DNA of 64,000 bases from Crocinitomicaceae bacterium (lineage in GTDB: Bacteria > Bacteroidota > Bacteroidia > Flavobacteriales_D > Crocinitomicaceae), in contig JAJTCM010000001.1 in assembly GCA_021325675.1 (NCBI GenBank), forward strand, positions 682,001-746,000. Direction: 5' to 3'. The position numbers and the translations under genes were made by a program. The notes beneath the pieces were generated by a model that saw only the letters and a list, made by a program, of their open reading frames with translations, was not told where the DNA came from and did not search any database. Numbering within the stretch: position 1 is the stretch's first letter; every line of letters starts with the position of its first letter. Of this stretch, positions 1 through 64,000 are shown piece by piece.

Positions 1-530
1 GTGGAAACACGCAGGAGGTTCGCAATACGACGGATCGCTGTAAGCTCGGCATCAGAAACGTTCCCGTCGGATTTTGCAATACCGAAAAGATAATACATCA
101 ATTGTACGCGGGCTTCTTCCTGGGTGCGCATGCGGATATCGTTGCATATCTGCTCCAGCGGAATATTGTCTGAATCCAAAAAGCGCTTCAACGTTTGCAG
201 GTGCGAAGTCATAAACTGCTGGCCGAACTGCTGCGCAAAAAAGTTTTTCACGTAGTCGAGCTCCGCTTTCAGCACTTTGCCGTCAGCTTTCATAATCGAC
301 GCCGACAAAGCGATCAGCATCGTTGGGAAATCACTTGTGCTTGTGCGCTGCTGGTAATAAGCAAACAGGTCTTCCGGTGACAGGCGCTGTCCCCCGCCCT
401 GCTGACCCGCCATGGTTTTAATCTGCTGGTAATTGTCTACCAGGGTCCCGACAAAAAAGCCGAAAATCGCTCCGCCTATTGATCTTCCGAATAAAAAAAA
501 TCCGGCTGCTGCTAAAATGAATTTAAACAA
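1..530 (-). CDS. TerB/DjlA-like membrane-anchored protein, C-terminus outside window
   Basis: Minus-strand frame that runs off the left edge; about 176 residues are visible. They start with a hydrophobic Gly-rich membrane segment (FILAAAGFFLFG then SIGGAIFGFFVG), followed by a helical acidic domain with MKADGKV and SDGNVSDAEL, the paired D-G-x-V motifs of TerB/DjlA N-terminal domains. Full-length relatives often add a C-terminal DnaJ domain, which would lie outside the window. No in-frame ATG precedes the domain; I chose a TTG at 528-530, but the frame stays open upstream into a repeat-like stretch (about 545-625), so the start is uncertain. It lies about 100 bp downstream of htpG on the same strand, which fits a chaperone-related role. 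Family assignment is from motif memory, not a search. Confidence 0.6.
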   Translation of the reverse strand, partial: MFKFILAAAGFFLFGRSIGGAIFGFFVGTLVDNYQQIKTMAGQQGGGQRLSPEDLFAYYQQRTSTSDFPTMLIALSASIMKADGKVLKAELDYVKNFFAQQFGQQFMTSHLQTLKRFLDSDNIPLEQICNDIRMRTQEEARVQLMYYLFGIAKSDGNVSDAELTAIRRIANLLRVS

Positions 531-631
531 GGTACTTTTTTTAACTTCCTCTTTGGAGAGGGACTGGTGGAGGGCTCGGGGATGTTTACCCCAAGTCACC
601 TCCCTCAGTCCCTCGTCAAGGAGGGAAACAT

Positions 632-2521
632 TTATACTAATTCTATACTTCTTTCAATAAACTGGTTGAGTGCTTCACCTTTTAATAAACCTTGCGCGAG
701 CAAAGCCAGGTCAGCCAGTTGTTTTACTTTTTCACTGCGGGCGCCCTCATCCGTAAGCTGCACTAAAGCGCCAACTTTCGGGTGGTTGCTGTTTACCACA
801 AGTGAATACATTTCCGGGAAAGCGCCATAGAAACCGCCGCCGCCCATTTTCTGCTGCTCCATCATCCGGCGGATAAATTCCGGCTGCGTAATGATAATCG
901 GTGCGTCAGACTCACTCATGCTTTCGAATTCTACGCGGAACTTGTCTTTCGTAACAGCCGCTTCAAACACCGGCTTGAGGCTTTCTTCCTCTTCTTTCGA
1001 TAACTTGGAAGGGATCTCATCCGTTTTTTTGATCAGCTTATCCAGCGTATCGGCATCCACACGGGCAAAAGAAATATTTTCAATTTCCTGCTCCATTTTG
1101 GAAATCCAGTGCGGAACCAACGGTCCATCAAGCTCAAGCACGTCGTAACCGCGATCTTTGGCAGCTTTCACAAAACGGAACTGGTTCTCCGGATCGTTTG
1201 TATAAAGGAAAACCGTTTTGCCGTCTTTATCTGTTTGGAGCGCTTTTACCTGCTCTTTGTATTCTTCTAAGGTAGAGTATTTGTTTTCCGTACTTTTCAA
1301 CAAGGTGAAACCTTTCGCTTTTTCTGCAAATTTCTCGTCAGAAAGCGTACCGTATTCCACGAAAATTTTCAGGTCAGGCCACTTCGCTTCGAAATCCGCC
1401 CGGTCTTTCTTGTACATTTCTGCCAATTTGTCAGCGACTTTCTTGGTGATATGTGTCGAGATCTTTTTCACGTTCCCGTCGCTCTGTAAATAAGAACGGG
1501 AAACGTTCAGCGGAATATCCGGCGAATCAATTACACCGTGGAGCAAGGTCAGGAATTCAGGAACGATTTCCGCAACGCTGTCCGTGATAAACACCTGGTT
1601 GCTGTACAAATTGATCTTGTTACGCTGAACCTCGACATTTTCCTTGATTTTCGGGAAATATAAAATCCCCGTCAGGTTAAACGGATAATCCACGTTCAAA
1701 TGAATATGGAAAAGCGGCTCTTCGAAAGTCATCGGGTACAATTCGCGGTAAAACGACTTGTAATCTTCGTCTTTCAGGTCAACCGGCGCTTTCGTCCAGG
1801 CCGGGCTAACGTTGTTTACCTGGTTTGGAACTTCAACAGCGACGCGCTTCACATTTCCTTTATCGTCTTTTTCCCCTTCCGGCGAATCGATATAATCGGT
1901 TTTATTTCCGAAGAACACAGGAATTGGCAGGAATTTGCAGTATTTGTCAAGAATTCCCTGGATCCGTGATTTTTCCAAAAACTCAACAGATTCTTCGTTG
2001 ATATACAGTATGATATCCGTTCCCCGGTCTTCTTTTTCGATCTCAGTAATCGTGAATTCCGGCGAACCGTTACTTTCCCACTGAACGGCTTGTGCGCCTT
2101 CGTGACGTGCGAGCGTACGGATCTGAACTTTTTCGGCTACCATAAAAGCAGAATAGAAACCAAGGCCGAAATGGCCGATAATGCTTTCCGCGCCGTCTTT
2201 TCCTTCGTATTGCTTCACGAATTCTTCCGCTCCTGAAAAAGCGATCTGGTTGATGTACTTATCGATTTCCTCATCCGTCATCCCAATACCACGGTCGCGA
2301 ATTGTCAGCGTTTTCGCTTCTTTATCGAGGATAACCTCAACTTTCAGCTCACCAACTTCACCTTTAAACTCACCTGTTTTAGACAGCACTTTCATTTTCT
2401 GGGATGCGTCCACAGCATTGGAAACCAATTCGCGGAGGAAAATCTCGTGGTCCGAATACAGGAATTTTTTAATGATCGGAAATATGTTCTCCGTTTGTAC
2501 ATGAATCTGACCTGTTTTCAT
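632..2521 (-). CDS. htpG: Molecular chaperone HtpG (Hsp90)
   Basis: 629 residues, close to the usual bacterial Hsp90 length (about 620-630). The N-terminal GHKL ATPase motifs are all visible: ELVSNAVDAS (31-40, Asn for Mg2+ and Asp for adenine), DRGIGMT (76-82) and the lid GHFGLGFYSAF (116-126). The middle-domain catalytic region SRSYLQSD and a C-terminal dimerisation domain follow. It is a cytosolic ATP-dependent chaperone that remodels client proteins under stress. Transcribed alone or with the TerB-like gene downstream. A TTGGCAC-N5-TTGAC sequence at 2567-2583 may be its promoter. Confidence 0.98.
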   Translation of the reverse strand: MKTGQIHVQTENIFPIIKKFLYSDHEIFLRELVSNAVDASQKMKVLSKTGEFKGEVGELKVEVILDKEAKTLTIRDRGIGMTDEEIDKYINQIAFSGAEEFVKQYEGKDGAESIIGHFGLGFYSAFMVAEKVQIRTLARHEGAQAVQWESNGSPEFTITEIEKEDRGTDIILYINEESVEFLEKSRIQGILDKYCKFLPIPVFFGNKTDYIDSPEGEKDDKGNVKRVAVEVPNQVNNVSPAWTKAPVDLKDEDYKSFYRELYPMTFEEPLFHIHLNVDYPFNLTGILYFPKIKENVEVQRNKINLYSNQVFITDSVAEIVPEFLTLLHGVIDSPDIPLNVSRSYLQSDGNVKKISTHITKKVADKLAEMYKKDRADFEAKWPDLKIFVEYGTLSDEKFAEKAKGFTLLKSTENKYSTLEEYKEQVKALQTDKDGKTVFLYTNDPENQFRFVKAAKDRGYDVLELDGPLVPHWISKMEQEIENISFARVDADTLDKLIKKTDEIPSKLSKEEEESLKPVFEAAVTKDKFRVEFESMSESDAPIIITQPEFIRRMMEQQKMGGGGFYGAFPEMYSLVVNSNHPKVGALVQLTDEGARSEKVKQLADLALLAQGLLKGEALNQFIERSIELV

Positions 2522-2566
2522 TTTGTATGAATTTTTGATAATTAGTTAAATTTTTCGAAGGTTTAA

Positions 2567-2583
2567 GTCAAGGATTGTGCCAA
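2567..2583 (-). promoter_or_regulatory. Possible sigma-54-like -24/-12 promoter of htpG
   Basis: Read on the minus strand: TTGGCACAATCCTTGAC. It matches the -24 half (TGGCAC) and the N5-TTG spacing of sigma-54 promoters, but the -12 element has GA where GC is expected. A start site about 12 nt downstream would give a leader of roughly 35 nt before the htpG ATG. No good TAnnTTTG box is obvious in the same stretch. Inference only. Confidence 0.35.
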
Positions 2584-2877
2584 GGGACGGGAACTGACAA
2601 ATTGACTTGTGAATTGAGAATGTAGAATTGAAAATGAAGACCGCGCAAGCAGCAACGCAGTTAATTGAGAACGTAGAATGAAGAATGAGGAATGAAGAAT
2701 GAGGAATGAGGAATGAGGAATGAGGAATTGGAAATGGTTTACAGGATGCTTAGATTATGGATTAACTGACTTCGTCGCTACTCTGGCGCTGAAACTTTAG
2801 CGTAAGCGTTGCTTCCCGGTCGTTAGCATATTAATCCATTAGCCCATAAATTAATATCTTTACCAAAAAAATCATTC
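2584..2877. repeat. Intergenic region with tandem GAATGAGGAAT-type repeats
   Basis: No gene visible. Around 2615-2740 the sequence is a run of degenerate 7-bp units (GAATGAG / GAATGAA / GAATTGA), followed by text shared with other spacers of this window (ttcgtcgct...gctt around 2770-2815). A related family recurs at 11658-11699 and 51755-51810. Probably a simple repeat expanding by slippage; no function is evident. Confidence 0.7.
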
Positions 2878-3636
2878 ATGAACGCTGCGCAAACCGGCTT
2901 GCTTATTTTGGGTTTCCTGGCATTGATCCTGGCCGGGGTGGCAGTTTATTTGTCCCGGAAGCTGCAGCAGGTGAAGGAGGAAAACCGGGAAGGTGAAAAC
3001 CGTTTTCACCGCCTGGAAGAAAAAGTCGGGAAACTGGAGCTTCAATCGCTGGAATCGAAGCTGAACCCGCATTTATTTAAGAATATCCTCAACTCCATCC
3101 AGTCACACGCTTTTCAAACGTACCACGCGCTGGATAAGCTGGCTAATGTGCTTGATTATATCCTTTACGAAAGCCGGGGCAAGTTTGTAACACCCAAGGC
3201 TGAAATTGAATTTTCACTTAACCTGATCGAAATTAACAAGATTAAAATCAGTCCTTTATTTCAGCTGAAAGTTAAAACAAAAGTAAACGAAAATGAGCCT
3301 TTGTACCACCAGCAGCTGCTCGCCCCGCTGATTTCAATTGACCTGATCGAAAACGCTTTCAAGCATGCCGATTTACAAAGCCAGGACGCTTTTATTTCGA
3401 TTGTAATGGAATTTCGCGACAATTTTTATTACCTGACGGTTTCCAATAAAATGTCTTCCAAAAAACCGATCCGCAAGGAAAAAAGCGGTATCGGAACAGA
3501 AACCCTTGAGCAGCGCCTGAAGCTGATCTATAAAGAAGATTACCGCCTGGAACGTTTCGTGGAAGGCGATGTATATACCGCTCATTTAAAAATTAACCTG
3601 CTTGAATACAAAGCTAAAATGCTTGCTGCTCGATGA
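2878..3636 (+). CDS. LytS-type sensor histidine kinase (His_kinase family)
   Basis: 252 residues: one N-terminal membrane helix (about 5-25), a short coiled coil (27-58), then the LytS/YehU kinase core with the phosphoacceptor motif KLNPHLFKNILNS (His65) and the N-box IDLIENAFKHAD. There is no periplasmic sensor domain, so the input is unclear. The partner is the overlapping LytTR regulator (35-nt overlap), which implies translational coupling. The G-box region (SGIGTETLEQRLKLIY) is the short form typical of this family. Start chosen at the ATG preceding the membrane helix. Confidence 0.93.
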   Translation: MNAAQTGLLILGFLALILAGVAVYLSRKLQQVKEENREGENRFHRLEEKVGKLELQSLESKLNPHLFKNILNSIQSHAFQTYHALDKLANVLDYILYESRGKFVTPKAEIEFSLNLIEINKIKISPLFQLKVKTKVNENEPLYHQQLLAPLISIDLIENAFKHADLQSQDAFISIVMEFRDNFYYLTVSNKMSSKKPIRKEKSGIGTETLEQRLKLIYKEDYRLERFVEGDVYTAHLKINLLEYKAKMLAAR

Positions 3637-4324
3637 TGAGCTCCCGGGGCTGTCTTACCTCAAAATGCTCTGCGAACAATTGCCGGAGCTTGAAGTCGTA
3701 AAGGCATTCAATAACCCGCTGACTTTCCTGGAGGAAGTACCCGGGCTAGACTTCGATTTGTGTATCCTGGACATAGAAATGCCGGAAATGAACGGCTTGC
3801 AGGTGGCCGAGCTTCTCACGGGAAAAGCCATTATTTTTACAACAGCTTATAAAGAATATGCCGCAGAAGCTTTTGATCTCAATGCCATCGATTATGTGCG
3901 CAAACCGGTAAAACGGGAGCGTTTGCAGCAAGCCGTCCAAAAAGTAAAAGAACGCCTGCAATCACAAGCGGTACCGCCCAAAAAGTTCGTGCAGCTGAAT
4001 ACCGACAAAGGAAAAGCCCTCGTTTATTTTGAGCAAATCGGTTACATTGAAACTTCAGCGATTGATCCCCGCGATAAAACACTTCACCTGACCGATGGCA
4101 ACCTACTGACAATCAAAAACCTGAGCTTTGAAAAAATTATGGAATCCCTCCCTCCTGCTGATTTTTGCCGCATTAACAAAAAGGAAGTTCTCGCCCTGAA
4201 ACAAGTACAGGCTTTTTCTTTTGACGAAATCACAACCAAATTAAAAAACCGCGAAGGAAGCACCATCCGCCTGTCGCTCAGCAGTGTTTACCGCAGCGAG
4301 TTTATTCAGAAGGTAAATTTTTAG
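3602..4324 (+). CDS. LytTR-family response regulator
   Basis: 240 residues with an N-terminal receiver domain (acidic pair D11-D12, phosphoacceptor D57 in CILDIEMPEMNG, Thr and Lys switch residues in IIFTTAYKEYA and YVRKPV) and a C-terminal LytTR DNA-binding domain from about 140. The start appears to be TTG, inside the 3' end of the kinase gene; no ATG lies before the receiver domain in this frame. Cognate regulator of the upstream LytS-like kinase. LytTR proteins bind paired short direct repeats; I did not identify the target. Confidence 0.93.
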   Translation: MNTKLKCLLLDDELPGLSYLKMLCEQLPELEVVKAFNNPLTFLEEVPGLDFDLCILDIEMPEMNGLQVAELLTGKAIIFTTAYKEYAAEAFDLNAIDYVRKPVKRERLQQAVQKVKERLQSQAVPPKKFVQLNTDKGKALVYFEQIGYIETSAIDPRDKTLHLTDGNLLTIKNLSFEKIMESLPPADFCRINKKEVLALKQVQAFSFDEITTKLKNREGSTIRLSLSSVYRSEFIQKVNF

Positions 4325-4330
4325 AACTCA

Positions 4331-4419
4331 AGATTTGAAAATTTCGCCACTTTGTTGGATTCGGATCCGACGAAATTAGTCTTAGAATTTACGCGTCAGC
4401 GGAAGAAATTTTCGAATCT
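4331..4419. repeat. Long inverted repeat with central palindrome
   Basis: AGATTTGAAAATTTC (4331-4345) pairs with GAAATTTTCGAATCT (4405-4419), 14 of 15 positions. The centre contains the perfect palindrome TCGGATCCGA (4361-4370). It lies between the LytTR gene and the antiporter gene and is not followed by a T-run, so it is not a classical terminator. Confidence 0.7.
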
Positions 4420-4511
4420 CCATTTCATTACATTTTTACTGCAGCTTGTTACATTTTTGTTTTTACTGGATTCAATAGTATTTTCCATGGAGAACGAAAG
4501 CTGAATTTTGT

Positions 4512-6818
4512 ATGCGAAAAAGTATCAGCTTCTACATGAAACGTATTAAAAACCTCATTTTTTATGTCGCCATTATTGGTGGCTTTTCCTTCCTGATCTA
4601 CTGGATCACTTTCCTGGGCGAAAAGCTCGAAATCGGGAGAAATATTGTTATTCCTGAAACGGTAAAAACGCATTGGCAGGAATTGACCGACGTAATTGTA
4701 CACAACCTCCAGCATCCGCTTGCTTTGATTATCGCGCAAATTGTAACGATTATTCTCGTAGCGCGCCTTTTTGGCTGGCTCTTTAACAAAATCGGGCAGC
4801 CATCGGTGATCGGTGAAATTATCGCCGGAATTGTACTCGGCCCTTCACTTTTCGGCATGTATTTCCCGGAAGCCTCAAAAATGCTTTTCCCGGTGCAGTC
4901 GCTGGAAAACCTGAAAATTCTGAGCCAGATCGGGCTGATTTTCTTCATGTTCATCGTCGGCATGGAAATCGATACGAAGATCCTCAAGAATAAAGCTCAC
5001 CAGGCCGTTGTCATCAGCCACGCAAGTATCGTAATTCCCTTTGCACTTGGGATTGTGCTCGCATATTTCATTTACCAGGGTTATGCGCCGCACGGAATTT
5101 CCTTCCTTGCATTCAGCCTTTTCATGGGGATTGCAATGAGCATCACGGCTTTCCCCGTTTTGGCCCGGATTGTCCAGGAACGCGGTTTGCATAAAACCAA
5201 GCTCGGAACGCTCGTAATTACCTGTGCGGCGGCGGATGATATTACTGCCTGGTGTATCCTGGCCATGGTGATCGCCATTGTCAAAGCCGGAACTTTCGTC
5301 AGCTCGCTGTATACGATGGCACTTGCTATTACTTACGTTATCCTGATGATTAAGCTGCTCCGCCCCTTTCTGAAGCGTATTGGCGACCTGAATGAAGGAA
5401 AAAATGTCCTGAGCAAAGGAATCGTAGCTATTTTCCTGCTTGCATTGCTTATTTCTTCTTATGCAACCGAAGTGATCGGAATCCACGCTCTGTTCGGCGC
5501 TTTCATGCTCGGCGCGATTATGCCTGAGAACATTCGTTTCCGCAGCATTTTTGTGGAAAAGATTGAAGATTTTTCAGTGGTGCTCCTGCTCCCGCTTTAC
5601 TTTGTTTTTACGGGATTAAGAACGCAAATCGGCCTGCTCGACAACTGGGATGCCTGGAAGCTCGCTGCTTTGGTGATTACTGTAGCTGTTACCGGGAAAT
5701 TTGTCGGGAGTGCGCTCGCCGCCCGTTTTGTCGGTCAAAGCTGGAAGGACAGCCTTATGATTGGCGCTTTAATGAATACCCGCGGCTTAATGGAGCTCGT
5801 TGTGCTGAATATCGGCTACGATCTGGGCGTTCTTACCCCGGAAGTTTTTGCTATCATGGTGATTATGGCGCTCGTAACAACTTTTATGACCGGGCCTTTA
5901 CTCGACCTGATCAATTATATCTTTCGAAGTAAAACGGAAGAACAGCATGAAGAAACGAAAGCGATCAGCAAATTCAAGGTGCTCCTCAGCTTCGGGACAC
6001 CGGAATCCGCGCGCGCGCTTTACCGCCTTGCCAACAGCCTGACACGCAAGCTGAACGGGAACGCTTCGCTAACGGCCATGCACCTGGCTTCTACCAACGA
6101 TACGCACCATTATAACATCGAAGAATACGAACAGCAAAGCTTTGTGCCTGTACTGGAGGAAGCTGAGCTCATGCAGCAGGCTGTCAGTACCGAATTCAAG
6201 GTTTCCAATGACATTGATACGGACATCACCGACACAGCTAATAAAGGCGATTACGACCTGCTGCTGATCGGTCTCGGAGAATCGATCTACGAGGGAACTT
6301 TTCTCGGGAAGATCCTCGGCTTTACCAATAAATTCATCAACCCGGAAAAGCTGATCAATACGGTTACCGGGAAAGAAAAGCTTTTCGAAAACCAGATTTT
6401 TGATGAACGGACACTGATGATCCTTTCCAACACGCAAATTGCCACCGGGATTCTGATCGATAAAGGGATAGAGAAATTTGACCGCGTATTTATTCCTGTT
6501 TTCAATTCGGGGGATGCTTTCCTGATTGATTACGCCCAAAAGCTGATTTATAACGCGGAAGCGCAGGTTGTAGTCCTTGATGCCGGCGGACAAATCAAAA
6601 ACAACCCCGTGCTGAAAGAAAATATCCGGGCCATCGAACAAAACGTTCCCAACCACATCGATTTACAATCGCAGCGCAGTATCGACAAAAACTTCCTTAA
6701 AAGCCAGGATTTGATGCTTATCAGCCTGGATAGCTGGAAAAAAATGGTCGAAACCAAGAGTGTCTGGCTGTCGCATATTCCTTCGACTTTGATCGTAAGC
6801 CCGGGGAATGGAAATTAA
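4512..6818 (+). CDS. CPA2-family cation:proton antiporter with C-terminal Usp-like domain
   Basis: 768 residues. About 12 membrane helices (roughly 20-470) carry the Na+/H+ exchanger fold, including QPSVIGEIIAGIVLGPSLFG, a signature of the CPA2/KefB-type branch, and MNTRGLMELVVLNIGYDLG near the end of the membrane part. Residues about 500-768 are soluble and resemble tandem universal-stress-protein domains, a common arrangement in Bacteroidota. Predicted inner-membrane K+/Na+:H+ exchange for pH or osmotic homeostasis. Start is ATG at 4512; the Met nine codons later is an alternative. Ion specificity cannot be read from sequence. Confidence 0.93.
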   Translation: MRKSISFYMKRIKNLIFYVAIIGGFSFLIYWITFLGEKLEIGRNIVIPETVKTHWQELTDVIVHNLQHPLALIIAQIVTIILVARLFGWLFNKIGQPSVIGEIIAGIVLGPSLFGMYFPEASKMLFPVQSLENLKILSQIGLIFFMFIVGMEIDTKILKNKAHQAVVISHASIVIPFALGIVLAYFIYQGYAPHGISFLAFSLFMGIAMSITAFPVLARIVQERGLHKTKLGTLVITCAAADDITAWCILAMVIAIVKAGTFVSSLYTMALAITYVILMIKLLRPFLKRIGDLNEGKNVLSKGIVAIFLLALLISSYATEVIGIHALFGAFMLGAIMPENIRFRSIFVEKIEDFSVVLLLPLYFVFTGLRTQIGLLDNWDAWKLAALVITVAVTGKFVGSALAARFVGQSWKDSLMIGALMNTRGLMELVVLNIGYDLGVLTPEVFAIMVIMALVTTFMTGPLLDLINYIFRSKTEEQHEETKAISKFKVLLSFGTPESARALYRLANSLTRKLNGNASLTAMHLASTNDTHHYNIEEYEQQSFVPVLEEAELMQQAVSTEFKVSNDIDTDITDTANKGDYDLLLIGLGESIYEGTFLGKILGFTNKFINPEKLINTVTGKEKLFENQIFDERTLMILSNTQIATGILIDKGIEKFDRVFIPVFNSGDAFLIDYAQKLIYNAEAQVVVLDAGGQIKNNPVLKENIRAIEQNVPNHIDLQSQRSIDKNFLKSQDLMLISLDSWKKMVETKSVWLSHIPSTLIVSPGNGN

Positions 6819-6940
6819 GCTTCAACATTTTCAAAAACAGGAACTTGCAACAATTCGCAGCTTAAGCGATTAACTCCGTCGCGGTAGAATTCATCGTTCA
6901 TAATTAAAAAACACTATTTTTACTGTGCAATCTGACGATT

Positions 6941-7759
6941 ATGGATTACCGCACATACGAGGTCTGCGAAGAGCTCAGCCCGCTTGTTAAATGTTTTTGG
7001 TCGCTGGAAGCCCCGGCATCTGATATCACGGAGAAACAACGCATTGTTCCGGACGGGTGCATGGAATTGATTTTTCATTACGGCGATTTATATTGCCAAT
7101 TCCGGGAGGACGGAAGCTCGTTTGAACAGCCGCGTGCTTTTGTTTTCGGGCAGATCACGACTCCGCTGGAAATTGCGGCAACAGGAAAAACCGGTATCCT
7201 GGCAGCGCGTTTTTACCCGGATGGCTTCGATCCGCTGGCCACAATTCCGATCCGAGACATGGAGAACACGGCCGTTTCACTGGAAAAGCTTTTTGGAAAA
7301 GAAGGCATTGAGCTTGAAGAAAAAGTCCTGGCTGCTGCCGATAATACGGTCCGGATCCAACTTATAGAAGCTTTCCTGCTGGGGCGTTTACAAAGCAGCG
7401 AAGCCATCGACCGCGTTTCACGCTCCTGCGTGGAAGTTTTACTACAGCTTAAGGGCCAGATCAGCGTGGACGAGCTTTCGGATCAATTGAACGTAAACCG
7501 CCGCCAGCTGGAGCGCAAGCTTTCAGCCGCTATTGGTTTGAGCCCCAAGCAGCTCTCAAAAATTATCCGCCTGCAGGCAACGTTAAAAATGCTGGAAAAC
7601 GGACAGTTCACAAACCTGACAGAACTAGCTTACGAAAACGGATATTTCGACCAGGCGCATTTCATCAAGGATTTCAAGGAATTTACCGGCATGAGCCCAA
7701 AACAGTTTTATGCAGATAACCTGAAGATGACAACTCTTTTTTTAATGGAGAGAGAATAG
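6941..7759 (+). CDS. AraC-family transcriptional regulator
   Basis: 272 residues. The N-terminal part (MDYRTYEVCEELSPLVKCFW; IVPDGCMELIFHYGD) is the domain frequently found in front of AraC helix-turn-helix modules in Bacteroidota (DUF6597-like). The C-terminal third has the AraC double helix-turn-helix (SVDELSDQLNVNRRQLERK, then AYENGYFDQAHFIKDFKEFTGMSP read in two pieces). It precedes a same-strand cluster of small stress-type proteins and could control it; that link is inference from position. Confidence 0.92.
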   Translation: MDYRTYEVCEELSPLVKCFWSLEAPASDITEKQRIVPDGCMELIFHYGDLYCQFREDGSSFEQPRAFVFGQITTPLEIAATGKTGILAARFYPDGFDPLATIPIRDMENTAVSLEKLFGKEGIELEEKVLAAADNTVRIQLIEAFLLGRLQSSEAIDRVSRSCVEVLLQLKGQISVDELSDQLNVNRRQLERKLSAAIGLSPKQLSKIIRLQATLKMLENGQFTNLTELAYENGYFDQAHFIKDFKEFTGMSPKQFYADNLKMTTLFLMERE

Positions 7760-7872
7760 ATTATTGGATTTAAACCGTCTAAACTCAATTAGCACATTAA
7801 CTATTGTCGTGTTTTTACAATTCTTTCCCAAAAAGCCTTGTTTTCTTTGCACCGTAATTTAAAACCAAAAAT

Positions 7873-8376
7873 ATGAAAACCAGATTTTATCTTTTCCCTT
7901 TAGTAGCGCTGGCAATTACAGCTTGTGGCGGTCAGACCGAAGAACAAACAAAAAAAGAAACGAAAGTATACAGCGAACTCGAAAAAGCGGCCTGGTTCCT
8001 CGGCAACTGGGAAAACAATTTTCCTGAAGGCGGGATTACCGAAAGCTGGGAACAGGCAAATGATTCGACTTACACCGGAAGAAGCCTCGTTGTTATCGGC
8101 AAGGATACTGTTTCTTCCGAAACACTCCGCCTGGAAGAGCAGAACGGAAAATTGATGTATATCCCAACTGTTTCTGACCAGAACGGTGGCAGGGAAGTAG
8201 TTTTCACCCTGACTAAAAATAACGGAAAAATGCTGGTGTTTGAAAACCCAAAGCATGATTTCCCCCAGAAGATCACTTACACCAGGATTTCGGGCGATTC
8301 AATTGTAGCTGAAATTTCCGGTACGATGGACGGAAAACCGGCTTCAGAGCAATTCCCTATGTCCCGCAAAAAATAA
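7873..8376 (+). CDS. Lipoprotein, DUF6265-like
   Basis: 167 residues with a lipoprotein signal peptide: basic start, hydrophobic segment, then lipobox AITAC with the acylated Cys at position 18. The mature part has the lipocalin-like pattern of DUF6265 (FLGNWEN, ESWEQANDSTYTGRSL, FENPKHDFPQKI). Function is unknown; a hydrophobic ligand is plausible for this fold. Predicted to be anchored in the cell envelope. First member of the small-protein cluster after the AraC gene. Confidence 0.85.
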   Translation: MKTRFYLFPLVALAITACGGQTEEQTKKETKVYSELEKAAWFLGNWENNFPEGGITESWEQANDSTYTGRSLVVIGKDTVSSETLRLEEQNGKLMYIPTVSDQNGGREVVFTLTKNNGKMLVFENPKHDFPQKITYTRISGDSIVAEISGTMDGKPASEQFPMSRKK

Positions 8377-8417
8377 TTTTCATCTGATTGAAAATCCATT
8401 CATCCAATAAAAAAGGC

Positions 8418-8447
8418 TTGGCGATTTGTAAAAAAGATATATATTTG
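8418..8447 (+). promoter_or_regulatory. Bacteroidota-type promoter
   Basis: -33 element TTG at 8418-8420 and -7 element TATATTTG at 8440-8447, offset 22 nt, matching the TTG / TAnnTTTG architecture of the primary sigma factor in this phylum. It drives the VOC gene starting at 8492. Confidence 0.65.
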
Positions 8448-8491
8448 GATTGGATCAAAAAATTGTATTAACCAAAAAAACAGTAAAATTT

Positions 8492-8926
8492 ATGGCACAA
8501 ATTAACCCGTATTTAACGTTTAATGGAAATTGCGAAGATGCGTTTAATTTCTACAAATCCGTATTCGGCGGTGATTTCGAATACATTGGAAGATTTAAGG
8601 ATATGCCGCCTTCAAGCGAGCACCCGATATCAGCAGAGGCAGGCAACCTGATTATGCACGTTTCCTTGCCAATCGGCGGCGGGACTTCCCTGTTTGGCAG
8701 TGACAGTTCCGAAGAGTTTGGCCAGGCTACCAAAATCGGGAATAATTTCTCTATTTCAATCAATGCTACTTCGGAAGACGAAGCCAAACAACTGTTTGAA
8801 AAACTTTCCAAAGGCGGAAAAATCACGATGCCGTTGGAGAAAACTTTCTGGGGCGCCTTATTTGGGATGATCACCGACAAATACGACATCAACTGGATGG
8901 TAAACTACGATTACGAACAAAAATAA
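8492..8926 (+). CDS. VOC-family (PhnB/glyoxalase-like) protein
   Basis: 144 residues beginning MAQINPYLTFNGNCEDAFNFY, the usual start of PhnB-like VOC proteins; an open frame continues 14 codons upstream (to 8450), but the internal ATG fits the family and follows the promoter at a normal distance. Motifs include the FYKSVFGG strand-helix pair and the C-terminal WGALFGMITDKYDINWMVNY. VOC proteins bind small molecules, often with a metal; the substrate is unknown here. Followed after 19 bp by an SRPBCC gene, probably cotranscribed. Confidence 0.9.
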   Translation: MAQINPYLTFNGNCEDAFNFYKSVFGGDFEYIGRFKDMPPSSEHPISAEAGNLIMHVSLPIGGGTSLFGSDSSEEFGQATKIGNNFSISINATSEDEAKQLFEKLSKGGKITMPLEKTFWGALFGMITDKYDINWMVNYDYEQK

Positions 8927-8945
8927 CCAGCTCAATTTTTGAATT

Positions 8946-9482
8946 ATGAAAATTTTAAAAAGAATAGGGATAACAATCCTCGTAATTATATTGCTTTTCC
9001 TTGTCGTAGCTGCGTTTGTGAAAAAAGACTATGCTGTTGAACGGGAAATTGTCATTAATAAGCCAAAGCAGGAAGTATTCGATTATATCAAAATGCTTAA
9101 AAACCAGAACAACTACAGCGTTTGGTCAAAGATGGACCCGAACATGAAGAAAAGCTACCGCGGAACAGATGGAACAGTTGGTTTCGTTTCTGCCTGGGAC
9201 AGTAAAAAAGACGATGTTGGTAAAGGCGAGCAGGAAATCAAAAAGATCACCGAAGGAAAGCGTGTTGATTTTGAGCTGCGTTTCATTAAGCCTTTCGAAG
9301 CGACGGAACAAGCTTACATGAAAACGGAAGCTGAAGGCGCAAGTTCCACGAAAGTGAAATGGGGATTTGACGGCCACATGCCTTACCCGATGAACATCAT
9401 GCTCCTTTTCATGGATATGGAAGCTATGATTGGAAAAGATCTTGAAAACGGCTTAAAAAACCTCAAAGGCGAGCTGGAATAA
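8946..9482 (+). CDS. SRPBCC (START/polyketide-cyclase-like) protein, membrane-anchored
   Basis: 178 residues. An N-terminal membrane helix (about 7-26) is followed by an SRPBCC ligand-binding domain (INKPKQEVFDYIKMLKNQNN, YRGTDGTVGFVSAWDS). It is a clear paralogue of the protein at 11086-11616, which shares the LKNQ(E/N)NYS and YRGTDGTVGF blocks, suggesting local duplication. No catalytic residues can be assigned; probably a hydrophobic-ligand-binding protein facing outward from the inner membrane. A terminator follows at 9533. Confidence 0.88.
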   Translation: MKILKRIGITILVIILLFLVVAAFVKKDYAVEREIVINKPKQEVFDYIKMLKNQNNYSVWSKMDPNMKKSYRGTDGTVGFVSAWDSKKDDVGKGEQEIKKITEGKRVDFELRFIKPFEATEQAYMKTEAEGASSTKVKWGFDGHMPYPMNIMLLFMDMEAMIGKDLENGLKNLKGELE

Positions 9483-9532
9483 ACATAACAATCGCACTGA
9501 TTTTTACTTGCGAAAAATAATTCACTATGAGG

Positions 9533-9560
9533 AGCCCCGCTTTTTGCGGGGCTTTTCTTT
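9533..9560 (+). terminator. Rho-independent terminator
   Basis: AGCCCCGC (9533-9540), loop TTTTT, GCGGGGCT (9546-9553), then TTTCTTTT. Perfect 8-bp GC-rich stem; ends the VOC-SRPBCC transcript. Confidence 0.92.
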
Positions 9561-9700
9561 TGCCACGAATGGCACCAATTTCATTTTTTTTTGCTGATAT
9601 TAAGAATGAGGCCCGATTATATTATGCATTTTTTAGAAGTTTTCTCCCGGGCGCGCAATGAAATTTATAGTATATTTATCCGGTAAATCTAACACTTGAT

Positions 9701-10159
9701 ATGGAAAACAAAATCACTCCTTTTTTATGGTTCGACGGCGATGTCGAGGAGGCCATCAATTTTTACACAACGGTCTTCAAACAGGCTAAAGTGCTTTCTT
9801 CCCGCCGCGGACCTGAAGGAAAGGTTTTTACCGCCACTTTTGAAATCGAAGGGCAGCGTTTCATGGCGCTCAACGGCGGGCCGATGTACAGCTTTACCCC
9901 TGCTGTATCGTTTTTCGTAAAATGTACGGGCCAGGAAGAAGTCGATGAGTTATGGAACAAGCTTTCCGAAGGCGGAGAAATACAGCGCTGCGGTTGGCTC
10001 AAAGACAAATTCGGCCTTTCGTGGCAAATCATCCCTGATACGCTTGAAAAATTATTGGGTGATCCCGATCAGCAAAAAGTACAGCGTGTTATGCAAGCCA
10101 TGTTCCAAATGGATAAAATTGATATTTCACGATTAAATCAAGCATACAATGAAAACTAA
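9701..10159 (+). CDS. VOC-family (PhnB-type) protein
   Basis: 152 residues of the short PhnB/demethylubiquinone-methyltransferase-like VOC family: start MENKITPFLWFDGDVEEAIN, the FY-x-VF motif, MALNGGP, and the C-terminal DKFGLSWQIIPD. The last part (LLGDPDQQKVQRVMQAMFQM) is typical of this subfamily. Its 3' end overlaps the next SRPBCC gene by 11 nt, so the two are translationally coupled. Substrate unknown. Confidence 0.92.
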   Translation: MENKITPFLWFDGDVEEAINFYTTVFKQAKVLSSRRGPEGKVFTATFEIEGQRFMALNGGPMYSFTPAVSFFVKCTGQEEVDELWNKLSEGGEIQRCGWLKDKFGLSWQIIPDTLEKLLGDPDQQKVQRVMQAMFQMDKIDISRLNQAYNEN

Positions 10160-10562
10160 AGTAACCGTACAAAGTACAATCCAGGCACCGGTGAACAAAG
10201 TCTGGAAATTCTGGAATGAGCCGGAGCACATTAAGCAATGGGCTTTTGCTTCTGACGACTGGCACGCACCCGAAGCCAGCAACGATTTGAAAGTCGGAGG
10301 ACGTTTCTCAACCACCATGGCAGCCAAAGACGGCAGTTTTTCCTTCGAGTTCGGAGGAGTATATGATCAGGTGGAGGACAATAAAGCGATCCGCTACACA
10401 ATGGATGACGGCCGCGTGACGGAGGTGAGCTTCGAAAGCGAAAACGGCGCAACCAAAGTTGTGGAAGTATTTGATGCTGAGGACACGAACCCCGTTGATA
10501 TGCAGCAAAGCGGCTGGCAGGCTATCCTGGATAACTTCAAGAAATACGTTGAATCGAATTAA
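10149..10562 (+). CDS. SRPBCC (AHSA1-like) protein
   Basis: 137 residues with the AHSA1/SRPBCC pattern: IQAPVNKVWKFWNEPEHIKQ at the N-terminus, GGRFSTTMAAKDGSFSFEF, and the C-terminal AHSA1 signature MQQSGWQAILDNFKKYVE. Soluble, no signal peptide. The overlap with the VOC gene upstream suggests a functional pair. Family members bind small hydrophobic ligands; the exact role is unknown. Confidence 0.92.
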   Translation: MKTKVTVQSTIQAPVNKVWKFWNEPEHIKQWAFASDDWHAPEASNDLKVGGRFSTTMAAKDGSFSFEFGGVYDQVEDNKAIRYTMDDGRVTEVSFESENGATKVVEVFDAEDTNPVDMQQSGWQAILDNFKKYVESN

Positions 10563-10656
10563 TTCAATGTGTTAATATGCTAATGTAATAATGTGCTAAT
10601 TCACTTTCGTGGCTGCTTCACGACTGATGACCGGCACATTATTTTTTAAGAGAAGT

Positions 10657-11064
10657 ATGGAAAAATACGAACTGAAAGAAGACATCAGGCTTGTTTGCGA
10701 GCGGGCATCGTCGTTTCCCGAAGATATTATGGGGGCGCATCAGCGTCTGCACAGCAAAATCACGCACGGCACCGGGCGGAAATATTTCGGTATTTCACAT
10801 CCTGATCCGATGGGGAAAATTATGTATTTCGCAGCAGTTGAGGAACTTGAAGCTGATGAAGCGAAAAAAGCAGGATTTGAGACTGTTATTTTAAAGAAAG
10901 GTACGTATATTAGCATAAACGTTCCGGATTACATGAACAATCCAATAGCTATCGGCCAGTCTTTTCAAAAGCTGATCACCGTGCCTGGCATTGATCCTGA
11001 AGGCTGGTGCGTTGAAATGTACGAAAGCAAAAGTGATGTTCGCTGCATGGTGCGCTTACAGTAA
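10657..11064 (+). CDS. GyrI-like small-molecule-binding protein
   Basis: 135 residues. The internal ATG at 10657 (preceded by AAGAGAAG) fits better than the upstream GTG at 10609. The fold pattern matches stand-alone GyrI/AraC effector-binding domains: DPMGKIMYFAAVEEL, then a turn with YISINVPDYMNNP and a C-terminal CVEMYESKSDVRCMVRL strand pair. Such domains bind hydrophobic cations or toxins, or inhibit gyrase. Sits among SRPBCC genes on the same strand. Confidence 0.72.
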   Translation: MEKYELKEDIRLVCERASSFPEDIMGAHQRLHSKITHGTGRKYFGISHPDPMGKIMYFAAVEELEADEAKKAGFETVILKKGTYISINVPDYMNNPIAIGQSFQKLITVPGIDPEGWCVEMYESKSDVRCMVRLQ

Positions 11065-11085
11065 CCTAATTTAAATTAAACCAAT

Positions 11086-11616
11086 ATGTTCTTAATTATC
11101 ATCATAATCGTTGCCGCCCTTGTCGTAACACCTTTGCTCATGGCTTTGATCCTGCCGAATGAATTTGTTATGATTTCCGAAATTGTGATCGAAAAGCCTG
11201 AAGATGAAGTGTTCGAATACATTATCCGCCTGAAAAACCAGGAAAATTACAGCAAATGGGTAATGGCTGACCCGAAAGTGCAGCTGGATTACCGTGGAAC
11301 TGACGGTACGGTTGGTTTTGTAGCCGCCTGGAAAAGCAACATGAAAAATGTAGGAGAAGGCGAACAGGAAATCACGAAAGTTATTGACGGAGAAGGCTAT
11401 GACGTTGAAATCCGCTTCAAAAAGCCATTCAAAGGCGTCAGTCATGCCAATGTACGCATCAAAGCTTTGTCCGACTACCAAACGCAGGTAACAACAACTT
11501 TCATTACTTATTCGGCCTTCCCTTCCAACCTGATGTCCGCTATGATGAAAAGTATACTCCTCAAAGACATGGACCAGAATTCAGCGAACCTCAAGAAAGT
11601 ATTGGAGAAGAATTAA
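11086..11616 (+). CDS. SRPBCC protein, membrane-anchored (paralogue of 8946-9482)
   Basis: 176 residues: N-terminal membrane helix (about 2-24), then an SRPBCC domain (EKPEDEVFEYIIRLKNQEN; YRGTDGTVGFVAAW; VGEGEQEITKVIDGE). Aligns end to end with the protein encoded at 8946. Same strand as the preceding GyrI-like gene, 21-bp gap. Function unknown; duplication of this gene type within 2.5 kb implies selection for more than one ligand range or dosage. Confidence 0.87.
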   Translation: MFLIIIIIVAALVVTPLLMALILPNEFVMISEIVIEKPEDEVFEYIIRLKNQENYSKWVMADPKVQLDYRGTDGTVGFVAAWKSNMKNVGEGEQEITKVIDGEGYDVEIRFKKPFKGVSHANVRIKALSDYQTQVTTTFITYSAFPSNLMSAMMKSILLKDMDQNSANLKKVLEKN

Positions 11617-11657
11617 AAATGTAGAATGGAAAATTAAGAGTCAGTGAGAAAACTTTT

Positions 11658-11699
11658 CATTCTACATTCTACATTCTACATTCTACATTCTACATTCTT
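11658..11699. repeat. CATTCTA heptamer tandem repeat
   Basis: Five perfect CATTCTA units plus a partial sixth between convergent genes. Same 7-bp periodicity and similar text (read as TAGAATG) as the repeats around 2615-2740 and 51755-51810. Confidence 0.9.
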
Positions 11700-11704
11700 A
11701 TTTT

Positions 11705-12148
11705 TTAATTCTTTTCAACGAATTCCTTCAGCAGTTTTCCAATCAGCTCAGTCCAGCCGCCATTAAAGCTTTCGCGGGCAAAATCAGCATTATCTGCCGG
11801 GAACGTATTCAAACCTTTGTGTGTCAATACCACACGCGTTTGTCCGTTTTCATCCCATAGCTCAAAGCTGACGTAAGACTTGCCGGGGTAACCGTCATAT
11901 TCCCAGCTATAAGTTAACTTTTTCAAGGGCTCGGCTTCGATCACTTCGCAGAGGTGCAGGTAATTTTCACCTTTGTGTCCCTGGCCGTAAAACCGGAAAC
12001 GAAAACCAGGCTCCGGCTTAAACTCATCAAGATCAAAATACCATTGTTTCATTTGATCTTTATCCGTCAAAGCATCCCAAACCCGCTGAACAGGTGCGTT
12101 GTAGGTCCTTTCAACAATAATCGGATTGTCATCTCTTTTTTCTTCCAT
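11705..12148 (-). CDS. SRPBCC (AHSA1) protein of an ArsR-SRPBCC operon
   Basis: 147 residues, AHSA1 type: ERTYNAPVQRVWDALTDKDQ, MKQWYFDLDEFKPEPGFRF, and the C-terminal NGGWTELIGKLLKEFVE. It is 28 bp downstream of an ArsR gene, one of the most conserved gene pairs for this family; the ArsR repressor usually controls the pair in response to an unknown ligand. Soluble. Confidence 0.94.
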   Translation of the reverse strand: MEEKRDDNPIIVERTYNAPVQRVWDALTDKDQMKQWYFDLDEFKPEPGFRFRFYGQGHKGENYLHLCEVIEAEPLKKLTYSWEYDGYPGKSYVSFELWDENGQTRVVLTHKGLNTFPADNADFARESFNGGWTELIGKLLKEFVEKN

Positions 12149-12176
12149 TTTGTATAGTTTTAATAGTTAAATAAAT

Positions 12177-12494
12177 TCACTGTTCCTTTTTTTCCAGGAA
12201 CTGCCCGAGGGCGTCCAGCTTGTTATTCCAGAAAACGGTATATTTCTCAATCCAATCGGATACTTCTTTCAGCTTATCGAGCTTCGCCTCACAGTAGCGC
12301 TCCCTGCCCTTCTGAACAACCAGTATCAATCCGCATTCGGAAAGGATTTTTATGTGCTGTGAAATTGCAGGGCGGCTGATGGTGAAATTATCCGCAATAC
12401 TGTTCAGGTTGAGCGGCTTTGCTGAAACCAGGTTTATGATTTCCCTGCGTGTCGGATCTGATATTGCCTGAAAAACGTCCCTTCTTGCCTCCAT
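12177..12494 (-). CDS. ArsR-family winged-helix repressor
   Basis: 105 residues; winged helix with DPTRREIINLVSAKPLNLNS, recognition helix region ISRPAISQHIKILSECGLI and wing VQKGRERYCEAKLDKL. There is no metal-binding Cys pattern, so it belongs to the metal-independent ArsR group that accompanies AHSA1 genes. First gene of the operon; two 16-bp palindromes directly upstream (12504-12545) look like its own operators. Confidence 0.95.
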   Translation of the reverse strand: MEARRDVFQAISDPTRREIINLVSAKPLNLNSIADNFTISRPAISQHIKILSECGLILVVQKGRERYCEAKLDKLKEVSDWIEKYTVFWNNKLDALGQFLEKKEQ

Positions 12495-12503
12495 TTTAAA
12501 TAT

Positions 12504-12545
12504 GTAAGTATTTGCTTACAAATATAAATGTAAGTATTTACTTAC
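12504..12545 (-). promoter_or_regulatory. Double operator of the ArsR-SRPBCC operon
   Basis: Two nearly identical palindromes, GTAAGTATTTGCTTAC (12504-12519) and GTAAGTATTTACTTAC (12530-12545, perfect), spaced 26 bp start to start and lying 10-51 bp upstream of the ArsR start codon. They very likely bind the ArsR dimer and give autoregulation. Confidence 0.85.
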
Positions 12546-12675
12546 GCAAATTTATTCCGGGATTTTTTTCATCACTGCCCTAAATGAAGAAAGATCACTT
12601 ATAAAAGTGATCCTTCATCAAAATAAACCATCTAAATTTAAAAACTGGTAGTATAGGTTAGTTTCTAGCTTTTTG

Positions 12676-12861
12676 TTAAATTAAATTACTAATTGCCTGA
12701 TATGCCCAGGAACAAACGGAATAGATCCCGAGGCCCAGAACGCCGAAGATAACGGAGAACAGAATTGTAAACGTTATCTTCTCTTTGAGATTGATAGCTT
12801 CACGCTGGTCAAAATCCTGCGTCCTGAATTTGGGAACTAATAAGTTATTAGTCCTTTTCAT
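12676..12861 (-). CDS. Small single-pass membrane protein
   Basis: 61 residues: a basic soluble N-terminus (MKRTNNLLVPKFRTQDFDQR) and one membrane helix (about 30-55, ITFTILFSVIFGVLGLGIY) close to the C-terminus. No family recognised. The case for a real gene rests on a normal ATG, a charged-then-hydrophobic layout, and a GTATTTATAC element 79 bp upstream in the position seen in front of the neighbouring signalling genes. Could be an auxiliary of the adjacent kinase/enzyme operon. Confidence 0.55.
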   Translation of the reverse strand: MKRTNNLLVPKFRTQDFDQREAINLKEKITFTILFSVIFGVLGLGIYSVCSWAYQAISNLI

Positions 12862-12939
12862 ATTGTTTTGTTTTAGTTTGAGTTTTGAGTAAAAATAATT
12901 TTAAATTTCAACTAAATCCTGTTTTCACTCTAAAAACAC

Positions 12940-12949
12940 GTATAAATAC
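12940..12949. promoter_or_regulatory. GTATTTATAC palindromic element, site 1
   Basis: GTATAAATAC on the plus strand within a longer imperfect palindrome (ACGTATAAATACTTACG), 79-88 bp upstream of the small membrane protein start. One of seven exact copies in the window, all intergenic. Confidence 0.7.
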
Positions 12950-13021
12950 TTACGAAAACAGCAATTAATACGCAACGCTCAAGGAAAGCTATTTTTTGGA
13001 TACAAGCTTTGAAGAAAATTT

Positions 13022-13678
13022 TCAGAAATCGTACCCGTTTTTCAGGGCATATTTGACAAGCCCTACCGTAGAATTGATGTTCAGCTTTTCCATAATTTTC
13101 TTGCGGTGGCCTTCAATTGTTCGCTTACTGATGTGAAGAATATCTGCAATTTCATGATTGGTGTGCTCTTTTACAATCAGCGCCATGATCTGGATCTCGC
13201 GTTTGGAAAGATTGTCTTCAAACTGGATGATAGACTTCATTTCCTTGCTGCGCTTGTCATCCTGGAAAATGAGCTGTGTCACTTCGTTACTAAAGTAACG
13301 CTCACCCCTCAGCACCGTAAAAATGGCTTTCACCAGCTCTTCGACGCCCGAATTCTTAAGTAAATAACCCAAAGCCCCAAGGTCAAGCGCCTGTTTTACG
13401 ATCGTCTCGTCCTTGTGCATCGTCAGGATAATTACAGGAATATGGATATCGGAAGATTTCAGCTTATTGAGCACCGAAAGCCCGTCCATTTCCGGCATGG
13501 TCAAGTCGAGAAAGATGATATCGATCATCGTATTTTTGATAACCTCCAGCACTTCCAGGCCGGTTGATGCCTCAGAAATAACGGGAACAAATTGTTTTTG
13601 CTGCTCCAGCATAAGCTTAATCCCGCTCCGGATCATCAGGTGATCATCTGCAATTAAAATATTTATCTCCTTATTCAT
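13022..13678 (-). CDS. NarL/LuxR-type response regulator
   Basis: 218 residues: receiver domain with D11-D12, phosphoacceptor D58 (IIFLDLTMPEMDG) and the T/K switch residues (ILTMHKDE; LLKNSG), then a C-terminal LuxR-type helix-turn-helix (LSKREIQIMALI, HEIADILHISKRTIEGHRKK). Its start overlaps the kinase stop by 4 nt (translational coupling). It is the last gene of the AOS-STAS-kinase operon and is the obvious candidate to bind the GTATTTATAC elements; that binding is inference. Confidence 0.94.
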   Translation of the reverse strand: MNKEINILIADDHLMIRSGIKLMLEQQKQFVPVISEASTGLEVLEVIKNTMIDIIFLDLTMPEMDGLSVLNKLKSSDIHIPVIILTMHKDETIVKQALDLGALGYLLKNSGVEELVKAIFTVLRGERYFSNEVTQLIFQDDKRSKEMKSIIQFEDNLSKREIQIMALIVKEHTNHEIADILHISKRTIEGHRKKIMEKLNINSTVGLVKYALKNGYDF

Positions 13679-14844
13679 ATATCAAAAATCAAAGTTGTTC
13701 CTTTTTCGGGCGTACTTTCATATACGTATTCCGAATCCAGCGATTTCAGCCGGTGAATGATGTTGAGTATCCCGTTTTTGTTATCGACTTTATCCATTTC
13801 AAAGCCCACACCGTCGTCACGCAGGCTGAAAGTAACGGAATTGGAATTTCCCGCCTTGCTGATCTTAATGTAAATGTTTTCCGCTTTGGAATGTTTTACC
13901 GAGTTGTTCAGGAATTCCTGGATAATCCGGTAAATAATGAGCTCGTCGTTTTTATCCTTCAGGGAAATTTCCTGCTTGGAAACGATCGTGTTGATCTTCA
14001 CGCCACCCGTCAGGTTGAGCCTGTAAGTCAGGTCTTTAATACTGGAAACGAGGTCAGTCCGGGCAAAAGAGTTTGGCGTCAGGTCGTTGGTGATTTCCCG
14101 CACGAGGTTTACCGATTCGTCCAGCATGCTGTGAATGTTCGCAATGGATTTTTTATATTTCATGGAAGTGATATCCATGTATTTCATCGCATTGAGGTAC
14201 ATTTTCATTGCATTGAGCTCCTGGCCGAGGGAATCATGTAAATCGAAAGCAATGCGTTTCCGCTCAAGCTCCTGCCCCAGGATCGTAGCTTTGAGGATCC
14301 GCTGTTCCTCGTTCTTTTTATCCGTAATATCTTTGGCAACTAGGATGAAGTGATTGTCCTTTACTTCGTTGATCTTAATCAGCGAGCTTTGCAGGTATTT
14401 TGTTTTCCGGTTGCGGATCACCGGGACCTCAAAGCTGGCTTCTTTGCGGGAAGTTTTTTTCAGCTGGTTGATTTTTTCCATGATCTCGGGCGGGAAAATA
14501 TCCGAGGTCTTTAATGTCGAAACTTCGCGGTTCTGAATGAAATATTTCAAACCTGTTTTATTGATAAAATCGATCGTTTCGTTGATGTCGAATACGATCA
14601 CAATCTGGGGAATGGAATTGAAAATCTTCAGGAAGTAATCTTTTGAGACGGATTTTTCCTGCAGCTCTTCGCCCAGCATGTTGATCCCGGATGCAATGAT
14701 ATCATTTTCGTCGTAATTCTCAGAAATCTCCAGGCGCCTGGAAAAATCCCCGTTTGCATACGAGAATATAATGTCCTGTATTTCGGAGATCACATAGCTG
14801 TTATCCTTTTCCATGGATGATTTTACTGAAACGATTTGAGCCAT
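13675..14844 (-). CDS. Soluble PAS-HisKA_3 sensor histidine kinase
   Basis: 389 residues with no membrane helix. The N-terminal segment (about 15-65) ends in a HAMP-like helical stretch, a PAS domain covers about 68-180, and the NarX-type dimerisation domain has ERKRIAFDLHDSLGQELNAM with His203. The ATPase domain contains EFLNNSVKHSKA and LRDDGVGFEMD. It therefore senses a cytosolic cue, possibly a small ligand in the PAS pocket. It overlaps the STAS-like gene by 22 nt and its partner regulator by 4 nt, so the order is enzyme, STAS, kinase, regulator in one transcript. Confidence 0.94.
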   Translation of the reverse strand: MAQIVSVKSSMEKDNSYVISEIQDIIFSYANGDFSRRLEISENYDENDIIASGINMLGEELQEKSVSKDYFLKIFNSIPQIVIVFDINETIDFINKTGLKYFIQNREVSTLKTSDIFPPEIMEKINQLKKTSRKEASFEVPVIRNRKTKYLQSSLIKINEVKDNHFILVAKDITDKKNEEQRILKATILGQELERKRIAFDLHDSLGQELNAMKMYLNAMKYMDITSMKYKKSIANIHSMLDESVNLVREITNDLTPNSFARTDLVSSIKDLTYRLNLTGGVKINTIVSKQEISLKDKNDELIIYRIIQEFLNNSVKHSKAENIYIKISKAGNSNSVTFSLRDDGVGFEMDKVDNKNGILNIIHRLKSLDSEYVYESTPEKGTTLIFDI

Positions 14845-15233
14845 TTTACAGCCTGGTTCTTGTCGGTAAACAAGCGGACAGGAATATTGTACCCGCTCAG
14901 GTTTACCTTAATTAAAAAGTTAGCCAGGAAAACAGAAAGCTTTGAATTGGTAAAAATCGCAGAAGCTTTCACGTATTCCGTCCCTTTGAAGGAGCCGAAA
15001 TAATCACGTGCTTCCTTCGAAACGCCTTTCACTGAAGATACATCCACAAAAATCAACGAATTTGTTGAATTGGAAATCTTTTTCCTATCCTCAACAATAC
15101 GCTTCGCAGCATCCAGGTCAACAAATAAGTTAGCCTTAAAAACCCCGAAGATTATGCCCTCTTCAATATAAATCGTTGCGTACTCATTGATAAATGCCTC
15201 CTTTTCTTCCATTCTTATTTGCAATTTAGACAA
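14823..15233 (-). CDS. STAS/SEC14-like protein A
   Basis: 136 residues, soluble, alternating strand/helix pattern of STAS or SEC14-like (DUF7793-type) proteins: IIFGVFKANLFVDLDAAKRI, LIFVDVSSVKGVSKEARDYF, IFTNSKLSVFLANFLIKVNL and a C-terminal VRLFTDKNQAVKWL. A paralogue lies at 17754-18146, on the other side of the enzyme gene. Such domains act as phospho-switched protein partners or bind lipids. It overlaps both neighbours, indicating tight co-expression with the kinase. No conserved Ser equivalent to SpoIIAA was assigned. Confidence 0.75.
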   Translation of the reverse strand: MSKLQIRMEEKEAFINEYATIYIEEGIIFGVFKANLFVDLDAAKRIVEDRKKISNSTNSLIFVDVSSVKGVSKEARDYFGSFKGTEYVKASAIFTNSKLSVFLANFLIKVNLSGYNIPVRLFTDKNQAVKWLKSFQ

Positions 15234-17625
15234 TGTTGTGGTTATAATTTTCTATGACCTCAAAATTAAACTGGTCTTTCAACTGCAAAAATGCAACTTT
15301 TTTTATTTGTTTCGCCCCTAATTTTTTCTTTTCTACATCTGCCGAAAATCCAAAGTGTATTTCACTGTACTTCAAATCAATAGCACGTAAGCAAACCTGG
15401 TAAAGCATCTGTTTATAACTGTTGTATTGCGCATTCAGCCCGTAATCCAAGCCTACAATTAAGGGGTTGTAAAACCCTTTGGCCTTGTGGCAGAAACCTA
15501 CGGAAGCAAGCTCGTTCCCGATATACAGCTTGATGAATTCCCAGTCGGGCGATTCATTGATTTTGGAGAAAAAGCTGAAAGGATAAGCGAATTCGTTGAT
15601 CCCGCGGCTTTTGGAAGATACATTTAAAAACAAGCTGTAAGCGGTGTTGAGCTCACCTTTTTCCAGCGTATCGGCGCACTCAACGCGAAAGTGGTGCTCA
15701 AATTTCAGGACATCATCTTTGATATGCCTTCTGCTTCGCGCTGACAAGCTACTGAAAAACTGTGATTTGTCCTGTACTAAACCCGTAATGACATTCGTAT
15801 CCGGCATCTGGATCTTCAGGTAAGAATTTTCGTGGAAATGAGAGAAAAAAGGCTCATCTTCGTTAAAATCCCGTAAAATTACCGTGTTCAGGTCTTCTTT
15901 TTCCTGGATTTGCGCCAACTTTTCGAGCAGCATCCGAACGGCTTTTTCCCAACCGGTTTTGCTTCTATCCAGGTACATGTGCTCACCTTCAGTAACCAAA
16001 GAGCCCATCATCAGGAAACGGGAACACAGAAAGTACTTGTCTTCCACCCTCTTTTCTTCAATTGCATTGGAAATATGCACCGGTGAGAGTAAATCTTCCT
16101 TAAAAAGACCGCTGGTGAAAAAGGTCGCAAGCACAATTTCTTTTTTACTGTTGCGCACCACCACGTAATGAAAATCCCAGTTTTCTTCCGGAAGGTCATT
16201 TCCGCTGAAAGCTTCTTCCAATAAAACGAGGGCAGCATAATCGTAATTGCCTTTATTTGCAAAGGCGTTGTCCCACTCTTCTTGCCTGATATTTTTGATG
16301 CTCTGCTCATAGCTCACTTCCAGCCCGGCATTTTTGCTTACCGTTACGGAATCATGATCCAGCAAAGGCAGGTGAAAAGCTTTGCGCACATCATTAAGCG
16401 TTTTGCCTTCCTGCTCCAGCGCCAGCGGATAATGTTTCACGAGGGCGTCAACGAGCGCTTTGATGTCTTCAAGGCTGTTGTGGTTGGTAATCGTGAAGCG
16501 CAGCCCTGTATTTTTTAATGGTACGGCCGGGAACATGGCGATATTTACATAAAACCCGTCGTCCAGGATCCGCTTGTTGAGATTGTAGCCTACGACCGGC
16601 TGCCCGGTGCAAAGGAAAAATATCGGGGTTTCAGGGTTTGAGATTACCGGCAGGTTGGTTTCAGCAAAGAGCTTGTTGGCATAATCCAGCTTTTCTTTGA
16701 GGGAAGCCTGCAGCGTATAAATCTCATCTGAAAGGTGAATTTTGGCAGAAGCGATGGAAGCTCCGAGCATGGGCGGCGGAATTGGATGGGAGTGTGTCAG
16801 TGCGCCGCCGTAAATGCTCACTTTAGCGAACCATTTATCATCCGGGAAAACGGCAATACCGCCCATAACGCCAAAACCTTTGGCCATCGTTGTTACGTAT
16901 ATCGTCCGCTTATTTTCTTTTGCTTCTTTATAGATCCGTCCGCAGCCATGCTTACCGAACCAGCTCATTCCGTGGGCATCATCAACATACAGGTGAAGCT
17001 GCGGGTATTTTTCCATCAAGGCGTTGATTTCGTCAATCGGTGCCACATCACCGTACATGGAGTAAACGCCGTCGATCATGTACCAGATTTTGCTGTATTT
17101 ATCCCGCATCTGCTTGATTTTGTACTCGAGCATTTCGAGGTTGCTGTGACGTACGATATCAACGGGGACGCCTTTGGCCCGCATGAGCTGGGCGGCTGTC
17201 TGGATACTGGCGTGGCACTGCTGATCGAGAATAATCGCGTCCTCCGCTTCAACAACAGCCGGGAGCACAGATATGTGCAGTAAAGATGTGGAGGAATACG
17301 TCAGAACAGGCTTCGAATCAAAGATTTCAGAAAGCAAATCTTCCAGGTAAGCCGTTTTGTCGGACATCAAATACGTTCGTGAAACCGAAAACTGTGTTCC
17401 GGAATGCTGCGCATATTCAATTGATTTTTTTATGATCCGGGGATGTGATTCAAGGCCCATGTAGCCGCACGTGCCGAAATTCCGCATGCGCTGCTTACCA
17501 ACTTTCATGTGGGACCCCTCCCATTTTTTGCTATTGTATTTCAACTGGATAACCCCGCGGGATTTCGCTTCCGTCAATAAATCATTGATGGTTTCGTTGA
17601 AGCTGTGATGTTTTATTTTAGCCAT
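15226..17625 (-). CDS. Alpha-oxoamine-synthase-like PLP enzyme fused to GNAT domain
   Basis: 799 residues, about twice the length of a normal alpha-oxoamine synthase (near 400). Residues about 1-410 show the fold-type I PLP enzyme: FGTCGYMGLESHP near 50-62, LDQQCHAS (133-140), YVDDAHGMSWFG (DDAH at 215-218) and the PLP lysine in TTMAKGFGVMGG (Lys249). The usual G-S-G-x-S-R segment is replaced by GTQFSVSRTYLMSD, so the substrate pocket differs from KBL and BioF. Residues about 430-799 form a GNAT/FemAB-like acyltransferase region (RSRRHIKDDVLKFEHHFRVE; ELASVGFCHKAKG). The family condenses an acyl-CoA with an amino acid (long-chain bases, aminoketone autoinducers); the fused acyltransferase could acylate the product. 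First gene of the signalling operon. The product is unknown. Confidence 0.85.
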   Translation of the reverse strand: MAKIKHHSFNETINDLLTEAKSRGVIQLKYNSKKWEGSHMKVGKQRMRNFGTCGYMGLESHPRIIKKSIEYAQHSGTQFSVSRTYLMSDKTAYLEDLLSEIFDSKPVLTYSSTSLLHISVLPAVVEAEDAIILDQQCHASIQTAAQLMRAKGVPVDIVRHSNLEMLEYKIKQMRDKYSKIWYMIDGVYSMYGDVAPIDEINALMEKYPQLHLYVDDAHGMSWFGKHGCGRIYKEAKENKRTIYVTTMAKGFGVMGGIAVFPDDKWFAKVSIYGGALTHSHPIPPPMLGASIASAKIHLSDEIYTLQASLKEKLDYANKLFAETNLPVISNPETPIFFLCTGQPVVGYNLNKRILDDGFYVNIAMFPAVPLKNTGLRFTITNHNSLEDIKALVDALVKHYPLALEQEGKTLNDVRKAFHLPLLDHDSVTVSKNAGLEVSYEQSIKNIRQEEWDNAFANKGNYDYAALVLLEEAFSGNDLPEENWDFHYVVVRNSKKEIVLATFFTSGLFKEDLLSPVHISNAIEEKRVEDKYFLCSRFLMMGSLVTEGEHMYLDRSKTGWEKAVRMLLEKLAQIQEKEDLNTVILRDFNEDEPFFSHFHENSYLKIQMPDTNVITGLVQDKSQFFSSLSARSRRHIKDDVLKFEHHFRVECADTLEKGELNTAYSLFLNVSSKSRGINEFAYPFSFFSKINESPDWEFIKLYIGNELASVGFCHKAKGFYNPLIVGLDYGLNAQYNSYKQMLYQVCLRAIDLKYSEIHFGFSADVEKKKLGAKQIKKVAFLQLKDQFNFEVIENYNHNIV

Positions 17626-17690
17626 AATTACTAAAATTGTCTAATATACTATGAACTGCCTCGCATCTTGTTAACGGATTCACAAAACAC

Positions 17691-17722
17691 GTATTTATAC
17701 TTATTCAAATGAGTATAAATAC
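17691..17722. promoter_or_regulatory. Paired GTATTTATAC elements upstream of the AOS operon
   Basis: GTATTTATAC at 17691-17700 and its inverted copy GTATAAATAC at 17713-17722, 22 bp apart start to start (two helical turns), both flanked by ACAC or TGTGT on the outer side. They are 66-97 bp upstream of the fusion enzyme start. A TATATTAG box (minus strand, 17641-17648) may be the -7 element. Confidence 0.75.
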
Positions 17723-17753
17723 CCTTGTGTTTTTCGTGAAAAATTATACAAAA

Positions 17754-18146
17754 TTATACCATTTCGGCTTCTTTCAGAGCGGCTAACCACTCAATTGCTT
17801 TTTCCTGATCTGCAAAAAGACGGATCGGGACCTGTGAATTTTTAAAACTGACTTTGATGATGAAATTGGCGATAAATTTAGTGAGGGTTGAATTCACAAA
17901 AACGGCAATACCTTTTAACTGAACGGTTCCTTTTTCCATACCCAGGAAATCACGCGCCTGTTTCTCCACTACCTTTACTTTCGTTACATCGCAGAAAAGA
18001 TAGACGGGCTTGTAATTGGTGAACTGCAGGCCTTCACGGATCATTTCTTCCACTATTTCCAGGGAAATCTGTTCAGGTTTACATTGTAAGTGGACAAAGT
18101 CCTTATGGTCAACCAAATGTATATATTTTCCTTCAAAGCTACCCAT
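17754..18146 (-). CDS. STAS/SEC14-like protein B
   Basis: 130 residues, paralogous to the protein at 14823-15233 over its whole length (shared blocks: FCDVTKVKVVEKQARDFLG, VFVNSTLTKFIANFIIKVSF, VPIRLFADQEKAIEWL). Soluble, no signal peptide. Encoded upstream of the enzyme operon, with 128 bp and a pair of elements between them, and has its own pair of elements 80-111 bp upstream. Likely works with or antagonises protein A; no binding partner can be read from sequence. Confidence 0.75.
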   Translation of the reverse strand: MGSFEGKYIHLVDHKDFVHLQCKPEQISLEIVEEMIREGLQFTNYKPVYLFCDVTKVKVVEKQARDFLGMEKGTVQLKGIAVFVNSTLTKFIANFIIKVSFKNSQVPIRLFADQEKAIEWLAALKEAEMV

Positions 18147-18225
18147 TTGCCGTTGTTCTAGTGGTTTGGCTATACAATGTTAGCTATAAATTTTCGAAAT
18201 CATTTACGTACAAAAGTGTAAACAG

Positions 18226-18257
18226 GTATTTATACTAGCGTAAACGGGTATTTATAC
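18226..18257. promoter_or_regulatory. Directly repeated GTATTTATAC elements upstream of STAS-like B
   Basis: GTATTTATAC at 18226-18235 and 18248-18257, within a 22-bp direct repeat (AG-T/C-GTAAAC-A/G-GGTATTTATAC). Spacing again is exactly 22 bp, as at 17691-17722. Lies 80-111 bp upstream of the STAS-like B start. Confidence 0.78.
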
Positions 18258-18337
18258 CTTGAAAACAGGTGGGTAAACCGCCCAAAATAGCCACCAAAGG
18301 AATTGATGATGTGACCGGGGCGGGAGTTTCAGATTCC

Positions 18338-18928
18338 TTAATTATCACTCGGATCAAGCGGAAAGCCGGAAATAAGCCTGTATTTAGGGCCGAGCTTGTT
18401 CATGAAGTACTTCCAGTGGTCTTCATACTTCGAAGTCATGATTTCCTTTGCATCTTCGGGATGGCAGACAACCCAGGAATGGCGGTCAATCTCTTCCTGC
18501 AGCTGTCCTGCGTTCCAGCCTGAATAACCGAGAAAGAAACGGATTTTATCTTCCGCGATATGCTCAGATGTAAGGTGTGTATATAATTGCTCAAAATCCC
18601 CGCCAATAAAGATTCCCGGCGAGATTTCCAGGCTGTCGTTCAGCTCTTCGGCAAGGGTATGTATGAAATACATGGTTTCTTTTTCCACCGGCCCGCCAAT
18701 GCTCACTTTTGTATCAAGGTCAGGGAATTCATCGTTGAGCTGGCTCAGGTTGACCTCAATGTAATGGTTGATCACAAAGCCGAAGCTGCCTTCCGGTGAA
18801 TGCTCGCACAGGTATACCACGGAGCGTTCGAAATATTCATCCCCCATGAAGGGATCGGACAGCAGAATGCAGCCTTTTTTGGGCTCCAGTTTGTTTGTAA
18901 ATGTTATATCCGGAATTTTCTTAGACAT
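18338..18928 (-). CDS. yqgE: YqgE/AlgH family protein
   Basis: 196 residues, typical UPF0301 length. Signature pieces are visible: GCILLSDPFMGDEYFERSVV at the start of the fold, VYLCEHSPEGSFGFVIN, SIGGPVEKETMYFIHT, and RFFLGYSGWNAGQLQEEI. Cytosolic protein of unsettled function (named AlgH in Pseudomonas). It follows the M16 peptidase gene on the same strand with a 7-bp gap, so cotranscription is likely. Confidence 0.96.
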   Translation of the reverse strand: MSKKIPDITFTNKLEPKKGCILLSDPFMGDEYFERSVVYLCEHSPEGSFGFVINHYIEVNLSQLNDEFPDLDTKVSIGGPVEKETMYFIHTLAEELNDSLEISPGIFIGGDFEQLYTHLTSEHIAEDKIRFFLGYSGWNAGQLQEEIDRHSWVVCHPEDAKEIMTSKYEDHWKYFMNKLGPKYRLISGFPLDPSDN

Positions 18929-18935
18929 GAATCTG

Positions 18936-21815
18936 TTAGTTTTTAACTACTTGTGTTGGTTTCACTTTGATTATTTTGCCGTATTTTTCTAATGTCTTTG
19001 TATCGAATTTGCCTGAGTTTCCAACCACGAAGATCTGCATCGGGCGCCCTTTGATTTCCTGGCTGTAAAAGCTCTCAATCTGGTCAAATGACAGGTCGGA
19101 GAAATAAGTCAGCAGGTTTTTGTTCGGATCCTGGCTGAAGCCCATTTCTTCCCATCTTTCAACGCTTGAAATCAGCTCCCTGAAGCCCGGACGCGACGTT
19201 TTTGCATCAGAGATCAGCGATGAGCGGATCCCGTCCTCACGCTCGCGCTTTACCGGCATGTTGGTAATCAGCTCGCTCATGACCTGGATTGCTTCGGGTG
19301 TTTTATCCCCCTGGCAACCGACGTAAGCATAAAACCAGCTGTTTTGCCCCGGCTTCTCAGCCATTTGGTAACGGGCATTCGTGGAATACGCCAGGGAACG
19401 GAACTCGCGGATTTCCTGGAAAACGAGCGATGACATATCGGCGCCGAAATACAGGTTGAAGGCTTTCATGTTACCGATCACATCCGGTTTCATCGGTGCG
19501 CCGTCAATCATAAAGTTGATTTGCGACTGTACCGCTTTTTTATCGTTCAGGAAGTAAACCTTAGGGGAATCGAAACCTTGCTTAGCCAGGACTTTCTTCG
19601 GAAGCTTCGCTTTAGACGGTGTTTTGATCTCCACTACTTTTTTAACGGAGGAAACAATTTCACTGCCCGGTTTTGTGCCCACATACGAAATGTTCAATTC
19701 ATAGCCCATGCATTCGCTGAACAGGTCTGTGAACTGTTTGGCGGTGATCTTTTCGATTTCTTTGGCGCTCAGCTCGCGCAGGTAACGGGAATCTTTACCG
19801 TACAATGCGTAAGCCTGGGTAGCGGAAAGCAGCATGCCTAAATCTTCGTTGTTCATTTTCCGCTCGGATTTGATCTCGTCTGCCAGGATTTTGATCGCTT
19901 TCTGGTCTTCCTTGCAGTTTTTAAGGAAATCCATTACCAGGGCAATAGTCTCGCTGTATTTGGAATCAACACCTTCTACGCTGAGACGGAAAGTATTGTC
20001 GTTTGCATGGAAATACATGGAAGCCCCTACTTCGAAGAGCGCTTTTTTGAATTCCGTTGCATTTTTGCTGGCTGTGCCTAATTTATTCAGGTAATTTGGC
20101 AAATAGAACAACAAAGCATTGTGGTCCGTGCCTATTCCCCAGGAAAACTCGAGGTTAAAAATCTGGTTGTAAGGGTTGTTTACCATTTTGAGGGTCACGA
20201 GATCTGCCAGTTTTTCGCTGCGGATGTCTTTTTGAAAATCCACGAACTTAGCCTGGATCCCCGGTGTTTCGGTTTGTCTCCAGGTTTGGGCAAAAGCAGA
20301 AACTTTTCCGTCTACCGGGATTACCGGCTCGAAAGCAGGCTTATTGAGCTTATCTTTTTTCGGTGTGCCCATGCGGGAATAAAGCGCCAGGTAGTTTGGC
20401 CCGTAATATTTATTGGTAACAGCTACAATATCCTCTTTGGTGATGTTTTTGAGCTCGAGGTAATTTTTGAGGTAAGCGTCCCAGGAAACATTGGCCGTAA
20501 AAGCAGTGATCAGCATCAGGGCGCGGGAATCGTTGCGCTCCAGCTGACGTTCGAAATCCTTGATGAGGGAAGTTTTCGCCCCTTCGAAGAAAAGCTGGTC
20601 AAAGCTTCCTTTACGGAGCAAATCGAGCTGCTCATCCATGAGCTTTTCAGCTTCCGGGAAATCCTGGCCTACAATCTTCGGAACGGCAAAAATAATGGAA
20701 GCGCTGTAATCGTTGTATTCCATCGGCATCATGCCTGCATAGGACAGTTTTCCGTCGGTGCCGAGCATATCCAGCAAGCCGGATCCTTCGCCGTTTGAAA
20801 GCATGTAGTTGGCAATCTGAAGTTTCAATTGGTCAGGATGGTTGTTTTTCGGTGCGCGGTAGCCACGGAGCATTGCTTTAATCGGCGTTGCCTTGATTTC
20901 AACGGTTTCCGCACCTTTGAATTCTGCTTCGGCGTATTCCGGGAAAACCGGCACAGTGCCCGTTCTCCAGTCTGAGTAATACATTTCAATCAGGCGGATC
21001 GCTTCCTGCGTGTCAAAATCACCGGAAAGCGCGAGCACCATGTTGTTTGCAACATAATAGGTGTTGAAGTATTCGTACATTTTTTGCAGGGACGGATTTT
21101 TTAAGTGCTCCGTGTGACCGATGATCGGCTGCTGTCCGTACGGGTGGTTTTTCCAGAAATTTTTATTGAACACGTCGATCACCTCTGAGAAAGGCGAATC
21201 CATGCTGCGGTTCTTTTCTTCGTAAACCGTTTCTAATTCTGACTGGAACAAGCGGAAAACCGGTTTTTCAAAGCGGTGATCGTAGATTTTGAGCCAGTGC
21301 TCGAGCTTATTGGAAGGGAATTCGTTATGATAGGCTGTGAAGTCTTCCGTTGTAAACGCGTTGACATTTGTACCCCCGATTTCGGAAAGCATACGGTCCA
21401 TTTCATTTGGAATCGCGTATTTACCGGCAAGGATGGCTTCGTCGTTGATTTTTTTCTGGATCTCAGCGCGTTTGGCTTCATCTGTCGTTTTACCAAGCTC
21501 TTCATATAAAGCTTCGATTTTATCCAGGTGTACTTTTTCGCTCTGGTAATCCCAGGTTCCCATTTCTTCCGTGCCTTTGAAAAGCATGTGCTCCAGGTAA
21601 TGCGCCATTCCCGTTGCTTCTTTCGGGTCGTTTTTTCCACCGGCTTTCACGGCTACAACACCAAAAATCTGCGGCGTATTGTGGTTTTCGGTCAGCATTA
21701 CCGTCAACCCGTTTTTCAGGGTATACTGCGTTGTTTTTAACGGATCAGCGCTTGTTTGTGCCTGTACGGAAAGGACTGCAAAGCCCAGGAAAAAAATCGA
21801 AAACTTCTTTAACAT
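18936..21815 (-). CDS. M16-family zinc metalloprotease (insulinase-like), periplasmic
   Basis: 959 residues with an N-terminal signal peptide (MLKKFSIFFLGFAVLSVQAQ). Two M16 halves: the first carries the inverted zinc motif HYLEH (72-76) followed by the downstream Glu region (ETVYEEKNRSMDSPFSE); the second half is the inactive type that closes over the substrate. Full-length double-M16 peptidases degrade short peptides and are commonly exported in Bacteroidota. Downstream yqgE may be in the same transcript. Confidence 0.95.
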   Translation of the reverse strand: MLKKFSIFFLGFAVLSVQAQTSADPLKTTQYTLKNGLTVMLTENHNTPQIFGVVAVKAGGKNDPKEATGMAHYLEHMLFKGTEEMGTWDYQSEKVHLDKIEALYEELGKTTDEAKRAEIQKKINDEAILAGKYAIPNEMDRMLSEIGGTNVNAFTTEDFTAYHNEFPSNKLEHWLKIYDHRFEKPVFRLFQSELETVYEEKNRSMDSPFSEVIDVFNKNFWKNHPYGQQPIIGHTEHLKNPSLQKMYEYFNTYYVANNMVLALSGDFDTQEAIRLIEMYYSDWRTGTVPVFPEYAEAEFKGAETVEIKATPIKAMLRGYRAPKNNHPDQLKLQIANYMLSNGEGSGLLDMLGTDGKLSYAGMMPMEYNDYSASIIFAVPKIVGQDFPEAEKLMDEQLDLLRKGSFDQLFFEGAKTSLIKDFERQLERNDSRALMLITAFTANVSWDAYLKNYLELKNITKEDIVAVTNKYYGPNYLALYSRMGTPKKDKLNKPAFEPVIPVDGKVSAFAQTWRQTETPGIQAKFVDFQKDIRSEKLADLVTLKMVNNPYNQIFNLEFSWGIGTDHNALLFYLPNYLNKLGTASKNATEFKKALFEVGASMYFHANDNTFRLSVEGVDSKYSETIALVMDFLKNCKEDQKAIKILADEIKSERKMNNEDLGMLLSATQAYALYGKDSRYLRELSAKEIEKITAKQFTDLFSECMGYELNISYVGTKPGSEIVSSVKKVVEIKTPSKAKLPKKVLAKQGFDSPKVYFLNDKKAVQSQINFMIDGAPMKPDVIGNMKAFNLYFGADMSSLVFQEIREFRSLAYSTNARYQMAEKPGQNSWFYAYVGCQGDKTPEAIQVMSELITNMPVKREREDGIRSSLISDAKTSRPGFRELISSVERWEEMGFSQDPNKNLLTYFSDLSFDQIESFYSQEIKGRPMQIFVVGNSGKFDTKTLEKYGKIIKVKPTQVVKN

Positions 21816-21926
21816 TCTGTGTTTTATTTTTTTGAGAAGGTAAAAATAAGGATTTTAAATCAAAAGCCATAATCCTGTATTAATTTCTTCTAAATTTGCA
21901 AGTCAAAACACTTCAGGTGCAACAGA

Positions 21927-22370
21927 ATGTATCAATTTGAGATTAAAGCTTTTGACGATTTGTCAGTCCGTGAATTCCACGACATCCTGCAACTGCGTGT
22001 AAACGTGTTCATTGTAGAGCAAAACTGCCCGTATCCTGAGCTGGACGGCAAGGACCTGCTTTCCTTTCATGTTATTGGGCGTGACCAAAACGGCCGGGTT
22101 GCAGCAACTGCACGCATTCTCCCCCCGGGCGTATCTTACCCGGAAGTTTCGATAGGACGCGTTTCCAGCCATCCGGATTTCCGCGGAAAGGGCGTGGGAC
22201 ACCCGCTCATGGAAGCCGTTCTCAGCTTCATTGAAAAGCAGTTCGGCGCTGTCCCGGTCCGCATTTCCGCCCAGGCTTACCTGCTGGAATATTATAAAAA
22301 ACATGGTTTCGTCCCGACGGGAAAAGAGTACCTGGAAGATGATATTCCGCATGTGGAGATGCTTCGGTGA
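21927..22370 (+). CDS. ElaA-like GNAT N-acetyltransferase
   Basis: 147 residues. ElaA features: RVNVFIVEQNCPYPELDGKD at the N-terminal strand, acetyl-CoA loop region RVSSHPDFRGKGVGHPLM (R/Q-x-x-G-x-G/A pattern), and YKKHGFVPTGKEYLEDDIPH at the end. Soluble acetyltransferase of unknown substrate. A TAAATTTG box at 21891-21898 is a reasonable -7 element. A 16-bp perfect palindrome starts 3 bp after the stop codon. Confidence 0.93.
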   Translation: MYQFEIKAFDDLSVREFHDILQLRVNVFIVEQNCPYPELDGKDLLSFHVIGRDQNGRVAATARILPPGVSYPEVSIGRVSSHPDFRGKGVGHPLMEAVLSFIEKQFGAVPVRISAQAYLLEYYKKHGFVPTGKEYLEDDIPHVEMLR

Positions 22371-22372
22371 GT

Positions 22373-22388
22373 TGTATGGATCCATACA
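22373..22388. repeat. 16-bp perfect palindrome after the ElaA-like gene
   Basis: TGTATGGATCCATACA, immediately downstream of the stop codon. No T-run follows, so it is more likely a protein site or hairpin than an intrinsic terminator. Confidence 0.7.
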
Positions 22389-22487
22389 CATAACACATCC
22401 CATTCAACATTCATAATCCGTCGCTTATCAAATAATCACCGGAAAAACCGGATTTTGTTATACATTTGACATCGTAAAATTTAAATC

Positions 22488-24566
22488 ATGAAAACACAGC
22501 AGCTTTCAGTTTACCTTTTGAGCGGATTTATCCTGCTTGGCGCTACAACCGGCCTGGCCCAGGAAAGAACGTATTCCAAAAAGAACAAAAAAGACGAAAA
22601 GAACCAGAAATCGAAAGAGGTGCTTTTCAACCAGGGCTACATGGACCTGACCGTGCGCCCGCAGGACGATTTTTTCAAATTTGCTAACGGCACGTGGGTA
22701 AAAAACAACCCTGTCCCGCCGAGTGAATCACGCTGGGGAAGCTTTAACGAGCTTGATAAGGCCAATAAAGCCAAGCTTACGAAAATACTCGAGGACCTGA
22801 AAGCGACCAAAAGCGCACCGAAATCCATTGAACAGATGCTGGGCGCATATTACGCTTCATTTACGGATATGACCAAGCGCAACGAGCTGGGAATGAAGCC
22901 CATCAAAGCGGACCTTGCTAAAATCAACGGGATGACCGCATACACGGATGTTGTTGCCATTGTTGCCGAGCAGCACAAATACGGCGTAAGCTCCCTGTTT
23001 GGGATCGGCGTTGGCCAGGACATGAAGGATGTGAACAAAAACATCACGTACCTCGGACAGAGCGGGATCGGCTTACCAAACCGCGATTATTATTTCGAAG
23101 AAAATAAAAAAGGCCTGCTGACCAAGTATAAGGAGCACGTAAAATCCATTTTCAAGCTTGCGGGATACAGCGATGAGAAAGCGCAAACCGCAGCACGCAA
23201 CGTGGTTGCTTTTGAAACCCGCCTGGCTGAAAAAATGATGACGCAAGCGGAATTGCGCGTGCCTGAAAACAGCTATAACAAGCTCACTAAAAAAGAGACG
23301 GAAGAGCTTTTCGGGGCTTTTGATTTTGATAAATACCTGTCACTCGTCGGCAGTCAATCGTTTGATCACATTATTGTCGGGCAGCCTGATTTCATTAAAA
23401 ACGTGAACAAGCTCGTTAAGGGCACTTCTATTGAACAAATGAAGGATTACCTGAGCTGGTGTACACTGAACAGCTATGCTTCCCACCTGGATGAAAAGTT
23501 TGTGGCAGAAGATTTTGCGTTTTACCAGACTGTCATGAGCGGAAAAACACAGATGAAGCCACTGAACGAGCTGGCTATCAATGAAATTACAGAAATGACA
23601 ATCAGTGAAGCTTTAGGTAAACTGTTTGTTCAGAAATATTTTTCCGAAAGGGCGATGAACCGCGTAAACGGGATGGTTGACAACCTGCTTGCTACTTACA
23701 ACGAGCGGATCCAGGCCCTGAGCTGGATGAGCGACTCAACGAAGCAGGAGGCGCTTAAGAAACTGAATTCTATCGGCCGCAAGCTGGGCTTTCCAAGCAA
23801 ATGGGAGGATTTCAGCGACCTGGAGCTGACGGCGGACAATTACATTGAAAACCGTAAGAAATGTGCTTCCCGCGATGTTGCCAAGAATTTTGCCGAGCTG
23901 TATAAGCCGATCGACAAGGAGAAATGGGGAATGCCTGCACACCTCGTGAATGCTTACTACAACCCGCTCCTGAACGAAATCGCTTTCCCGGCAGGGATCA
24001 TGCAACCGCCTTTCTTTGATGAAAATGCAGAGGACGCGCTTAACTACGGCCGGATCGGAATGGTAATCGGGCACGAGTTTACGCACGGCTTTGACGACAT
24101 GGGCTCCAAATTCGCGGCTGACGGAAGCTTTACAAACTGGTGGTCGGAAGCTGACCGCACGGCTTTCGAGGAAAAGACAAAAGTGCTGGGAGAAACATTT
24201 TCTGTTTTCTGCCCGATGGAAGGCCACTGCGTTAACCCGGAGCTGACCATGGGTGAAAACATTGCCGACCTTGGCGGGATCACGCTGGCATATTACGCGT
24301 ATACGAAAACGGATGAATTTAAATCGGCTGCCATTAAAAACGGGTACAACCCGGCGCAGCGCTTTTTCATTTCCCTGGCGCAGCTCTGGAAGATCAATTA
24401 TACCGATGCCGAGCTGAAGAAACGGATTGCGAGCGATGAGCATTCACCGGGCATGTACCGTGTGAACGGCCCCCTGAAGAACTGCCCGGAATTCTTTGCA
24501 GCTTTTGATGTGAAGGAGGGTGATGCGATGCGGAATGCTGCCGTTAAGGTGGCCAGGATCTGGTAA
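22488..24566 (+). CDS. M13-family metallopeptidase (neprilysin-like)
   Basis: 692 residues with an N-terminal signal-like segment (MKTQQLSVYLLSGFILLGAT). The gluzincin motif HEFTH (529-533) lies in GMVIGHEFTHGFDD, the third zinc ligand in ENIADLGGITLAYYAY, and substrate-binding NAYYNP plus the C-terminal HSPGMYRVNGPLKN are present, so all catalytic parts appear intact. Zinc endopeptidase acting on oligopeptides in the periplasm. A TACATTTG box (22461-22468) serves as -7 element, and a terminator follows at 24611. Confidence 0.97.
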   Translation: MKTQQLSVYLLSGFILLGATTGLAQERTYSKKNKKDEKNQKSKEVLFNQGYMDLTVRPQDDFFKFANGTWVKNNPVPPSESRWGSFNELDKANKAKLTKILEDLKATKSAPKSIEQMLGAYYASFTDMTKRNELGMKPIKADLAKINGMTAYTDVVAIVAEQHKYGVSSLFGIGVGQDMKDVNKNITYLGQSGIGLPNRDYYFEENKKGLLTKYKEHVKSIFKLAGYSDEKAQTAARNVVAFETRLAEKMMTQAELRVPENSYNKLTKKETEELFGAFDFDKYLSLVGSQSFDHIIVGQPDFIKNVNKLVKGTSIEQMKDYLSWCTLNSYASHLDEKFVAEDFAFYQTVMSGKTQMKPLNELAINEITEMTISEALGKLFVQKYFSERAMNRVNGMVDNLLATYNERIQALSWMSDSTKQEALKKLNSIGRKLGFPSKWEDFSDLELTADNYIENRKKCASRDVAKNFAELYKPIDKEKWGMPAHLVNAYYNPLLNEIAFPAGIMQPPFFDENAEDALNYGRIGMVIGHEFTHGFDDMGSKFAADGSFTNWWSEADRTAFEEKTKVLGETFSVFCPMEGHCVNPELTMGENIADLGGITLAYYAYTKTDEFKSAAIKNGYNPAQRFFISLAQLWKINYTDAELKKRIASDEHSPGMYRVNGPLKNCPEFFAAFDVKEGDAMRNAAVKVARIW

Positions 24567-24610
24567 TACAGGTATTGTTCCCACAATTTTTTTGCCACAT
24601 TAGGCAATAT

Positions 24611-24648
24611 AAGGCACATGGTTTTGCAGCTGTGTGCCTTTTTTGTTT
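24611..24648 (+). terminator. Intrinsic terminator after M13 peptidase
   Basis: AAGGCACA (24611-24618) pairs with TGTGCCTT (24633-24640) across a 14-nt loop, followed by TTTTGTTT. The rest of the 24567-24875 gap holds only the receptor promoter region (TATTTTCG at 24849). Confidence 0.85.
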
Positions 24649-24875
24649 GGATCGCAGAGGACGCCATGTCGTATCAGGGAGTCAAAGCTGGTTTATCAGC
24701 TCAACTAAAACTTGGTAAACCCTGCGTAAACTTCGCTTTCCCGGCGATCCGGCTTAACCTTACTTTCCCCCGGGGAACACTTTAATCAATGAAAGACAGC
24801 TTTTAATATATCGGGTTCCTGAATTCTTTTTTATCCTAAAATTATTTGTATTTTCGGCCCGATAAACTTATACGT

Positions 24876-27218
24876 ATGAAAATTTGCCTTACTTTAATCA
24901 TAACATTCTTTTTAACGGCTACTGCAACTATTTACGGACAATCCGCTACAGTAAGGGGTTTTATTTATGACCAATCCAACGGTGAGCCGGTACTGTTTCA
25001 AAAAGTAAAGCTAACGAGCTCACTCGGAACTATTTACGGGGCTATTTCGGATGTGAACGGTTTCTTCTCCATCCCGAAGCTGAACACCGGGGAATATGAC
25101 CTGCGGGTTGAAAGCTCCGGTTTTGATACGATCGCCCAAACGATAACCATCAAAAAGGCAACGGAAATCATTGATTTGAAGATCGAGCTGGTTAAAAGCC
25201 TCGTGACTGACCTTGAAGAGGTGAATATTACCGCTGAAACGAAGCGTAAAAAGACAGAAGTTGCCATATCGCAAATCAAACTGGATAAAAAAGGAATTGA
25301 GCGGATCCCGAGTGTGGGCGCAGAAAATGACGTTGTGGGCGCCTTCAGTGTGACCCCGGGCGTTGTAACTACCGGCGACCAGGGCGGACAGCTTTATGTG
25401 CGCGGCGGAACACCAATCCAGAATAAGATCTTACTGGACGGAATGACGATTTATACCCCTTTCCACTCCATCGGTTTCTTCTCTATTTTTGAAACGGAGC
25501 TGATCAAAAACGTTGACATTTATACGGGAGGATTTGACTCTAAATACGGGGGACGTATCTCATCGGTTATGGACATCACTTACCGCGACGGTAATAAAAA
25601 GGAATTGGGCGGAAAGGTTTCCGTAAGCCCGTTCCTGGCGAAATTAGTGCTCGAAGGGCCAATCGTCCCGGGCAAAAACGGCAAATCTGCCAACAACTCT
25701 TTTATCTTTTCGGCCAAGCATTCCCTGCTGGACTACACTTCGAAGGACCTGTACCCGCGGGTGAACAACGGCGAGGGGCTTCCTTTTAAATTTACAGATT
25801 TGTACGGTAAAATCACCCTGAGCTCTGACGGCGGCTCTAAATTCAGCTTTTTCGGATTTAACAACTCGGACCGCGTTGATTATACGAACCTGGCCGAGCT
25901 TGGCTGGCAGCAATCGGGCGGGGGAATGAATTTCGTATTGATCCCTTCCGGCTCACCGGTATTTATCCGCGGGCACCTCAATGCTTCCCGTTATTCCCTG
26001 AGCTTCCTGGAGCAGGACCTCCCGGAACGCAGCAGCTCCATCGGCGGCGCTGAGCTTGGCTTTGACTTCACGTATTTCCAGAAAAACGAGGGGCAGTTTG
26101 ATATCGGTGTTGCGATCAACGGCTTCAATACCAAGTACCTGACCTACAACGAAGCAGCGCGCAAGATCGAGGACGAAAACTTTAACTTCGAGTTTAACAC
26201 GTACCTGAATTATAAAATTATCCGCGGACGTTTCGTGATCCAGCCGGGAATCCGTTTGCAGACTTACCTTTCGCAGGCAGTTGTTTCCCCTGAGCCACGT
26301 CTCGGTGTGAAATACAATGCTACGGAAAACCTCCGCTTCAAAGTATCCGGCGGGCGCTATTCGCAAAACTTCACTTCTGCTTCTTCGGACAAGGACATCG
26401 TGAACCTTTTTAACGGGCTCCTCTCCGCCCCTACCAACTTCCAATCGGAGTTTGTGAGTGAAAGCGGCAAAGTTTCCCAGGTAAAAAATGCGCTCCAATT
26501 TGCATGGCACGCGATTTTCGGCCTTGAATACGACCTGGGCAAGTACTGGAGCCTAAACCTCGAAGGATACCTGAAATACTTCGATCAGCTGAGCAACATC
26601 AACCAAAACAAAATCTACGAGGATGTGGCGACTTTCGCGAACATCGATGACGTTTACAAAAAGGATTTTATTATTGAAAGCGGAAAATCCTACGGGGTTG
26701 ACGCCCTGCTGAAATATTCCAGGGAGCGCTGGTTCTTCTGGGGAGTTTATTCTTACGGCTATTCTTACCGCTGGGACGGCTTTGAGCGCTATTTCCCGGT
26801 GTTTGACCGCCGCCACAACGTTAACCTCGTTGGTACGTACCTTTTCGGCAAGAAAAAGAACCTGGAACTGAGCACGCGCTGGAACCTCGGCTCGGGACTT
26901 CCTTACACACCAACTGCAGGCGGCTACCAGACGGAGAACTTCAGCGGCGGGATCGCTACGGACTATACGACGAGCAACAGCAACAACGTTACGCTTGTTT
27001 ACGGCGAGTTTAATTCCCAGCGCCTGCCTTACTATCACCGCCTTGATATTACCGTGAAGAAGAACATGCAGTTTAAAAACAAAAGCAACCTGGAAATCAT
27101 TGCAAGCGTTACAAACGTGTATAACCGCCGGAATATTTTCTACAAAAACAGGATCACGAACGAGGAGGTTTACCAGTTCCCGATGCTGCCAAGCTTGGGT
27201 GTGAATTATAAATTTTAA
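24876..27218 (+). CDS. TonB-dependent receptor with carboxypeptidase-regulatory domain
   Basis: 780 residues from the ATG at 24876 (an upstream in-frame TTG at 24846 lies in the promoter and is unlikely). Signal peptide (MKICLTLIITFFLTATATIYG), CarboxypepD_reg-like domain (about 22-105: ATVRGFIYDQSNGEPVLFQ), plug domain with VVGAFSVTPGVVTTGD and QLYVRGGTPIQNKILLDGM, then a beta-barrel ending in an aromatic strand (PSLGVNYKF). There is no SusD partner next to it, so it is more likely a metal/siderophore or unassigned substrate importer than a glycan system. Confidence 0.95.
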   Translation: MKICLTLIITFFLTATATIYGQSATVRGFIYDQSNGEPVLFQKVKLTSSLGTIYGAISDVNGFFSIPKLNTGEYDLRVESSGFDTIAQTITIKKATEIIDLKIELVKSLVTDLEEVNITAETKRKKTEVAISQIKLDKKGIERIPSVGAENDVVGAFSVTPGVVTTGDQGGQLYVRGGTPIQNKILLDGMTIYTPFHSIGFFSIFETELIKNVDIYTGGFDSKYGGRISSVMDITYRDGNKKELGGKVSVSPFLAKLVLEGPIVPGKNGKSANNSFIFSAKHSLLDYTSKDLYPRVNNGEGLPFKFTDLYGKITLSSDGGSKFSFFGFNNSDRVDYTNLAELGWQQSGGGMNFVLIPSGSPVFIRGHLNASRYSLSFLEQDLPERSSSIGGAELGFDFTYFQKNEGQFDIGVAINGFNTKYLTYNEAARKIEDENFNFEFNTYLNYKIIRGRFVIQPGIRLQTYLSQAVVSPEPRLGVKYNATENLRFKVSGGRYSQNFTSASSDKDIVNLFNGLLSAPTNFQSEFVSESGKVSQVKNALQFAWHAIFGLEYDLGKYWSLNLEGYLKYFDQLSNINQNKIYEDVATFANIDDVYKKDFIIESGKSYGVDALLKYSRERWFFWGVYSYGYSYRWDGFERYFPVFDRRHNVNLVGTYLFGKKKNLELSTRWNLGSGLPYTPTAGGYQTENFSGGIATDYTTSNSNNVTLVYGEFNSQRLPYYHRLDITVKKNMQFKNKSNLEIIASVTNVYNRRNIFYKNRITNEEVYQFPMLPSLGVNYKF

Positions 27219-27301
27219 AAAAAAATCAAGCAAGCTGAGCTTAAAAATCAGCCGGTTAGAGCAAGGGTGAAAAATAATTTGAGAAAAACTCAAAAAATCC
27301 C

Positions 27302-27331
27302 TTGCCGAATTGAAAAAAGTACATATATTTG
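27302..27331 (+). promoter_or_regulatory. Promoter of tRNA-Lys
   Basis: TTG at 27302-27304 and TATATTTG at 27324-27331, offset 22 nt; transcription would start near GCACCCG, about 90 nt before the tRNA. Confidence 0.75.
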
Positions 27332-27426
27332 CACCCGCAATCACGTTAGTGAAAGCGATTTGAAATACGAAACATCAACAAGTTTAGGGAGTGAACATCC
27401 TCCGTCAAAGACTTCAGATGTTGAAA

Positions 27427-27499
27427 GATTCCGTAGCTCAGCTGGTAGAGCAATACACTTTTAATGTATGGGTCCTGGGTTCGAATCCCAGCGGGATCA
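27427..27499 (+). tRNA. tRNA-Lys (anticodon UUU)
   Basis: Seven-base-pair acceptor stem GATTCCG / CGGGATC (one G-U), D-arm AGCTCAGCTGGTAGAGCA, anticodon stem ATACA / TGTAT with loop CTTTTAA (anticodon TTT), T-arm CTGGGTTCGAATCCCAG. 73 nt including the discriminator A; CCA is not encoded. Confidence 0.97.
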
Positions 27500-27635
27500 C
27501 TTCTAAAAGCATCAATCGAAAGGTTGGTGCTTTTTTTGTTTTATGCGTTCGCTTGTTTATATCCTGTACTGTTAAAGCACTCCTTTCTATTCAAAAAAAT
27601 CCCCTGATTATCATTTCTATTTAACAATATACTTA

Positions 27636-27690
27636 TATGCATTCAATACGCTTTAAGTATGCTTCAACTATGCTTGAAATATGCTTGAAC
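27636..27690. repeat. Five 11-bp tandem repeats
   Basis: Units: TATGCATTCAA, TACGCTTTAAG, TATGCTTCAAC, TATGCTTGAAA, TATGCTTGAAC, in register with no spacers. The 11-bp period puts each unit on nearly the same DNA face. Sited between tRNA-Lys and the pterin dehydratase gene (150 bp upstream of its start). Confidence 0.8.
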
Positions 27691-27841
27691 TATACAGGCC
27701 TGTGAAATCAAAACAACCCACCGAATGGTTTCTTCGCTTAACCCGGGATAAGAACTAAGATCCTGGGCACTCAGACTGGTGTTTTGTTTCCTGAATTTCG
27801 TATATTTGAATTCATACAAACCTTTGCTAATACCTTTAATT

Positions 27842-28072
27842 ATGTGGACAGAAACAGATAACACCTTGCACCGCTCCTTTGAATTCAAAGATTTTCCGGA
27901 TGCTTTTGCCTTTATGACCCGTGTGGCTTTCGTGGCTGAAAAATTAAACCACCACCCTACCTGGAAGAATGAATATAATAAAGTGGAGATCTGGCTGTGC
28001 ACACATAGCGCCAACCATACGGTAACTGAAAAAGACCGGGATCTGGCGCGGAAGATTGATGAGATCGTTTAG
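27842..28072 (+). CDS. Pterin-4a-carbinolamine dehydratase
   Basis: 76 residues from the ATG at 27842 (an open frame extends to 27779 but lacks family-like sequence). The catalytic motif EKLNHHPTWKNEYNKVEIWL with H37, H38 and the later H55 (CTHS) is intact. It regenerates quinonoid dihydropterin from 4a-hydroxytetrahydrobiopterin after aromatic amino-acid hydroxylation, and the fold also serves as a dimerisation cofactor. No hydroxylase gene lies in this window. Slightly shorter at the N-terminus than typical (about 95). Confidence 0.93.
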   Translation: MWTETDNTLHRSFEFKDFPDAFAFMTRVAFVAEKLNHHPTWKNEYNKVEIWLCTHSANHTVTEKDRDLARKIDEIV

Positions 28073-28077
28073 TTTCG

Positions 28078-28149
28078 CCCCCTAAAAAACAAGGGGGAAA
28101 AATCACGTATTTATACGCTTGTGTGTGAATTGCAGACGCAATATCTTAG
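28078..28149 (+). promoter_or_regulatory. Composite promoter: CCCCCT/AGGGGG hairpin, GTATTTATAC element, -33/-7 boxes
   Basis: Inverted repeat CCCCCT (28078-28083) / AGGGGG (28092-28097); GTATTTATAC at 28107-28116; TTG at 28119-28121; TATCTTAG at 28142-28149. The element is separated from the -33 TTG by only GC, and the -33 to -7 offset is 23 nt. The same layout (element, GC, TTG, 23 nt, TAnnTTAG) occurs at 29861-29903. Confidence 0.72.
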
Positions 28150-28171
28150 CACAATATAATTCACTGAAAAT

Positions 28172-28741
28172 ATGATCCCTGCAATTACCCCTCCTACGGA
28201 CAATCTCTATAAGTTCCTTTCTTTATTTGGATTGACGATTTTTTTATTTGCAATTTATAACCTTGGCGCTGTTTATGACCGATCAGCAGAAAGTCAAATG
28301 AAAATCGAAGATATTAAAGTTGACGTCCAGAAAGCTATGTACCGTCATGATAAAATGATTAAGTTAAATATTGCAGTCAATGCCAATATAACCCAATTCA
28401 AGCCGGCAAAAATCAAAATGTTGGATGAAAATTTGCAGAAAATCAAACAGACTGTTATTAATTCTGACTTGAGACCAATTGTTAAGATTGAGCTTTATGG
28501 AGAGATAAGCAAGCAAAAAGTTGAATTAGATAGCATGATCTTTAAGCTTAAAGCCTGTATCGGATTTACAATTTTAGGCGCCCTGATTATGATTTTTGGT
28601 TTTTGGCGCTGGCACAAGCGTGAACAAACTTTGCGGGACCAAATGCTTGAAATGGAACATGAACAGAAAAAACGGGAGCAGCAAGATGGAGAGAAGCGGT
28701 CCCGAAGAATAATACCAAGGAGAATAGTTGAAGAGAATTAA
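28172..28741 (+). CDS. Two-helix membrane protein with coiled coil, unknown
   Basis: 189 residues: membrane helix about 13-33, a 90-residue segment rich in Lys/Ile/Asn predicted helical (AESQMKIEDIKVDVQKAMYR), a second membrane helix about 126-146 (GFTILGALIMIFGFWRW), and a charged C-terminal coiled coil (EHEQKKREQQDGEKRSRR). Probable topology: periplasmic loop between the helices with a cytosolic tail. No family recognised. Preceded by a composite GTATTTATAC promoter and followed by the TIR gene 111 bp later. Confidence 0.75.
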   Translation: MIPAITPPTDNLYKFLSLFGLTIFLFAIYNLGAVYDRSAESQMKIEDIKVDVQKAMYRHDKMIKLNIAVNANITQFKPAKIKMLDENLQKIKQTVINSDLRPIVKIELYGEISKQKVELDSMIFKLKACIGFTILGALIMIFGFWRWHKREQTLRDQMLEMEHEQKKREQQDGEKRSRRIIPRRIVEEN

Positions 28742-28852
28742 TTATTAAATCGCTAAATAATAAAGTCAATTATTTGGCCACTATTTTTTTTAGAAATGTC
28801 TATTATTATCTATCTTTAATTCTACTTTTTAACTTCACATCATTACTCAGAT

Positions 28853-29827
28853 ATGAAAGAAAATAAATATGATTTTTTCATCAGTCACGCCTCAGAAGAT
28901 AAAAACAGCTTTGTAAGGCCTTTAGTTGAAGCTCTCACGGAAAAAGGTTATAGAGTCTGGTATGACGAATCTTCACTCAAAATAGGTGATTCATTAATCC
29001 AAAATATTTCTAATGGAATTAAAAACTCATTGTATGGTATTATTGTTTTAAGCGAGAATTTTTTTGAAAAAACCTGGACAAAAAAAGAATTAGAAGCTCT
29101 CATTAGTAAAGAAATTATTACTGATGACAATTTAATTCTGCCCATTTGGCTTAATATAGATGTTAAAACTGTCTATGAATTCTCACCTTTATTAGTAGAT
29201 AAAATAGCCATTCAGGTTAATGCTAATCAAGTTGAAAAAGCCGTTATAGAAATTGAAAAGAAAGCAAAGCTCCAAATAACAACCAAAGAGAAAATTCGTG
29301 AAAAAATTAATTTAATCTGTACTCAAGGACCTGATCGGAGGATAAAATATGCTTACGACCTTGAAACAAGAATCAGAAATATTTTCCTTTTCCAGGAAGA
29401 ATTCTATAATATTTATACATCTGAAGAACTTTTTTCTAAAGATGAGGATTGGGATCAAATGCTTGTTGATCAAAAAGGCAAGGAGCTCCAGTTTGATTAT
29501 GACCTTCCAAATGGTGTTTGGTTGTGTGAAGAGCCATTTCCCTGGAGTGATATATTTAAAGCTATAAAGCTGGCAAAAAAATGGGTTAACAGAGATTTGA
29601 ATTACTATGAATGTCAGGAGCTTCATTTTTTATTGGACGAGGTATTGGATACCGATGTTTATTATACACTTTATGGCTTTCCACATTCTTCAATGAAGCA
29701 TGAATCAGCTAGGGAAGAAGCTATTAAGGGAATATTTGAAGTAGGCATTGGTAAGCCTTCTAGGAAGAAAAGAAAAATAGATGTAGAAAAAGTTTATGAA
29801 ACTACTTTTTTAAAGTACTATACCTAG
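28853..29827 (+). CDS. TIR-domain protein
   Basis: 324 residues. The TIR domain (about 5-130) starts YDFFISHASEDKNSF (6-20), has the BB-loop region VWYDESSLKIGDSL, and the conserved Glu of NAD-hydrolysing TIRs in WTKKELEAL (Glu79). Residues about 140-324 have no recognised domain. Bacterial TIR proteins are often NADases in anti-phage systems; a stand-alone one needs its own sensing domain, which the C-terminal part might be. The gene is visibly more A/T-rich than its neighbours, which suggests acquisition. Cytosolic, no membrane helix. Confidence 0.88.
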   Translation: MKENKYDFFISHASEDKNSFVRPLVEALTEKGYRVWYDESSLKIGDSLIQNISNGIKNSLYGIIVLSENFFEKTWTKKELEALISKEIITDDNLILPIWLNIDVKTVYEFSPLLVDKIAIQVNANQVEKAVIEIEKKAKLQITTKEKIREKINLICTQGPDRRIKYAYDLETRIRNIFLFQEEFYNIYTSEELFSKDEDWDQMLVDQKGKELQFDYDLPNGVWLCEEPFPWSDIFKAIKLAKKWVNRDLNYYECQELHFLLDEVLDTDVYYTLYGFPHSSMKHESAREEAIKGIFEVGIGKPSRKKRKIDVEKVYETTFLKYYT

Positions 29828-29860
29828 GCAAAATATATTTTTTACTTACTTTAAAATCAC

Positions 29861-29903
29861 GTATTTATACGCTTGTTTTTCTGCTTCAGTCCTTCTACTT
29901 TAG
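29861..29903 (+). promoter_or_regulatory. GTATTTATAC element with -33/-7 promoter
   Basis: GTATTTATAC at 29861-29870, TTG at 29873-29875, TACTTTAG at 29896-29903 (offset 23 nt). It drives the beta-helix gene at 29952. Confidence 0.72.
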
Positions 29904-29951
29904 CCTTCCCTCTTAACGGGGATTTTTACTAATCAATAAATATTACTTCAA

Positions 29952-31439
29952 ATGATGACAGAAACAACATCAGGCAGTGTCCTGGAGAAAATTTCCTCCC
30001 TGGACTTTTTCAAAACGTTAAACATGGAGGCGCTGATCCGCCGCTACGAACTTTCGGCCCAGCTCCGGATTGCGGCTGCCACTCCCCCGGCGGCTACACC
30101 GCCGCAGCCACAAGTTGGCCCGGTGATCAGCAGTATCCCGGCGGAAGGGATCGTGATCAACACGCCGGGCAGTTATGAATTTGCCAACGATATCACCTGG
30201 GCGCCGACCAGTCCCGGAGCTGCCATCTCGATCCAGGCAGACAATGTAACGCTTGACCTTAAAGGCTTTACCCTGCAGGCGAATAACCTGGACGTTTATC
30301 AGCAATTCAAGGGGATTGAGCTGCTGAACGGTACTACCAACACGGTACAGAACGGAACCATCAGCGGCATGACGTATTATGGCCTGCACGCCGATTCGAT
30401 CAACACGCTTCAGATCAGCGGACTGACAGTTACCAACATGAGTTACAGCGATATCCAGACAGCTGCAGCAACGCCTTGCGGTATTTTGGTTGACAAAACC
30501 GAGGGGTTCACCATCACCGGCTGCCAAGTCAGCAACATGAATGTACTTTCTGCTTCCTGCGCCGGGATCCAGGCGCTGGAGTCGGTGAACGGAACACTGA
30601 GCGGATGCGCCATCAGTAATTTACAAAACCAGGACGGGGCGGTTCAAGGCTACAGCTACCTGCTCAGCGCGGGAGTCCAGACTACGAATTGCACCGCTTC
30701 CGCTTTTCAATCATTCTACAAGGGCCTGACGAAAACAACCGGCCATACGGTTTTGGGCTTTATCCCCATCTTCTGCGTCGACCTGATTTTTGACAGCTGC
30801 AGCTCAACGACAATGACGGGCTGCTGTGACGACTGCCACGGCATGTCTGTGTTTTTGAATGCCTACGTTTCGGTGACCAACTTTACGGCAACCGGTGTAA
30901 CGGATGGTGTAACACCGAGAAATACGGGCGCCAAAGCAACCGGGCTGGAAGTTTACGGCTGCAACATCACCATCACGAACTGCTCCGTGGAAAACATCAT
31001 GGCTATTGTGCCGCAAGACCTGCAAAGCGCCGGTTTCAGCGCATGGGGACAAACGATCACCTTCGACGGATGTACCGCAACAAACGTTCAGGTTGTTGAT
31101 GCCCAGCGCAATCCCGACACAAAGCTTGGATATGGCACCGGTTTCGGTTGGGCGCCTGACCCACGGCCTGAATTCAGCGGGCAGGCAGCAGACCAGGTAA
31201 CATACAACAACTGCACTTCCAACAACTGCCAGCTTGGCTTCGACACCTGGTACCATACGAATTCAACGTGGACGGGGATCACAACACCGGGCTGCCCGAT
31301 TTCCATCCTGGTACAGCCGGATGGAACACAGCGTACTTTATCGATGGATAAATGCTCCGAATCCCCAAGCGGACAGGAAATGAGTGTCACGCTCAGCAAT
31401 ATTGCTGCCAATAACACCTATCCTTCCCGGGAAAATTAA
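29952..31439 (+). CDS. Right-handed parallel beta-helix protein
   Basis: 495 residues. The N-terminus (about 1-45) is helical and has no signal peptide (MMTETTSGSVLEKISSLDFF); a proline/alanine linker follows, then from about 60 repeated short strands with the pectate-lyase-like rhythm (DNVTLDLKGFTLQANNL; NTVQNGTISGM; LQISGLTVTNMS). Many repeats carry Cys and Asn ladders. Such helices bind or cleave polysaccharides or form surface needles. Without an export signal it would stay cytosolic or use a non-Sec route. Driven by a GTATTTATAC promoter; terminator at 31455. Confidence 0.8.
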   Translation: MMTETTSGSVLEKISSLDFFKTLNMEALIRRYELSAQLRIAAATPPAATPPQPQVGPVISSIPAEGIVINTPGSYEFANDITWAPTSPGAAISIQADNVTLDLKGFTLQANNLDVYQQFKGIELLNGTTNTVQNGTISGMTYYGLHADSINTLQISGLTVTNMSYSDIQTAAATPCGILVDKTEGFTITGCQVSNMNVLSASCAGIQALESVNGTLSGCAISNLQNQDGAVQGYSYLLSAGVQTTNCTASAFQSFYKGLTKTTGHTVLGFIPIFCVDLIFDSCSSTTMTGCCDDCHGMSVFLNAYVSVTNFTATGVTDGVTPRNTGAKATGLEVYGCNITITNCSVENIMAIVPQDLQSAGFSAWGQTITFDGCTATNVQVVDAQRNPDTKLGYGTGFGWAPDPRPEFSGQAADQVTYNNCTSNNCQLGFDTWYHTNSTWTGITTPGCPISILVQPDGTQRTLSMDKCSESPSGQEMSVTLSNIAANNTYPSREN

Positions 31440-31454
31440 TTCTTAACAATATAT

Positions 31455-31492
31455 TCCGGGGGAAGGGTGAGCCAGCCTTTTCCCCGGATTTT
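31455..31492 (+). terminator. Terminator after beta-helix gene
   Basis: TCCGGGG (31455-31461) pairs with CCCCGGA (31482-31488), extended by GAAGG/CCTTT with a small bulge, then TTTT. Confidence 0.65.
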
Positions 31493-31499
31493 CCCACTA

Positions 31500-31560
31500 T
31501 CATTCATCAAACAAATCATGCACATAGCGACTGCTGTATGTGCTCAAGCCTTTTTCTATC
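31500..31560 (-). pseudogene. 3' remnant of the KTSC-like gene at 33448
   Basis: About 50 bp nearly identical to the 3' end of the small gene at 33448-33669, including the stop codon (TCA at 31500-31502). It decodes to GLSTYSSRYVHDLFDE followed by stop, against GLSTYISRYVHDLFDE in the intact gene. The upstream part does not match. A truncated duplicate left beside the inserted repeat-protein gene. Confidence 0.8.
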
Positions 31561-31670
31561 CTATTTTCCAAAGAAGCTGATTTCCTCGCAAAAGCAGGTG
31601 AATTACTTTTTTTTGTACTTTCGTTTTTGCCAGGACATAGCCACTAAGTATTCCCAGACATAATATACAC

Positions 31671-33359
31671 ATGAAAGCTGCAATATTAACTACTATTTTA
31701 TTAGCACTGACCACTGTCTCACTCGCCCAAACATTTGAATGGGTGAAATCCTTTGGAGAAGCCTCTTATGAAGATTATGCCGAATCCATCAGCGTAGATT
31801 CGTCAGGCAGCGTGTATATAGCGGGATATTTTTCAGGAACCGTAGATTTTGACCCGGGAGCGGGCACTACTTACCTCACATCTTCGGGCAACCGTGATGT
31901 CTTTGTACAGAAAATGAATGCAGCCGGTAACCTGGTCTGGGTAAAATCCTTTGGAGGAAGCTTTGTTGACATGGCTTTTTCCATTTGCGCGGAAAGTCCA
32001 GGAAGTGTATATATTGCCGGGACATTTAGTGAAAGCGTTGATTTTGATCCCGGGACCGGAACTACTATCCTCACTTCAGCGGGCAGTTATGATATTTTTG
32101 TCCAGAAAATGGATAGCTCAGGAAATTTTATCTGGGCAAAATCCTTCGGAGGAACTTCTTTAGATAATCTCCGTTCCATGGATGTAGATTTATCAGGCAA
32201 TGTCTATACCACCGGATCTTTTAACGAAACCGTTGACTTTGATCCGGATGCAGGAACCAGCTATTTCACATCGGCTGGAAATGAAGATATTTTTGTACAT
32301 AAAATGGACCCTTCGGGAAATTTCATTTGGGCAAAATCCTTCGGAGGAAGCTCTGTAGATCAATCCTACTCTATCAGTACAGATAGTTCAGGAAATGTAT
32401 ATACCACCGGAAGTTTCAGGGAAAGCGGAGACTTTAACCCGGGCGCAGGAACCAATATACTCAGCTCGGTTCAAAACGACGACGTTTTTGTGCAGAAAAT
32501 GGACGCGTCAGGTGATTTTCTCTGGGCTAAATCTTTCGGAGGGCCTTCTTATGACGCAGCTAATTCAATTGCCACTGATGCCGCGGGGAATGTGTATTCT
32601 ACCGGCCATTTTAGCGGCACCATAGACTTTGACCCGGGAGCAGAAACCTCCACATTATCATCTGACGGCAGTATTGATGTCTTCATACATAAAATGGATG
32701 CCTGGGGGAATTTCCTGTGGGCAAAAACCTTTGGCGGGCCTTCTACCGATGCCGCTCACTCTATCGACACAGATGCTTCAGGAAATATCTATACTACAGG
32801 TTTTTTTTATGAAACCGCGGACTTTGATCCCGGAACAGGAACTGCACTACTTACATCTGTAGGGAATGAGGATGTTTTTGTACAAAAATCAGATCCTTCA
32901 GGCAACTTTCTTTGGGCAACATCCTTTGGGGGAAGCTCTTATGACCAAGCTACCTCTATCAGCATAGACACTTCAGGAAATATATATACCACAGGGAATT
33001 ATAATGAGACATCAGATTTTGATCCCGGAGCAGGAACGAGTTACCTGACATCTAACGGGCAAGCGGATATTTTTGTGCATAAAATGAATCCATTTTTTGT
33101 TGGTATAGACAAATCGGACCTTAAAGTTGAGACAACAATTTCCCCTAACCCCACGACCGGGACAGTCAATGTCCTATTTGAACAAGTACAGAACAATGTA
33201 GAATTTATATTGACTGATATTCAAGGGAGAGTAATTTTTAAAATATATTATGATGTGCTATTAAGCACAAACATTGAGCTGAACAGTGAAATCGGCACCT
33301 ACTTCTTAAACATTAGAACCCCGCAAAATCAAAGTACGATCAAACTTCTTAAAAAGTAA
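31671..33359 (+). CDS. Seven-repeat (SBBP-type) secreted protein with T9SS sorting domain
   Basis: 562 residues: signal peptide (MKAAILTTILLALTTVSLAQ), then seven ~65-residue repeats with the pattern W-A-K-S-F-G-G ... S-G-N-x-Y-x-T-G ... D-F-D-P-G-A-G-T ... D-x-F-V-x-K-M (SBBP/beta-propeller repeat). Seven repeats fit one seven-bladed propeller. The C-terminal ~80 residues (ISPNPTTGTVNVLF ... KLLKK) are a type A T9SS sorting domain, so the protein is exported to the surface or released. DNA-level repeats of 195 bp make the gene prone to recombination. Ligand unknown. Confidence 0.9.
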   Translation: MKAAILTTILLALTTVSLAQTFEWVKSFGEASYEDYAESISVDSSGSVYIAGYFSGTVDFDPGAGTTYLTSSGNRDVFVQKMNAAGNLVWVKSFGGSFVDMAFSICAESPGSVYIAGTFSESVDFDPGTGTTILTSAGSYDIFVQKMDSSGNFIWAKSFGGTSLDNLRSMDVDLSGNVYTTGSFNETVDFDPDAGTSYFTSAGNEDIFVHKMDPSGNFIWAKSFGGSSVDQSYSISTDSSGNVYTTGSFRESGDFNPGAGTNILSSVQNDDVFVQKMDASGDFLWAKSFGGPSYDAANSIATDAAGNVYSTGHFSGTIDFDPGAETSTLSSDGSIDVFIHKMDAWGNFLWAKTFGGPSTDAAHSIDTDASGNIYTTGFFYETADFDPGTGTALLTSVGNEDVFVQKSDPSGNFLWATSFGGSSYDQATSISIDTSGNIYTTGNYNETSDFDPGAGTSYLTSNGQADIFVHKMNPFFVGIDKSDLKVETTISPNPTTGTVNVLFEQVQNNVEFILTDIQGRVIFKIYYDVLLSTNIELNSEIGTYFLNIRTPQNQSTIKLLKK

Positions 33360-33447
33360 TCTTTGAATTCAGGTTAAACTACATCCCGATTGTATCAACC
33401 CCGGTGTATTGTGATGAAAGCTCCTATATTTTTTTGAGAAATCAACC

Positions 33448-33669
33448 TCACTCGTCAAACAAATCATGCACATAGCGACTGATGTATGTGCTCAAGCCTT
33501 TTCCTGCTATGGCCAGGGTTTTCATCTTTTCGACATGACGCTTCCCGGCTTTGTGGTAGCTGTAACGATATACTTTAAATGATCCCGAGAATTTCACACG
33601 AATGTAATCGGATCCTGTTTCAAAAGCTGTCACGCCGGATTCACCACTCAAATTCCTGTATTTTTCCAT
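33448..33669 (-). CDS. Small KTSC-like domain protein
   Basis: 73 residues: GVTAFETGSDYIRVKFSG, VYRYSYHKAGKRHVEKMK and LAIAGKGLSTYISRYVHDLF. The strand-strand-helix order and the Y-R-Y / G-x-G-L-x-T-Y-I pattern resemble KTSC domains (named after a lysyl-tRNA synthetase C-terminal domain); function unknown. A truncated copy of its 3' end lies at 31500-31560. Confidence 0.8.
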   Translation of the reverse strand: MEKYRNLSGESGVTAFETGSDYIRVKFSGSFKVYRYSYHKAGKRHVEKMKTLAIAGKGLSTYISRYVHDLFDE

Positions 33670-33810
33670 CGGCTGGTTTTGTGATGTTTCCTAAAAATAC
33701 GAAACGCAAACTGAAAGGTGTTGCAGAAGCACACAGGATAATTTACATAAATATGGGCTGTGAAACTTCCCTGCCAACCGTGTTTGAAAAGTATTCAATT
33801 AATTCTTTTT

Positions 33811-33888
33811 TCGCAAAATTCAGAAATACAGGGGTTAAATTACCCCGTTTCCGGGGGTTGATTTTCACTTTCAGGCGGAGTATCTTTG
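33811..33888 (+). promoter_or_regulatory. 50-bp conserved element plus promoter before PAS kinase, copy 1
   Basis: 33811-33860 is 44/50 identical to 35478-35527. It contains GGGGTTAAATTACCCC (GGGGT/ACCCC inverted repeat) and CCCCGTTTCCGGGG, and ends in TTG (33858-33860). TATCTTTG follows at 33881-33888, offset 23 nt. The kinase gene starts 55 nt later. Confidence 0.72.
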
Positions 33889-33943
33889 CTGTACACATTT
33901 TCTGCTTATCCGAAACTACGCAAAGGCTCACTAAACGCAGACT

Positions 33944-35068
33944 ATGAAAAATTACCTGGATAACGAAACACTGGATAACCTGCTGGAAGGCTTTCAGCTG
34001 ATCGGCTACGACTGGCGCTATAAATACATCAACGAAACCGCTGCAAAACATGGACAATCGCGGAAGGAGCTCCTGTTTGGGCGCACGATGATGGAAGTGT
34101 ACCCGGGAATTGAGCAGACCGAAATGTTCCGGACGCTGGAAAGGTGCATGCAGACCCGTATTTCCGAGCGGGTTGAAAATGAGTTTATCTATCCTGACGG
34201 AACGAAGGCCTGGTTTGAGCTGCAGGTTGAGCCGGTTTCGGAAGGCTTGTTCATCCTTTCGATTGACATCAGCGCGCGTAAGAAAGCCGAGGAAGAGCTG
34301 CGCCAGGTGAACGAATCACTCGAAAAACTGGTGGAAGAACGCACCCGCGAGCTGGCCGAATCACTGAACCGGGAAAAAAAGCTCAGCGAAATGAAGAGCA
34401 GCTTTGTGGCCATGGCTTCGCATGAGTTCCGGACGCCCCTGAGCGCTATCCTATCCAGTGTTACGCTCGCGGAAAGGTATGCTGTCAGCGGGGAACAGGA
34501 CAAGGGCGAAAAGCATTTCAACCGGATCAAATCAATGGTGCGCAACCTCACGGAAATCCTGCAGGACTTTTTGTCTGTGGACCAGCTGGAACAGGGAAAA
34601 ATCAATACCGAAGAGGTTTATCTCGACCTGCCCCGCTTCGTCTCGGAGCTTGTGGAAAATCTCGACGCGCTGAAGAAGGACGGCCAGGAAATCAATTTCC
34701 GTTTCAGCGGGGAAGAAATTGTCTGCCTTGACCGCAAAATCCTCCGGAACGTGCTGATCAACCTGCTTTCCAACGCCATTAAATATTCAGAGAAGGACAT
34801 TGACCTGGAAACCGAGGTGCAGGATGACAAAATATGTATCCGGATCCGGGATTACGGCATCGGGATCCCTAAAGAACAGCAGCAGGAAGTTTTTAGTAAA
34901 TTTTTCCGTGCAAAAAACACCAGCGATATCCAGGGCACCGGTTTGGGGCTGCATATCGTTAAACATTACGTCGACCTGCTGAATGGAAACATCAGCTTTG
35001 AAAGCGCTGAACATGAAGGCACGGCTTTTTCGATCGAGGTGCCGCTTGCCGTGCGGGTCAAAGCCTAA
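33944..35068 (+). CDS. Soluble PAS-containing hybrid-type sensor histidine kinase
   Basis: 374 residues without membrane helices. PAS domain about 8-120 (GYDWRYKYINETAAKHGQSR), linking coiled coil (LRQVNESLEKLVEERTRELA), HisKA domain with ASHEFRTPLSAI, and HATPase_c with N-box NVLINLLSNAIKYSEKD, G1 IRDYGIGIPKEQQ, F-box VFSKFFRA and G2 QGTGLGLHIVKHYV. No receiver domain and no adjacent regulator, so it is an orphan kinase. Its promoter shares the 50-bp element with the membrane protein gene at 35631. Confidence 0.94.
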   Translation: MKNYLDNETLDNLLEGFQLIGYDWRYKYINETAAKHGQSRKELLFGRTMMEVYPGIEQTEMFRTLERCMQTRISERVENEFIYPDGTKAWFELQVEPVSEGLFILSIDISARKKAEEELRQVNESLEKLVEERTRELAESLNREKKLSEMKSSFVAMASHEFRTPLSAILSSVTLAERYAVSGEQDKGEKHFNRIKSMVRNLTEILQDFLSVDQLEQGKINTEEVYLDLPRFVSELVENLDALKKDGQEINFRFSGEEIVCLDRKILRNVLINLLSNAIKYSEKDIDLETEVQDDKICIRIRDYGIGIPKEQQQEVFSKFFRAKNTSDIQGTGLGLHIVKHYVDLLNGNISFESAEHEGTAFSIEVPLAVRVKA

Positions 35069-35071
35069 GCG

Positions 35072-35380
35072 TTAACCGCCTTTATTCAGCTCATTGTTAA
35101 TCGCGCCGCTGGTGTCGGTGGGATCCGCCTTATCCGTTCCCGGTGCATCCCCGGGCGGGATCTCATCCGGCTCCGTACGCCTGAGCTTTTTTTCTTCCGG
35201 GCTGATTTCACGCGCTGTGTCTTTACCGCCGCTGCTTGAAATTTCCCGCTCCTGGGTGTCTTCCATCGCCGATTTAGCCCCTACATGCGGGCTGTCGGTC
35301 ATACGCGCTTCTTTCTCCAGGGCGTGTGAAGCTTTATCCTTCTCCCCTTTTTCGGGAATGTTTGTGTTTTCCGCTGACAT
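35072..35380 (-). CDS. Hydrophilic, probably disordered protein
   Basis: 102 residues, strongly charged and low in hydrophobics (PEKGEKDKASHALEKEARMT; KLRRTEPDEIPPGDAPGTDK). Convergent with the kinase gene, 3-bp gap. No domain recognised; composition suggests a disordered stress-type protein. It is supported by the ATG, the unbroken frame in a compact region and the normal codon usage, but a spurious frame cannot be fully excluded. Confidence 0.6.
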   Translation of the reverse strand: MSAENTNIPEKGEKDKASHALEKEARMTDSPHVGAKSAMEDTQEREISSSGGKDTAREISPEEKKLRRTEPDEIPPGDAPGTDKADPTDTSGAINNELNKGG

Positions 35381-35477
35381 GTTACAGTTTTTTACTAAGA
35401 TCGGGATTTCACTGTCCGGGCCTGTTATATTTTTTTACATGATGCTTGTAAACTTTTGAGCGTGAAATCCTGATTTA

Positions 35478-35555
35478 TCGCAAAATTCAGAAAATCCGGG
35501 GTCAAATTACCCCCTTTCCGGGGATTGTTTTGCTTTCTTTTTTTGCTGAGATTTG
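35478..35555 (+). promoter_or_regulatory. 50-bp conserved element plus promoter, copy 2
   Basis: 35478-35527 carries GGGGTCAAATTACCCC and CCCCTTTCCGGGG and ends in TTG (35525-35527); GAGATTTG at 35548-35555 is at the same 23-nt offset as in copy 1. It drives the operon starting at 35631. Confidence 0.7.
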
Positions 35556-35630
35556 TAAGAACAGGATACGGACGGCGTAACTTGAAATCACCGTCGCGCT
35601 TTAAAACTAACTCATTAAACACTCATTATT

Positions 35631-36761
35631 ATGACAGGATCAGCCACGTTAGACACTGTAATCGGATTGGTTTTTATTTTTCTTCTTTATTCACTCCTGG
35701 CAACCATTATCCAGGAAATCATTTCCACCAATCTCAGCTTCAGGGCCAAGTTCCTGGAAAAAGCGATTATCCGGATGCTTGAGGATGGGAAAGCAAATGC
35801 TGCTGACAGCTGGCTGAAAAGGATAGGCAGCTTTATCGGGATGTTTTTCCGAAGCAAAAAAATCGAACAGCTTCACGTAGCTACTGCTTTTTACCACCAT
35901 CCACTGATCAAATACCTGGCGGAAGACGATTACAAAAACAAGCCGGCATACCTGACAAACGAGAATTTCTCCAAGGCGCTGATCGATTTGCTGCGGGGCA
36001 ATGAGTACAGGGCCGGCGATGACCCGAAGGAATTTATTGAAAAGGCGCTTGATCAGCAAAAACTGACCTGGAAACACAGCGTGGCCATTGAAGGCTTGCC
36101 GGATGAAGTCAGGCTGAACGACGAAACAAGTGATTACCTCCGCTCACTGTGGGCCGACGCGCAGGGCGATGTGGAAAAATTCCGTTCAATGATCGAAAAC
36201 TGGTTCGACATCACGATGGAGCGGGCCAGCGGCTGGTACAAAAAACATGTGCAGCTTGTTTTGTTCATGCTTGGATTTGGTATTGCTGTCATTTTCAACG
36301 TTGATACGATAGAGCTCGCTTCTATTCTCTCTAAAAGCCCTGAGCTGCGTAATGAGCTTGTAAGGCAGGCCGATACGTATGTTAAAGCACACAAGGATGA
36401 GTTTTCAAAAGATTCTACGAGCAAGGCTACTGCTGATACCTTACTTATGCGCGCCAATAACCTTCTTAACCAAGAGATTGCTGACGCCAATAAAACCCTC
36501 GGAATTGGCTGGCAGTGTGAAAACGTCAAACAACATGCGCACACATGTTTACACAGTCCTCATTTTTGTTTTTGGGCCAATGTCAATAAGTTGTCCCTTA
36601 TTGGCTGGCTCATCACTGCTTTTGCTATTTCACTCGGCGCACCTTTCTGGTTTGACACCCTCAACAAATTAATGAAGCTCCGCGGAGCAGTTAATTCGGG
36701 AGAAAATGACAAAAAGGATAAAAAAGCGCCGGCCGCACAGACACCTAAAATTAAAGGATAA
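35631..36761 (+). CDS. Inner-membrane protein, unknown
   Basis: 376 residues. N-terminal membrane helix about 8-30 (VIGLVFIFLLYSLLATIIQE), a long soluble part, a second helix about 205-222 (LVLFMLGFGIAVIFNVDTIE), another hydrophilic stretch, and a third helix near 320-340 ending in LGAPFWFDTLNKLMKLRG. That last motif is conserved in a widespread family of uncharacterised membrane proteins that I recognise only by pattern. Its stop overlaps the start of the subtilase gene (TAATG), so they are translationally coupled. Confidence 0.82.
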   Translation: MTGSATLDTVIGLVFIFLLYSLLATIIQEIISTNLSFRAKFLEKAIIRMLEDGKANAADSWLKRIGSFIGMFFRSKKIEQLHVATAFYHHPLIKYLAEDDYKNKPAYLTNENFSKALIDLLRGNEYRAGDDPKEFIEKALDQQKLTWKHSVAIEGLPDEVRLNDETSDYLRSLWADAQGDVEKFRSMIENWFDITMERASGWYKKHVQLVLFMLGFGIAVIFNVDTIELASILSKSPELRNELVRQADTYVKAHKDEFSKDSTSKATADTLLMRANNLLNQEIADANKTLGIGWQCENVKQHAHTCLHSPHFCFWANVNKLSLIGWLITAFAISLGAPFWFDTLNKLMKLRGAVNSGENDKKDKKAPAAQTPKIKG

Positions 36762-37813
36762 TGAAAGTAACCGTTACGGATTTTGTAAACGTGCGCATTG
36801 GCAAAGCCAGCCTGAACGCCCGGACCTTTCAATACCTCGCCCCGGGGACTATCCTGGAAGTGGACGGCAAGGTCTATGATGGCGAAAGCTTTGAAGGAAG
36901 CACCAAGTGGCTGAAAGATGAGGCCGGAAATTATTATTGGGCCGGCGCAACGAATTATGATGCCCTGATGTCACCTGCCCCATCTCCAGTACCATCCACT
37001 AACACAGATCCTTATTCTTACTGGCACCTGAAAAACTTCGGCATTCAAGAGATCCACCAAATGGGCTACCTGGGCGAAGGCGTAAAAGTATGCATCATTG
37101 ATTCCGGTATTGCATCCGGACATCCGGGCTTTGATTATAGCAAGATCACGACAAAGAGTTTTTTGAATGGGACCGTTGGCAATATCCCTGATGATAATCA
37201 TGGTCATGGAACAAAATGTGCGGGGATAATTGCATCTAAAGGAGAAAGTATTGGAGTAGCACCAAAAGTTGACTTAATTGCTTACAAAGGATATTCTTTT
37301 GACCAGGAGGATGAGACCGATCTCATCTTAGGATTGGAGAACATTCCTTTAACGACACACGTGGTATCCATTTCATACGTTTTTGTTGACAAAGACAAAT
37401 TAGCCAGGTTAACTACTGCAATAAAGCGATTAGTTGATGCAAACGTTATCGTTGTTGCGGCCCATGGCAATCAAAACACGTCTCCCAACGCCCTGTCTTC
37501 AATAAGCGGCGTTATCTCGGTCGGAGCAGTGGATGAAAACGGTGAATATAAAAACTTAACTTGTCCGCAAGGTGATTTTACCGTTTTAGCGCCCGGGGCG
37601 AATATCTGGACAACTGTAAAGAATGCAAATTATGGATTTGATAAGGGAACCAGTATGGCTGCACCTTTTGTCGCATCTATATGTGCTTTGATAAAACAAA
37701 AAGATAAAACCGCTACAGCATCTAATATAGTTGAAGCTATAAATAAGCAACATACTTTGTCAAAAGACGGCTTAAAGAAAATTATTGATGCTGCTATCGT
37801 CACACATTATTAA
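36761..37813 (+). CDS. Cytosolic subtilisin-like serine protease (S8) with SH3-like N-domain
   Basis: 350 residues, no signal peptide. Residues about 1-68 look like an SH3b/GW-type small beta domain (FVNVRIGKASLNARTFQYL; GNYYWAGATNYD), then a Pro/Ser linker (71-84) and a complete S8 domain: Asp114 (VCIIDSGIASGHPGF), His149 (NHGHGTKCAGI), Asn237 (VVAAHGNQN), Ser298 (KGTSMAAPF). All catalytic residues are present. A cytosolic subtilase without propeptide, coupled to a membrane protein upstream and an exported protein downstream, suggests a dedicated processing or effector role. Confidence 0.9.
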   Translation: MKVTVTDFVNVRIGKASLNARTFQYLAPGTILEVDGKVYDGESFEGSTKWLKDEAGNYYWAGATNYDALMSPAPSPVPSTNTDPYSYWHLKNFGIQEIHQMGYLGEGVKVCIIDSGIASGHPGFDYSKITTKSFLNGTVGNIPDDNHGHGTKCAGIIASKGESIGVAPKVDLIAYKGYSFDQEDETDLILGLENIPLTTHVVSISYVFVDKDKLARLTTAIKRLVDANVIVVAAHGNQNTSPNALSSISGVISVGAVDENGEYKNLTCPQGDFTVLAPGANIWTTVKNANYGFDKGTSMAAPFVASICALIKQKDKTATASNIVEAINKQHTLSKDGLKKIIDAAIVTHY

Positions 37814-37825
37814 ACCTAACGTATC

Positions 37826-40027
37826 ATGAAAAAAATAATTGTTTTTTTATTTCTTTTTGCTTTTGTAAGAGGAAAATGTCAAAGCTTAATTGAAGATGCA
37901 ATAACAATAAGGGAGCATATAGACCCACAAACTGGAATGTTCAATAAGGCAACATCAGCAAGACAAATAATTCTACCCATTCTGAGAGACCGTTATTTTT
38001 ATCTACCTGTTGATTCATTGAATACATATCACCAGCTAAAAAAATTCACAGACACAAATGGAGCTGTAAGAAATCCGTATGTATTTAGCTTAACCCCAGA
38101 TCATGGAGGGGCGGTGAATGATTTTGTATTTCCTAAATTAAGCGGAATGAGCCTTTCATCTTTAGCAGGCACCGATGTAACTGTTTTTGCCAACGCACTA
38201 GCGAACTTTATGGTGAAACGGGCCAAGCAGGAATTGAGCATGGCTTTTTTTGAGAGGTTTAAAGATGATTTGAATAAAAAAGAGTTTTCTGATCTGAAAA
38301 TTCTTTTCCCGGCTACGTTCAAGCTTTTATCTGCTTTTGGTGATGAGATTTACAATTACGATGCTTACCTGAACGGTTTGCGGGAAGCTTTTGAAAAAGA
38401 CCTTTCCCAAATGATTTACCGTGTTCCTAAAGTTTGGGAACAAGATAAATATGAAGCGTTTTTTGAAAACCACAAAGAACTGAAGGACCTTTTATACATG
38501 GCGAATGAATTGTCTCAAGTGCTCGTTAACGGCAAACACCCAGGAGATGCGCTCCACGACCTTGCCTTTGGAAGCCTGGCAATGGAAACCGTTCAACAAA
38601 AAAACAACGTCAATACCTTGCGCCTGCTGGACCTGGCACTGCAATCTTTCCGCAGTTCCGAGCCAGGTCGCTACTGGGTTTCGGCAGATACACTCAAACG
38701 ACTGGTCTCGGATCCGATCCTGCAAAAAATTTACCTTGGGCTACTTCTGCAGAAAGAAAAAGATTACAATATTCATTTTGAATTCGCACAAAAGCGTGAT
38801 CTCCATGATCTCCTGATTAGCAAAGCTCCCGCTATTATGTCAAATACTTCCGAATTCGTTTCATACTTCCAAAAGCTCGTTCCTAAAGTCAATGAAGTTG
38901 AAAGACAAATAAAACTTGTAACGGACACTTCAAAAGTGAATAACCAGGAAATTTATACGCTTTTTAATTCGTTCATCGATCTCATCGAATGTTCTTTTGA
39001 AATCGAAAAAGTGAAGCTTTTCGGAGACATCGAGCTGAAAATACCGGTTGATTTTAAAACATCTCTTTACATCAGCCGTCTCACAAACGAAACGTTTATT
39101 GATGTAGCTAAAAAAAACTATAATTCCGCGATCCTCAACTCGGCGTTAATTCTTGACACTGTACTTGTAATCATGTCAAAAGAGCAAGATTTAAAGCCCT
39201 TAAGGGATTTCCTAGACGATTACACTTCTAAAAAAGAACTGAAAGAAAAAGTGAAAGACGGATACGCCAAAGAGGTTTCCAAACTCATAGAAGCGGCGCT
39301 TAAAAATAAAAGTTATGTTTCCGGTTTTAAACGTAAAAAAAATCTTGAAACCAGTTACAAGGAACTTGAGGACAAAATTACAGATACAGTGTTTAAAAAG
39401 AAGCTCATTGCTTTCATCGAATCCCAAAACAGGAATAAGTACCAACATGAAACCGTGAAAAAGATGCTGCGCTATGGTACTCTGGCAGCGAACCTGGTGA
39501 TGGCTAAAAACGCAGAAGAAGCAGAAGCTGCTATTGAAGCAATCGCTTTGCCGCCCGGAAGCGCCCGTCTCAAAAAAGAAATGCATTTCAGTGTCTCTCT
39601 CAATTCGTACCTGGGAGGTTTTTATGGCACGAACAATTGGTTTAAACCCCATTCAAATTCTTATGGCATCAGCGGCCTGGTTGGTGTTGGAGTCAACTGG
39701 GGAGGATGCAGCTCCACCCGGCCTTCTTCCTATTCAGCCTTTTTGAGCCTGCTCGACGTTGGAACACTCGCTACAATCCGGGAAGGAGACACTTCTAACT
39801 ATAACATGAGCGTCAAGCTCAATCAAATTGTTTCCCCGGGATTGTTTTTTATTTATGGATTTCCAAGGGCACCACTTTCCTTTATTGCCGGCTACCAGTA
39901 CGTACCACCGGTTCCGGGATCCAGCACAACCGGTTTCGTAAAAAGCTCTGATCCGGGCCGTTTTACACTAGGTATTTCTGTTGATATCCCGATCCTGCAT
40001 GTGTATAACAGAAGTAAAGGGCTGTAG
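37826..40027 (+). CDS. Large exported protein with C-terminal beta-barrel-like domain, unknown
   Basis: 733 residues with a signal peptide (MKKIIVFLFLFAFVRGKCQS, cleavage near residue 19). Residues about 20-590 are mostly helical and charged; residues about 595-733 (MHFSVSLNSYLGGFYGTNNW ... FTLGISVDIPILHVYNR) alternate in the manner of outer-membrane strands and include Gly/aromatic turns. Follows the subtilase gene by 12 bp. The first ~650 bp are more A/T-rich than the rest, a possible mosaic origin. No family recognised; could be an outer-membrane-anchored partner of the operon. Confidence 0.78.
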   Translation: MKKIIVFLFLFAFVRGKCQSLIEDAITIREHIDPQTGMFNKATSARQIILPILRDRYFYLPVDSLNTYHQLKKFTDTNGAVRNPYVFSLTPDHGGAVNDFVFPKLSGMSLSSLAGTDVTVFANALANFMVKRAKQELSMAFFERFKDDLNKKEFSDLKILFPATFKLLSAFGDEIYNYDAYLNGLREAFEKDLSQMIYRVPKVWEQDKYEAFFENHKELKDLLYMANELSQVLVNGKHPGDALHDLAFGSLAMETVQQKNNVNTLRLLDLALQSFRSSEPGRYWVSADTLKRLVSDPILQKIYLGLLLQKEKDYNIHFEFAQKRDLHDLLISKAPAIMSNTSEFVSYFQKLVPKVNEVERQIKLVTDTSKVNNQEIYTLFNSFIDLIECSFEIEKVKLFGDIELKIPVDFKTSLYISRLTNETFIDVAKKNYNSAILNSALILDTVLVIMSKEQDLKPLRDFLDDYTSKKELKEKVKDGYAKEVSKLIEAALKNKSYVSGFKRKKNLETSYKELEDKITDTVFKKKLIAFIESQNRNKYQHETVKKMLRYGTLAANLVMAKNAEEAEAAIEAIALPPGSARLKKEMHFSVSLNSYLGGFYGTNNWFKPHSNSYGISGLVGVGVNWGGCSSTRPSSYSAFLSLLDVGTLATIREGDTSNYNMSVKLNQIVSPGLFFIYGFPRAPLSFIAGYQYVPPVPGSSTTGFVKSSDPGRFTLGISVDIPILHVYNRSKGL

Positions 40028-40098
40028 ATGAAGTGGAGAATTGGCTCCTTCACTTGAAGCTGCGAAGTTTGAAAGAGAATGAAGTAAGAGTTTTCGAG

Positions 40099-40317
40099 CT
40101 ATTTCTTCTCAATCAAACATTCCGTAAGCTTCATATTCTTCGCATCCAGGATATTCGTCTGCCGGATGACATGCGTACATTTCTGCAAGCCGGGGCATTT
40201 TTTGGAAAAGTGGTATTTTTTTCCGGTTGGGCTATCACAATAAAAAACTTGTGTTTGCTTGCCGTACATTCCGCAGCACAGCATGTATAGGGCGAAGAAG
40301 GAGAGCCAGCTTTTCAT
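40099..40317 (-). CDS. Small secreted Cys-rich protein
   Basis: 72 residues: signal peptide (MKSWLSFFALYMLCCGMYGK), then VFYCDSPTGKKYHFSKKCPG and LQKCTHVIRQTNILDAKN. The Y-H-x-x-K-x-C-x-G-L-x-x-C pattern recurs in small Bacteroidota proteins and resembles metal-binding knuckles. Two nucleotides downstream of the membrane protein gene at 40320, likely cotranscribed. Function unknown. Confidence 0.75.
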   Translation of the reverse strand: MKSWLSFFALYMLCCGMYGKQTQVFYCDSPTGKKYHFSKKCPGLQKCTHVIRQTNILDAKNMKLTECLIEKK

Positions 40318-40319
40318 GA

Positions 40320-41018
40320 TTATATGTTTTCTTTTGCAGGCATTTCACCTGTATGTACATCTGTCACGTTCACCACATTGACGCTCACATCACCTTTGCC
40401 TTTCTCTGGAGTATTATCTACCAGGCTTTCCTTGAGCATTCCTGCAAAATAAAAGCGCGTCCAGAGATAGCAGGCGATGAAGCCCACGATCAGGAAGTAA
40501 AGTACCACGCAGATAGCGATTGCTTTTGACACCTGCATGTGATTGGCATATTCGCCCGGAGCAAAACTCGGTCCGAGATAATTGGCAAGCTGGTCCAAGA
40601 ATTCGGGGACTTTGTTAATTTGGGTAAGGCCTACACCGACAATAATTTTCGTGAGCCAGTCGCTGATCTGCACGAGGTTATCGTTGTGCAACACTTCGCC
40701 CCTGGCCGATTTGATCGGTGCATTGTCAGAGGTGTTTTCGATGATCCGCGGAATCCCAAAGAGAAAACCCGCCAGTGAACCCAGGCAAAAACAGGCACCG
40801 GCCATCAGTAAAGCTGTTCCAAAGGTTACAAAAACCTGGGTTGCGTTATATCCGTTATAATTCACGTGACCATCCTGGTATTCAATGCCATAGCGCTGAA
40901 TACTCACCATTGCCAGCATCCCGACCCCGGAGAAATTCAGGATCCGGATAATACGCCAGATGCGGTTATTATCCAGTTTGTCACCTTCCGAAGCAATTCT
41001 ACGTTTTTTCCAGAACAT
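40320..41018 (-). CDS. Membrane protein with conserved NDNLVQISDWLTKII motif
   Basis: 232 residues with about three membrane helices (25-42, 68-92, 165-192). The stretch GSLAGFLFGIPRIIENTSDN, then HNDNLVQISDWLTKIIVGVG and LTQINKVPEFLDQLANYLG, is characteristic of an uncharacterised family spread across bacteria; I recall relatives next to proteases and conflict-system genes but cannot verify that here. The C-terminal tail is soluble (VSVNVVNVTDVHTGEMPAKE). It faces the subtilase operon convergently. Confidence 0.8.
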   Translation of the reverse strand: MFWKKRRIASEGDKLDNNRIWRIIRILNFSGVGMLAMVSIQRYGIEYQDGHVNYNGYNATQVFVTFGTALLMAGACFCLGSLAGFLFGIPRIIENTSDNAPIKSARGEVLHNDNLVQISDWLTKIIVGVGLTQINKVPEFLDQLANYLGPSFAPGEYANHMQVSKAIAICVVLYFLIVGFIACYLWTRFYFAGMLKESLVDNTPEKGKGDVSVNVVNVTDVHTGEMPAKENI

Positions 41019-41258
41019 AAGCGATTAGTTTAGACTGGTTTTACTTCGGGATAAATAAGAGAAGATCGCGGTAATATAAGTACCCCGCTTTTCGTTCCGT
41101 TTTCTGAAACGGCACATAGCTTTAGTAGTTGTGATCATAGCGTTAATTTGAAGTGTTTTTTGTAAACGAATTGATTTGGAGGTCAATGCGCTATACATCA
41201 AAGCTAAAAACTCATTCGTAAAAAACAAGCTTTTTGACTGATTTTCAATAAAAAACAC

Positions 41259-41306
41259 GTATAAACACCTATTTTTAACAGGGCTTTCCCCCTCATTTTT
41301 TAGGGG
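41259..41306 (-). promoter_or_regulatory. Variant GTATTTATAC element with CCCCT/AGGGG hairpin
   Basis: Minus strand: CCCCTAAAAAATGAGGGGG (41306 down to 41288), then GTGTTTATAC (41268-41259). The hairpin and the following GAAA match 28078-28100 almost base for base. It lies 241 bp upstream of the membrane protein gene at 41018; the gap (41019-41258) holds no gene I can support. Confidence 0.6.
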
Positions 41307-41329
41307 AACAAATATTCAGCAGACCGCCA

Positions 41330-42973
41330 TTATTTTTTCACGATCTTCTGCGTAGACGAGCCATTTCCATTGCTTAGCGTTACCAGGTAAACACCACTTT
41401 CGAGCGGGCTGAGGTCTATGATTTCATTTTCAGCCAGGTTGCCGGAGAGAACCGTTTGCCCCAGGGAATTCGCAATTGTATAGGTGTGCTTTTCGCCTTT
41501 CGTTTTGATTTTCAGCTGATCGTTTACCGGGTTTGGATAAGCTACAAAGCTTTCCGCCTGTTTTTCTTCGAGCTGCTGCACAGCAACCAGATCATCAATA
41601 TAGAGCATTGCATCTTCCATATTCGGTAAAGGGCCGATGTTTCCGCTGACCCCGTTTCCTTGCGGGATCCCGGTCAATTGCAGGATTTCACGGATTTCTT
41701 CGCCCGTCAGGAAGCCACCGGTTAAATCATTGTAATAAGACTGCAGGTTCACCACACAGCTTGCCACAACCGGTGTAGCCGAGCTCGTCCCGGAAAACCA
41801 GGTGTAACGCTGGTTGAAATCGCCCCCTACTTCGTACGCATCGCCGTAACCCGTTGAAAATACGTAATAACCCCAGCCTTGTACATCTACACGTGAGCCG
41901 TAAGTACTGAAGGAAACCCGGTCGTGGTCCGTGTCCGGTGTACCGGCGCCTACGATGATAGCCCCGCTGTTGCCGCGGTTCATGTATGAATTATAAGGCG
42001 GTGAATCGAGGTCCTGCTCGCCGTTTCCGGCCGCTGCAACTACAATGATCCCGAAATCTACTGCTGCCCGGGTGAGGTCCCACACGGGCTCGTCGTATTC
42101 TGCCGGGGCGTAATCCGTAAAACCGGTAGTCTGCATCTCATACATAATCACATCGCCCGGGTTGCTGCCTGCAACTGCCTGTGAAACAGCATTTACCCGG
42201 TCATAGCCCATCAGCTCCGTATATTCCGGGAAAAGCACCACTTCTTCCGCCTGGTAAACCATGCCCGTAGCGCCGTAAGAGCCATTATTACTGTATAAAA
42301 CACCAATCGCCGCCGTTCCGTGCTCAGAAAAATCTTCCGTCACTTCCGAGCTAACGGGCATTCCGGGCTGGATGTATACATTCTGGTCCTCCAAATCTTC
42401 GTGGTTGACGTTCACGCCGTATTCAATATCGCGTATGTTTATATTTTGACCGTAATACCCCAGATCCCAGGCATATTGCATGTTTACCCCCGGATCGGAA
42501 GAAATATACCATTGTTCATCTATATAATCCGGCGTTACAGGCGGTAAATCCGTTGGAACCTGTACCGGTTTCGAAGACATCAGTGAACAGTAATTCACGA
42601 TTTCCAGCTTTTCCAATTGGGAAGCGAGCTCTTTTAAAACAGCGTCATCCGCCCCGGCGAATTCCACGCGAAAGAGGTTCCTTAATTTTTTCACGGAAGA
42701 AGCGTCCCCTTTCGTTTCCAGGACCTTTTTTTCCATTTCGTCCAGACGCGCTGCAGGGATCGTCACCGCAGGCTTCAATGAAAACGCATACACATGTTGG
42801 ATTTGTACAAAATCCGGGGCAGCGTCAGCCAGGACATTGAGCCGGTTTTCCGCATCATCCAGCTTCAGTTCCTTATCAAAGGAAACGTAGAGAATTTTGT
42901 TTTGTGCGAAGCAGCATAAAGAAAAAACGAGCGCTGAGCCCAACAGGAGTAATTTTGTTTTCATAAAATCCAA
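41330..42973 (-). CDS. Secreted S8 serine protease with T9SS sorting domain
   Basis: 547 residues: signal peptide (to about residue 24), an N-terminal propeptide-like region (25-145), S8 domain and a C-terminal type A sorting domain (YPNPVNDQLKIKTKGEKHTY, ending KIVKK). The His (H218, SEHGTAA), oxyanion Asn (N317, AAAGNGEQ) and Ser (S397, FSGTSSATP) are present. At the usual Asp-Thr-Gly site the sequence is RDIEYGVNVNHEDL: Glu184 aligns with the catalytic Asp, with Asp182 two residues earlier, a pattern I associate with a known subtilase subgroup. Exported across both membranes. Confidence 0.93.
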   Translation of the reverse strand: MDFMKTKLLLLGSALVFSLCCFAQNKILYVSFDKELKLDDAENRLNVLADAAPDFVQIQHVYAFSLKPAVTIPAARLDEMEKKVLETKGDASSVKKLRNLFRVEFAGADDAVLKELASQLEKLEIVNYCSLMSSKPVQVPTDLPPVTPDYIDEQWYISSDPGVNMQYAWDLGYYGQNINIRDIEYGVNVNHEDLEDQNVYIQPGMPVSSEVTEDFSEHGTAAIGVLYSNNGSYGATGMVYQAEEVVLFPEYTELMGYDRVNAVSQAVAGSNPGDVIMYEMQTTGFTDYAPAEYDEPVWDLTRAAVDFGIIVVAAAGNGEQDLDSPPYNSYMNRGNSGAIIVGAGTPDTDHDRVSFSTYGSRVDVQGWGYYVFSTGYGDAYEVGGDFNQRYTWFSGTSSATPVVASCVVNLQSYYNDLTGGFLTGEEIREILQLTGIPQGNGVSGNIGPLPNMEDAMLYIDDLVAVQQLEEKQAESFVAYPNPVNDQLKIKTKGEKHTYTIANSLGQTVLSGNLAENEIIDLSPLESGVYLVTLSNGNGSSTQKIVKK

Positions 42974-43093
42974 CAGTTTAAGAACCGGTCAAATATATTG
43001 AAAAAGAACAAGCGGCAAACACCCCAAACCTGTTATTGATCCTGCGGAAAGTTTGGTTGATTAAACGGGAGTTAGTATGCTGATGATTTAACA

Positions 43094-43150
43094 TGCTAAT
43101 GTGACAATAGATTAATGTGCTAATGTGACAATAGATTAATGTGCTAATGG
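43094..43150. repeat. 24-bp tandem duplication in a TGCTAATG-rich spacer
   Basis: Two perfect copies of a 24-bp unit (TGCTAATGTGACAATAG plus ATTAATG) and a partial third. The spacer 42974-43220 otherwise holds no gene. The same TGCTAATG wording occurs near 10570-10600, 44580-44612 and 45585-45640. Confidence 0.85.
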
Positions 43151-43220
43151 GTTAATGGTTCAATATGCTAATCTGTTAATCGAAGATACATGCTTCGCAT
43201 TTATCACTCAACATTCATAA

Positions 43221-44390
43221 CTACAGTTCCAATCCGATTACCAAAACATCATCTGTTTGTTCATATTTTCCTTTCCAGGACAGGAAGTTTTCTTCTATTC
43301 GCCGGCAGATCATTTCCATGGAAGCATTTTCATGCGGTAAGTTTTCCCGGAAGCGTTTTTTGGTAAATTTCTTTTCCTGCTCACCGCCAAACTGATCTAC
43401 AATGCCATCCGTGAACAAAAAAATCCGGTCACCGCTTTCCATCTGGATTTCTTCTGTTTCGAAGACTTTAACCACATCATGATAGAGACCGATCGGGTAG
43501 CGTTTTCCTTTGTATTCAAGTAACTCGTCTTCCTTTCTTTTGTGTACAAACAAGGAGTGCAAAGCCCCCGAAAACTGCACCATTTTTTTAACGGGATCAA
43601 TAATACACAGGGAAATATCCATGCCGTCAGAACGTTTTACCTTGGCGTTCCGGTTGAATTCATCGTATAAGAGGATGTCAAGCGCATGCAGGATTTCTGC
43701 CGGATCTTGTAAATGCTGGTGTTTCACAACATTCTTCAGCAGGTTATTTGCAAGAATTGTCATCAAAGCACCCGGAACACCGTGTCCTGTACAATCAATA
43801 CAGGCAACGTAAAGCAAGCCTTCCTTTTCATAATACCAGAAGAAATCACCTGAAACAATGTCTTTGGGCTGATAAAGAACGAAGCCATCCCGAAAATACT
43901 GCGTGTAAAACTTCGGGTTAGGCAGGATCGAATGTTGGATAGACTGGGCGTAATTGAGACTGTCAAAAACTTCTTTATTCCTGTTTTTCAATAAGGCGAG
44001 GGAACGTTTCAGGCGCTGTTCGTTCTTTTTCCGGTTCGTAATGTCATAGCCAACGCTGACCACATTTCCATATTCATCAAGCGAGCTATTCCAGAGAATC
44101 CACTTTTTATTGTTGGAAGCATCAAAAAGCAGGCGCTCGGTGCTCAATTCTTCTATCCGGTTGTTGCGCACTGCATCTTTGAAGGTTTCCAGCATTTCAA
44201 GCGCTGAATTTTCATCTTTACGTGTTGCCCGCCACCAATATTCTCCCAGCAGCTCTTCCGGCATGTACCCGAGGATCCGTTCCACAGAATTACTGACGTA
44301 CACCAACTCCCCCCGCCGGTTGATGACAATTACAATCGTGTTGATATTTTGCGTAATGATCTCGACTAAACTGTCTGCTTGAATGGTCAT
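43221..44390 (-). CDS. PAS-domain PP2C (SpoIIE-type) phosphatase
   Basis: 389 residues, soluble. PAS domain about 5-125 (INRRGELVYVSNSVERILGY), a helical linker, then the SpoIIE/PP2C core about 165-389 with metal-binding segments DIVSGDFFWYY, ACIDCTGHGVPGALMT, FLFTDGIVDQFGG and EQTDDVLVIGLEL. The usual targets are phosphorylated STAS anti-anti-sigma proteins, which makes the two STAS-like proteins at 14.8 and 17.8 kb possible partners, though no partner gene is adjacent. Confidence 0.95.
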   Translation of the reverse strand: MTIQADSLVEIITQNINTIVIVINRRGELVYVSNSVERILGYMPEELLGEYWWRATRKDENSALEMLETFKDAVRNNRIEELSTERLLFDASNNKKWILWNSSLDEYGNVVSVGYDITNRKKNEQRLKRSLALLKNRNKEVFDSLNYAQSIQHSILPNPKFYTQYFRDGFVLYQPKDIVSGDFFWYYEKEGLLYVACIDCTGHGVPGALMTILANNLLKNVVKHQHLQDPAEILHALDILLYDEFNRNAKVKRSDGMDISLCIIDPVKKMVQFSGALHSLFVHKRKEDELLEYKGKRYPIGLYHDVVKVFETEEIQMESGDRIFLFTDGIVDQFGGEQEKKFTKKRFRENLPHENASMEMICRRIEENFLSWKGKYEQTDDVLVIGLEL

Positions 44391-44702
44391 GTTTTTTCTT
44401 CAAAAATAAAGCATAAAAACACGCCTTTTGACCTTTACAAGCGCGTCTTAACATACGCCGGCCCTTCATCGGGTAAACGAAAGCTTTAGTAGCTATATTT
44501 CAAGAGAAAACCCGAGTGGGTTTACAGTTTTTTAATTCAAATTTAATGCTGATGAATCAAGGATGCTGACGGGTTAAATGTGATAATATGCTAATGAGTT
44601 AATGTGCTAATTCACTTCGTAGCTGCTTCGCGGTGAAGACTACATTGCTCCGCATTCAACATTGACTTCGTCGCTGCTGGCTCGGTCATCATTCAAAATA
44701 AA
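44391..44702. other. Intergenic region without a gene
   Basis: Contains a small hairpin (AAACCC GAGT GGGTTT, 44508-44523) and, from 44575, a repeat paragraph (ATGCTAATG, TGTGCTAATTCACTTCG, GCTGCTTCGCGG) nearly the same as 10570-10625. No coding potential seen. Confidence 0.6.
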
Positions 44703-45458
44703 TCACCAGATGACCTCTTCAATCGTTTTGGATTCAAGGCTGGCTTTGGCGCGTTCGCGGATATATTCTTTTTCGGAATGGGTGAGCTGGTCGGAGATCA
44801 GGCTGTCGGAATTTGCCGGGTCGATCACGGTTTCTTCCGTTATATTATCCCGCAGGAATTCGAGCACGGTGATGAAATTCTGAACCAAGTTCTGTTCTTT
44901 CGTGTTGCGCAGCGCTTTGATGACCATCAATTCGAGGTAAAAACCCGGAAACTCGAGATGCTGGCAATTGCGCCAGATCTTCAGCAAGCGGATCTCATTT
45001 TGTCTTTTGGATTCCAGCACAGTATTGACATGCAGCTTGATATTTGTTTTCTTCAGCTCGCGTTTTTCAGGCAGCAAAATTTCGTGGTAGTTCAGGGTTC
45101 CGCGCTGAAAAATCCCAGGCATCAGACCAATTTCAAGACCGTTAACCTCAACCGAAAAGGAAGACCTGTTTTTATTGGCGCGGAAACCGTGTTTGATGAC
45201 TTCGCATTCCAGCGAATCAACTAAGTTATGAAGCGTGATCCCGGTGTTGGGTTTCATGGAAATCAGTAAATCACCATGGCTTTGCCCTTTGATTGCCGTT
45301 TCTTTTTCGTTTGACCCGGTCAGCATCATGGTGTTGATCCTGTTTCCGGCCCAGCTGCGCACAATACGCTTGATTTCGTCCAAACGACCATCTTTCAGCA
45401 GGATTTTTTCTACGTGGTAACGATGGAGCAATTCCTGTAAATAATTCTCATTTTTCAT
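44703..45458 (-). CDS. Nucleotidyltransferase-fold protein with degenerate catalytic site
   Basis: 251 residues from the ATG at 45458 (the frame opens further upstream but without family sequence). Homologous to a family of stand-alone nucleotidyltransferases: TGSNEKETAIKGQSHGDLL near 47-65, then VNGLEIGLMPG, then the helical domain with RLLKIWRNCQHLEFPGFYLE and VIDPANSDSLISDQLT. Active members read G-S-x-x-K-G-T-A-I-x-G-x-[ST]-D-x-D and L-E-I-D-L-V-P. Here the first Asp is His61 and the third is Gly111; only Asp63 remains. Likely inactive as an enzyme. Confidence 0.82.
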   Translation of the reverse strand: MKNENYLQELLHRYHVEKILLKDGRLDEIKRIVRSWAGNRINTMMLTGSNEKETAIKGQSHGDLLISMKPNTGITLHNLVDSLECEVIKHGFRANKNRSSFSVEVNGLEIGLMPGIFQRGTLNYHEILLPEKRELKKTNIKLHVNTVLESKRQNEIRLLKIWRNCQHLEFPGFYLELMVIKALRNTKEQNLVQNFITVLEFLRDNITEETVIDPANSDSLISDQLTHSEKEYIRERAKASLESKTIEEVIW

Positions 45459-45637
45459 AATTGACACGCTTTTTTTGAAACCGGTAAAAGACAAGAAACT
45501 TGCCCACACAAATGTAAAAAAGCAATCCCTGTGAAAAAAGAGGAATGGAGGGATTTAATAATTATTTAATACTGGGGTAATGTACTGATATGCTAATGAA
45601 ATAATGTGCTAATTATTATACCCATTAGCACATTAAC

Positions 45638-48085
45638 CTAAAAGTCCATTCCACCGCCGTTTTCGCCGCTGTTTTTCGGTTTTTTGAGCTCGTATTTACC
45701 AAACTTGTAGCTTAGGTTAACGTACAAGCGGCGTGTATTTTGCTTGAAGCGGGCTTCCTGGTATGATCCGGGCTGCTCGACTACAAAACGGAACTCCTGG
45801 GTATTGAAAACGTCTGTCAGGCGCAGGCCAAGCGACCATTTGCCTTCTTTGAAAGTTTTGTCTGTAGAAATATCAACGGAAGCGCGCGGCATTACTTCTC
45901 CCTGGGCGGTGATCATCGGTGAATTGTAGCGTGCATTGACCTGGAATACAGCCGTTTTTTTCCAGTAGTCAAAGGTTCCGGCGTATTTCATGCTCCAGAA
46001 GAAACCGCTGTTGTTCCAGTTCGTCCCCGGCGTATCGTCCGTATATTTAATGCTGCTCCCGTTGGCGGAAATAACGTTCTTCATCCACGGAAAAGGCTTG
46101 TAGATGAAAATAACTTCCGGGCCAAAACTTTCGCTTTTGTCAATGTTAGCAAAAGTTACGGCTGACGCCCCGTTTTCGTAGAAGGTTTTTACGCGGGAAA
46201 TGACGCTGTTCGTGCGGCGGTAAAATACGCTTACGGTAACGTTCACTTTTTTCTTGTTCAGGCTATAGCCAAAATCGAAGGAATTGATATACTCCGGTTT
46301 CAGGGCCGGGTTTCCCATGCGCAAGTTGTAAGGATCTGCGTAGCTTGTAAACGGGTTCAGGTTATCAGCCGTCGGGCGGTTGATGCGTTTGCTGTAGCTC
46401 AGGCTCAGCTCACTGGACTTGCCCACTTCGTATTTCACAAAGGCAGACGGAAAATAATTAAAATATTCATTCTTAAAGGAAACCGTATCGGAAATCAGGT
46501 TGGGCGCCTGTAAAGCCTGTTCCAAACGGATCCCACCCTGGTATTTGAATTTCTTGATCTGTTGGGCAAAGTTCCCGTAAGTGGAGAAAATCTGCTCGAT
46601 GTACTCGTATTCGAAATTTGCTACGGTATCTTCTTCGTATTGCTGCGTAGACTGGTTAAGCGTCTGGGAATACGTATCTACGTGGGAATTTCTCAAAATT
46701 GCCTTCGCCCCCGCTTCGAGCTTCATGGATTTCGGCAGGTTGCGGACCAGGTCGGTTTGAATGGTCGTTACGTTGAACTGGTCGAGGTTATCAAGCTCCT
46801 GCACGAGGCCGATCGAAGGATCATCAGCCCCCATGTATGAAATGTAATCTTCCTCGTAATGCCCCTGGTTGGCGTCTTCCCCGATGGAATGGTTGGCATC
46901 AAACAGGATGCTTCCGCGTTCTTTCAGGAAATCAATCTTGTAGTTGAGGTTAAAATCCATGCTCTGGCTGCTGTTCGGATCGGATGACGTCCGTCTCCAG
47001 TCGCGCTCCAAAGCTTCGTTCCCGCTGTACTGCAGGTTCGTGAGGTCGCCTGTCCGCTCGCGGTCGCCAAAGTTGGCCGTAAATGAGAGCCCCAGCGTAT
47101 TCCTGTCATTGAGGTAAAAATCCGAGCCTACGCGTGCCGTGTGATTGATCATTAAATCAGTCCCGCCGCGTACCTGGCGCAATTGAAACGTATCGCTTGA
47201 AGTACGTTCGAGGTAGCTTTCGTAATCCCGCAGGCCTTCATAGTAGCGGTAAGAATACGTTCCGTACAAGTTCATTTTCGCATTCCGGAGACTCAGGCCG
47301 CCCGAAGCGTTGTAGGCATTCCCTGTTCCTGCACTTAAAGCTACGTTCCCGTTAATTCCTTTTAATTTGTTCTTTTTCAAGACAATATTGATGATCCCCG
47401 AAGTTCCGTCCGGGTCATACTTAGCCGATGGGTTTGTTACGATTTCAATCCGTTCGATGGAGTTTGCCGGTAAAGACTCCAGGAAGCTTTTCCCGTTTCC
47501 TCCTGCAATCGAGCTTGGACGCCCGTCAATCAAAATAGTTACGTTGCCATCACCCCGAAGCGAAATTTTTCCATCCTGGTCGATCTCCACAGAAGGCACA
47601 TTGTTCAGGATGTCATTGGCCGTTCCGCCACGCACCGCGATATCGTCGCCTACGTTGTATACTTTTTTATCGATGTTATTGAGAACGCTTTCCTGCTTTC
47701 CGACCACGTTGACCTGCCCGAGGTTCTGGACGCTGTCGCCCACGAGCCCGATCGTACCCAGGTCGCGGTTTGGCTTTTCGGCCGTAAACACGATGTTCGA
47801 AATGGTTTTGGTGCGGTAACCGGTAAAGCTCACCTTAATATAATAAGCACCCAGCGGAATTTCGTCCAGGATGACTTTTCCTTTGGCGTCTGAATAAACG
47901 CCGGCTTTCACCGTGGAATCTTTTACTGAAAACAAGCGGATGGAAACGTAATCCATGGGAGCTTTGCTGAGGGAATCGCTCACGACAGCGCGGAGGATAC
48001 CTATTTTTTGATTGGGATTTTGCGCCGAAAGACTGAAAGTCAAACCGGTAGTTATGCAAAGGGTAAGTATAAATTTATGTAACAT
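45638..48085 (-). CDS. Outer-membrane beta-barrel receptor (TonB-dependent-like)
   Basis: 815 residues: signal peptide (MLHKFILTLCITTGLTFSLS), carboxypeptidase-regulatory domain (about 28-115), plug domain (about 125-215: GGTANDILNNVPSVEIDQDG, LRGDGNVTILIDGRPSS) and a large barrel with the C-terminal TonB-family region (FNTQEFRFVVEQPGSYQEAR; LYVNLSYKFG). This is the outer-membrane-beta-barrel branch without a SusD partner. It is 3 bp downstream of a MarR gene and probably shares its promoter, so its expression is likely repressed by MarR until a ligand appears. Confidence 0.95.
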   Translation of the reverse strand: MLHKFILTLCITTGLTFSLSAQNPNQKIGILRAVVSDSLSKAPMDYVSIRLFSVKDSTVKAGVYSDAKGKVILDEIPLGAYYIKVSFTGYRTKTISNIVFTAEKPNRDLGTIGLVGDSVQNLGQVNVVGKQESVLNNIDKKVYNVGDDIAVRGGTANDILNNVPSVEIDQDGKISLRGDGNVTILIDGRPSSIAGGNGKSFLESLPANSIERIEIVTNPSAKYDPDGTSGIINIVLKKNKLKGINGNVALSAGTGNAYNASGGLSLRNAKMNLYGTYSYRYYEGLRDYESYLERTSSDTFQLRQVRGGTDLMINHTARVGSDFYLNDRNTLGLSFTANFGDRERTGDLTNLQYSGNEALERDWRRTSSDPNSSQSMDFNLNYKIDFLKERGSILFDANHSIGEDANQGHYEEDYISYMGADDPSIGLVQELDNLDQFNVTTIQTDLVRNLPKSMKLEAGAKAILRNSHVDTYSQTLNQSTQQYEEDTVANFEYEYIEQIFSTYGNFAQQIKKFKYQGGIRLEQALQAPNLISDTVSFKNEYFNYFPSAFVKYEVGKSSELSLSYSKRINRPTADNLNPFTSYADPYNLRMGNPALKPEYINSFDFGYSLNKKKVNVTVSVFYRRTNSVISRVKTFYENGASAVTFANIDKSESFGPEVIFIYKPFPWMKNVISANGSSIKYTDDTPGTNWNNSGFFWSMKYAGTFDYWKKTAVFQVNARYNSPMITAQGEVMPRASVDISTDKTFKEGKWSLGLRLTDVFNTQEFRFVVEQPGSYQEARFKQNTRRLYVNLSYKFGKYELKKPKNSGENGGGMDF

Positions 48086-48088
48086 GGT

Positions 48089-48532
48089 TTAACCGCGTAA
48101 TTTGTCTAATAATGCGCTGAGCTGTTCAGCTTCTTCGTCGCTTAAGGCATTCGGGAACAGGGCCGGATCGTTGAAAACGTCGTCAATGCGGGCAAGCAGC
48201 TCCAGTCCTTTTCCGGCAATTTTTACGTATACTACACGCCGGTCTTCCTCACAGCGAACGCGCTCGATCAGGCCTTTTTCGATCAGCTTGTCCATCAGGC
48301 GCGTAGTGTTGGGTGATTTTTCCACCATCCGCTCTTTCACCGTGTTCACACTCAGGAAATCATTGGCCCCGCGAAGGATGCGTAAAATATTGAACTGCGC
48401 CATCGACAGATCGAATTGTGACATAAAAGCATTTTGCTTTTGCGCCATCCAATTGGACGTGTAACGGATGTTTACGATCGCTTTTTGCTGCGAATTGGCA
48501 AACTTGGATTGTATTACTTTCCCGATTTCCAT
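48089..48532 (-). CDS. MarR-family transcriptional regulator
   Basis: 147 residues from the ATG at 48532 (an open frame continues upstream but across the promoter). Winged helix with LSMAQFNILRILRGANDFLS, recognition region VEKSPNTTRLMDKLIEKGLI and wing RCEEDRRVVYVKIAGKG. Controls itself and the receptor gene directly downstream. A perfect palindrome TACCATGGTA at 48547-48556 inside its promoter is the probable operator. The -7 box lies only 5 nt before the ATG, implying a leaderless mRNA. Confidence 0.93.
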   Translation of the reverse strand: MEIGKVIQSKFANSQQKAIVNIRYTSNWMAQKQNAFMSQFDLSMAQFNILRILRGANDFLSVNTVKERMVEKSPNTTRLMDKLIEKGLIERVRCEEDRRVVYVKIAGKGLELLARIDDVFNDPALFPNALSDEEAEQLSALLDKLRG

Positions 48533-48536
48533 GGCG

Positions 48537-48566
48537 CAAAGATAACTACCATGGTAATAAAGGCAA
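48537..48566 (-). promoter_or_regulatory. MarR promoter with overlapping operator
   Basis: Minus strand: TTG at 48566-48564, TATCTTTG at 48544-48537 (offset 22 nt), with the palindrome TACCATGGTA (48547-48556) in the spacer between them. CGCC then the ATG follow the -7 box. Confidence 0.78.
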
Positions 48567-48659
48567 AGTATTTTAACATCTATTTTGTTTTTTGGTCTAA
48601 TATAAAGCCCTTTCCTGATAAACTTGACCAGAAACAGATAATACGAGCTAAATATAACT

Positions 48660-48800
48660 GCCACGAATGCACGAATTGTATAATGATCTTTAGCTTTTAA
48701 AAATTTCACAAATGCTTCATTCACTGTGTGAATTATATTCGTGCAATTTAGTTTTATATTGTTAAGTCCTCCATTAAAAAAAAAATCGTGCATTCGTGGC
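48660..48800. repeat. 15-bp inverted repeat flanking 111 bp
   Basis: GCCACGAATGCACGA (48660-48674) and its exact complement TCGTGCATTCGTGGC (48786-48800). The interior also contains ATTCGTGCAATT. The same GCCACGAAT wording forms another inverted repeat at 51194-51250, so it is a dispersed repeat of this genome. It falls within the 48533-48914 gap between divergent genes; no gene seen inside. Confidence 0.85.
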
Positions 48801-48860
48801 AAAAAGCACATTTAATTTGTCACTAAATGTTAAGACATAGCAATAAAAAAAAGAATTTCT

Positions 48861-48890
48861 TTGAGAATTCATTCTATGTGATTATATTCG
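48861..48890 (+). promoter_or_regulatory. Promoter of the SurA/PpiD-type gene
   Basis: TTG at 48861-48863 and TATATTCG at 48883-48890, offset 22 nt. The transcript would begin about 20 nt before the ATG at 48915. Confidence 0.7.
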
Positions 48891-48914
48891 CAGCCTTAAA
48901 ATAAAAATGTAAAA

Positions 48915-51122
48915 ATGGCATTAATTGGAAAAATAAGAGACAAATCAGGTTTGTTATTAATAGTTGTTGGGCTTGCCATGCTGGCGTTTATTATGTCCGG
49001 TTGGGATTCTATGTTCGGGGGCAACTCCGGAAGCTATGGGATCGGCCTGATCTACGGTGAAGAGGCGGATGTTGCCAAATACAATGCTATGGCTGAATCA
49101 ATCCGCAACCAGGATGCTATGCAGGCTGCACAATCCCAGCGTGAATACACGGAGAAAGACCAGGAAATGTCGGAAGACAAAGCCTGGAACGGTTATGTTG
49201 AAAGCGTAATCCTCCAGAAAGAATTTGACGCCCTCGGGATAGACTGTACAGACAAGGAACTGGATGCTTATTTATACGGACAGGACGGTTTTACCGTAAT
49301 GCCTGACCTCGCACAAAGCTTTGCTGACTCTGTTACAGGCCAGTTCAACCCGAGATTGCTTGAGAAACGTATCGAGGAAATGGAAAACTCTTCCGATCCG
49401 CAGGTTTCACAGCAGTGGGAGCAGAACAAGCTGCAATTGAGAGAAGCGCGTAAAAATGAAAAATACTTCCAGATCCTGAACCAGGGAGCTTATGTTACCA
49501 AACTGGAGGCGAAAGAAGAATACAAAGCGCAGAAAGAAGTAAAAAACATTTCTTTCGTATTTAAAAGATATTCCGAAATCCCGGATAACGAGATCAAGGT
49601 AACGGACGAAATGGTGCGCAAATTTTACGAAGAGCACAAAAACGAAAAAGAATACGAAGCAACTGCCGGTCGCGACGTGAAATTCTTCGACGTTATGATC
49701 CAGCCTAACAAAGCTGACTCCACGAAGTTCAACAAGATGATGGAGAAGCTGAAAAAAGAATTCACAACAGCTAAAAATGACAGCATTTTTGCAGTAGCTA
49801 ATTCAGAAGACCCAAACAAAAAGAACATGAAGGCTTTCCTGCCTTACCGTTCTGAAACTGATCCGAACGCAAAACCGGGAATGACTTATCCGCAGTACAT
49901 GGATACTATTTTCAAAGCGGCTGCTCCGGGACAAATCGTTGGGCCTTACAACTTCCAGGGTAAAATCTATGTAGCGAAGATCAAATACTTCAACAACCAG
50001 CTTTTATCTGCACGCCACATCCTTTTATCTGCCAACAAAGCGGATACAATTGGCTCCAGGAAAGTAAAAAGAACTGCTGACAGCCTTGCGGCATTGATCA
50101 ACAAAGACAACTTTGAAGAATACGTAGCGAAATTCAGCCAGGATCCGGGATCACAGCAAAAAGGCGGTAAATACGAAGACTTTGCTTACGATGAGTTCGT
50201 TCCTGAATTCTCCAAGTTCGTGAGCAACGGAAAAGTAGGACAGATCGGTGTTGTTGAAACAAACTTCGGTTACCACATCATTGAGATCTTAGGTAAAAAA
50301 GAGGCGAAAATCCCTGTTCTTTCCGTAGTTGACAAGAACCTCACCCCTAGCCCGGAAACGGAAATGGAAATCAACGACAAAGTACACAACTTACTTTATA
50401 CGATCGATTCCAAAGTTTCCCGTCAGAAAACAGTGAAAGAGAAAATTGCACTCTTTGATTCACTTGCACAGAAGAACGGGTACTTCTCGCGTCCGATCCG
50501 TATCCTCGATGAGAAACCACGCGTTCAGGGCTTCCAGACAAGCTTTGCTGCTGACAAGATCCTGAAAATGGCTTACGACGAAGAAGCAGAGGTTGGTGAC
50601 CTCGTTTCCGCACCGATCAAAGACCAAGGCAAATACATTATCGCTATGGTAACTTCTATCCGTGAGAAAGGCGTTCCAAGCTTCGAAGATGTTGAAGAAA
50701 GAATGCGCTACGAAGTGATCAAGGAGCAAAAAGCAAAACGCTTCATCAACATGATGATCAACGAAAAATCATTGGAGGCTTTGGCACGCAAACTGAATAC
50801 ACCGGTGATGAAAGGCGAGGTTACTTTTGCCAACCCGCAAATCCCGAACGCAAGCTACGAGCCTGAAATCGTTGGTTCTTTGTTCTCCGCCCTCAAAGAC
50901 GGTCAGAAAACTGTTCCATTGAAAGGTGAGCAAGGTGTTTATGTAATCCAGATCACCAAAACGATCAAAGCGCCTTCAGCAGCGAACTACAACGCTGAGC
51001 GCGACCAATTACTGGCTAATTCCCGCGCACAAATGCAGGGAGCTACGAAAGCTGCTTTCATGAAGCTGGCCGACGTTAAAGACAACCGTAAATTCTCTGC
51101 CCTCGGAATTCTCCGCAAGTAA
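48915..51122 (+). CDS. Peptidylprolyl isomerase, SurA/PpiD-type membrane-anchored foldase
   Basis: 735 residues. N-terminal membrane anchor (about 12-30, LLLIVVGLAMLAFIMSG), a SurA-N-like helical domain (about 60-230), and parvulin domain(s) with ARHILLSANKAD (about 370-381), FSQDPGSQQKGGKYEDFAYD and GVVETNFGYHIIEILGKKEA; a second parvulin-like region follows (VPSFEDVEERMRYEV). Assists folding of exported proteins at the periplasmic side of the inner membrane. It ends in a strong terminator. Confidence 0.95.
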   Translation: MALIGKIRDKSGLLLIVVGLAMLAFIMSGWDSMFGGNSGSYGIGLIYGEEADVAKYNAMAESIRNQDAMQAAQSQREYTEKDQEMSEDKAWNGYVESVILQKEFDALGIDCTDKELDAYLYGQDGFTVMPDLAQSFADSVTGQFNPRLLEKRIEEMENSSDPQVSQQWEQNKLQLREARKNEKYFQILNQGAYVTKLEAKEEYKAQKEVKNISFVFKRYSEIPDNEIKVTDEMVRKFYEEHKNEKEYEATAGRDVKFFDVMIQPNKADSTKFNKMMEKLKKEFTTAKNDSIFAVANSEDPNKKNMKAFLPYRSETDPNAKPGMTYPQYMDTIFKAAAPGQIVGPYNFQGKIYVAKIKYFNNQLLSARHILLSANKADTIGSRKVKRTADSLAALINKDNFEEYVAKFSQDPGSQQKGGKYEDFAYDEFVPEFSKFVSNGKVGQIGVVETNFGYHIIEILGKKEAKIPVLSVVDKNLTPSPETEMEINDKVHNLLYTIDSKVSRQKTVKEKIALFDSLAQKNGYFSRPIRILDEKPRVQGFQTSFAADKILKMAYDEEAEVGDLVSAPIKDQGKYIIAMVTSIREKGVPSFEDVEERMRYEVIKEQKAKRFINMMINEKSLEALARKLNTPVMKGEVTFANPQIPNASYEPEIVGSLFSALKDGQKTVPLKGEQGVYVIQITKTIKAPSAANYNAERDQLLANSRAQMQGATKAAFMKLADVKDNRKFSALGILRK

Positions 51123-51141
51123 GCAGAAACGATATAAAGTA

Positions 51142-51175
51142 AAAGCCCCTGATTTTGAATCAGGGGCTTTTTTGT
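51142..51175 (+). terminator. Intrinsic terminator after the foldase gene
   Basis: AAAAGCCCCTGATT (51142-51155), loop TTG, AATCAGGGGCTTTT (51159-51172), then TTT. 14-bp perfect stem. Confidence 0.95.
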
Positions 51176-51193
51176 GCCTGCTTTTTTCTTTTG

Positions 51194-51250
51194 GCCACGA
51201 ATTACACTAATTGACACGAATAATTAGTGAAAATTCGTGTAATTCGTGGC
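51194..51250. repeat. GCCACGAAT inverted repeat
   Basis: GCCACGAATTACAC (51194-51207) and GTGTAATTCGTGGC (51237-51250), with nested CACTAATT/AATTAGTG. Relative of 48660-48800. Confidence 0.85.
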
Positions 51251-51265
51251 TAAACCTTTATCAAT

Positions 51266-51658
51266 TTACTTCTCCAAAACCGCTTTGATATCCGGCTTGA
51301 AATACAATTCGGATTTCATGACTTTGCCGTCTTCGCGGTAGATCGGTTTGCCGCTGGCGTCCAGCTTGCTCATGTTCGAGCGCTGAATTTCGGTAAACAC
51401 TTCAGCAATTTTGTGCTGTAGCCCATGCTTGAGTATCGTTCCGCATAAAATATACAGCTGGTCGCCTAAAGCATCGGCGATCTCTACCAGGTCACCGTTT
51501 TTGGCGGCCTCGAGGTATTCTTCGTTTTCCTCGCGCATCAGGTTGTAGCGTAATTCTATTTCCTGCGGTGTGAGCACCGTTGTCGGGGCGTAATTGTTTT
51601 GTATTCCAAAGGCATCGTGGAATTGCTCCACTGCACTGATTACTTCCGTTAATTTCAT
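51266..51658 (-). CDS. MazG-like nucleotide pyrophosphohydrolase
   Basis: 130 residues, all-alpha NTP-pyrophosphohydrolase pattern: LRYNLMREENEEYLEAAKNG (E-E-x-x-E metal site) followed by IADALGDQLYILCGTI (second acidic pair, D-x-x-x-D). The C-terminal part (MSKLDASGKPIYREDGKVMK) matches MazG/Cof-like pyrophosphohydrolases. Predicted to hydrolyse (d)NTPs to monophosphates, a housecleaning activity. Short, cytosolic, transcribed alone. Confidence 0.9.
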   Translation of the reverse strand: MKLTEVISAVEQFHDAFGIQNNYAPTTVLTPQEIELRYNLMREENEEYLEAAKNGDLVEIADALGDQLYILCGTILKHGLQHKIAEVFTEIQRSNMSKLDASGKPIYREDGKVMKSELYFKPDIKAVLEK

Positions 51659-52065
51659 ATTCCTGGATTTATGGCTTTAAAATTAAGGCAAAATCGCTCC
51701 CCTCCTGCTCTGCTGTTGATAAGTTGCAGGGAAAGTGAATTACTGGGGGAAATCGGGAATGGAGAATTGAGAATTGAGAATGGAGAATGGAGAATGGAGA
51801 ATGGAGATTGAAAATTTATGGAACGCAAAGTATACAAAGTCGCCGCGGCGGAATGTTAAGCTCGCGAAGTTTTTGATGATTCTTTTTGTTCCTGGCAACT
51901 TACACGTTGCAGACTTAGCGATAACTGCGCGATCCAGGCTAAATGTTCCGGTGCTTCCCCGTAATGTACTTCTTTGCTTACTTAAACTTTTATCCTTTGC
52001 GGGAACATTGTAACCGTTGCGCCGTGTCTGCCGACAGGCAGGATCCAAGAAGCATATATAAAAAC
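51659..52065. other. Repeat-rich spacer without gene
   Basis: 51755-51810 is a run of GAGAATG units (seven-bp period). 51815-51880 and 51960-52020 contain stock phrases of intergenic repeats (CGCCGCGGCGGAATGTTAAG; GTCTGCCGACAGGCAG, a palindromic core at 52026-52041). I see no coding frame with normal codon use. Confidence 0.55.
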
Positions 52066-52100
52066 AAAAAAGGGCCCCCGAAGAGACCCTTTTCTTGTAG
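52066..52100 (-). terminator. Terminator of the adhesin gene
   Basis: Minus strand: GGGTCTC, loop TTCG, GGGGCCC (with G-U pairs), preceded by AAAA and followed by TTTTTTG. Sits just after the stop at 52113. Confidence 0.8.
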
Positions 52101-52112
52101 TTAACATTGGTT

Positions 52113-55100
52113 TTATTTGATGAAATTCATTTTTTGGATGAACTGGCGCTCTCCGTTTGTGATTTTCACAACATATAAACCGGTTTGGTGCGTTTTGGCT
52201 GTCATGTCAACATCCATTTCCACTTCGTTGTTTACCGGCAAAGCGCTTTGGCTGTGAACCAGCTTGCCTGCCATATCGTAAACTCTAAGCTCAACCGGGC
52301 TGTCGGCGTCCACATCGTGCATTTCCACGGTGAATTTACCTTCCGTCGGGTTAGGATAAACGTGCAGCTCTTCGTGTGTTTCGGTCGCTTCGCTTTCTTC
52401 CGTTGCAAATACAATAGGAGTATCGCTCTTCACACCACAAGCCGACTGGCAGGAACCAAGGCAATCACCATGCGCCAGGTGCGCAGCAACTGCATTCTCA
52501 GACACTTCGAGCGTTACAGATCCATTGCTTCCGTTTGTACGGTGGCAAATCATCACTTTTTTCGCTTTCGGATTGCTTGACGGGGATAAAACGTTTACTA
52601 CGTTAACACTTACAGCTGCAGTAGCCGTACATCCGTTTGCATCCGTTACCGTCAAAGTAAAGTTATACACGTTGCAGCCGCTGGCCATAGATGGCGTGAA
52701 CACCGGGTTCGCCGAAGAAGGATTAGACAAACCTGCCGCCGGGCTCCAGGAATAGCTGTAAGAACCTGTTCCCCCGCTTGCGCTTCCGTTCAGGGTTGCC
52801 GAACTAACAGAACCGTAACCGATCACAATATTAGCATCCGTTCCGAAAGCACATGTATTGATCCCGCTTGCGGGAATTGCACCGATTGAAGCAGTCAAAG
52901 CTGACGGCTCACCAACTGTAATTGTTGTCGTTGCAGTACACCCGTTAGCGTCAGTCACTGTGTACGTATATGTTCCGGCAGTTACCGTAAAGGTTCCTGT
53001 TCCGGAGTATGGCGCAGTGCCACCGTTGGCTGAAACCGTTACTTCAGCAGTTCCGCCATTACAAGCGATTGCTGTTGCAGAAGAAGAAGCGGTTAAAGCT
53101 TCCGGCTCAGTTACCGTAATTGTTGTGGAAGCCGAACAACCGTTGGCGTCAGTCACTGTGTACGTATATGTTCCGGCAGTTACCGTAAAGGTTCCTGTTC
53201 CGGAGTATGGCGCAGTTCCGCCGTCAGCAGAAACCGTTACTTCAGCAGTTCCGCCATTACAAGCGATTGCTGTTGCAGAAGAAGAAGCAGTCAAAGCTTC
53301 CGGTTCAGTTACCGTAATTGTTATGGAAGCTGAACACCCGTTGGCGTCTGTCGCGGTGTACGTATATGTTCCGGCAGTTACCGTAAATGTTCCTGTTCCG
53401 GAGTATGGCGCAGTTCCGCCGTCAGCATAAACTGTTACTTCAGCAGTTCCGCCATTACAAGCTATTGCTGTTGCAGAAGAAGAAGCTGTTAAAGCTTCCG
53501 GCTCAGTTACCGTAATTGTTGTGGAAGCTGAGCATCCGTTGGCGTCAGTCACGGTATACGTGTATGTTCCGGCAGTTACCGTAAATGTTCCTGTTCCGGA
53601 GTATGGCGCAGTGCCACCGTCAGCAGAAACTGTTACTTCAGCAGTTCCGCCATTACAAGCGATTGCTGTTGCAGAAGAAGAAGCAGTCAAAGCTTCAGGC
53701 TCAGTTACCGTAATGGTTGCAGATCCTGAACACCCGTTTGCGTCAGATACGGTGTACGTGTATGTTCCGGCAGTTACCGTAAACGTTCCTGTTCCGGAGT
53801 ATGGAGCAGTGCCACCGTCAGCAGAAACTGTTACTTCAGCAGTTCCGCCATTACAAGCGATTGCTGTTGCAGAAGCAGTTACAAGCGGGTTCGGGTTAAC
53901 GATAACAGTTACCTGGTCTGTGTTGGAGCAGGCAAAAGTACCTGTAACAGTATACGTTGTTGTTTCAGAAGGGCTGGCAGTTACGTCAGCGCCGGAAGTT
54001 GTGTTCAAGCCGGTAGCCGGTGACCAGCTGAAAGTACCGGAAATTGTATGCGATCCCAAACCGGAAACATCGTCTGTAGCAAATTCATTCCAGTCGCCCA
54101 GGGTAATGAAAGCGCCGGGGCCTGTTCCGGTAGGATTCATCGTAACGCCACTGTAGATGGAAGCATCTCTTCTCAACGTTGAGTTCAAGGTAGAAGCAGA
54201 ACCATTCGTCCATTCAACACCCGGATCATCGCCAATGCGGCCGAAAATATCTACATTGCTGCCGGTAGAAACCCGGTAAAGTACAACGGCGTCATTTCCG
54301 TTGAAAACCATGGAAGAAAGACTGGTAGCTGTTCCGCTGTAGATTGATGCCGATGCATTTTTGTAAACAACAGTTTGTCCCGGGGCTAAAGTGCCGGAAA
54401 GCAGGTTGTCGAAGTTTGGAACGCTGTTTCCATTGCTGTAAGTGCGCAGGCGGTAATCACCCAGGTTCACTGTAGCTCCAGTTCCGTTGTAGATTTCGAT
54501 GTATTTGTTGTTACCGCTTCCTTCAACGTATTCAGAAATAAAGAGGTCATTTGCGATCACGGCAGCGTGTAAATCAGCCGATCCGCCAGCGCAGATTGCA
54601 ACATCATTTCCAGCTGAAATAATTGGCAAAGCACGCGTATAAACCGTTACCGCATCAGATGTTCCGGAGCAGCTGTTAGCGTCTGTTACCGTTACCGTAT
54701 AAGAACCGGCAGCTGTTGCAGCAGTCGTCTGCGTTGCAGCGCCGTTTGACCAGAGGTAAGAAGCGTAAGAGCCAGTTGTCATTTGTACAGAACCTCCTTC
54801 ACAAAAGATCGGATCGCCCAATAAAGTGATTTCCGGCTCCGGGTTATCGTTTTCTGTTACTGTGATCGGTGAAGAAGTTGCTGAACAGCCATTTTCGGTA
54901 ACAGTTACTGAAAAAGTACCGGAATTGCTCACGGTGATGCTTTGATTGTTTGACCCGTTAGACCAGGAATAAGATGCGCCGCTTTCAGCAGCAGTTAATA
55001 CAACCGAACCGCCTTCGCAGAAAGTTAACGGGCCGCTTGCATTGACAACGTTTGAAGGGAGTGGCTTAACGGTAACGGTGGTTGGCGCCGAAGTGGTTAC

Positions 55101-55895
55101 ACAACCGTTGGCCGCTGTTACAGTAACCGTATAGTTTCCGGACGTATTTACGCTGATGGACTGGGTAGTCGCACCCGTTGACCACAGGTAAGAAACACCC
55201 GGGCTGGACGTCAGCGTTACGCTGTTACCCTGGCAAATCGACACGGATCCCGAAGGATTGATCGTTGGGTTGGAGCAGCCGGCGGTTGCAACGAGCTTTA
55301 CATCGTCAATGCGATACTGGGTGGTTGACCCCGTAGCACGAAAACGGATGCGCAGGTTAGCTGCGGCGGGAATTGAGCCTGTTGCGGTTGTACGATAAAA
55401 CCAGGTAGCCGTTCCGCTGCCCGTTGGCAGAGCCGGGTAAGATACCGGGGTGTAAATGACACCATCCGTACTTACTTCCAGTACCAGGTCGGAACCGGTT
55501 GCGGTCGTCGTACTTTTGCTGATCCCGAAAGAAAGCTCCATTGGTCCGTAAGAGCTGGTGTTGATGCCCTCTATCTGGAAAAAGCGGCCTGCTGTGTTGG
55601 TGATGAAAATGTTCGCCAAACCGGAAGCGCCGCTGTAGCCGGAAGACGGTGATGTGTTGCGGACGTCCGCAGTTCCTGTCATGGTGTACAGGTCATTGTC
55701 GAAGCCGTTTGCAGCTTCATGGGCTGAGATTGAAACAGTGCTTCCTCCCACCGACCCCATCGATTCGGTAAAGACAGTCGTTTGTGCCGAAACCAGGCCA
55801 AAGGTACTGAAAGCAAGGGCCAGGGCCCCGTACCGCCATTTACTGGCAGTGTTTCCCAGGTGTTTCCTGAAAAACAGTGTAGTGTTTGTTTGCAT
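52113..55895 (-). CDS. T9SS-exported SprB-repeat adhesin with lamin-tail domain
   Basis: 1260 residues. Signal peptide (about 1-37, with an extended basic N-region), a jelly-roll-like region with SYSGASGLANIFITNTAG (about 45-205), several 80-residue Ig/PKD-like repeats (YLWSTGATTQSISVNTSGNY), a lamin-tail domain (about 450-625: LFISEYVEGSGNNKYIEIYN), then five SprB-type repeats of 66 residues (AIACNGGTAEVTVSADGG ... GTYTYTVTDANGC), an acidic region and a type A sorting domain (VYPNPTEGKFTVEMHDV, ending MNFIK). Exported and surface-attached; likely adhesion or gliding-related, by analogy with SprB. The repeats are nearly identical at DNA level. Confidence 0.93.
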   Translation of the reverse strand: MQTNTTLFFRKHLGNTASKWRYGALALAFSTFGLVSAQTTVFTESMGSVGGSTVSISAHEAANGFDNDLYTMTGTADVRNTSPSSGYSGASGLANIFITNTAGRFFQIEGINTSSYGPMELSFGISKSTTTATGSDLVLEVSTDGVIYTPVSYPALPTGSGTATWFYRTTATGSIPAAANLRIRFRATGSTTQYRIDDVKLVATAGCSNPTINPSGSVSICQGNSVTLTSSPGVSYLWSTGATTQSISVNTSGNYTVTVTAANGCVTTSAPTTVTVKPLPSNVVNASGPLTFCEGGSVVLTAAESGASYSWSNGSNNQSITVSNSGTFSVTVTENGCSATSSPITVTENDNPEPEITLLGDPIFCEGGSVQMTTGSYASYLWSNGAATQTTAATAAGSYTVTVTDANSCSGTSDAVTVYTRALPIISAGNDVAICAGGSADLHAAVIANDLFISEYVEGSGNNKYIEIYNGTGATVNLGDYRLRTYSNGNSVPNFDNLLSGTLAPGQTVVYKNASASIYSGTATSLSSMVFNGNDAVVLYRVSTGSNVDIFGRIGDDPGVEWTNGSASTLNSTLRRDASIYSGVTMNPTGTGPGAFITLGDWNEFATDDVSGLGSHTISGTFSWSPATGLNTTSGADVTASPSETTTYTVTGTFACSNTDQVTVIVNPNPLVTASATAIACNGGTAEVTVSADGGTAPYSGTGTFTVTAGTYTYTVSDANGCSGSATITVTEPEALTASSSATAIACNGGTAEVTVSADGGTAPYSGTGTFTVTAGTYTYTVTDANGCSASTTITVTEPEALTASSSATAIACNGGTAEVTVYADGGTAPYSGTGTFTVTAGTYTYTATDANGCSASITITVTEPEALTASSSATAIACNGGTAEVTVSADGGTAPYSGTGTFTVTAGTYTYTVTDANGCSASTTITVTEPEALTASSSATAIACNGGTAEVTVSANGGTAPYSGTGTFTVTAGTYTYTVTDANGCTATTTITVGEPSALTASIGAIPASGINTCAFGTDANIVIGYGSVSSATLNGSASGGTGSYSYSWSPAAGLSNPSSANPVFTPSMASGCNVYNFTLTVTDANGCTATAAVSVNVVNVLSPSSNPKAKKVMICHRTNGSNGSVTLEVSENAVAAHLAHGDCLGSCQSACGVKSDTPIVFATEESEATETHEELHVYPNPTEGKFTVEMHDVDADSPVELRVYDMAGKLVHSQSALPVNNEVEMDVDMTAKTHQTGLYVVKITNGERQFIQKMNFIK
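52899..53888 (-). repeat. Five 198-bp tandem repeats in the adhesin gene
   Basis: A landmark (ACAAGCGATT or ACAAGCTATT) recurs at 53061, 53259, 53457, 53655 and 53853, exactly 198 bp apart. Units differ by few bases (for example GTTATGG vs GTTGTGG in the third copy). Recombination between copies would change length in 66-residue steps. Confidence 0.95.
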
Positions 55896-56071
55896 AATAC
55901 TAGTATTAGTTAATTAAATGTGGATCAAAAGTAAGGACATTTGAGCGTATTTTTTTTACGTTCTCATTAACAAACTATTAAAAAACAAGTACCTGCACCT
56001 AAAATAACCGTTCAAAATTCAGTACACAATCGATATAGCTGATTTTGAAAAAAAGTGAAATTTTTTTCAAC

Positions 56072-56106
56072 AAAAAAAGCCGTTCCTTTTCGGGGGAACG
56101 GCTTTA
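56072..56106 (-). terminator. Terminator after trigger factor
   Basis: Stem AAAGCCGTTCC (56076-56086) and GGAACGGCTTT (56095-56105) with an 8-nt loop; on the minus strand it is followed by a T-run (plus-strand A-run 56072-56078). The rest of 55896-56131 shows only A/T-rich leader. Confidence 0.92.
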
Positions 56107-56131
56107 AAAAATGCTGAAACTTCAGCTAAAT

Positions 56132-57484
56132 CTATTTAGAAGCGATTTCCACGAATTCATCGTAAGAAACCATTTTTTCGTTCAGCTTCACTGTATTTTT
56201 GAAATAATCCGTCAGCTTTACTTCAGCGATCATATCGTAAACGCGGTTGGCTTCATCCTTGTTGGATAAAACGCGGGCGGCAGCATCTGTGAGCTCTTTG
56301 TCAGCAGGCGCCGGCAAACCGTATTGTGCATACTGGTTGATGAGCAGTCCTTTTGTAAACTCAAGCACTTCGTTTTGCTCCAGCTTCAAATCATTCGCTT
56401 TAAAGATATGTCCCTGGATCAATTGCCATTTCATCCCTTTTTCGTAACCTTCAAATTGCTCTTCGATTTCCTCCAGAGTGATCGGCTTTTCATTCGAAAG
56501 CTTGATCCATCTCTTCAGGAAGTCGGACGGAAGCTCCACTTTCGTGTTATCCATCAGCGACTTGTACATTGTATTCATCAAAATACGGTCTGAATCGTTG
56601 GCAAACATGTTTTCGAGGTCTTTGGAAATACGCTCTCTCAGCTCTTTTTCAGAAGTGATTGTGCCTTCGCCGAATAGCTTATCAAACAGTTCCTGGTTCA
56701 GCTCAGCCATTTCCATGTGACGGATCTCATTGATTGTCATCTGGAATTTATCAGAAACGTCTTTCAACTGTTCTTCCGTAATACCGAGCATAGCAGCCGT
56801 GTCTTTCTCACCGCGGGAAACTTTGGAAGGATCAACAACGATCTTATCACCAACTACTTTACCTGTTAATGCTTTTTTTGTTTTAGCGTCTTCGAGGAAT
56901 TCAACGGAAATCGTGGAAGAATGCATAATTCCGCCTTCCTTGATTGTTTCGTCGTCGTTCAATTCAACGAACTGCGCCATAATGAGGTCATTGTCACCTA
57001 CTGCGTCTGAACCTACAAGCTTGCCGTAACGTCTTCTCAGGTCATCGATTTGCTTGTTAACAAGTGTATCGTCGATTTTAACCTTGTAATAGTCTACTTT
57101 TTCTTTAGCAGGCAATTTGAGGTCGATTTTTGGTGTCAAACCAATTTCGTAAGCAAATTCAAATTCCGTTGGTGCATTGAAATCGCCTTTTACTTCGATA
57201 TCTTCTTTCGGGATCGGGTTCCCTAAAATTTCGATTTTTTGTTCGTTTACGTAAGAGTAGAGGGAATCGTTCACAATTTTATTGAGCTCTTCGGCCAATA
57301 CTGCTTTACCATATTGCTTCTGGATCATTCCCATCGGCACTTTTCCAGGCCTGAAACCCGGAATTTTTGCTGTTTTCCTGTATTTATCCAGGGTTGTCGC
57401 TACTTTGGACTGATAATCTGCCGGCGAAACCTGTACTTTCAGGATCGCTGTCTGTGCATTAATGTCTTCACGAATTACATTCAT
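56132..57484 (-). CDS. tig: Trigger factor
   Basis: 450 residues. The ribosome-docking signature GFRPGKVP lies near residue 43 in IPGFRPGKVPMGMIQKQYGK, preceded by the N-terminal tail fold; a substrate-binding C-terminal arm with ELFDKLFGEGTITSEKELRE and the FKBP-like middle domain follow. Ribosome-associated co-translational chaperone. Slightly longer than the E. coli protein (432). It is the gene after tRNA-Leu on the same strand, separated from it by a terminator. Confidence 0.96.
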   Translation of the reverse strand: MNVIREDINAQTAILKVQVSPADYQSKVATTLDKYRKTAKIPGFRPGKVPMGMIQKQYGKAVLAEELNKIVNDSLYSYVNEQKIEILGNPIPKEDIEVKGDFNAPTEFEFAYEIGLTPKIDLKLPAKEKVDYYKVKIDDTLVNKQIDDLRRRYGKLVGSDAVGDNDLIMAQFVELNDDETIKEGGIMHSSTISVEFLEDAKTKKALTGKVVGDKIVVDPSKVSRGEKDTAAMLGITEEQLKDVSDKFQMTINEIRHMEMAELNQELFDKLFGEGTITSEKELRERISKDLENMFANDSDRILMNTMYKSLMDNTKVELPSDFLKRWIKLSNEKPITLEEIEEQFEGYEKGMKWQLIQGHIFKANDLKLEQNEVLEFTKGLLINQYAQYGLPAPADKELTDAAARVLSNKDEANRVYDMIAEVKLTDYFKNTVKLNEKMVSYDEFVEIASK

Positions 57485-57519
57485 TTCAACTGCTGTTTAA
57501 TTTGTTTATTTACGTACAT

Positions 57520-57551
57520 AAAAAAATGGCATCCGTCTGCTGACGGACACC
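57520..57551 (-). terminator. Terminator after tRNA-Leu
   Basis: Minus strand: GGTGTCCGTC, loop AGCA, GACGGATGCC (10 pairs with two G-U), then TTTTTTT. It ends the tRNA transcript just upstream of trigger factor. Confidence 0.88.
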
Positions 57552-57564
57552 ACTCATTCTTTTG

Positions 57565-57646
57565 TGCGGATAGAGGGACTCGAACCCACACGCCTCGCGG
57601 CACCAGATCCTAAGTCTGGCATGTCTACCAATTTCACCATATCCGC
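57565..57646 (-). tRNA. tRNA-Leu (anticodon UAG)
   Basis: 82 nt read on the minus strand: acceptor GCGGATA / TATCCGC, D-arm with GAAATTGGTAGACA, anticodon stem CCAGA / TCTGG with loop CTTAGGA (anticodon TAG), long variable arm (TGCCGCGAGGCG), T-arm TGGGTTCGAGTCCC. CCA not encoded. Confidence 0.96.
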
Positions 57647-57696
57647 AATCATTTCAATCAAAAAGGAATAACGCTTTATTTCCTTTTTTTTAACGG

Positions 57697-57749
57697 TATG
57701 TCTATCTCCGATAGCTATCGGGATCACCATATTCGTAATCATTTCAATC
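57697..57749 (-). repeat. Remnant of the tRNA-Leu 5' end interrupted by a palindrome
   Basis: 57697-57705 and 57725-57749 repeat the D-arm, acceptor half and 5' flank of the neighbouring tRNA-Leu (TATGTCTA ... CACCATAT-C-GTAATCATTTCAATC). Between them sits CCGATAGCTATCGG (57708-57721), a perfect 14-bp palindrome. A small duplicated segment with a palindromic unit lodged in it. Confidence 0.7.
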
Positions 57750-58052
57750 TTTCAGGGCAACGCTTCGCCCTTACTCATTCCCGTCCTGCTGATAACATTC
57801 TGTAGAATCGGGGTGCAAAGATAATAAATAAATCTGATCCGCAAAAAAATATTCAAAGATTTCCGCTGTCCGGATTTAAATATCCACTTCGTGACTGCCT
57901 TCAGCGATCTGAGATTAATTCCCGTATGCTTCAGCATGGAATCCTCAAAATCTTCAAATTTCCCGGCAGCTTTTAAAAAAATCGTTAATTTTGAATTGCA
58001 CCGTCCCGTATTCTTAAATTATATAGCTATTTTTACCTCCTAAATCGTCCAT

Positions 58053-58766
58053 GTGCAGAAAAAATTAGTCATTGTCCCTACGTATAACGAGCTTGAAAAT
58101 GCCGAGAGAATGATCCGGCGGCTTGTGGCGTACCCCGAAGGCTATCATATTCTTATCATTGACGACAATTCACCGGACGGCACTGCCAGCCAGGTCAAAA
58201 TTCTCCAGAACGAATACCCGGAACAGCTTTTCATCGAAGAACGAAGCGGCAAGCTCGGGCTTGGGACGGCTTATATCCACGGCTTCAAATGGGCCCTGGA
58301 ACGGGATTACGAATACATTTTTGAGATGGACTGTGATTTTTCACACAACCCGGATGACCTGAGCAGGCTCCTCGCCCCTATTGCCGAGGGAAAAGCGGAT
58401 TTCAGCATCGGTTCGCGTTACTGCAAGGGCGGAAAAATCACCAACTGGCCGATGGACCGCATCCTGATGTCTTATTTCGCTTCCATTTATGTGCGCATGA
58501 TCTTATGGATCGGCATCAAAGACACAACGGCAGGCTTCAAATGCTATCATCACGCTGTTTTGCGAAAAATCAAGCTGGATAACATCCCTTTTAAAGGATA
58601 CGCTTTCCAGATCTGTATGAAATATGCCGCCCTGAAGCACAAGTTCCGGGCAATTGAAGTTCCTATTACGTTTATCGACCGGCAGAAAGGTGAATCCAAA
58701 ATGTCGGCAGGCATCTTTAAAGAAGCTTTTTACGGAGTCTGGAAAATGAAAAAAATGGATCTGTGA
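58053..58766 (+). CDS. Family-2 glycosyltransferase, polyprenol-phosphate mannose synthase type
   Basis: 237 residues, GTG start (an ATG two bases upstream is out of frame). DPM1-like motifs: VIVPTYNELENAERMIRRL, DDNSPDGTAS (donor-binding), EMDCDFSHNPDDL (metal-binding Asp residues) and GSRYCKGGKITNWP. Predicted to transfer a sugar, often mannose, from a nucleotide donor to polyprenol phosphate at the inner membrane. It lacks C-terminal membrane helices, so it acts as the soluble form. Stop overlaps the dihydroorotase start by 1 nt. Confidence 0.93.
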   Translation: MQKKLVIVPTYNELENAERMIRRLVAYPEGYHILIIDDNSPDGTASQVKILQNEYPEQLFIEERSGKLGLGTAYIHGFKWALERDYEYIFEMDCDFSHNPDDLSRLLAPIAEGKADFSIGSRYCKGGKITNWPMDRILMSYFASIYVRMILWIGIKDTTAGFKCYHHAVLRKIKLDNIPFKGYAFQICMKYAALKHKFRAIEVPITFIDRQKGESKMSAGIFKEAFYGVWKMKKMDL

Positions 58767-60106
58767 TGTCAACAATACTCATTAAAAACGCAACACTAGT
58801 CAACGAAGGACGCCAGGTCATTTCCGATCTGCTGATCAAAGACGGCATAATCGCTAAAATCGGCCCTTACTTGCAGGCGGAAGGCCAGGTACAGGAAATC
58901 GATGCGGAAGGCTTATATCTTTTGCCGGGCTGTATCGACGACCAGGTGCATTTCCGTGAGCCGGGACTAACACATAAAGCGAATATCCATACTGAATCCT
59001 GCGCGGCGGTTGCGGGTGGTATTACCTCTTTTATGGAAATGCCGAATACCGTTCCGAATACGCTGACACAAGCTCTGCTACAGGATAAATACGACATTGC
59101 TGCCAACAGCTCGGTAGCAAACTATTCCTTCTTCATGGGAGCTTCAAACGACAACATCGAAGAAGTGCTGAAAACCGACCGCGAACAGGTATGCGGAATT
59201 AAAGTTTTTATGGGCTCTTCTACCGGGAACATGCTTGTTGATAATGAGCAAACGCTCGAAAACCTCTTCAGCCGTGTTTCCCCGATGCTGATCGCCACGC
59301 ACTGTGAAGACGAAGCTACCATCCGAAAGAACCTTGAGGCCGCCAAAGCACAATACGGCGAAAATATCCCCGTGGAAATGCACCCCGTGATCCGGAACGA
59401 AGAAGCATGTTACCTTTCCTCTTCCATGGCGGTGAACCTTGCAAAAAAACACGGGACACGCCTGCATATTTTGCATATTTCAACAGCGAAGGAGCTGGAA
59501 CTGTTTGATAACACTATTCCGCTCGAAAGCAAGCTTATTACAGCTGAAGCCTGTGTGCACCACCTTTGGTTTTCAGATAAGGACTATGCTTCCAAAGGCA
59601 ATTTCATCAAATGGAACCCCGCCGTTAAATCGGAGCAGGACCGCGAAGCCATCTGGCAGGCGGTGCTTGACAAGCGTATTGACGTGATTGCAACCGATCA
59701 CGCCCCGCATACATTAGAAGAAAAAAGCCAGGGCTATTTGCAGGCGCCTTCCGGCGGACCGCTCGTGCAGCATGCTTTGCTTGCGATGCTCGAAAAAGTG
59801 CGTCAAGGCGTATTCAGTATCGAAGGCCTGGTAGAAAAAATGACGCACGCCCCGGCAGTTTGCTTTAAAGTGAAGCAGCGCGGCTACATCCGGGAAGGTT
59901 ACTTTGCCGATCTCGTTCTCGTTGACCCAAATACTAAAACGGAAGTCACACGTTCGTCCATATTCTCCAAATGCGGCTGGTCGCCTTTTGAAGGCACGAC
60001 TTTTTCTCACGCGGTTTCCAAAACGTTTGTGAACGGCGCTATTGTTTATGAAAACAATAAGGTGAACACGGAATGTCGCGGTTCCCGTTTAAGCTTCAAC
60101 CGTTAA
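58766..60106 (+). CDS. pyrC: Dihydroorotase, class I (PyrC)
   Basis: 446 residues from ATG at 58766, which overlaps the preceding TGA. Metal and substrate motifs of the amidohydrolase family: CIDDQVHFREPGLTHK (metal-binding His), GIKVFMGSSTGNM (carboxylated Lys), HCEDEATIRKN and the later metal His in HILHISTAKELE, and the catalytic Asp in VIATDHAPHT. Third step of pyrimidine synthesis (cyclisation of carbamoyl aspartate). Length fits the class I form. Confidence 0.95.
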   Translation: MSTILIKNATLVNEGRQVISDLLIKDGIIAKIGPYLQAEGQVQEIDAEGLYLLPGCIDDQVHFREPGLTHKANIHTESCAAVAGGITSFMEMPNTVPNTLTQALLQDKYDIAANSSVANYSFFMGASNDNIEEVLKTDREQVCGIKVFMGSSTGNMLVDNEQTLENLFSRVSPMLIATHCEDEATIRKNLEAAKAQYGENIPVEMHPVIRNEEACYLSSSMAVNLAKKHGTRLHILHISTAKELELFDNTIPLESKLITAEACVHHLWFSDKDYASKGNFIKWNPAVKSEQDREAIWQAVLDKRIDVIATDHAPHTLEEKSQGYLQAPSGGPLVQHALLAMLEKVRQGVFSIEGLVEKMTHAPAVCFKVKQRGYIREGYFADLVLVDPNTKTEVTRSSIFSKCGWSPFEGTTFSHAVSKTFVNGAIVYENNKVNTECRGSRLSFNR

Positions 60107-60109
60107 ACT

Positions 60110-60451
60110 ATGCGACTGCTTGCTTCCATCGGACTTTTCCTTGTGCTTTTCTCCTGTGAATTGCAACTGCAGGAAATTCCCGCGCCGGACGATCTCCTTC
60201 CCGAGGAAAAAATTGTGCTTATTCTCGAAGATTTGATGGTAACGGAGCAATACATTCAAATGAAATACCCCCAGCCTGATTATTACCTGGAAGTTGCCAA
60301 ACATTCCGGGGATGCCATCTTAAAAAAACACGGGGTGACTTTTAAACAATTTGATTCTTCGCTGAATTACTACGGCTCACACCAGGATGAGATGCAGGCG
60401 ATTTATAATAAGGTGCTGGAAAACATCAATAAAAAACTGAACAAGCTTTAG
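60110..60451 (+). CDS. DUF4296 lipoprotein
   Basis: 113 residues with signal peptide and lipobox LFSC (Cys16). The mature part starts IPAPDDLLPEEKIVLILEDL and contains FDSSLNYYGSHQDEMQAIY, the pattern of DUF4296. This family is common in Bacteroidota, often close to pyrC and glycosyltransferase genes as here. Function unknown. It starts 3 bp after pyrC, in the same operon. Confidence 0.92.
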   Translation: MRLLASIGLFLVLFSCELQLQEIPAPDDLLPEEKIVLILEDLMVTEQYIQMKYPQPDYYLEVAKHSGDAILKKHGVTFKQFDSSLNYYGSHQDEMQAIYNKVLENINKKLNKL

Positions 60452-60528
60452 TTTCAGAGCTGTTTTGGCACAGTTTTCACCAAAAACATGCGCCAAAACC
60501 TACAATCGAATCTTTCATACACACTCAA

Positions 60529-61167
60529 TTACCAGTACTTGACAATTGTTACCGTATCAAAAGCATCAGTTACGATTTCTTTGATATCCGTTTCCTGTGG
60601 TGTTGTCTGGTAATATTTGTAACTGAAATACGTATTTCCATCGTTCAGGTAGATGAACTCCTTATCTTCCGTTCCATAGATTGACTGCTGAACATCCGGG
60701 CAGCACCCTTCGCAACCCGATTTGCCTTTGAGCTTTTCAAAACGGAAGCTGTCTGTATCATGTGCCGGCTCACCATTGATGAATATAAGCTTTACCCAGC
60801 TTTTGGCAGTTGCAGACAGGTTCATGACCAATGGCTCTTCGGTTGAAAATTCACTGAAAGAAATCGTCTTATAAATAGTGAAGTAATTTTCCTTTTCAAT
60901 CTGCAGGTTGTATTTGGTTGCCCTTTTCCGTTCAAACTCCAGTTTAAAAGAGCCATCTGCTGCAACTGTTGTTTCGTGAACGTACTCATCATTCGTGTTC
61001 CCGACCTCGAGCACTTCTTCGAGCGTAACTTTAGCGCCTTCGAGCCCTCCCCCGAAAGTCTGGTCCCACGCTTTTCCGTCGAGCACAAAGTTCAGATCTT
61101 TCTTTTTACAGGAAAGGACAGAAAAAAAGCAAAAAAGACATAAAAAAGGTAAAATTCTCATCTTCAT
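60529..61167 (-). CDS. Lipoprotein with carboxypeptidase-regulatory-like domain
   Basis: 212 residues: signal peptide with lipobox SVLSC (Cys20), then a beta-sandwich-like domain (LEGAKVTLEEVLEVG, AADGSFKLEFERKRATKYNL) of the carboxypeptidase-regulatory type, and a Cys-containing segment (KSGCEGCCPDVQQ). Predicted envelope lipoprotein of unknown function. Faces the preceding operon convergently. Confidence 0.8.
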   Translation of the reverse strand: MKMRILPFLCLFCFFSVLSCKKKDLNFVLDGKAWDQTFGGGLEGAKVTLEEVLEVGNTNDEYVHETTVAADGSFKLEFERKRATKYNLQIEKENYFTIYKTISFSEFSTEEPLVMNLSATAKSWVKLIFINGEPAHDTDSFRFEKLKGKSGCEGCCPDVQQSIYGTEDKEFIYLNDGNTYFSYKYYQTTPQETDIKEIVTDAFDTVTIVKYW

Positions 61168-61297
61168 ATACTCACAAATCTAACTAAAAGGATTTAAGCT
61201 TAATTAACAGCTCAATTGTTAATAAGATTTTTTTAACATAAATTAGGATTTAAAAAAATTAAATCTATATTTGTCCCGTAACTTTAAATTAATCATT

Positions 61298-61708
61298 ATG
61301 TCAGAATCTTTGGATTTAAATCAAAACAGACCTGAAGGAAAAGGTTTAGCAGTGGGTGGATTTGTTCTTGCCTTGGTAGGATTAGTATTATCAAGCATTA
61401 TTGCAGGTTTGGCTACAGCTAGCGTTATGTTAGGCGGAAGCGCCTGGTTGATGTACCTGTGGGTTGTGTTGTGTGTTGCCAGTGTAATCATGTCCGCAAT
61501 GGGTATGTCTAAATTAGGCAAAACTGGCGGTAAAAAAGGCTTGGCTGTTGCTGGTCTTGTTATCGGTATCGTTGCAGTTGTATGGAGTGTTGTCCTTTTA
61601 TTAGGAATTAGCGCTGCTGCAAGCATGAAATCCAGCTTCGACACAAATTTTGAAACGGAATTGAACAATTCACTGGATGAGTTGCAACAAGAAATGGATA
61701 ACCAATAA
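61298..61708 (+). CDS. DUF4190-like small membrane protein
   Basis: 136 residues from ATG at 61298 (a TTG at 61271 is inside the promoter box TATATTTG, 61266-61273). The Gly-rich N-terminal stretch KGLAVGGFVLALVGLVLSSI and the two following membrane helices fit DUF4190/CCC-type proteins. Tail ends in charged residues (NNSLDELQQEMDNQ). First of several small membrane-protein genes. Confidence 0.8.
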   Translation: MSESLDLNQNRPEGKGLAVGGFVLALVGLVLSSIIAGLATASVMLGGSAWLMYLWVVLCVASVIMSAMGMSKLGKTGGKKGLAVAGLVIGIVAVVWSVVLLLGISAAASMKSSFDTNFETELNNSLDELQQEMDNQ

Positions 61709-61723
61709 TCATTTATCCCAATC

Positions 61724-61760
61724 AAAAAAGTCTGGTCCTAACGATCAGACTTTTTTTTTT
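61724..61760 (+). terminator. Terminator after DUF4190-like gene
   Basis: AAAAAAGTCTG (61724-61734) pairs with CAGACTTTTTT (from 61746), 11-nt loop, T-run to 61760. Confidence 0.88.
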
Positions 61761-61780
61761 ACCAATAAAAACCACAAATC

Positions 61781-62260
61781 ATGAGAGACGAATTATTTGC
61801 TGCCGGGATTATCGCAGTTATTTTTGCAATCGGCGCAATCATTGCCTATGTATTTTACCTGTTGACCCTGCAGCGTTTGATGGAATTGGTTTCACCGAAA
61901 AACCGCCTGGTTCCGCCGAGCAATGTCTGGCTGATGTTCATCCCCTTTTTCAACCTCGTTTACGCTTTCGTACTTTACCCGAAAATTTCAGATTCGGTGA
62001 TGGAAGAGTTCGCCGACCGCAAGCTTGACACAAGTGGCGATTTTGCCCGCAACCTCGGAATTGCCATGGCACTTTTAGGCTTAGGCTACCTCTTCCGTTT
62101 TCTTGGCCCGCTGGCGCTTTTGGGCTCTCTTGCTTCTTTAGCGAACCTGATTATCTGGATCATTTTTTGGGTAAAAATGAACCAATATAAAGAACAATTA
62201 AAAAATTCCGGTAACTTCGCGGGGATATCAATTAGTAATAACCCAGATTTATTAGATTAA
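61781..62260 (+). CDS. Membrane protein, DUF4328-like
   Basis: 159 residues with four membrane helices (about 8-30, 45-62, 85-110, 118-135). NVWLMFIPFFNLVYAFVLYP followed by ISDSVMEEFADRKL matches small DUF4328-type proteins. Followed by another membrane gene after 2 bp. Function unknown. Confidence 0.75.
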   Translation: MRDELFAAGIIAVIFAIGAIIAYVFYLLTLQRLMELVSPKNRLVPPSNVWLMFIPFFNLVYAFVLYPKISDSVMEEFADRKLDTSGDFARNLGIAMALLGLGYLFRFLGPLALLGSLASLANLIIWIIFWVKMNQYKEQLKNSGNFAGISISNNPDLLD

Positions 62261-62262
62261 CT

Positions 62263-62760
62263 ATGGATGATGTTTTAGACTACCAGGACAAGCCGGCCGG
62301 TATGCCAGCTTTCTTAAAAGTATTATGTATCCTGACCTTCGTAGGTGCGGGACTTTACGCGTTAATTGCCATTTTCAACATGATCAACTTCCAAAGCTCG
62401 ATCGCCCAGCTGGAAGCTTCAGGGGAAATTCTTTCTTCTGCCAACAGTCCTTTCGGTGACATGAGCGGCTTGATCGCAGCAACTAAAAAATGGGGCATGG
62501 TCTCTTACGCTTTAGGCCTGGTTGGCAGCTTGCTTTGCCTTACCGGCGCCCTGTTGATGTGGAAACTGAAAAAAATTGGCTTCTATATTTATGTAGTTGG
62601 CCAGATCATCCCATTCATCGGTTCTTTCCTGATGATGGGCGCAGCAAGCGGATCAGGTGATTTCATGGGTACAATGGCAACAATCAGCCTTGTTTTCTCC
62701 ATCATTTTCTCCGTGGCATTCATCGTTATGTATGCCTTCAACCTCAAACATTTAAAATAA
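62263..62760 (+). CDS. Four-helix membrane protein, unknown
   Basis: 165 residues with about four membrane helices (18-40, 75-100, 105-125, 135-160). N-terminal MDDVLDYQDKPAGMPAFLKV resembles the first residues of the next protein (MSDVLDNLGTSN), hinting at a shared short leader motif. 2 bp after the previous gene and 8 bp before the next, so same operon. Confidence 0.78.
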   Translation: MDDVLDYQDKPAGMPAFLKVLCILTFVGAGLYALIAIFNMINFQSSIAQLEASGEILSSANSPFGDMSGLIAATKKWGMVSYALGLVGSLLCLTGALLMWKLKKIGFYIYVVGQIIPFIGSFLMMGAASGSGDFMGTMATISLVFSIIFSVAFIVMYAFNLKHLK

Positions 62761-62768
62761 AAACAGAC

Positions 62769-63113
62769 ATGTCAGACGTATTAGACAATTTAGGAACATC
62801 AAACAATTTTACAGGAAATAAAGTCCTGCCAAATGCAACCGCAACCCTCGTCCTGGGAATTATTTCCATTGCAACATGCTGGATTTACGGTTTACCCGGA
62901 CTGATCTGCGGGATCATCGCGATCGTGCTGCACAATAAAGACAAGAAAATTTACATGGAAGATCCACAGTCTTACGAAGCATCCTACAAAAACCTGAAAG
63001 CAGGCTACATTTGCGGGATCATCGGACTGTCTCTTTCCGCGTTGTTCATTTTGTACATCATCATCGTGCTATCCATTCTTGGCACGGCTTTCATGAGCAT
63101 GTCCAAATATTAA
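62769..63113 (+). CDS. CCC-motif membrane protein (DUF4190-like)
   Basis: 114 residues: polar N-terminus, then helices NATATLVLGIISIATCWIYG and KAGYICGIIGLSLSALF with the ATCWIYGLPGLICGIIAIVL signature and KNLKAGYICG, typical of the so-called CCC-motif membrane proteins of Bacteroidota. Overlaps the next start by one base (TAATG). Function unknown. Confidence 0.88.
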   Translation: MSDVLDNLGTSNNFTGNKVLPNATATLVLGIISIATCWIYGLPGLICGIIAIVLHNKDKKIYMEDPQSYEASYKNLKAGYICGIIGLSLSALFILYIIIVLSILGTAFMSMSKY

Positions 63114-63379
63114 TGCTGACTTGTCACTGGAAACAAACATTTGGTGTTGAATGCCCGGGATGCGGCTTTCAACGCTCCTTTTTAAAGCTCTTCGAAGGTA
63201 ATTTTTCGGAGAGCTTTTTTCTTTTTCCCGCCACTATTCCCCTCCTGCTGCTTTTCGTGCTGCTTATACTGCACCTTATTTTTCGCTTCAAACACGGGGC
63301 TTATACATTAGTCGGCCTGTTTTCCCTTTCGACCCTCCTGATTGTGGTCAATTTTATTTACAAAATCAGCCAGGCGTAG
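63113..63379 (+). CDS. DUF2752 membrane protein
   Basis: 88 residues from the ATG at 63113, overlapping the previous stop. The family hallmark FGVECPGCGFQRSFLKLFEG (Cys-x-x-Cys-Gly near the start) is intact, followed by two membrane helices (PATIPLLLLFVLLILHLIF). DUF2752 proteins are of unknown function and often sit next to CCC-motif proteins, as here. Confidence 0.92.
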   Translation: MLTCHWKQTFGVECPGCGFQRSFLKLFEGNFSESFFLFPATIPLLLLFVLLILHLIFRFKHGAYTLVGLFSLSTLLIVVNFIYKISQA

Positions 63380-63441
63380 TTTTTCCTGAATTCAAACGCA
63401 GCTTCGGATTTTTTTCCGTTTTTCCTGCTTATTTTTGCCAC

Positions 63442-64000
63442 ATGGAACACACAAAAATTGCAGTGCTTGGCTGCGGGAACCTCGGACTTTCTTTAATAAA
63501 CGGCTTGCTTCAAAATGAAAATTTTAATCCTGCCGGCTTATCCGTAAGCAAACGCAATACCTCACCCATTGCCCATCTCGCTGAAAAGGGCATCACAATT
63601 TTCGACCGCAATGCGGAAGCAATCTCTGACGCACGCCTCATAATCGTTGCCGTAAAACCTTATGATGTGGCAACTATCCTGGAGGAAATCAAAACGACGT
63701 TCAATGCGGAGAAGCAAATACTGGTTTCCGTGGCAAGTACCGTAACCATAACTGAAATCCAGCAAATCCTTCCCGGAGCGACGGTTTTTCGCGCTATGCC
63801 GAATACAGCGGCCGCAATCGGTGAATCACTTACCTGCATCAGCTCTTCGACCACCGACAAGGAATTGATTTCAGAAACAGGGGCATTTTTCAGCTTACTG
63901 GGCGAAACTGTTTTTATCAAAGAAGAATTAATGGAAGCAGCAACGGTTTTGGGCGCCTGCGGGATTGCCTATGTGCTCCGTTTCATGCGCTCCATGGTGC
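63442..64000 (+). CDS. proC: Pyrroline-5-carboxylate reductase, 3' end outside window
   Basis: 186 residues visible. Rossmann motif IAVLGCGNLGLSLINGLL at the N-terminus, VAVKPYDVATILEEIK, SVASTVTITEIQQIL, and VFRAMPNTAAAIGES (the P5CR signature begins here), continuing to CGIAYVLRFMRSMV at the edge. Catalyses the last step of proline synthesis. The -7 box TATTTTTG (63430-63437) is only 4 nt before the ATG, pointing to a leaderless or nearly leaderless transcript. Confidence 0.95.
   Translation, partial: MEHTKIAVLGCGNLGLSLINGLLQNENFNPAGLSVSKRNTSPIAHLAEKGITIFDRNAEAISDARLIIVAVKPYDVATILEEIKTTFNAEKQILVSVASTVTITEIQQILPGATVFRAMPNTAAAIGESLTCISSSTTDKELISETGAFFSLLGETVFIKEELMEAATVLGACGIAYVLRFMRSMV

Follow-up and report, generated by a model that had tools for sequence, protein, structure and literature searches.

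A palindromic element of about 24 bp, AAAACACGTATWWATACGTGTTTT, whose strongest information lies within GTATnnATAC, recurs in the window (the whole stretch of 64,000 nucleotides that was analysed) and probably serves a transcription factor as its operator. The best candidate for this factor is the NarL-type response regulator encoded at 13022-13678, which most likely would activate its own operon and a set of dispersed genes. The sequence pattern, the promoter geometry, the conservation of the element, and its co-occurrence with the regulator were all observed. A first-pass annotation of the window had described the element as a 10-mer. This 10-mer is indeed the core, and its size as a unit was underestimated; the bare 10-mer was rejected as the functional unit, since the arms matter, as do the 22-bp doublets in which the element occurs at some promoters.

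Scanning the window located exact GTATTTATAC/GTATAAATAC at all seven positions originally reported, 12940, 17691, 17713, 18226, 18248, 28107, and 29861. All seven copies are intergenic by simple ORF picks, as had been claimed, and their distances to the start codons, earlier given as 56-111 bp, were measured as 55-101 nt: 78 nt for the start at 12861, 65 and 87 nt for 17625, 79 and 101 nt for 18146, 55 nt for 28172, and 81 nt for 29952. The variant reported at 41259 has one mismatch to the 10-mer, yet scores as a real site. With at most one mismatch to the 10-mer, the window contains 16 matches compared to 2.94 (sd 1.66) in shuffled sequence, and 0 of 100 shuffles reached 16. A matrix of 24 columns was built from 23 sites that lie elsewhere in this genome, all outside the window; it gave the eight claimed sites scores of 12.0-24.4, and all eight fell within the top nine of the window. 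The sole further high scorer, at 6486 (16.1), is inside a 768-aa ORF (4512-6818), and the next score was 6.3. At a matrix score of at least 11, there were 9 matches in the window against a Markov mean of 0.35 (maximum 1 in 20 runs).

The element is shared, at the level of sequence, by distant genes and the operon of the candidate regulator itself. The minus strand encodes the NarL/LuxR-type response regulator (13022..13678; receiver 100.4 bits, GerE helix-turn-helix 66.2 bits), the adjoining HisKA_3 histidine kinase with a PAS-like region (13675..14844), which is its presumed partner, the DUF7793 (SpoIIAA/STAS-like) protein A (14823..15233), and an alpha-oxoamine synthase (AOS-GNAT; 15226..17625); within the order, the kinase-regulator synteny was found at 12 of the 16 loci with an AOS. 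The N-terminal half of the AOS has KAPA synthases and serine palmitoyltransferase as its nearest solved relatives, and the extra C-terminal half is weakly like FemAB acyltransferases. The STAS-like protein B (17754..18146, minus strand) has its own doublet promoter. Both STAS-like proteins match DUF7793, with a SpoIIAA-like match below the cut-off. Only 3 of the 8 DUF7793 genes of the genome could be tied to one of the identified sites.

Two putative operators on the minus strand precede the AOS-GNAT operon, a promoter-proximal one at 17684..17707 (core 17691-17700; -7-like box TATATTAG at 17648-17641) and a second one 22 bp upstream at 17706..17729 (core 17713-17722). STAS-like gene B has the same arrangement on the same strand, with putative operators at 18219..18242 (core 18226-18235; -7-like box TAACATTG at 18182-18175) and, 22 bp upstream, at 18241..18264 (core 18248-18257). 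The putative minus-strand operator 12933..12956 (core 12940-12949; -7-like box TATTTTTA at 12897-12890) lies in the gap that separates the response regulator gene from the gene of its presumed target, a small membrane protein with one hydrophobic stretch by eye (12676..12861, minus strand). On the plus strand, the putative operator 28100..28123 (core 28107-28116; -7-like box TATCTTAG at 28142-28149) presumably serves a membrane protein with two hydrophobic stretches by eye (28172..28741), and the one at 29854..29877 (core 29861-29870; -7-like box TACTTTAG at 29896-29903) a right-handed beta-helix protein (PF13229; 29952..31439), both genes being on the same strand. The putative variant operator GTGTTTATAC (41252..41275, minus strand, core 41259-41268) has the second-best matrix score in the window and a perfect -7 box, TAGCTTTG, at 41206-41199; possible targets are a short ORF with its start at 41138 and a membrane protein at 40320-41018.

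The whole genome holds 35 exact copies of the 10-mer compared to 9 of a reversed (backwards-read) control pattern. With genes called as simple ORF picks, 24 of the 35 copies are intergenic versus 2 of the 9 controls (Fisher p = 0.021), a comparison in which one copy (L022) is classed as coding solely because an upstream start codon lengthens the ORF of its own target; the element was not equally frequent within genes. None of the ten copies inside long ORFs has an exact GTTT arm. About 27 intergenic regions of the genome are marked by the element, and chance may account for a few of them. The pattern GTATWWATACSYG gave 30 matches versus 1 for its control in the same genome and 26/1, 15/1, 13/0, and 12/2 in four other genomes of the order, counts in which a symmetric site can score on both strands, in the control as well.

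Bacteroidota promoters have -33 and -7 elements of the form TTG...TAnnTTTG. In 36 oriented rows, the -7 boxes (TAnnTTTG) cluster with their starts 23-28 or 41-45 bp downstream of the 10-mer; these offsets were picked by eye on those first rows and then preset for further loci. On 49 further oriented rows (one of them from G000, and some sites entered in both orientations), the preset offsets held 24 of 53 good boxes (P = 6e-6) and 9 of 11 perfect boxes (P = 9e-6). Of 395 genomes searched with a composite promoter pattern, 11 contained it, with 19 matches in total, and its reversed control had none. Many copies of the element have the standard Bacteroidota -7 box downstream, the difference from other such promoters being a palindromic putative operator at or just above -33. 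Judged by position, the spacing from element to -7 box is activator-like, and this rule should make the regulon partly predictable in other Bacteroidota. Among the composite matches, at least one (L243) may lie in coding sequence, and L238 and L241 have no clear downstream ORF.

The regulator could act as follows. Dimers would occupy the DNA immediately upstream of the core promoter, in the order 10-mer, 2-3 nt, TTG, about 20 nt, and TAnnTTTG, with the palindrome centre near -43, or alternatively some 17 bp further up with the centre near -61; at some promoters two dimers would sit 22 bp (two helical turns) apart. Bound dimers would most likely activate transcription. The neighbouring kinase, influenced by the STAS-like DUF7793 proteins, would phosphorylate the response regulator 13022-13678, and the regulator would control its own AOS-GNAT/STAS/kinase/regulator operon as well as dispersed genes for membrane, secreted, STAS-like, and tail-collar-domain proteins. 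Such a circuit probably turns on scattered surface, membrane, and lipid-making genes. Binding, phosphorylation, activation, and the signal are the parts of this scheme that we infer.

The proposal that the regulator at 13022-13678 binds the element gained support of a comparative kind, and this protein is most likely the binder. The STAS-kinase-regulator module recurs beside AOS-GNAT genes. At 25 kinase and regulator module loci, with the window left out, GTAT..ATAC ranked first of 256 4-NN-4 palindromes (8 versus 0.35 expected); 17 of the 25 modules had no GTATnnATAC in the stretches tested, which covered the regions upstream of the AOS and downstream of the regulator and left out the separate STAS operon promoter. 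Of 24 loci that have the regulator, 5 carry GTATnnATAC upstream of the AOS, compared to 1 of the 70 that lack it (p = 0.0038). In this comparison the named loci represent the best 80 of at least 574 relatives, each distinct AOS stretch was counted a single time, and some loci classed as lacking the regulator are truncated by contig ends. Restricted to AOS identity below 45%, the figures were 3 of 17 and 1 of 65 (p = 0.027), and part of the association may reflect relatedness. At AOS genes without the regulator, the rank of GTAT depended on the null, being 201 with a single-base shuffle and 31 with a Markov model (1/70 versus 0.33 expected). Ahead of the AOS, the doublet starts at -97/-75 both in the window and in L255, whereas its starts in L256 are -99/-77, and degenerate copies with a 22-bp step precede the AOS in L098 (-93/-71) and L099 (-114/-92/-70). 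G155 has a STAS-STAS-kinase-regulator operon, its regulator 47% identical, with a site immediately in front of it.

At least five matches to GTATWWATACSYG were present in only 15 of 199 genomes (control, 3 of 199), and in most genomes of the order the element is not enriched. The two other genomes of the same genus were weak for GTATWWATACSYG (matches/control 5/0 in G019 and 4/2 in G100) and for the GTTT-arm pattern (0/2 and 1/3, respectively). The element is not restricted to the module of the signalling enzyme operon, a correction to the earlier annotation: G088, G106, G127, G124, and G198 carry the element without an AOS-GNAT match, and in G088, G127, and G124, where the best regulator matches are 33-40% identical, it precedes a different kinase/NarL-regulator operon. 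The presence of an AOS as driver of motif number was rejected, as G088, G106, G127, and G198 are rich in sites without it, and in G097 and G167, which do have it, the counts stay at the level of the control. Against the regulator at 13022-13678 as the binder, most genomes of the order are unenriched, two congeners are barely enriched, and the element also occurs without a close copy of this regulator, so the sites may serve related NarL regulators or some other factor.

One tentative possibility, compatible with the operator of the 13022-13678 regulator and overlapping with it in its odds, is that several NarL-type regulators of Bacteroidota share this operator, with paralogues of the same cell either competing for the sites or using them jointly. 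Site-linked regulators are scattered over the tree, several have common recognition helices such as RT(I/V)(E/D)(G/S)HR, and sites lie near distinct kinase-regulator operons; however, many regulators with a nearly identical helix have no strict site in the stretch examined, and cores drift between modules. It is rather unlikely that the element is the operator of a different NarL-type or higher-level regulator, for which the STAS-kinase-regulator operon is merely one target. The five genomes without an AOS-GNAT match and the three with another operon behind the element fit this idea, as does G019, the nearest congener, which holds the closest regulator (63%) despite few sites. So does a count over six genomes (G088 left out), where 7 of the 42 genes for NarL regulators lie within 2.5 kb of a site versus 0.63 expected, a distance chosen after looking and taken in either direction, with the window regulator included and two of the seven sharing one site. 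Nevertheless, the occurrence of the element at AOS genes goes along with that of the neighbouring regulator, and no single alternative factor was found among the regulators listed. That the element is part of an alternative sigma-factor promoter would agree with the preferred spacing to the -7 box at many sites, but is highly improbable given a palindrome found in two registers (23-28 and 41-45), as a 22-bp doublet in some promoters, and combined with the standard -7 box. Chance clustering in AT-rich intergenic DNA, in favour of which one can cite the roughly 9 of 35 genome copies expected by chance and the ten coding copies, is scarcely credible and was rejected by the genome controls, the GTATWWATACSYG counts, the matrix trained outside the window, and cross-genome tests including the preset offsets, the composite pattern, and the palindrome ranking at module loci; these controls tell against it for the flanked intergenic copies.

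The preferred reading, an operator of the 13022-13678 regulator, resembles the NarL/FixJ (LuxR-type) regulons of NarL, VraR, and DesR in its receiver and GerE helix-turn-helix, its HisKA_3 kinase next door, and dimer-sized palindromes upstream of presumed target promoters, the own operon included. The NarL 7-2-7 operator consists of TAC-type heptamers pointing inward, whereas here GTA is left and TAC right of the centre, and the matrix consensus AAAACACGTATTAATACGTGTTTT does not fit the 7-2-7 heptamer consensus. CqsA and LqsA belong to alpha-hydroxyketone quorum-sensing systems. As in those systems, the alpha-oxoamine synthase gene adjoins a kinase and a response regulator, but the AOS here matches KAPA synthase (3e-30) and serine palmitoyltransferase (2e-26) far more closely than it does CqsA (5e-7) and has the extra C-terminal half. 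A CqsA-type autoinducer synthase was unsupported (NCBIfam autoinducer-synthase model 62.4 bits, cut-off 428), and the AOS is also below the cut-offs of other NCBIfam AOS families (best 267.5 of 342, NF005697). Among the papers listed in a title- and abstract-level literature search, mostly without subscription journals, there was no operator for a NarL-type regulator of such kind in Bacteroidota and nothing on DUF7793 or collar regulation in this phylum.

The element supplies a list of candidate targets for the kinase-regulator module, which is uncharacterised and is repeatedly found together with STAS-like proteins and an enzyme resembling lipid synthases. As a wider and doubtful extension, a Bacteroidota-wide lipid-linked circuit could exist in which the level of the AOS-GNAT product (sphingolipid-like or oxoamine) is read by STAS-like proteins, kinase, and NarL regulator, which through the operator would drive a dispersed surface programme (tail-collar, beta-helix, and secreted proteins) with positive feedback on the synthase operon. 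That the element marks a regulon, as first proposed, is borne out by genome-wide enrichment, by promoter geometry holding on other genomes, and by targets conserved in related genomes, the collar genes. Four of eight collar operons examined had no site, a count that leaves out two weak collar matches of G127. Collar genes (PF07484) lie downstream of a site in G000 (two promoters), G198, and G106, the last with the site 280 nt before the domain match and no tested -7 box. Outside the order, the composite pattern by itself led to two genomes of a single genus in which collar genes also follow a site; by this distribution, tail-collar-domain genes are a predicted target common to several genera and one other order, and the element points to their proteins as an output common beyond the order.

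All seven exact copies of the 10-mer that the first-pass annotation had listed in the window (12940, 17691, 17713, 18226, 18248, 28107 and 29861), together with its variant at 41259, were recovered at those positions, and the eight sites indeed lie between genes, the exact copies 55-101 nt from start codons. A matrix trained solely on 23 sites of the source genome outside the window scored these eight at 12.0-24.4; one additional high score, at 6486, falls within a 768-aa ORF, and the remaining positions reached at most 6.3. The 10-mer is the core of the palindrome AAAACACGTATTAATACGTGTTTT, in which most of the information resides in GTATnnATAC and the AAACAC/GTGTTT arms are weaker.

Across the source genome (G000; 3.57 Mb, 12 contigs), the exact 10-mer was found 35 times compared to 9 for the reversed control. 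An exact GTTT arm is present at 15 distinct sites, each of them outside long ORFs save L022, where the target's own ORF is lengthened by an upstream start codon. Ten copies fall within long ORFs, a number close to chance expectation, and the exact GTTT arm occurs in none of these (0/10). Variants included, the element occupies about 27 intergenic regions, a non-exhaustive list in which a few chance copies are possible. The genes downstream include the AOS-GNAT operon (enzyme gene 15226..17625, minus strand) with the DUF7793 protein A, two further DUF7793 genes (17754-18146 and L025) of the eight in the genome, small hydrophobic proteins read by eye (12676-12861 and L026), a beta-helix protein gene, tail-collar genes (L015, L038), a patatin-like protein (L033), a PAS histidine kinase (L037), a protein that ends in a T9SS sorting tail (L027), and unknown proteins, of which some have signal-peptide-like starts. 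These targets suggest that the system may control the cell surface. A TIR-domain protein (28853-29827; PF13676, 77.4 bits), possibly a defence or signalling gene, sits between two element-bearing genes. By eye, a terminator-like word (C run, AAAAAA, G run, or the GGGGG half alone) was seen near several element promoters (window about 28080-28100 and 41285-41310; L001, L017, L029, L036).

In 36 rows oriented toward the gene, -7 boxes resembling TAnnTTTG cluster 23-28 or 41-45 bp past the 10-mer. When these offsets (11/60 positions) were preset on further loci (49 oriented rows, with some sites in both orientations and one row from G000), they captured 24 of the 53 boxes that matched at 5 or more of 6 positions (P 6e-6) and, among the 11 perfect boxes, 9 (P 9e-6). 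If the end of the -7 box lies 7 bp upstream of the transcription start, the palindrome would be centred near -43 and -61, which are classical activator places. Doublets about 22 bp apart occur at several promoters (window 17691/17713 and 18226/18248; L024, L255, L256). When 395 genomes of the class were scanned with a composite pattern of operator, TTG and TAnnTTTG, 11 of them yielded 19 matches, some of which need not be functional; the reversed control matched nowhere in the 395. Five composite promoters (L237, L246, L250, L251, L252) belong to G438, a genome of the class outside the order, two of them nearly identical and preceding paralogous proteins with signal-peptide-like starts.

The AOS-GNAT gene recurs in a module with DUF7793, a HisKA_3 kinase and a NarL-type regulator, the last two adjoining it at 12 of the 16 AOS loci in the order. 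Of 574 named relatives, the best 80 (L253-L332) included 76 AOS-GNAT loci with a DUF7793 relative within the fetched stretch, mostly without kinase and regulator, and 13 at which all three partners were present; enzyme and STAS-like protein thus look like the core pair. Several modules have a small gene directly after the regulator, and in L104, L108 and L110 the starts of this gene resemble one another (MK..IYxL...).

At regulator modules, GTAT..ATAC ranked first of 256 4-NN-4 palindromes (9/26 loci versus 0.63 expected), and it remained first without the window (8/25 versus 0.35). At AOS genes without a regulator it was found at 1/70, ranking 201st or 31st according to the null used. For AOS upstream regions alone, the figures were 5/24 with a regulator versus 1/70 without (p = 0.0038), or 3/17 versus 1/65 (p = 0.027) when loci of at least 45% AOS identity were omitted. 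Relative to the AOS start codon, the doublets of the window and of L255 start at the same positions, -97/-75, and that of L256 at -99/-77; in L098 (-93/-71) and L099 (-114/-92/-70) the copies are degenerate and likewise spaced by 22 bp. In G155, a site directly precedes a STAS-STAS-kinase-regulator operon whose regulator is 47% identical. We predict, with moderate confidence, that the window regulator (13022-13678, minus strand) binds the element.

Strong enrichment of GTATWWATACSYG (matches/control) was found in G000 (30/1), G198 (26/1), G002 (15/1), G088 (13/0), G106 (12/2) and G155 (11/2), and weaker enrichment in a few other genomes of the order; by our count, 15 of 199 genomes had at least five matches versus 3 of 199 for the control. 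Both other genomes of the genus were weak (G019 5/0, G100 4/2), also with the GTTT-arm pattern (0/2 and 1/3). G019 has the closest regulator (63%) yet few sites, GTATnnATAC was absent from the tested stretches of 17/25 regulator modules, and G088, G127 and G124 carry the element with a best regulator identity of only 33-40%, there preceding a different operon that encodes a small protein, a membrane protein, a kinase and a NarL regulator. Either a number of related NarL regulators therefore share the operator, or a further factor plays a part.

The AOS half is nearer to KAPA synthase and serine palmitoyltransferase than to CqsA and reached no NCBIfam cut-off; the C-terminal half is weakly FemAB-type acyltransferase-like, below cut-off. 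The product may be ceramide- or sulfonolipid-like. Two-component regulons that use palindromic operators are an already known kind; this operator, its geometry and its target set did not appear in the portions of the literature covered by our search.

Collar-domain genes (PF07484) lie downstream of the element at two G000 promoters, both accompanied by a further, degenerate copy at a distance of 21 bp, and at a G198 gene with a 22-bp doublet, one copy degenerate; in G106 the element lies 280 nt before the domain match. Four further collar operons (one on G000 contig 11, one in G127 and two in G100) lack it. The gene-blind composite search also yielded collar genes, L234 and L235, in two genomes that belong to a single genus outside the order, the clearest sign that these genes may be a shared output of the element. 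Contigs 2 and 11 of G000 hold nine tail-collar-domain matches in tandem clusters (L211-L232). Genes found behind the element at L077 and L092 are a SiaC-family gene (PF09345) in G088 and a Tle1-like phospholipase-domain gene (PF09994) in G198.
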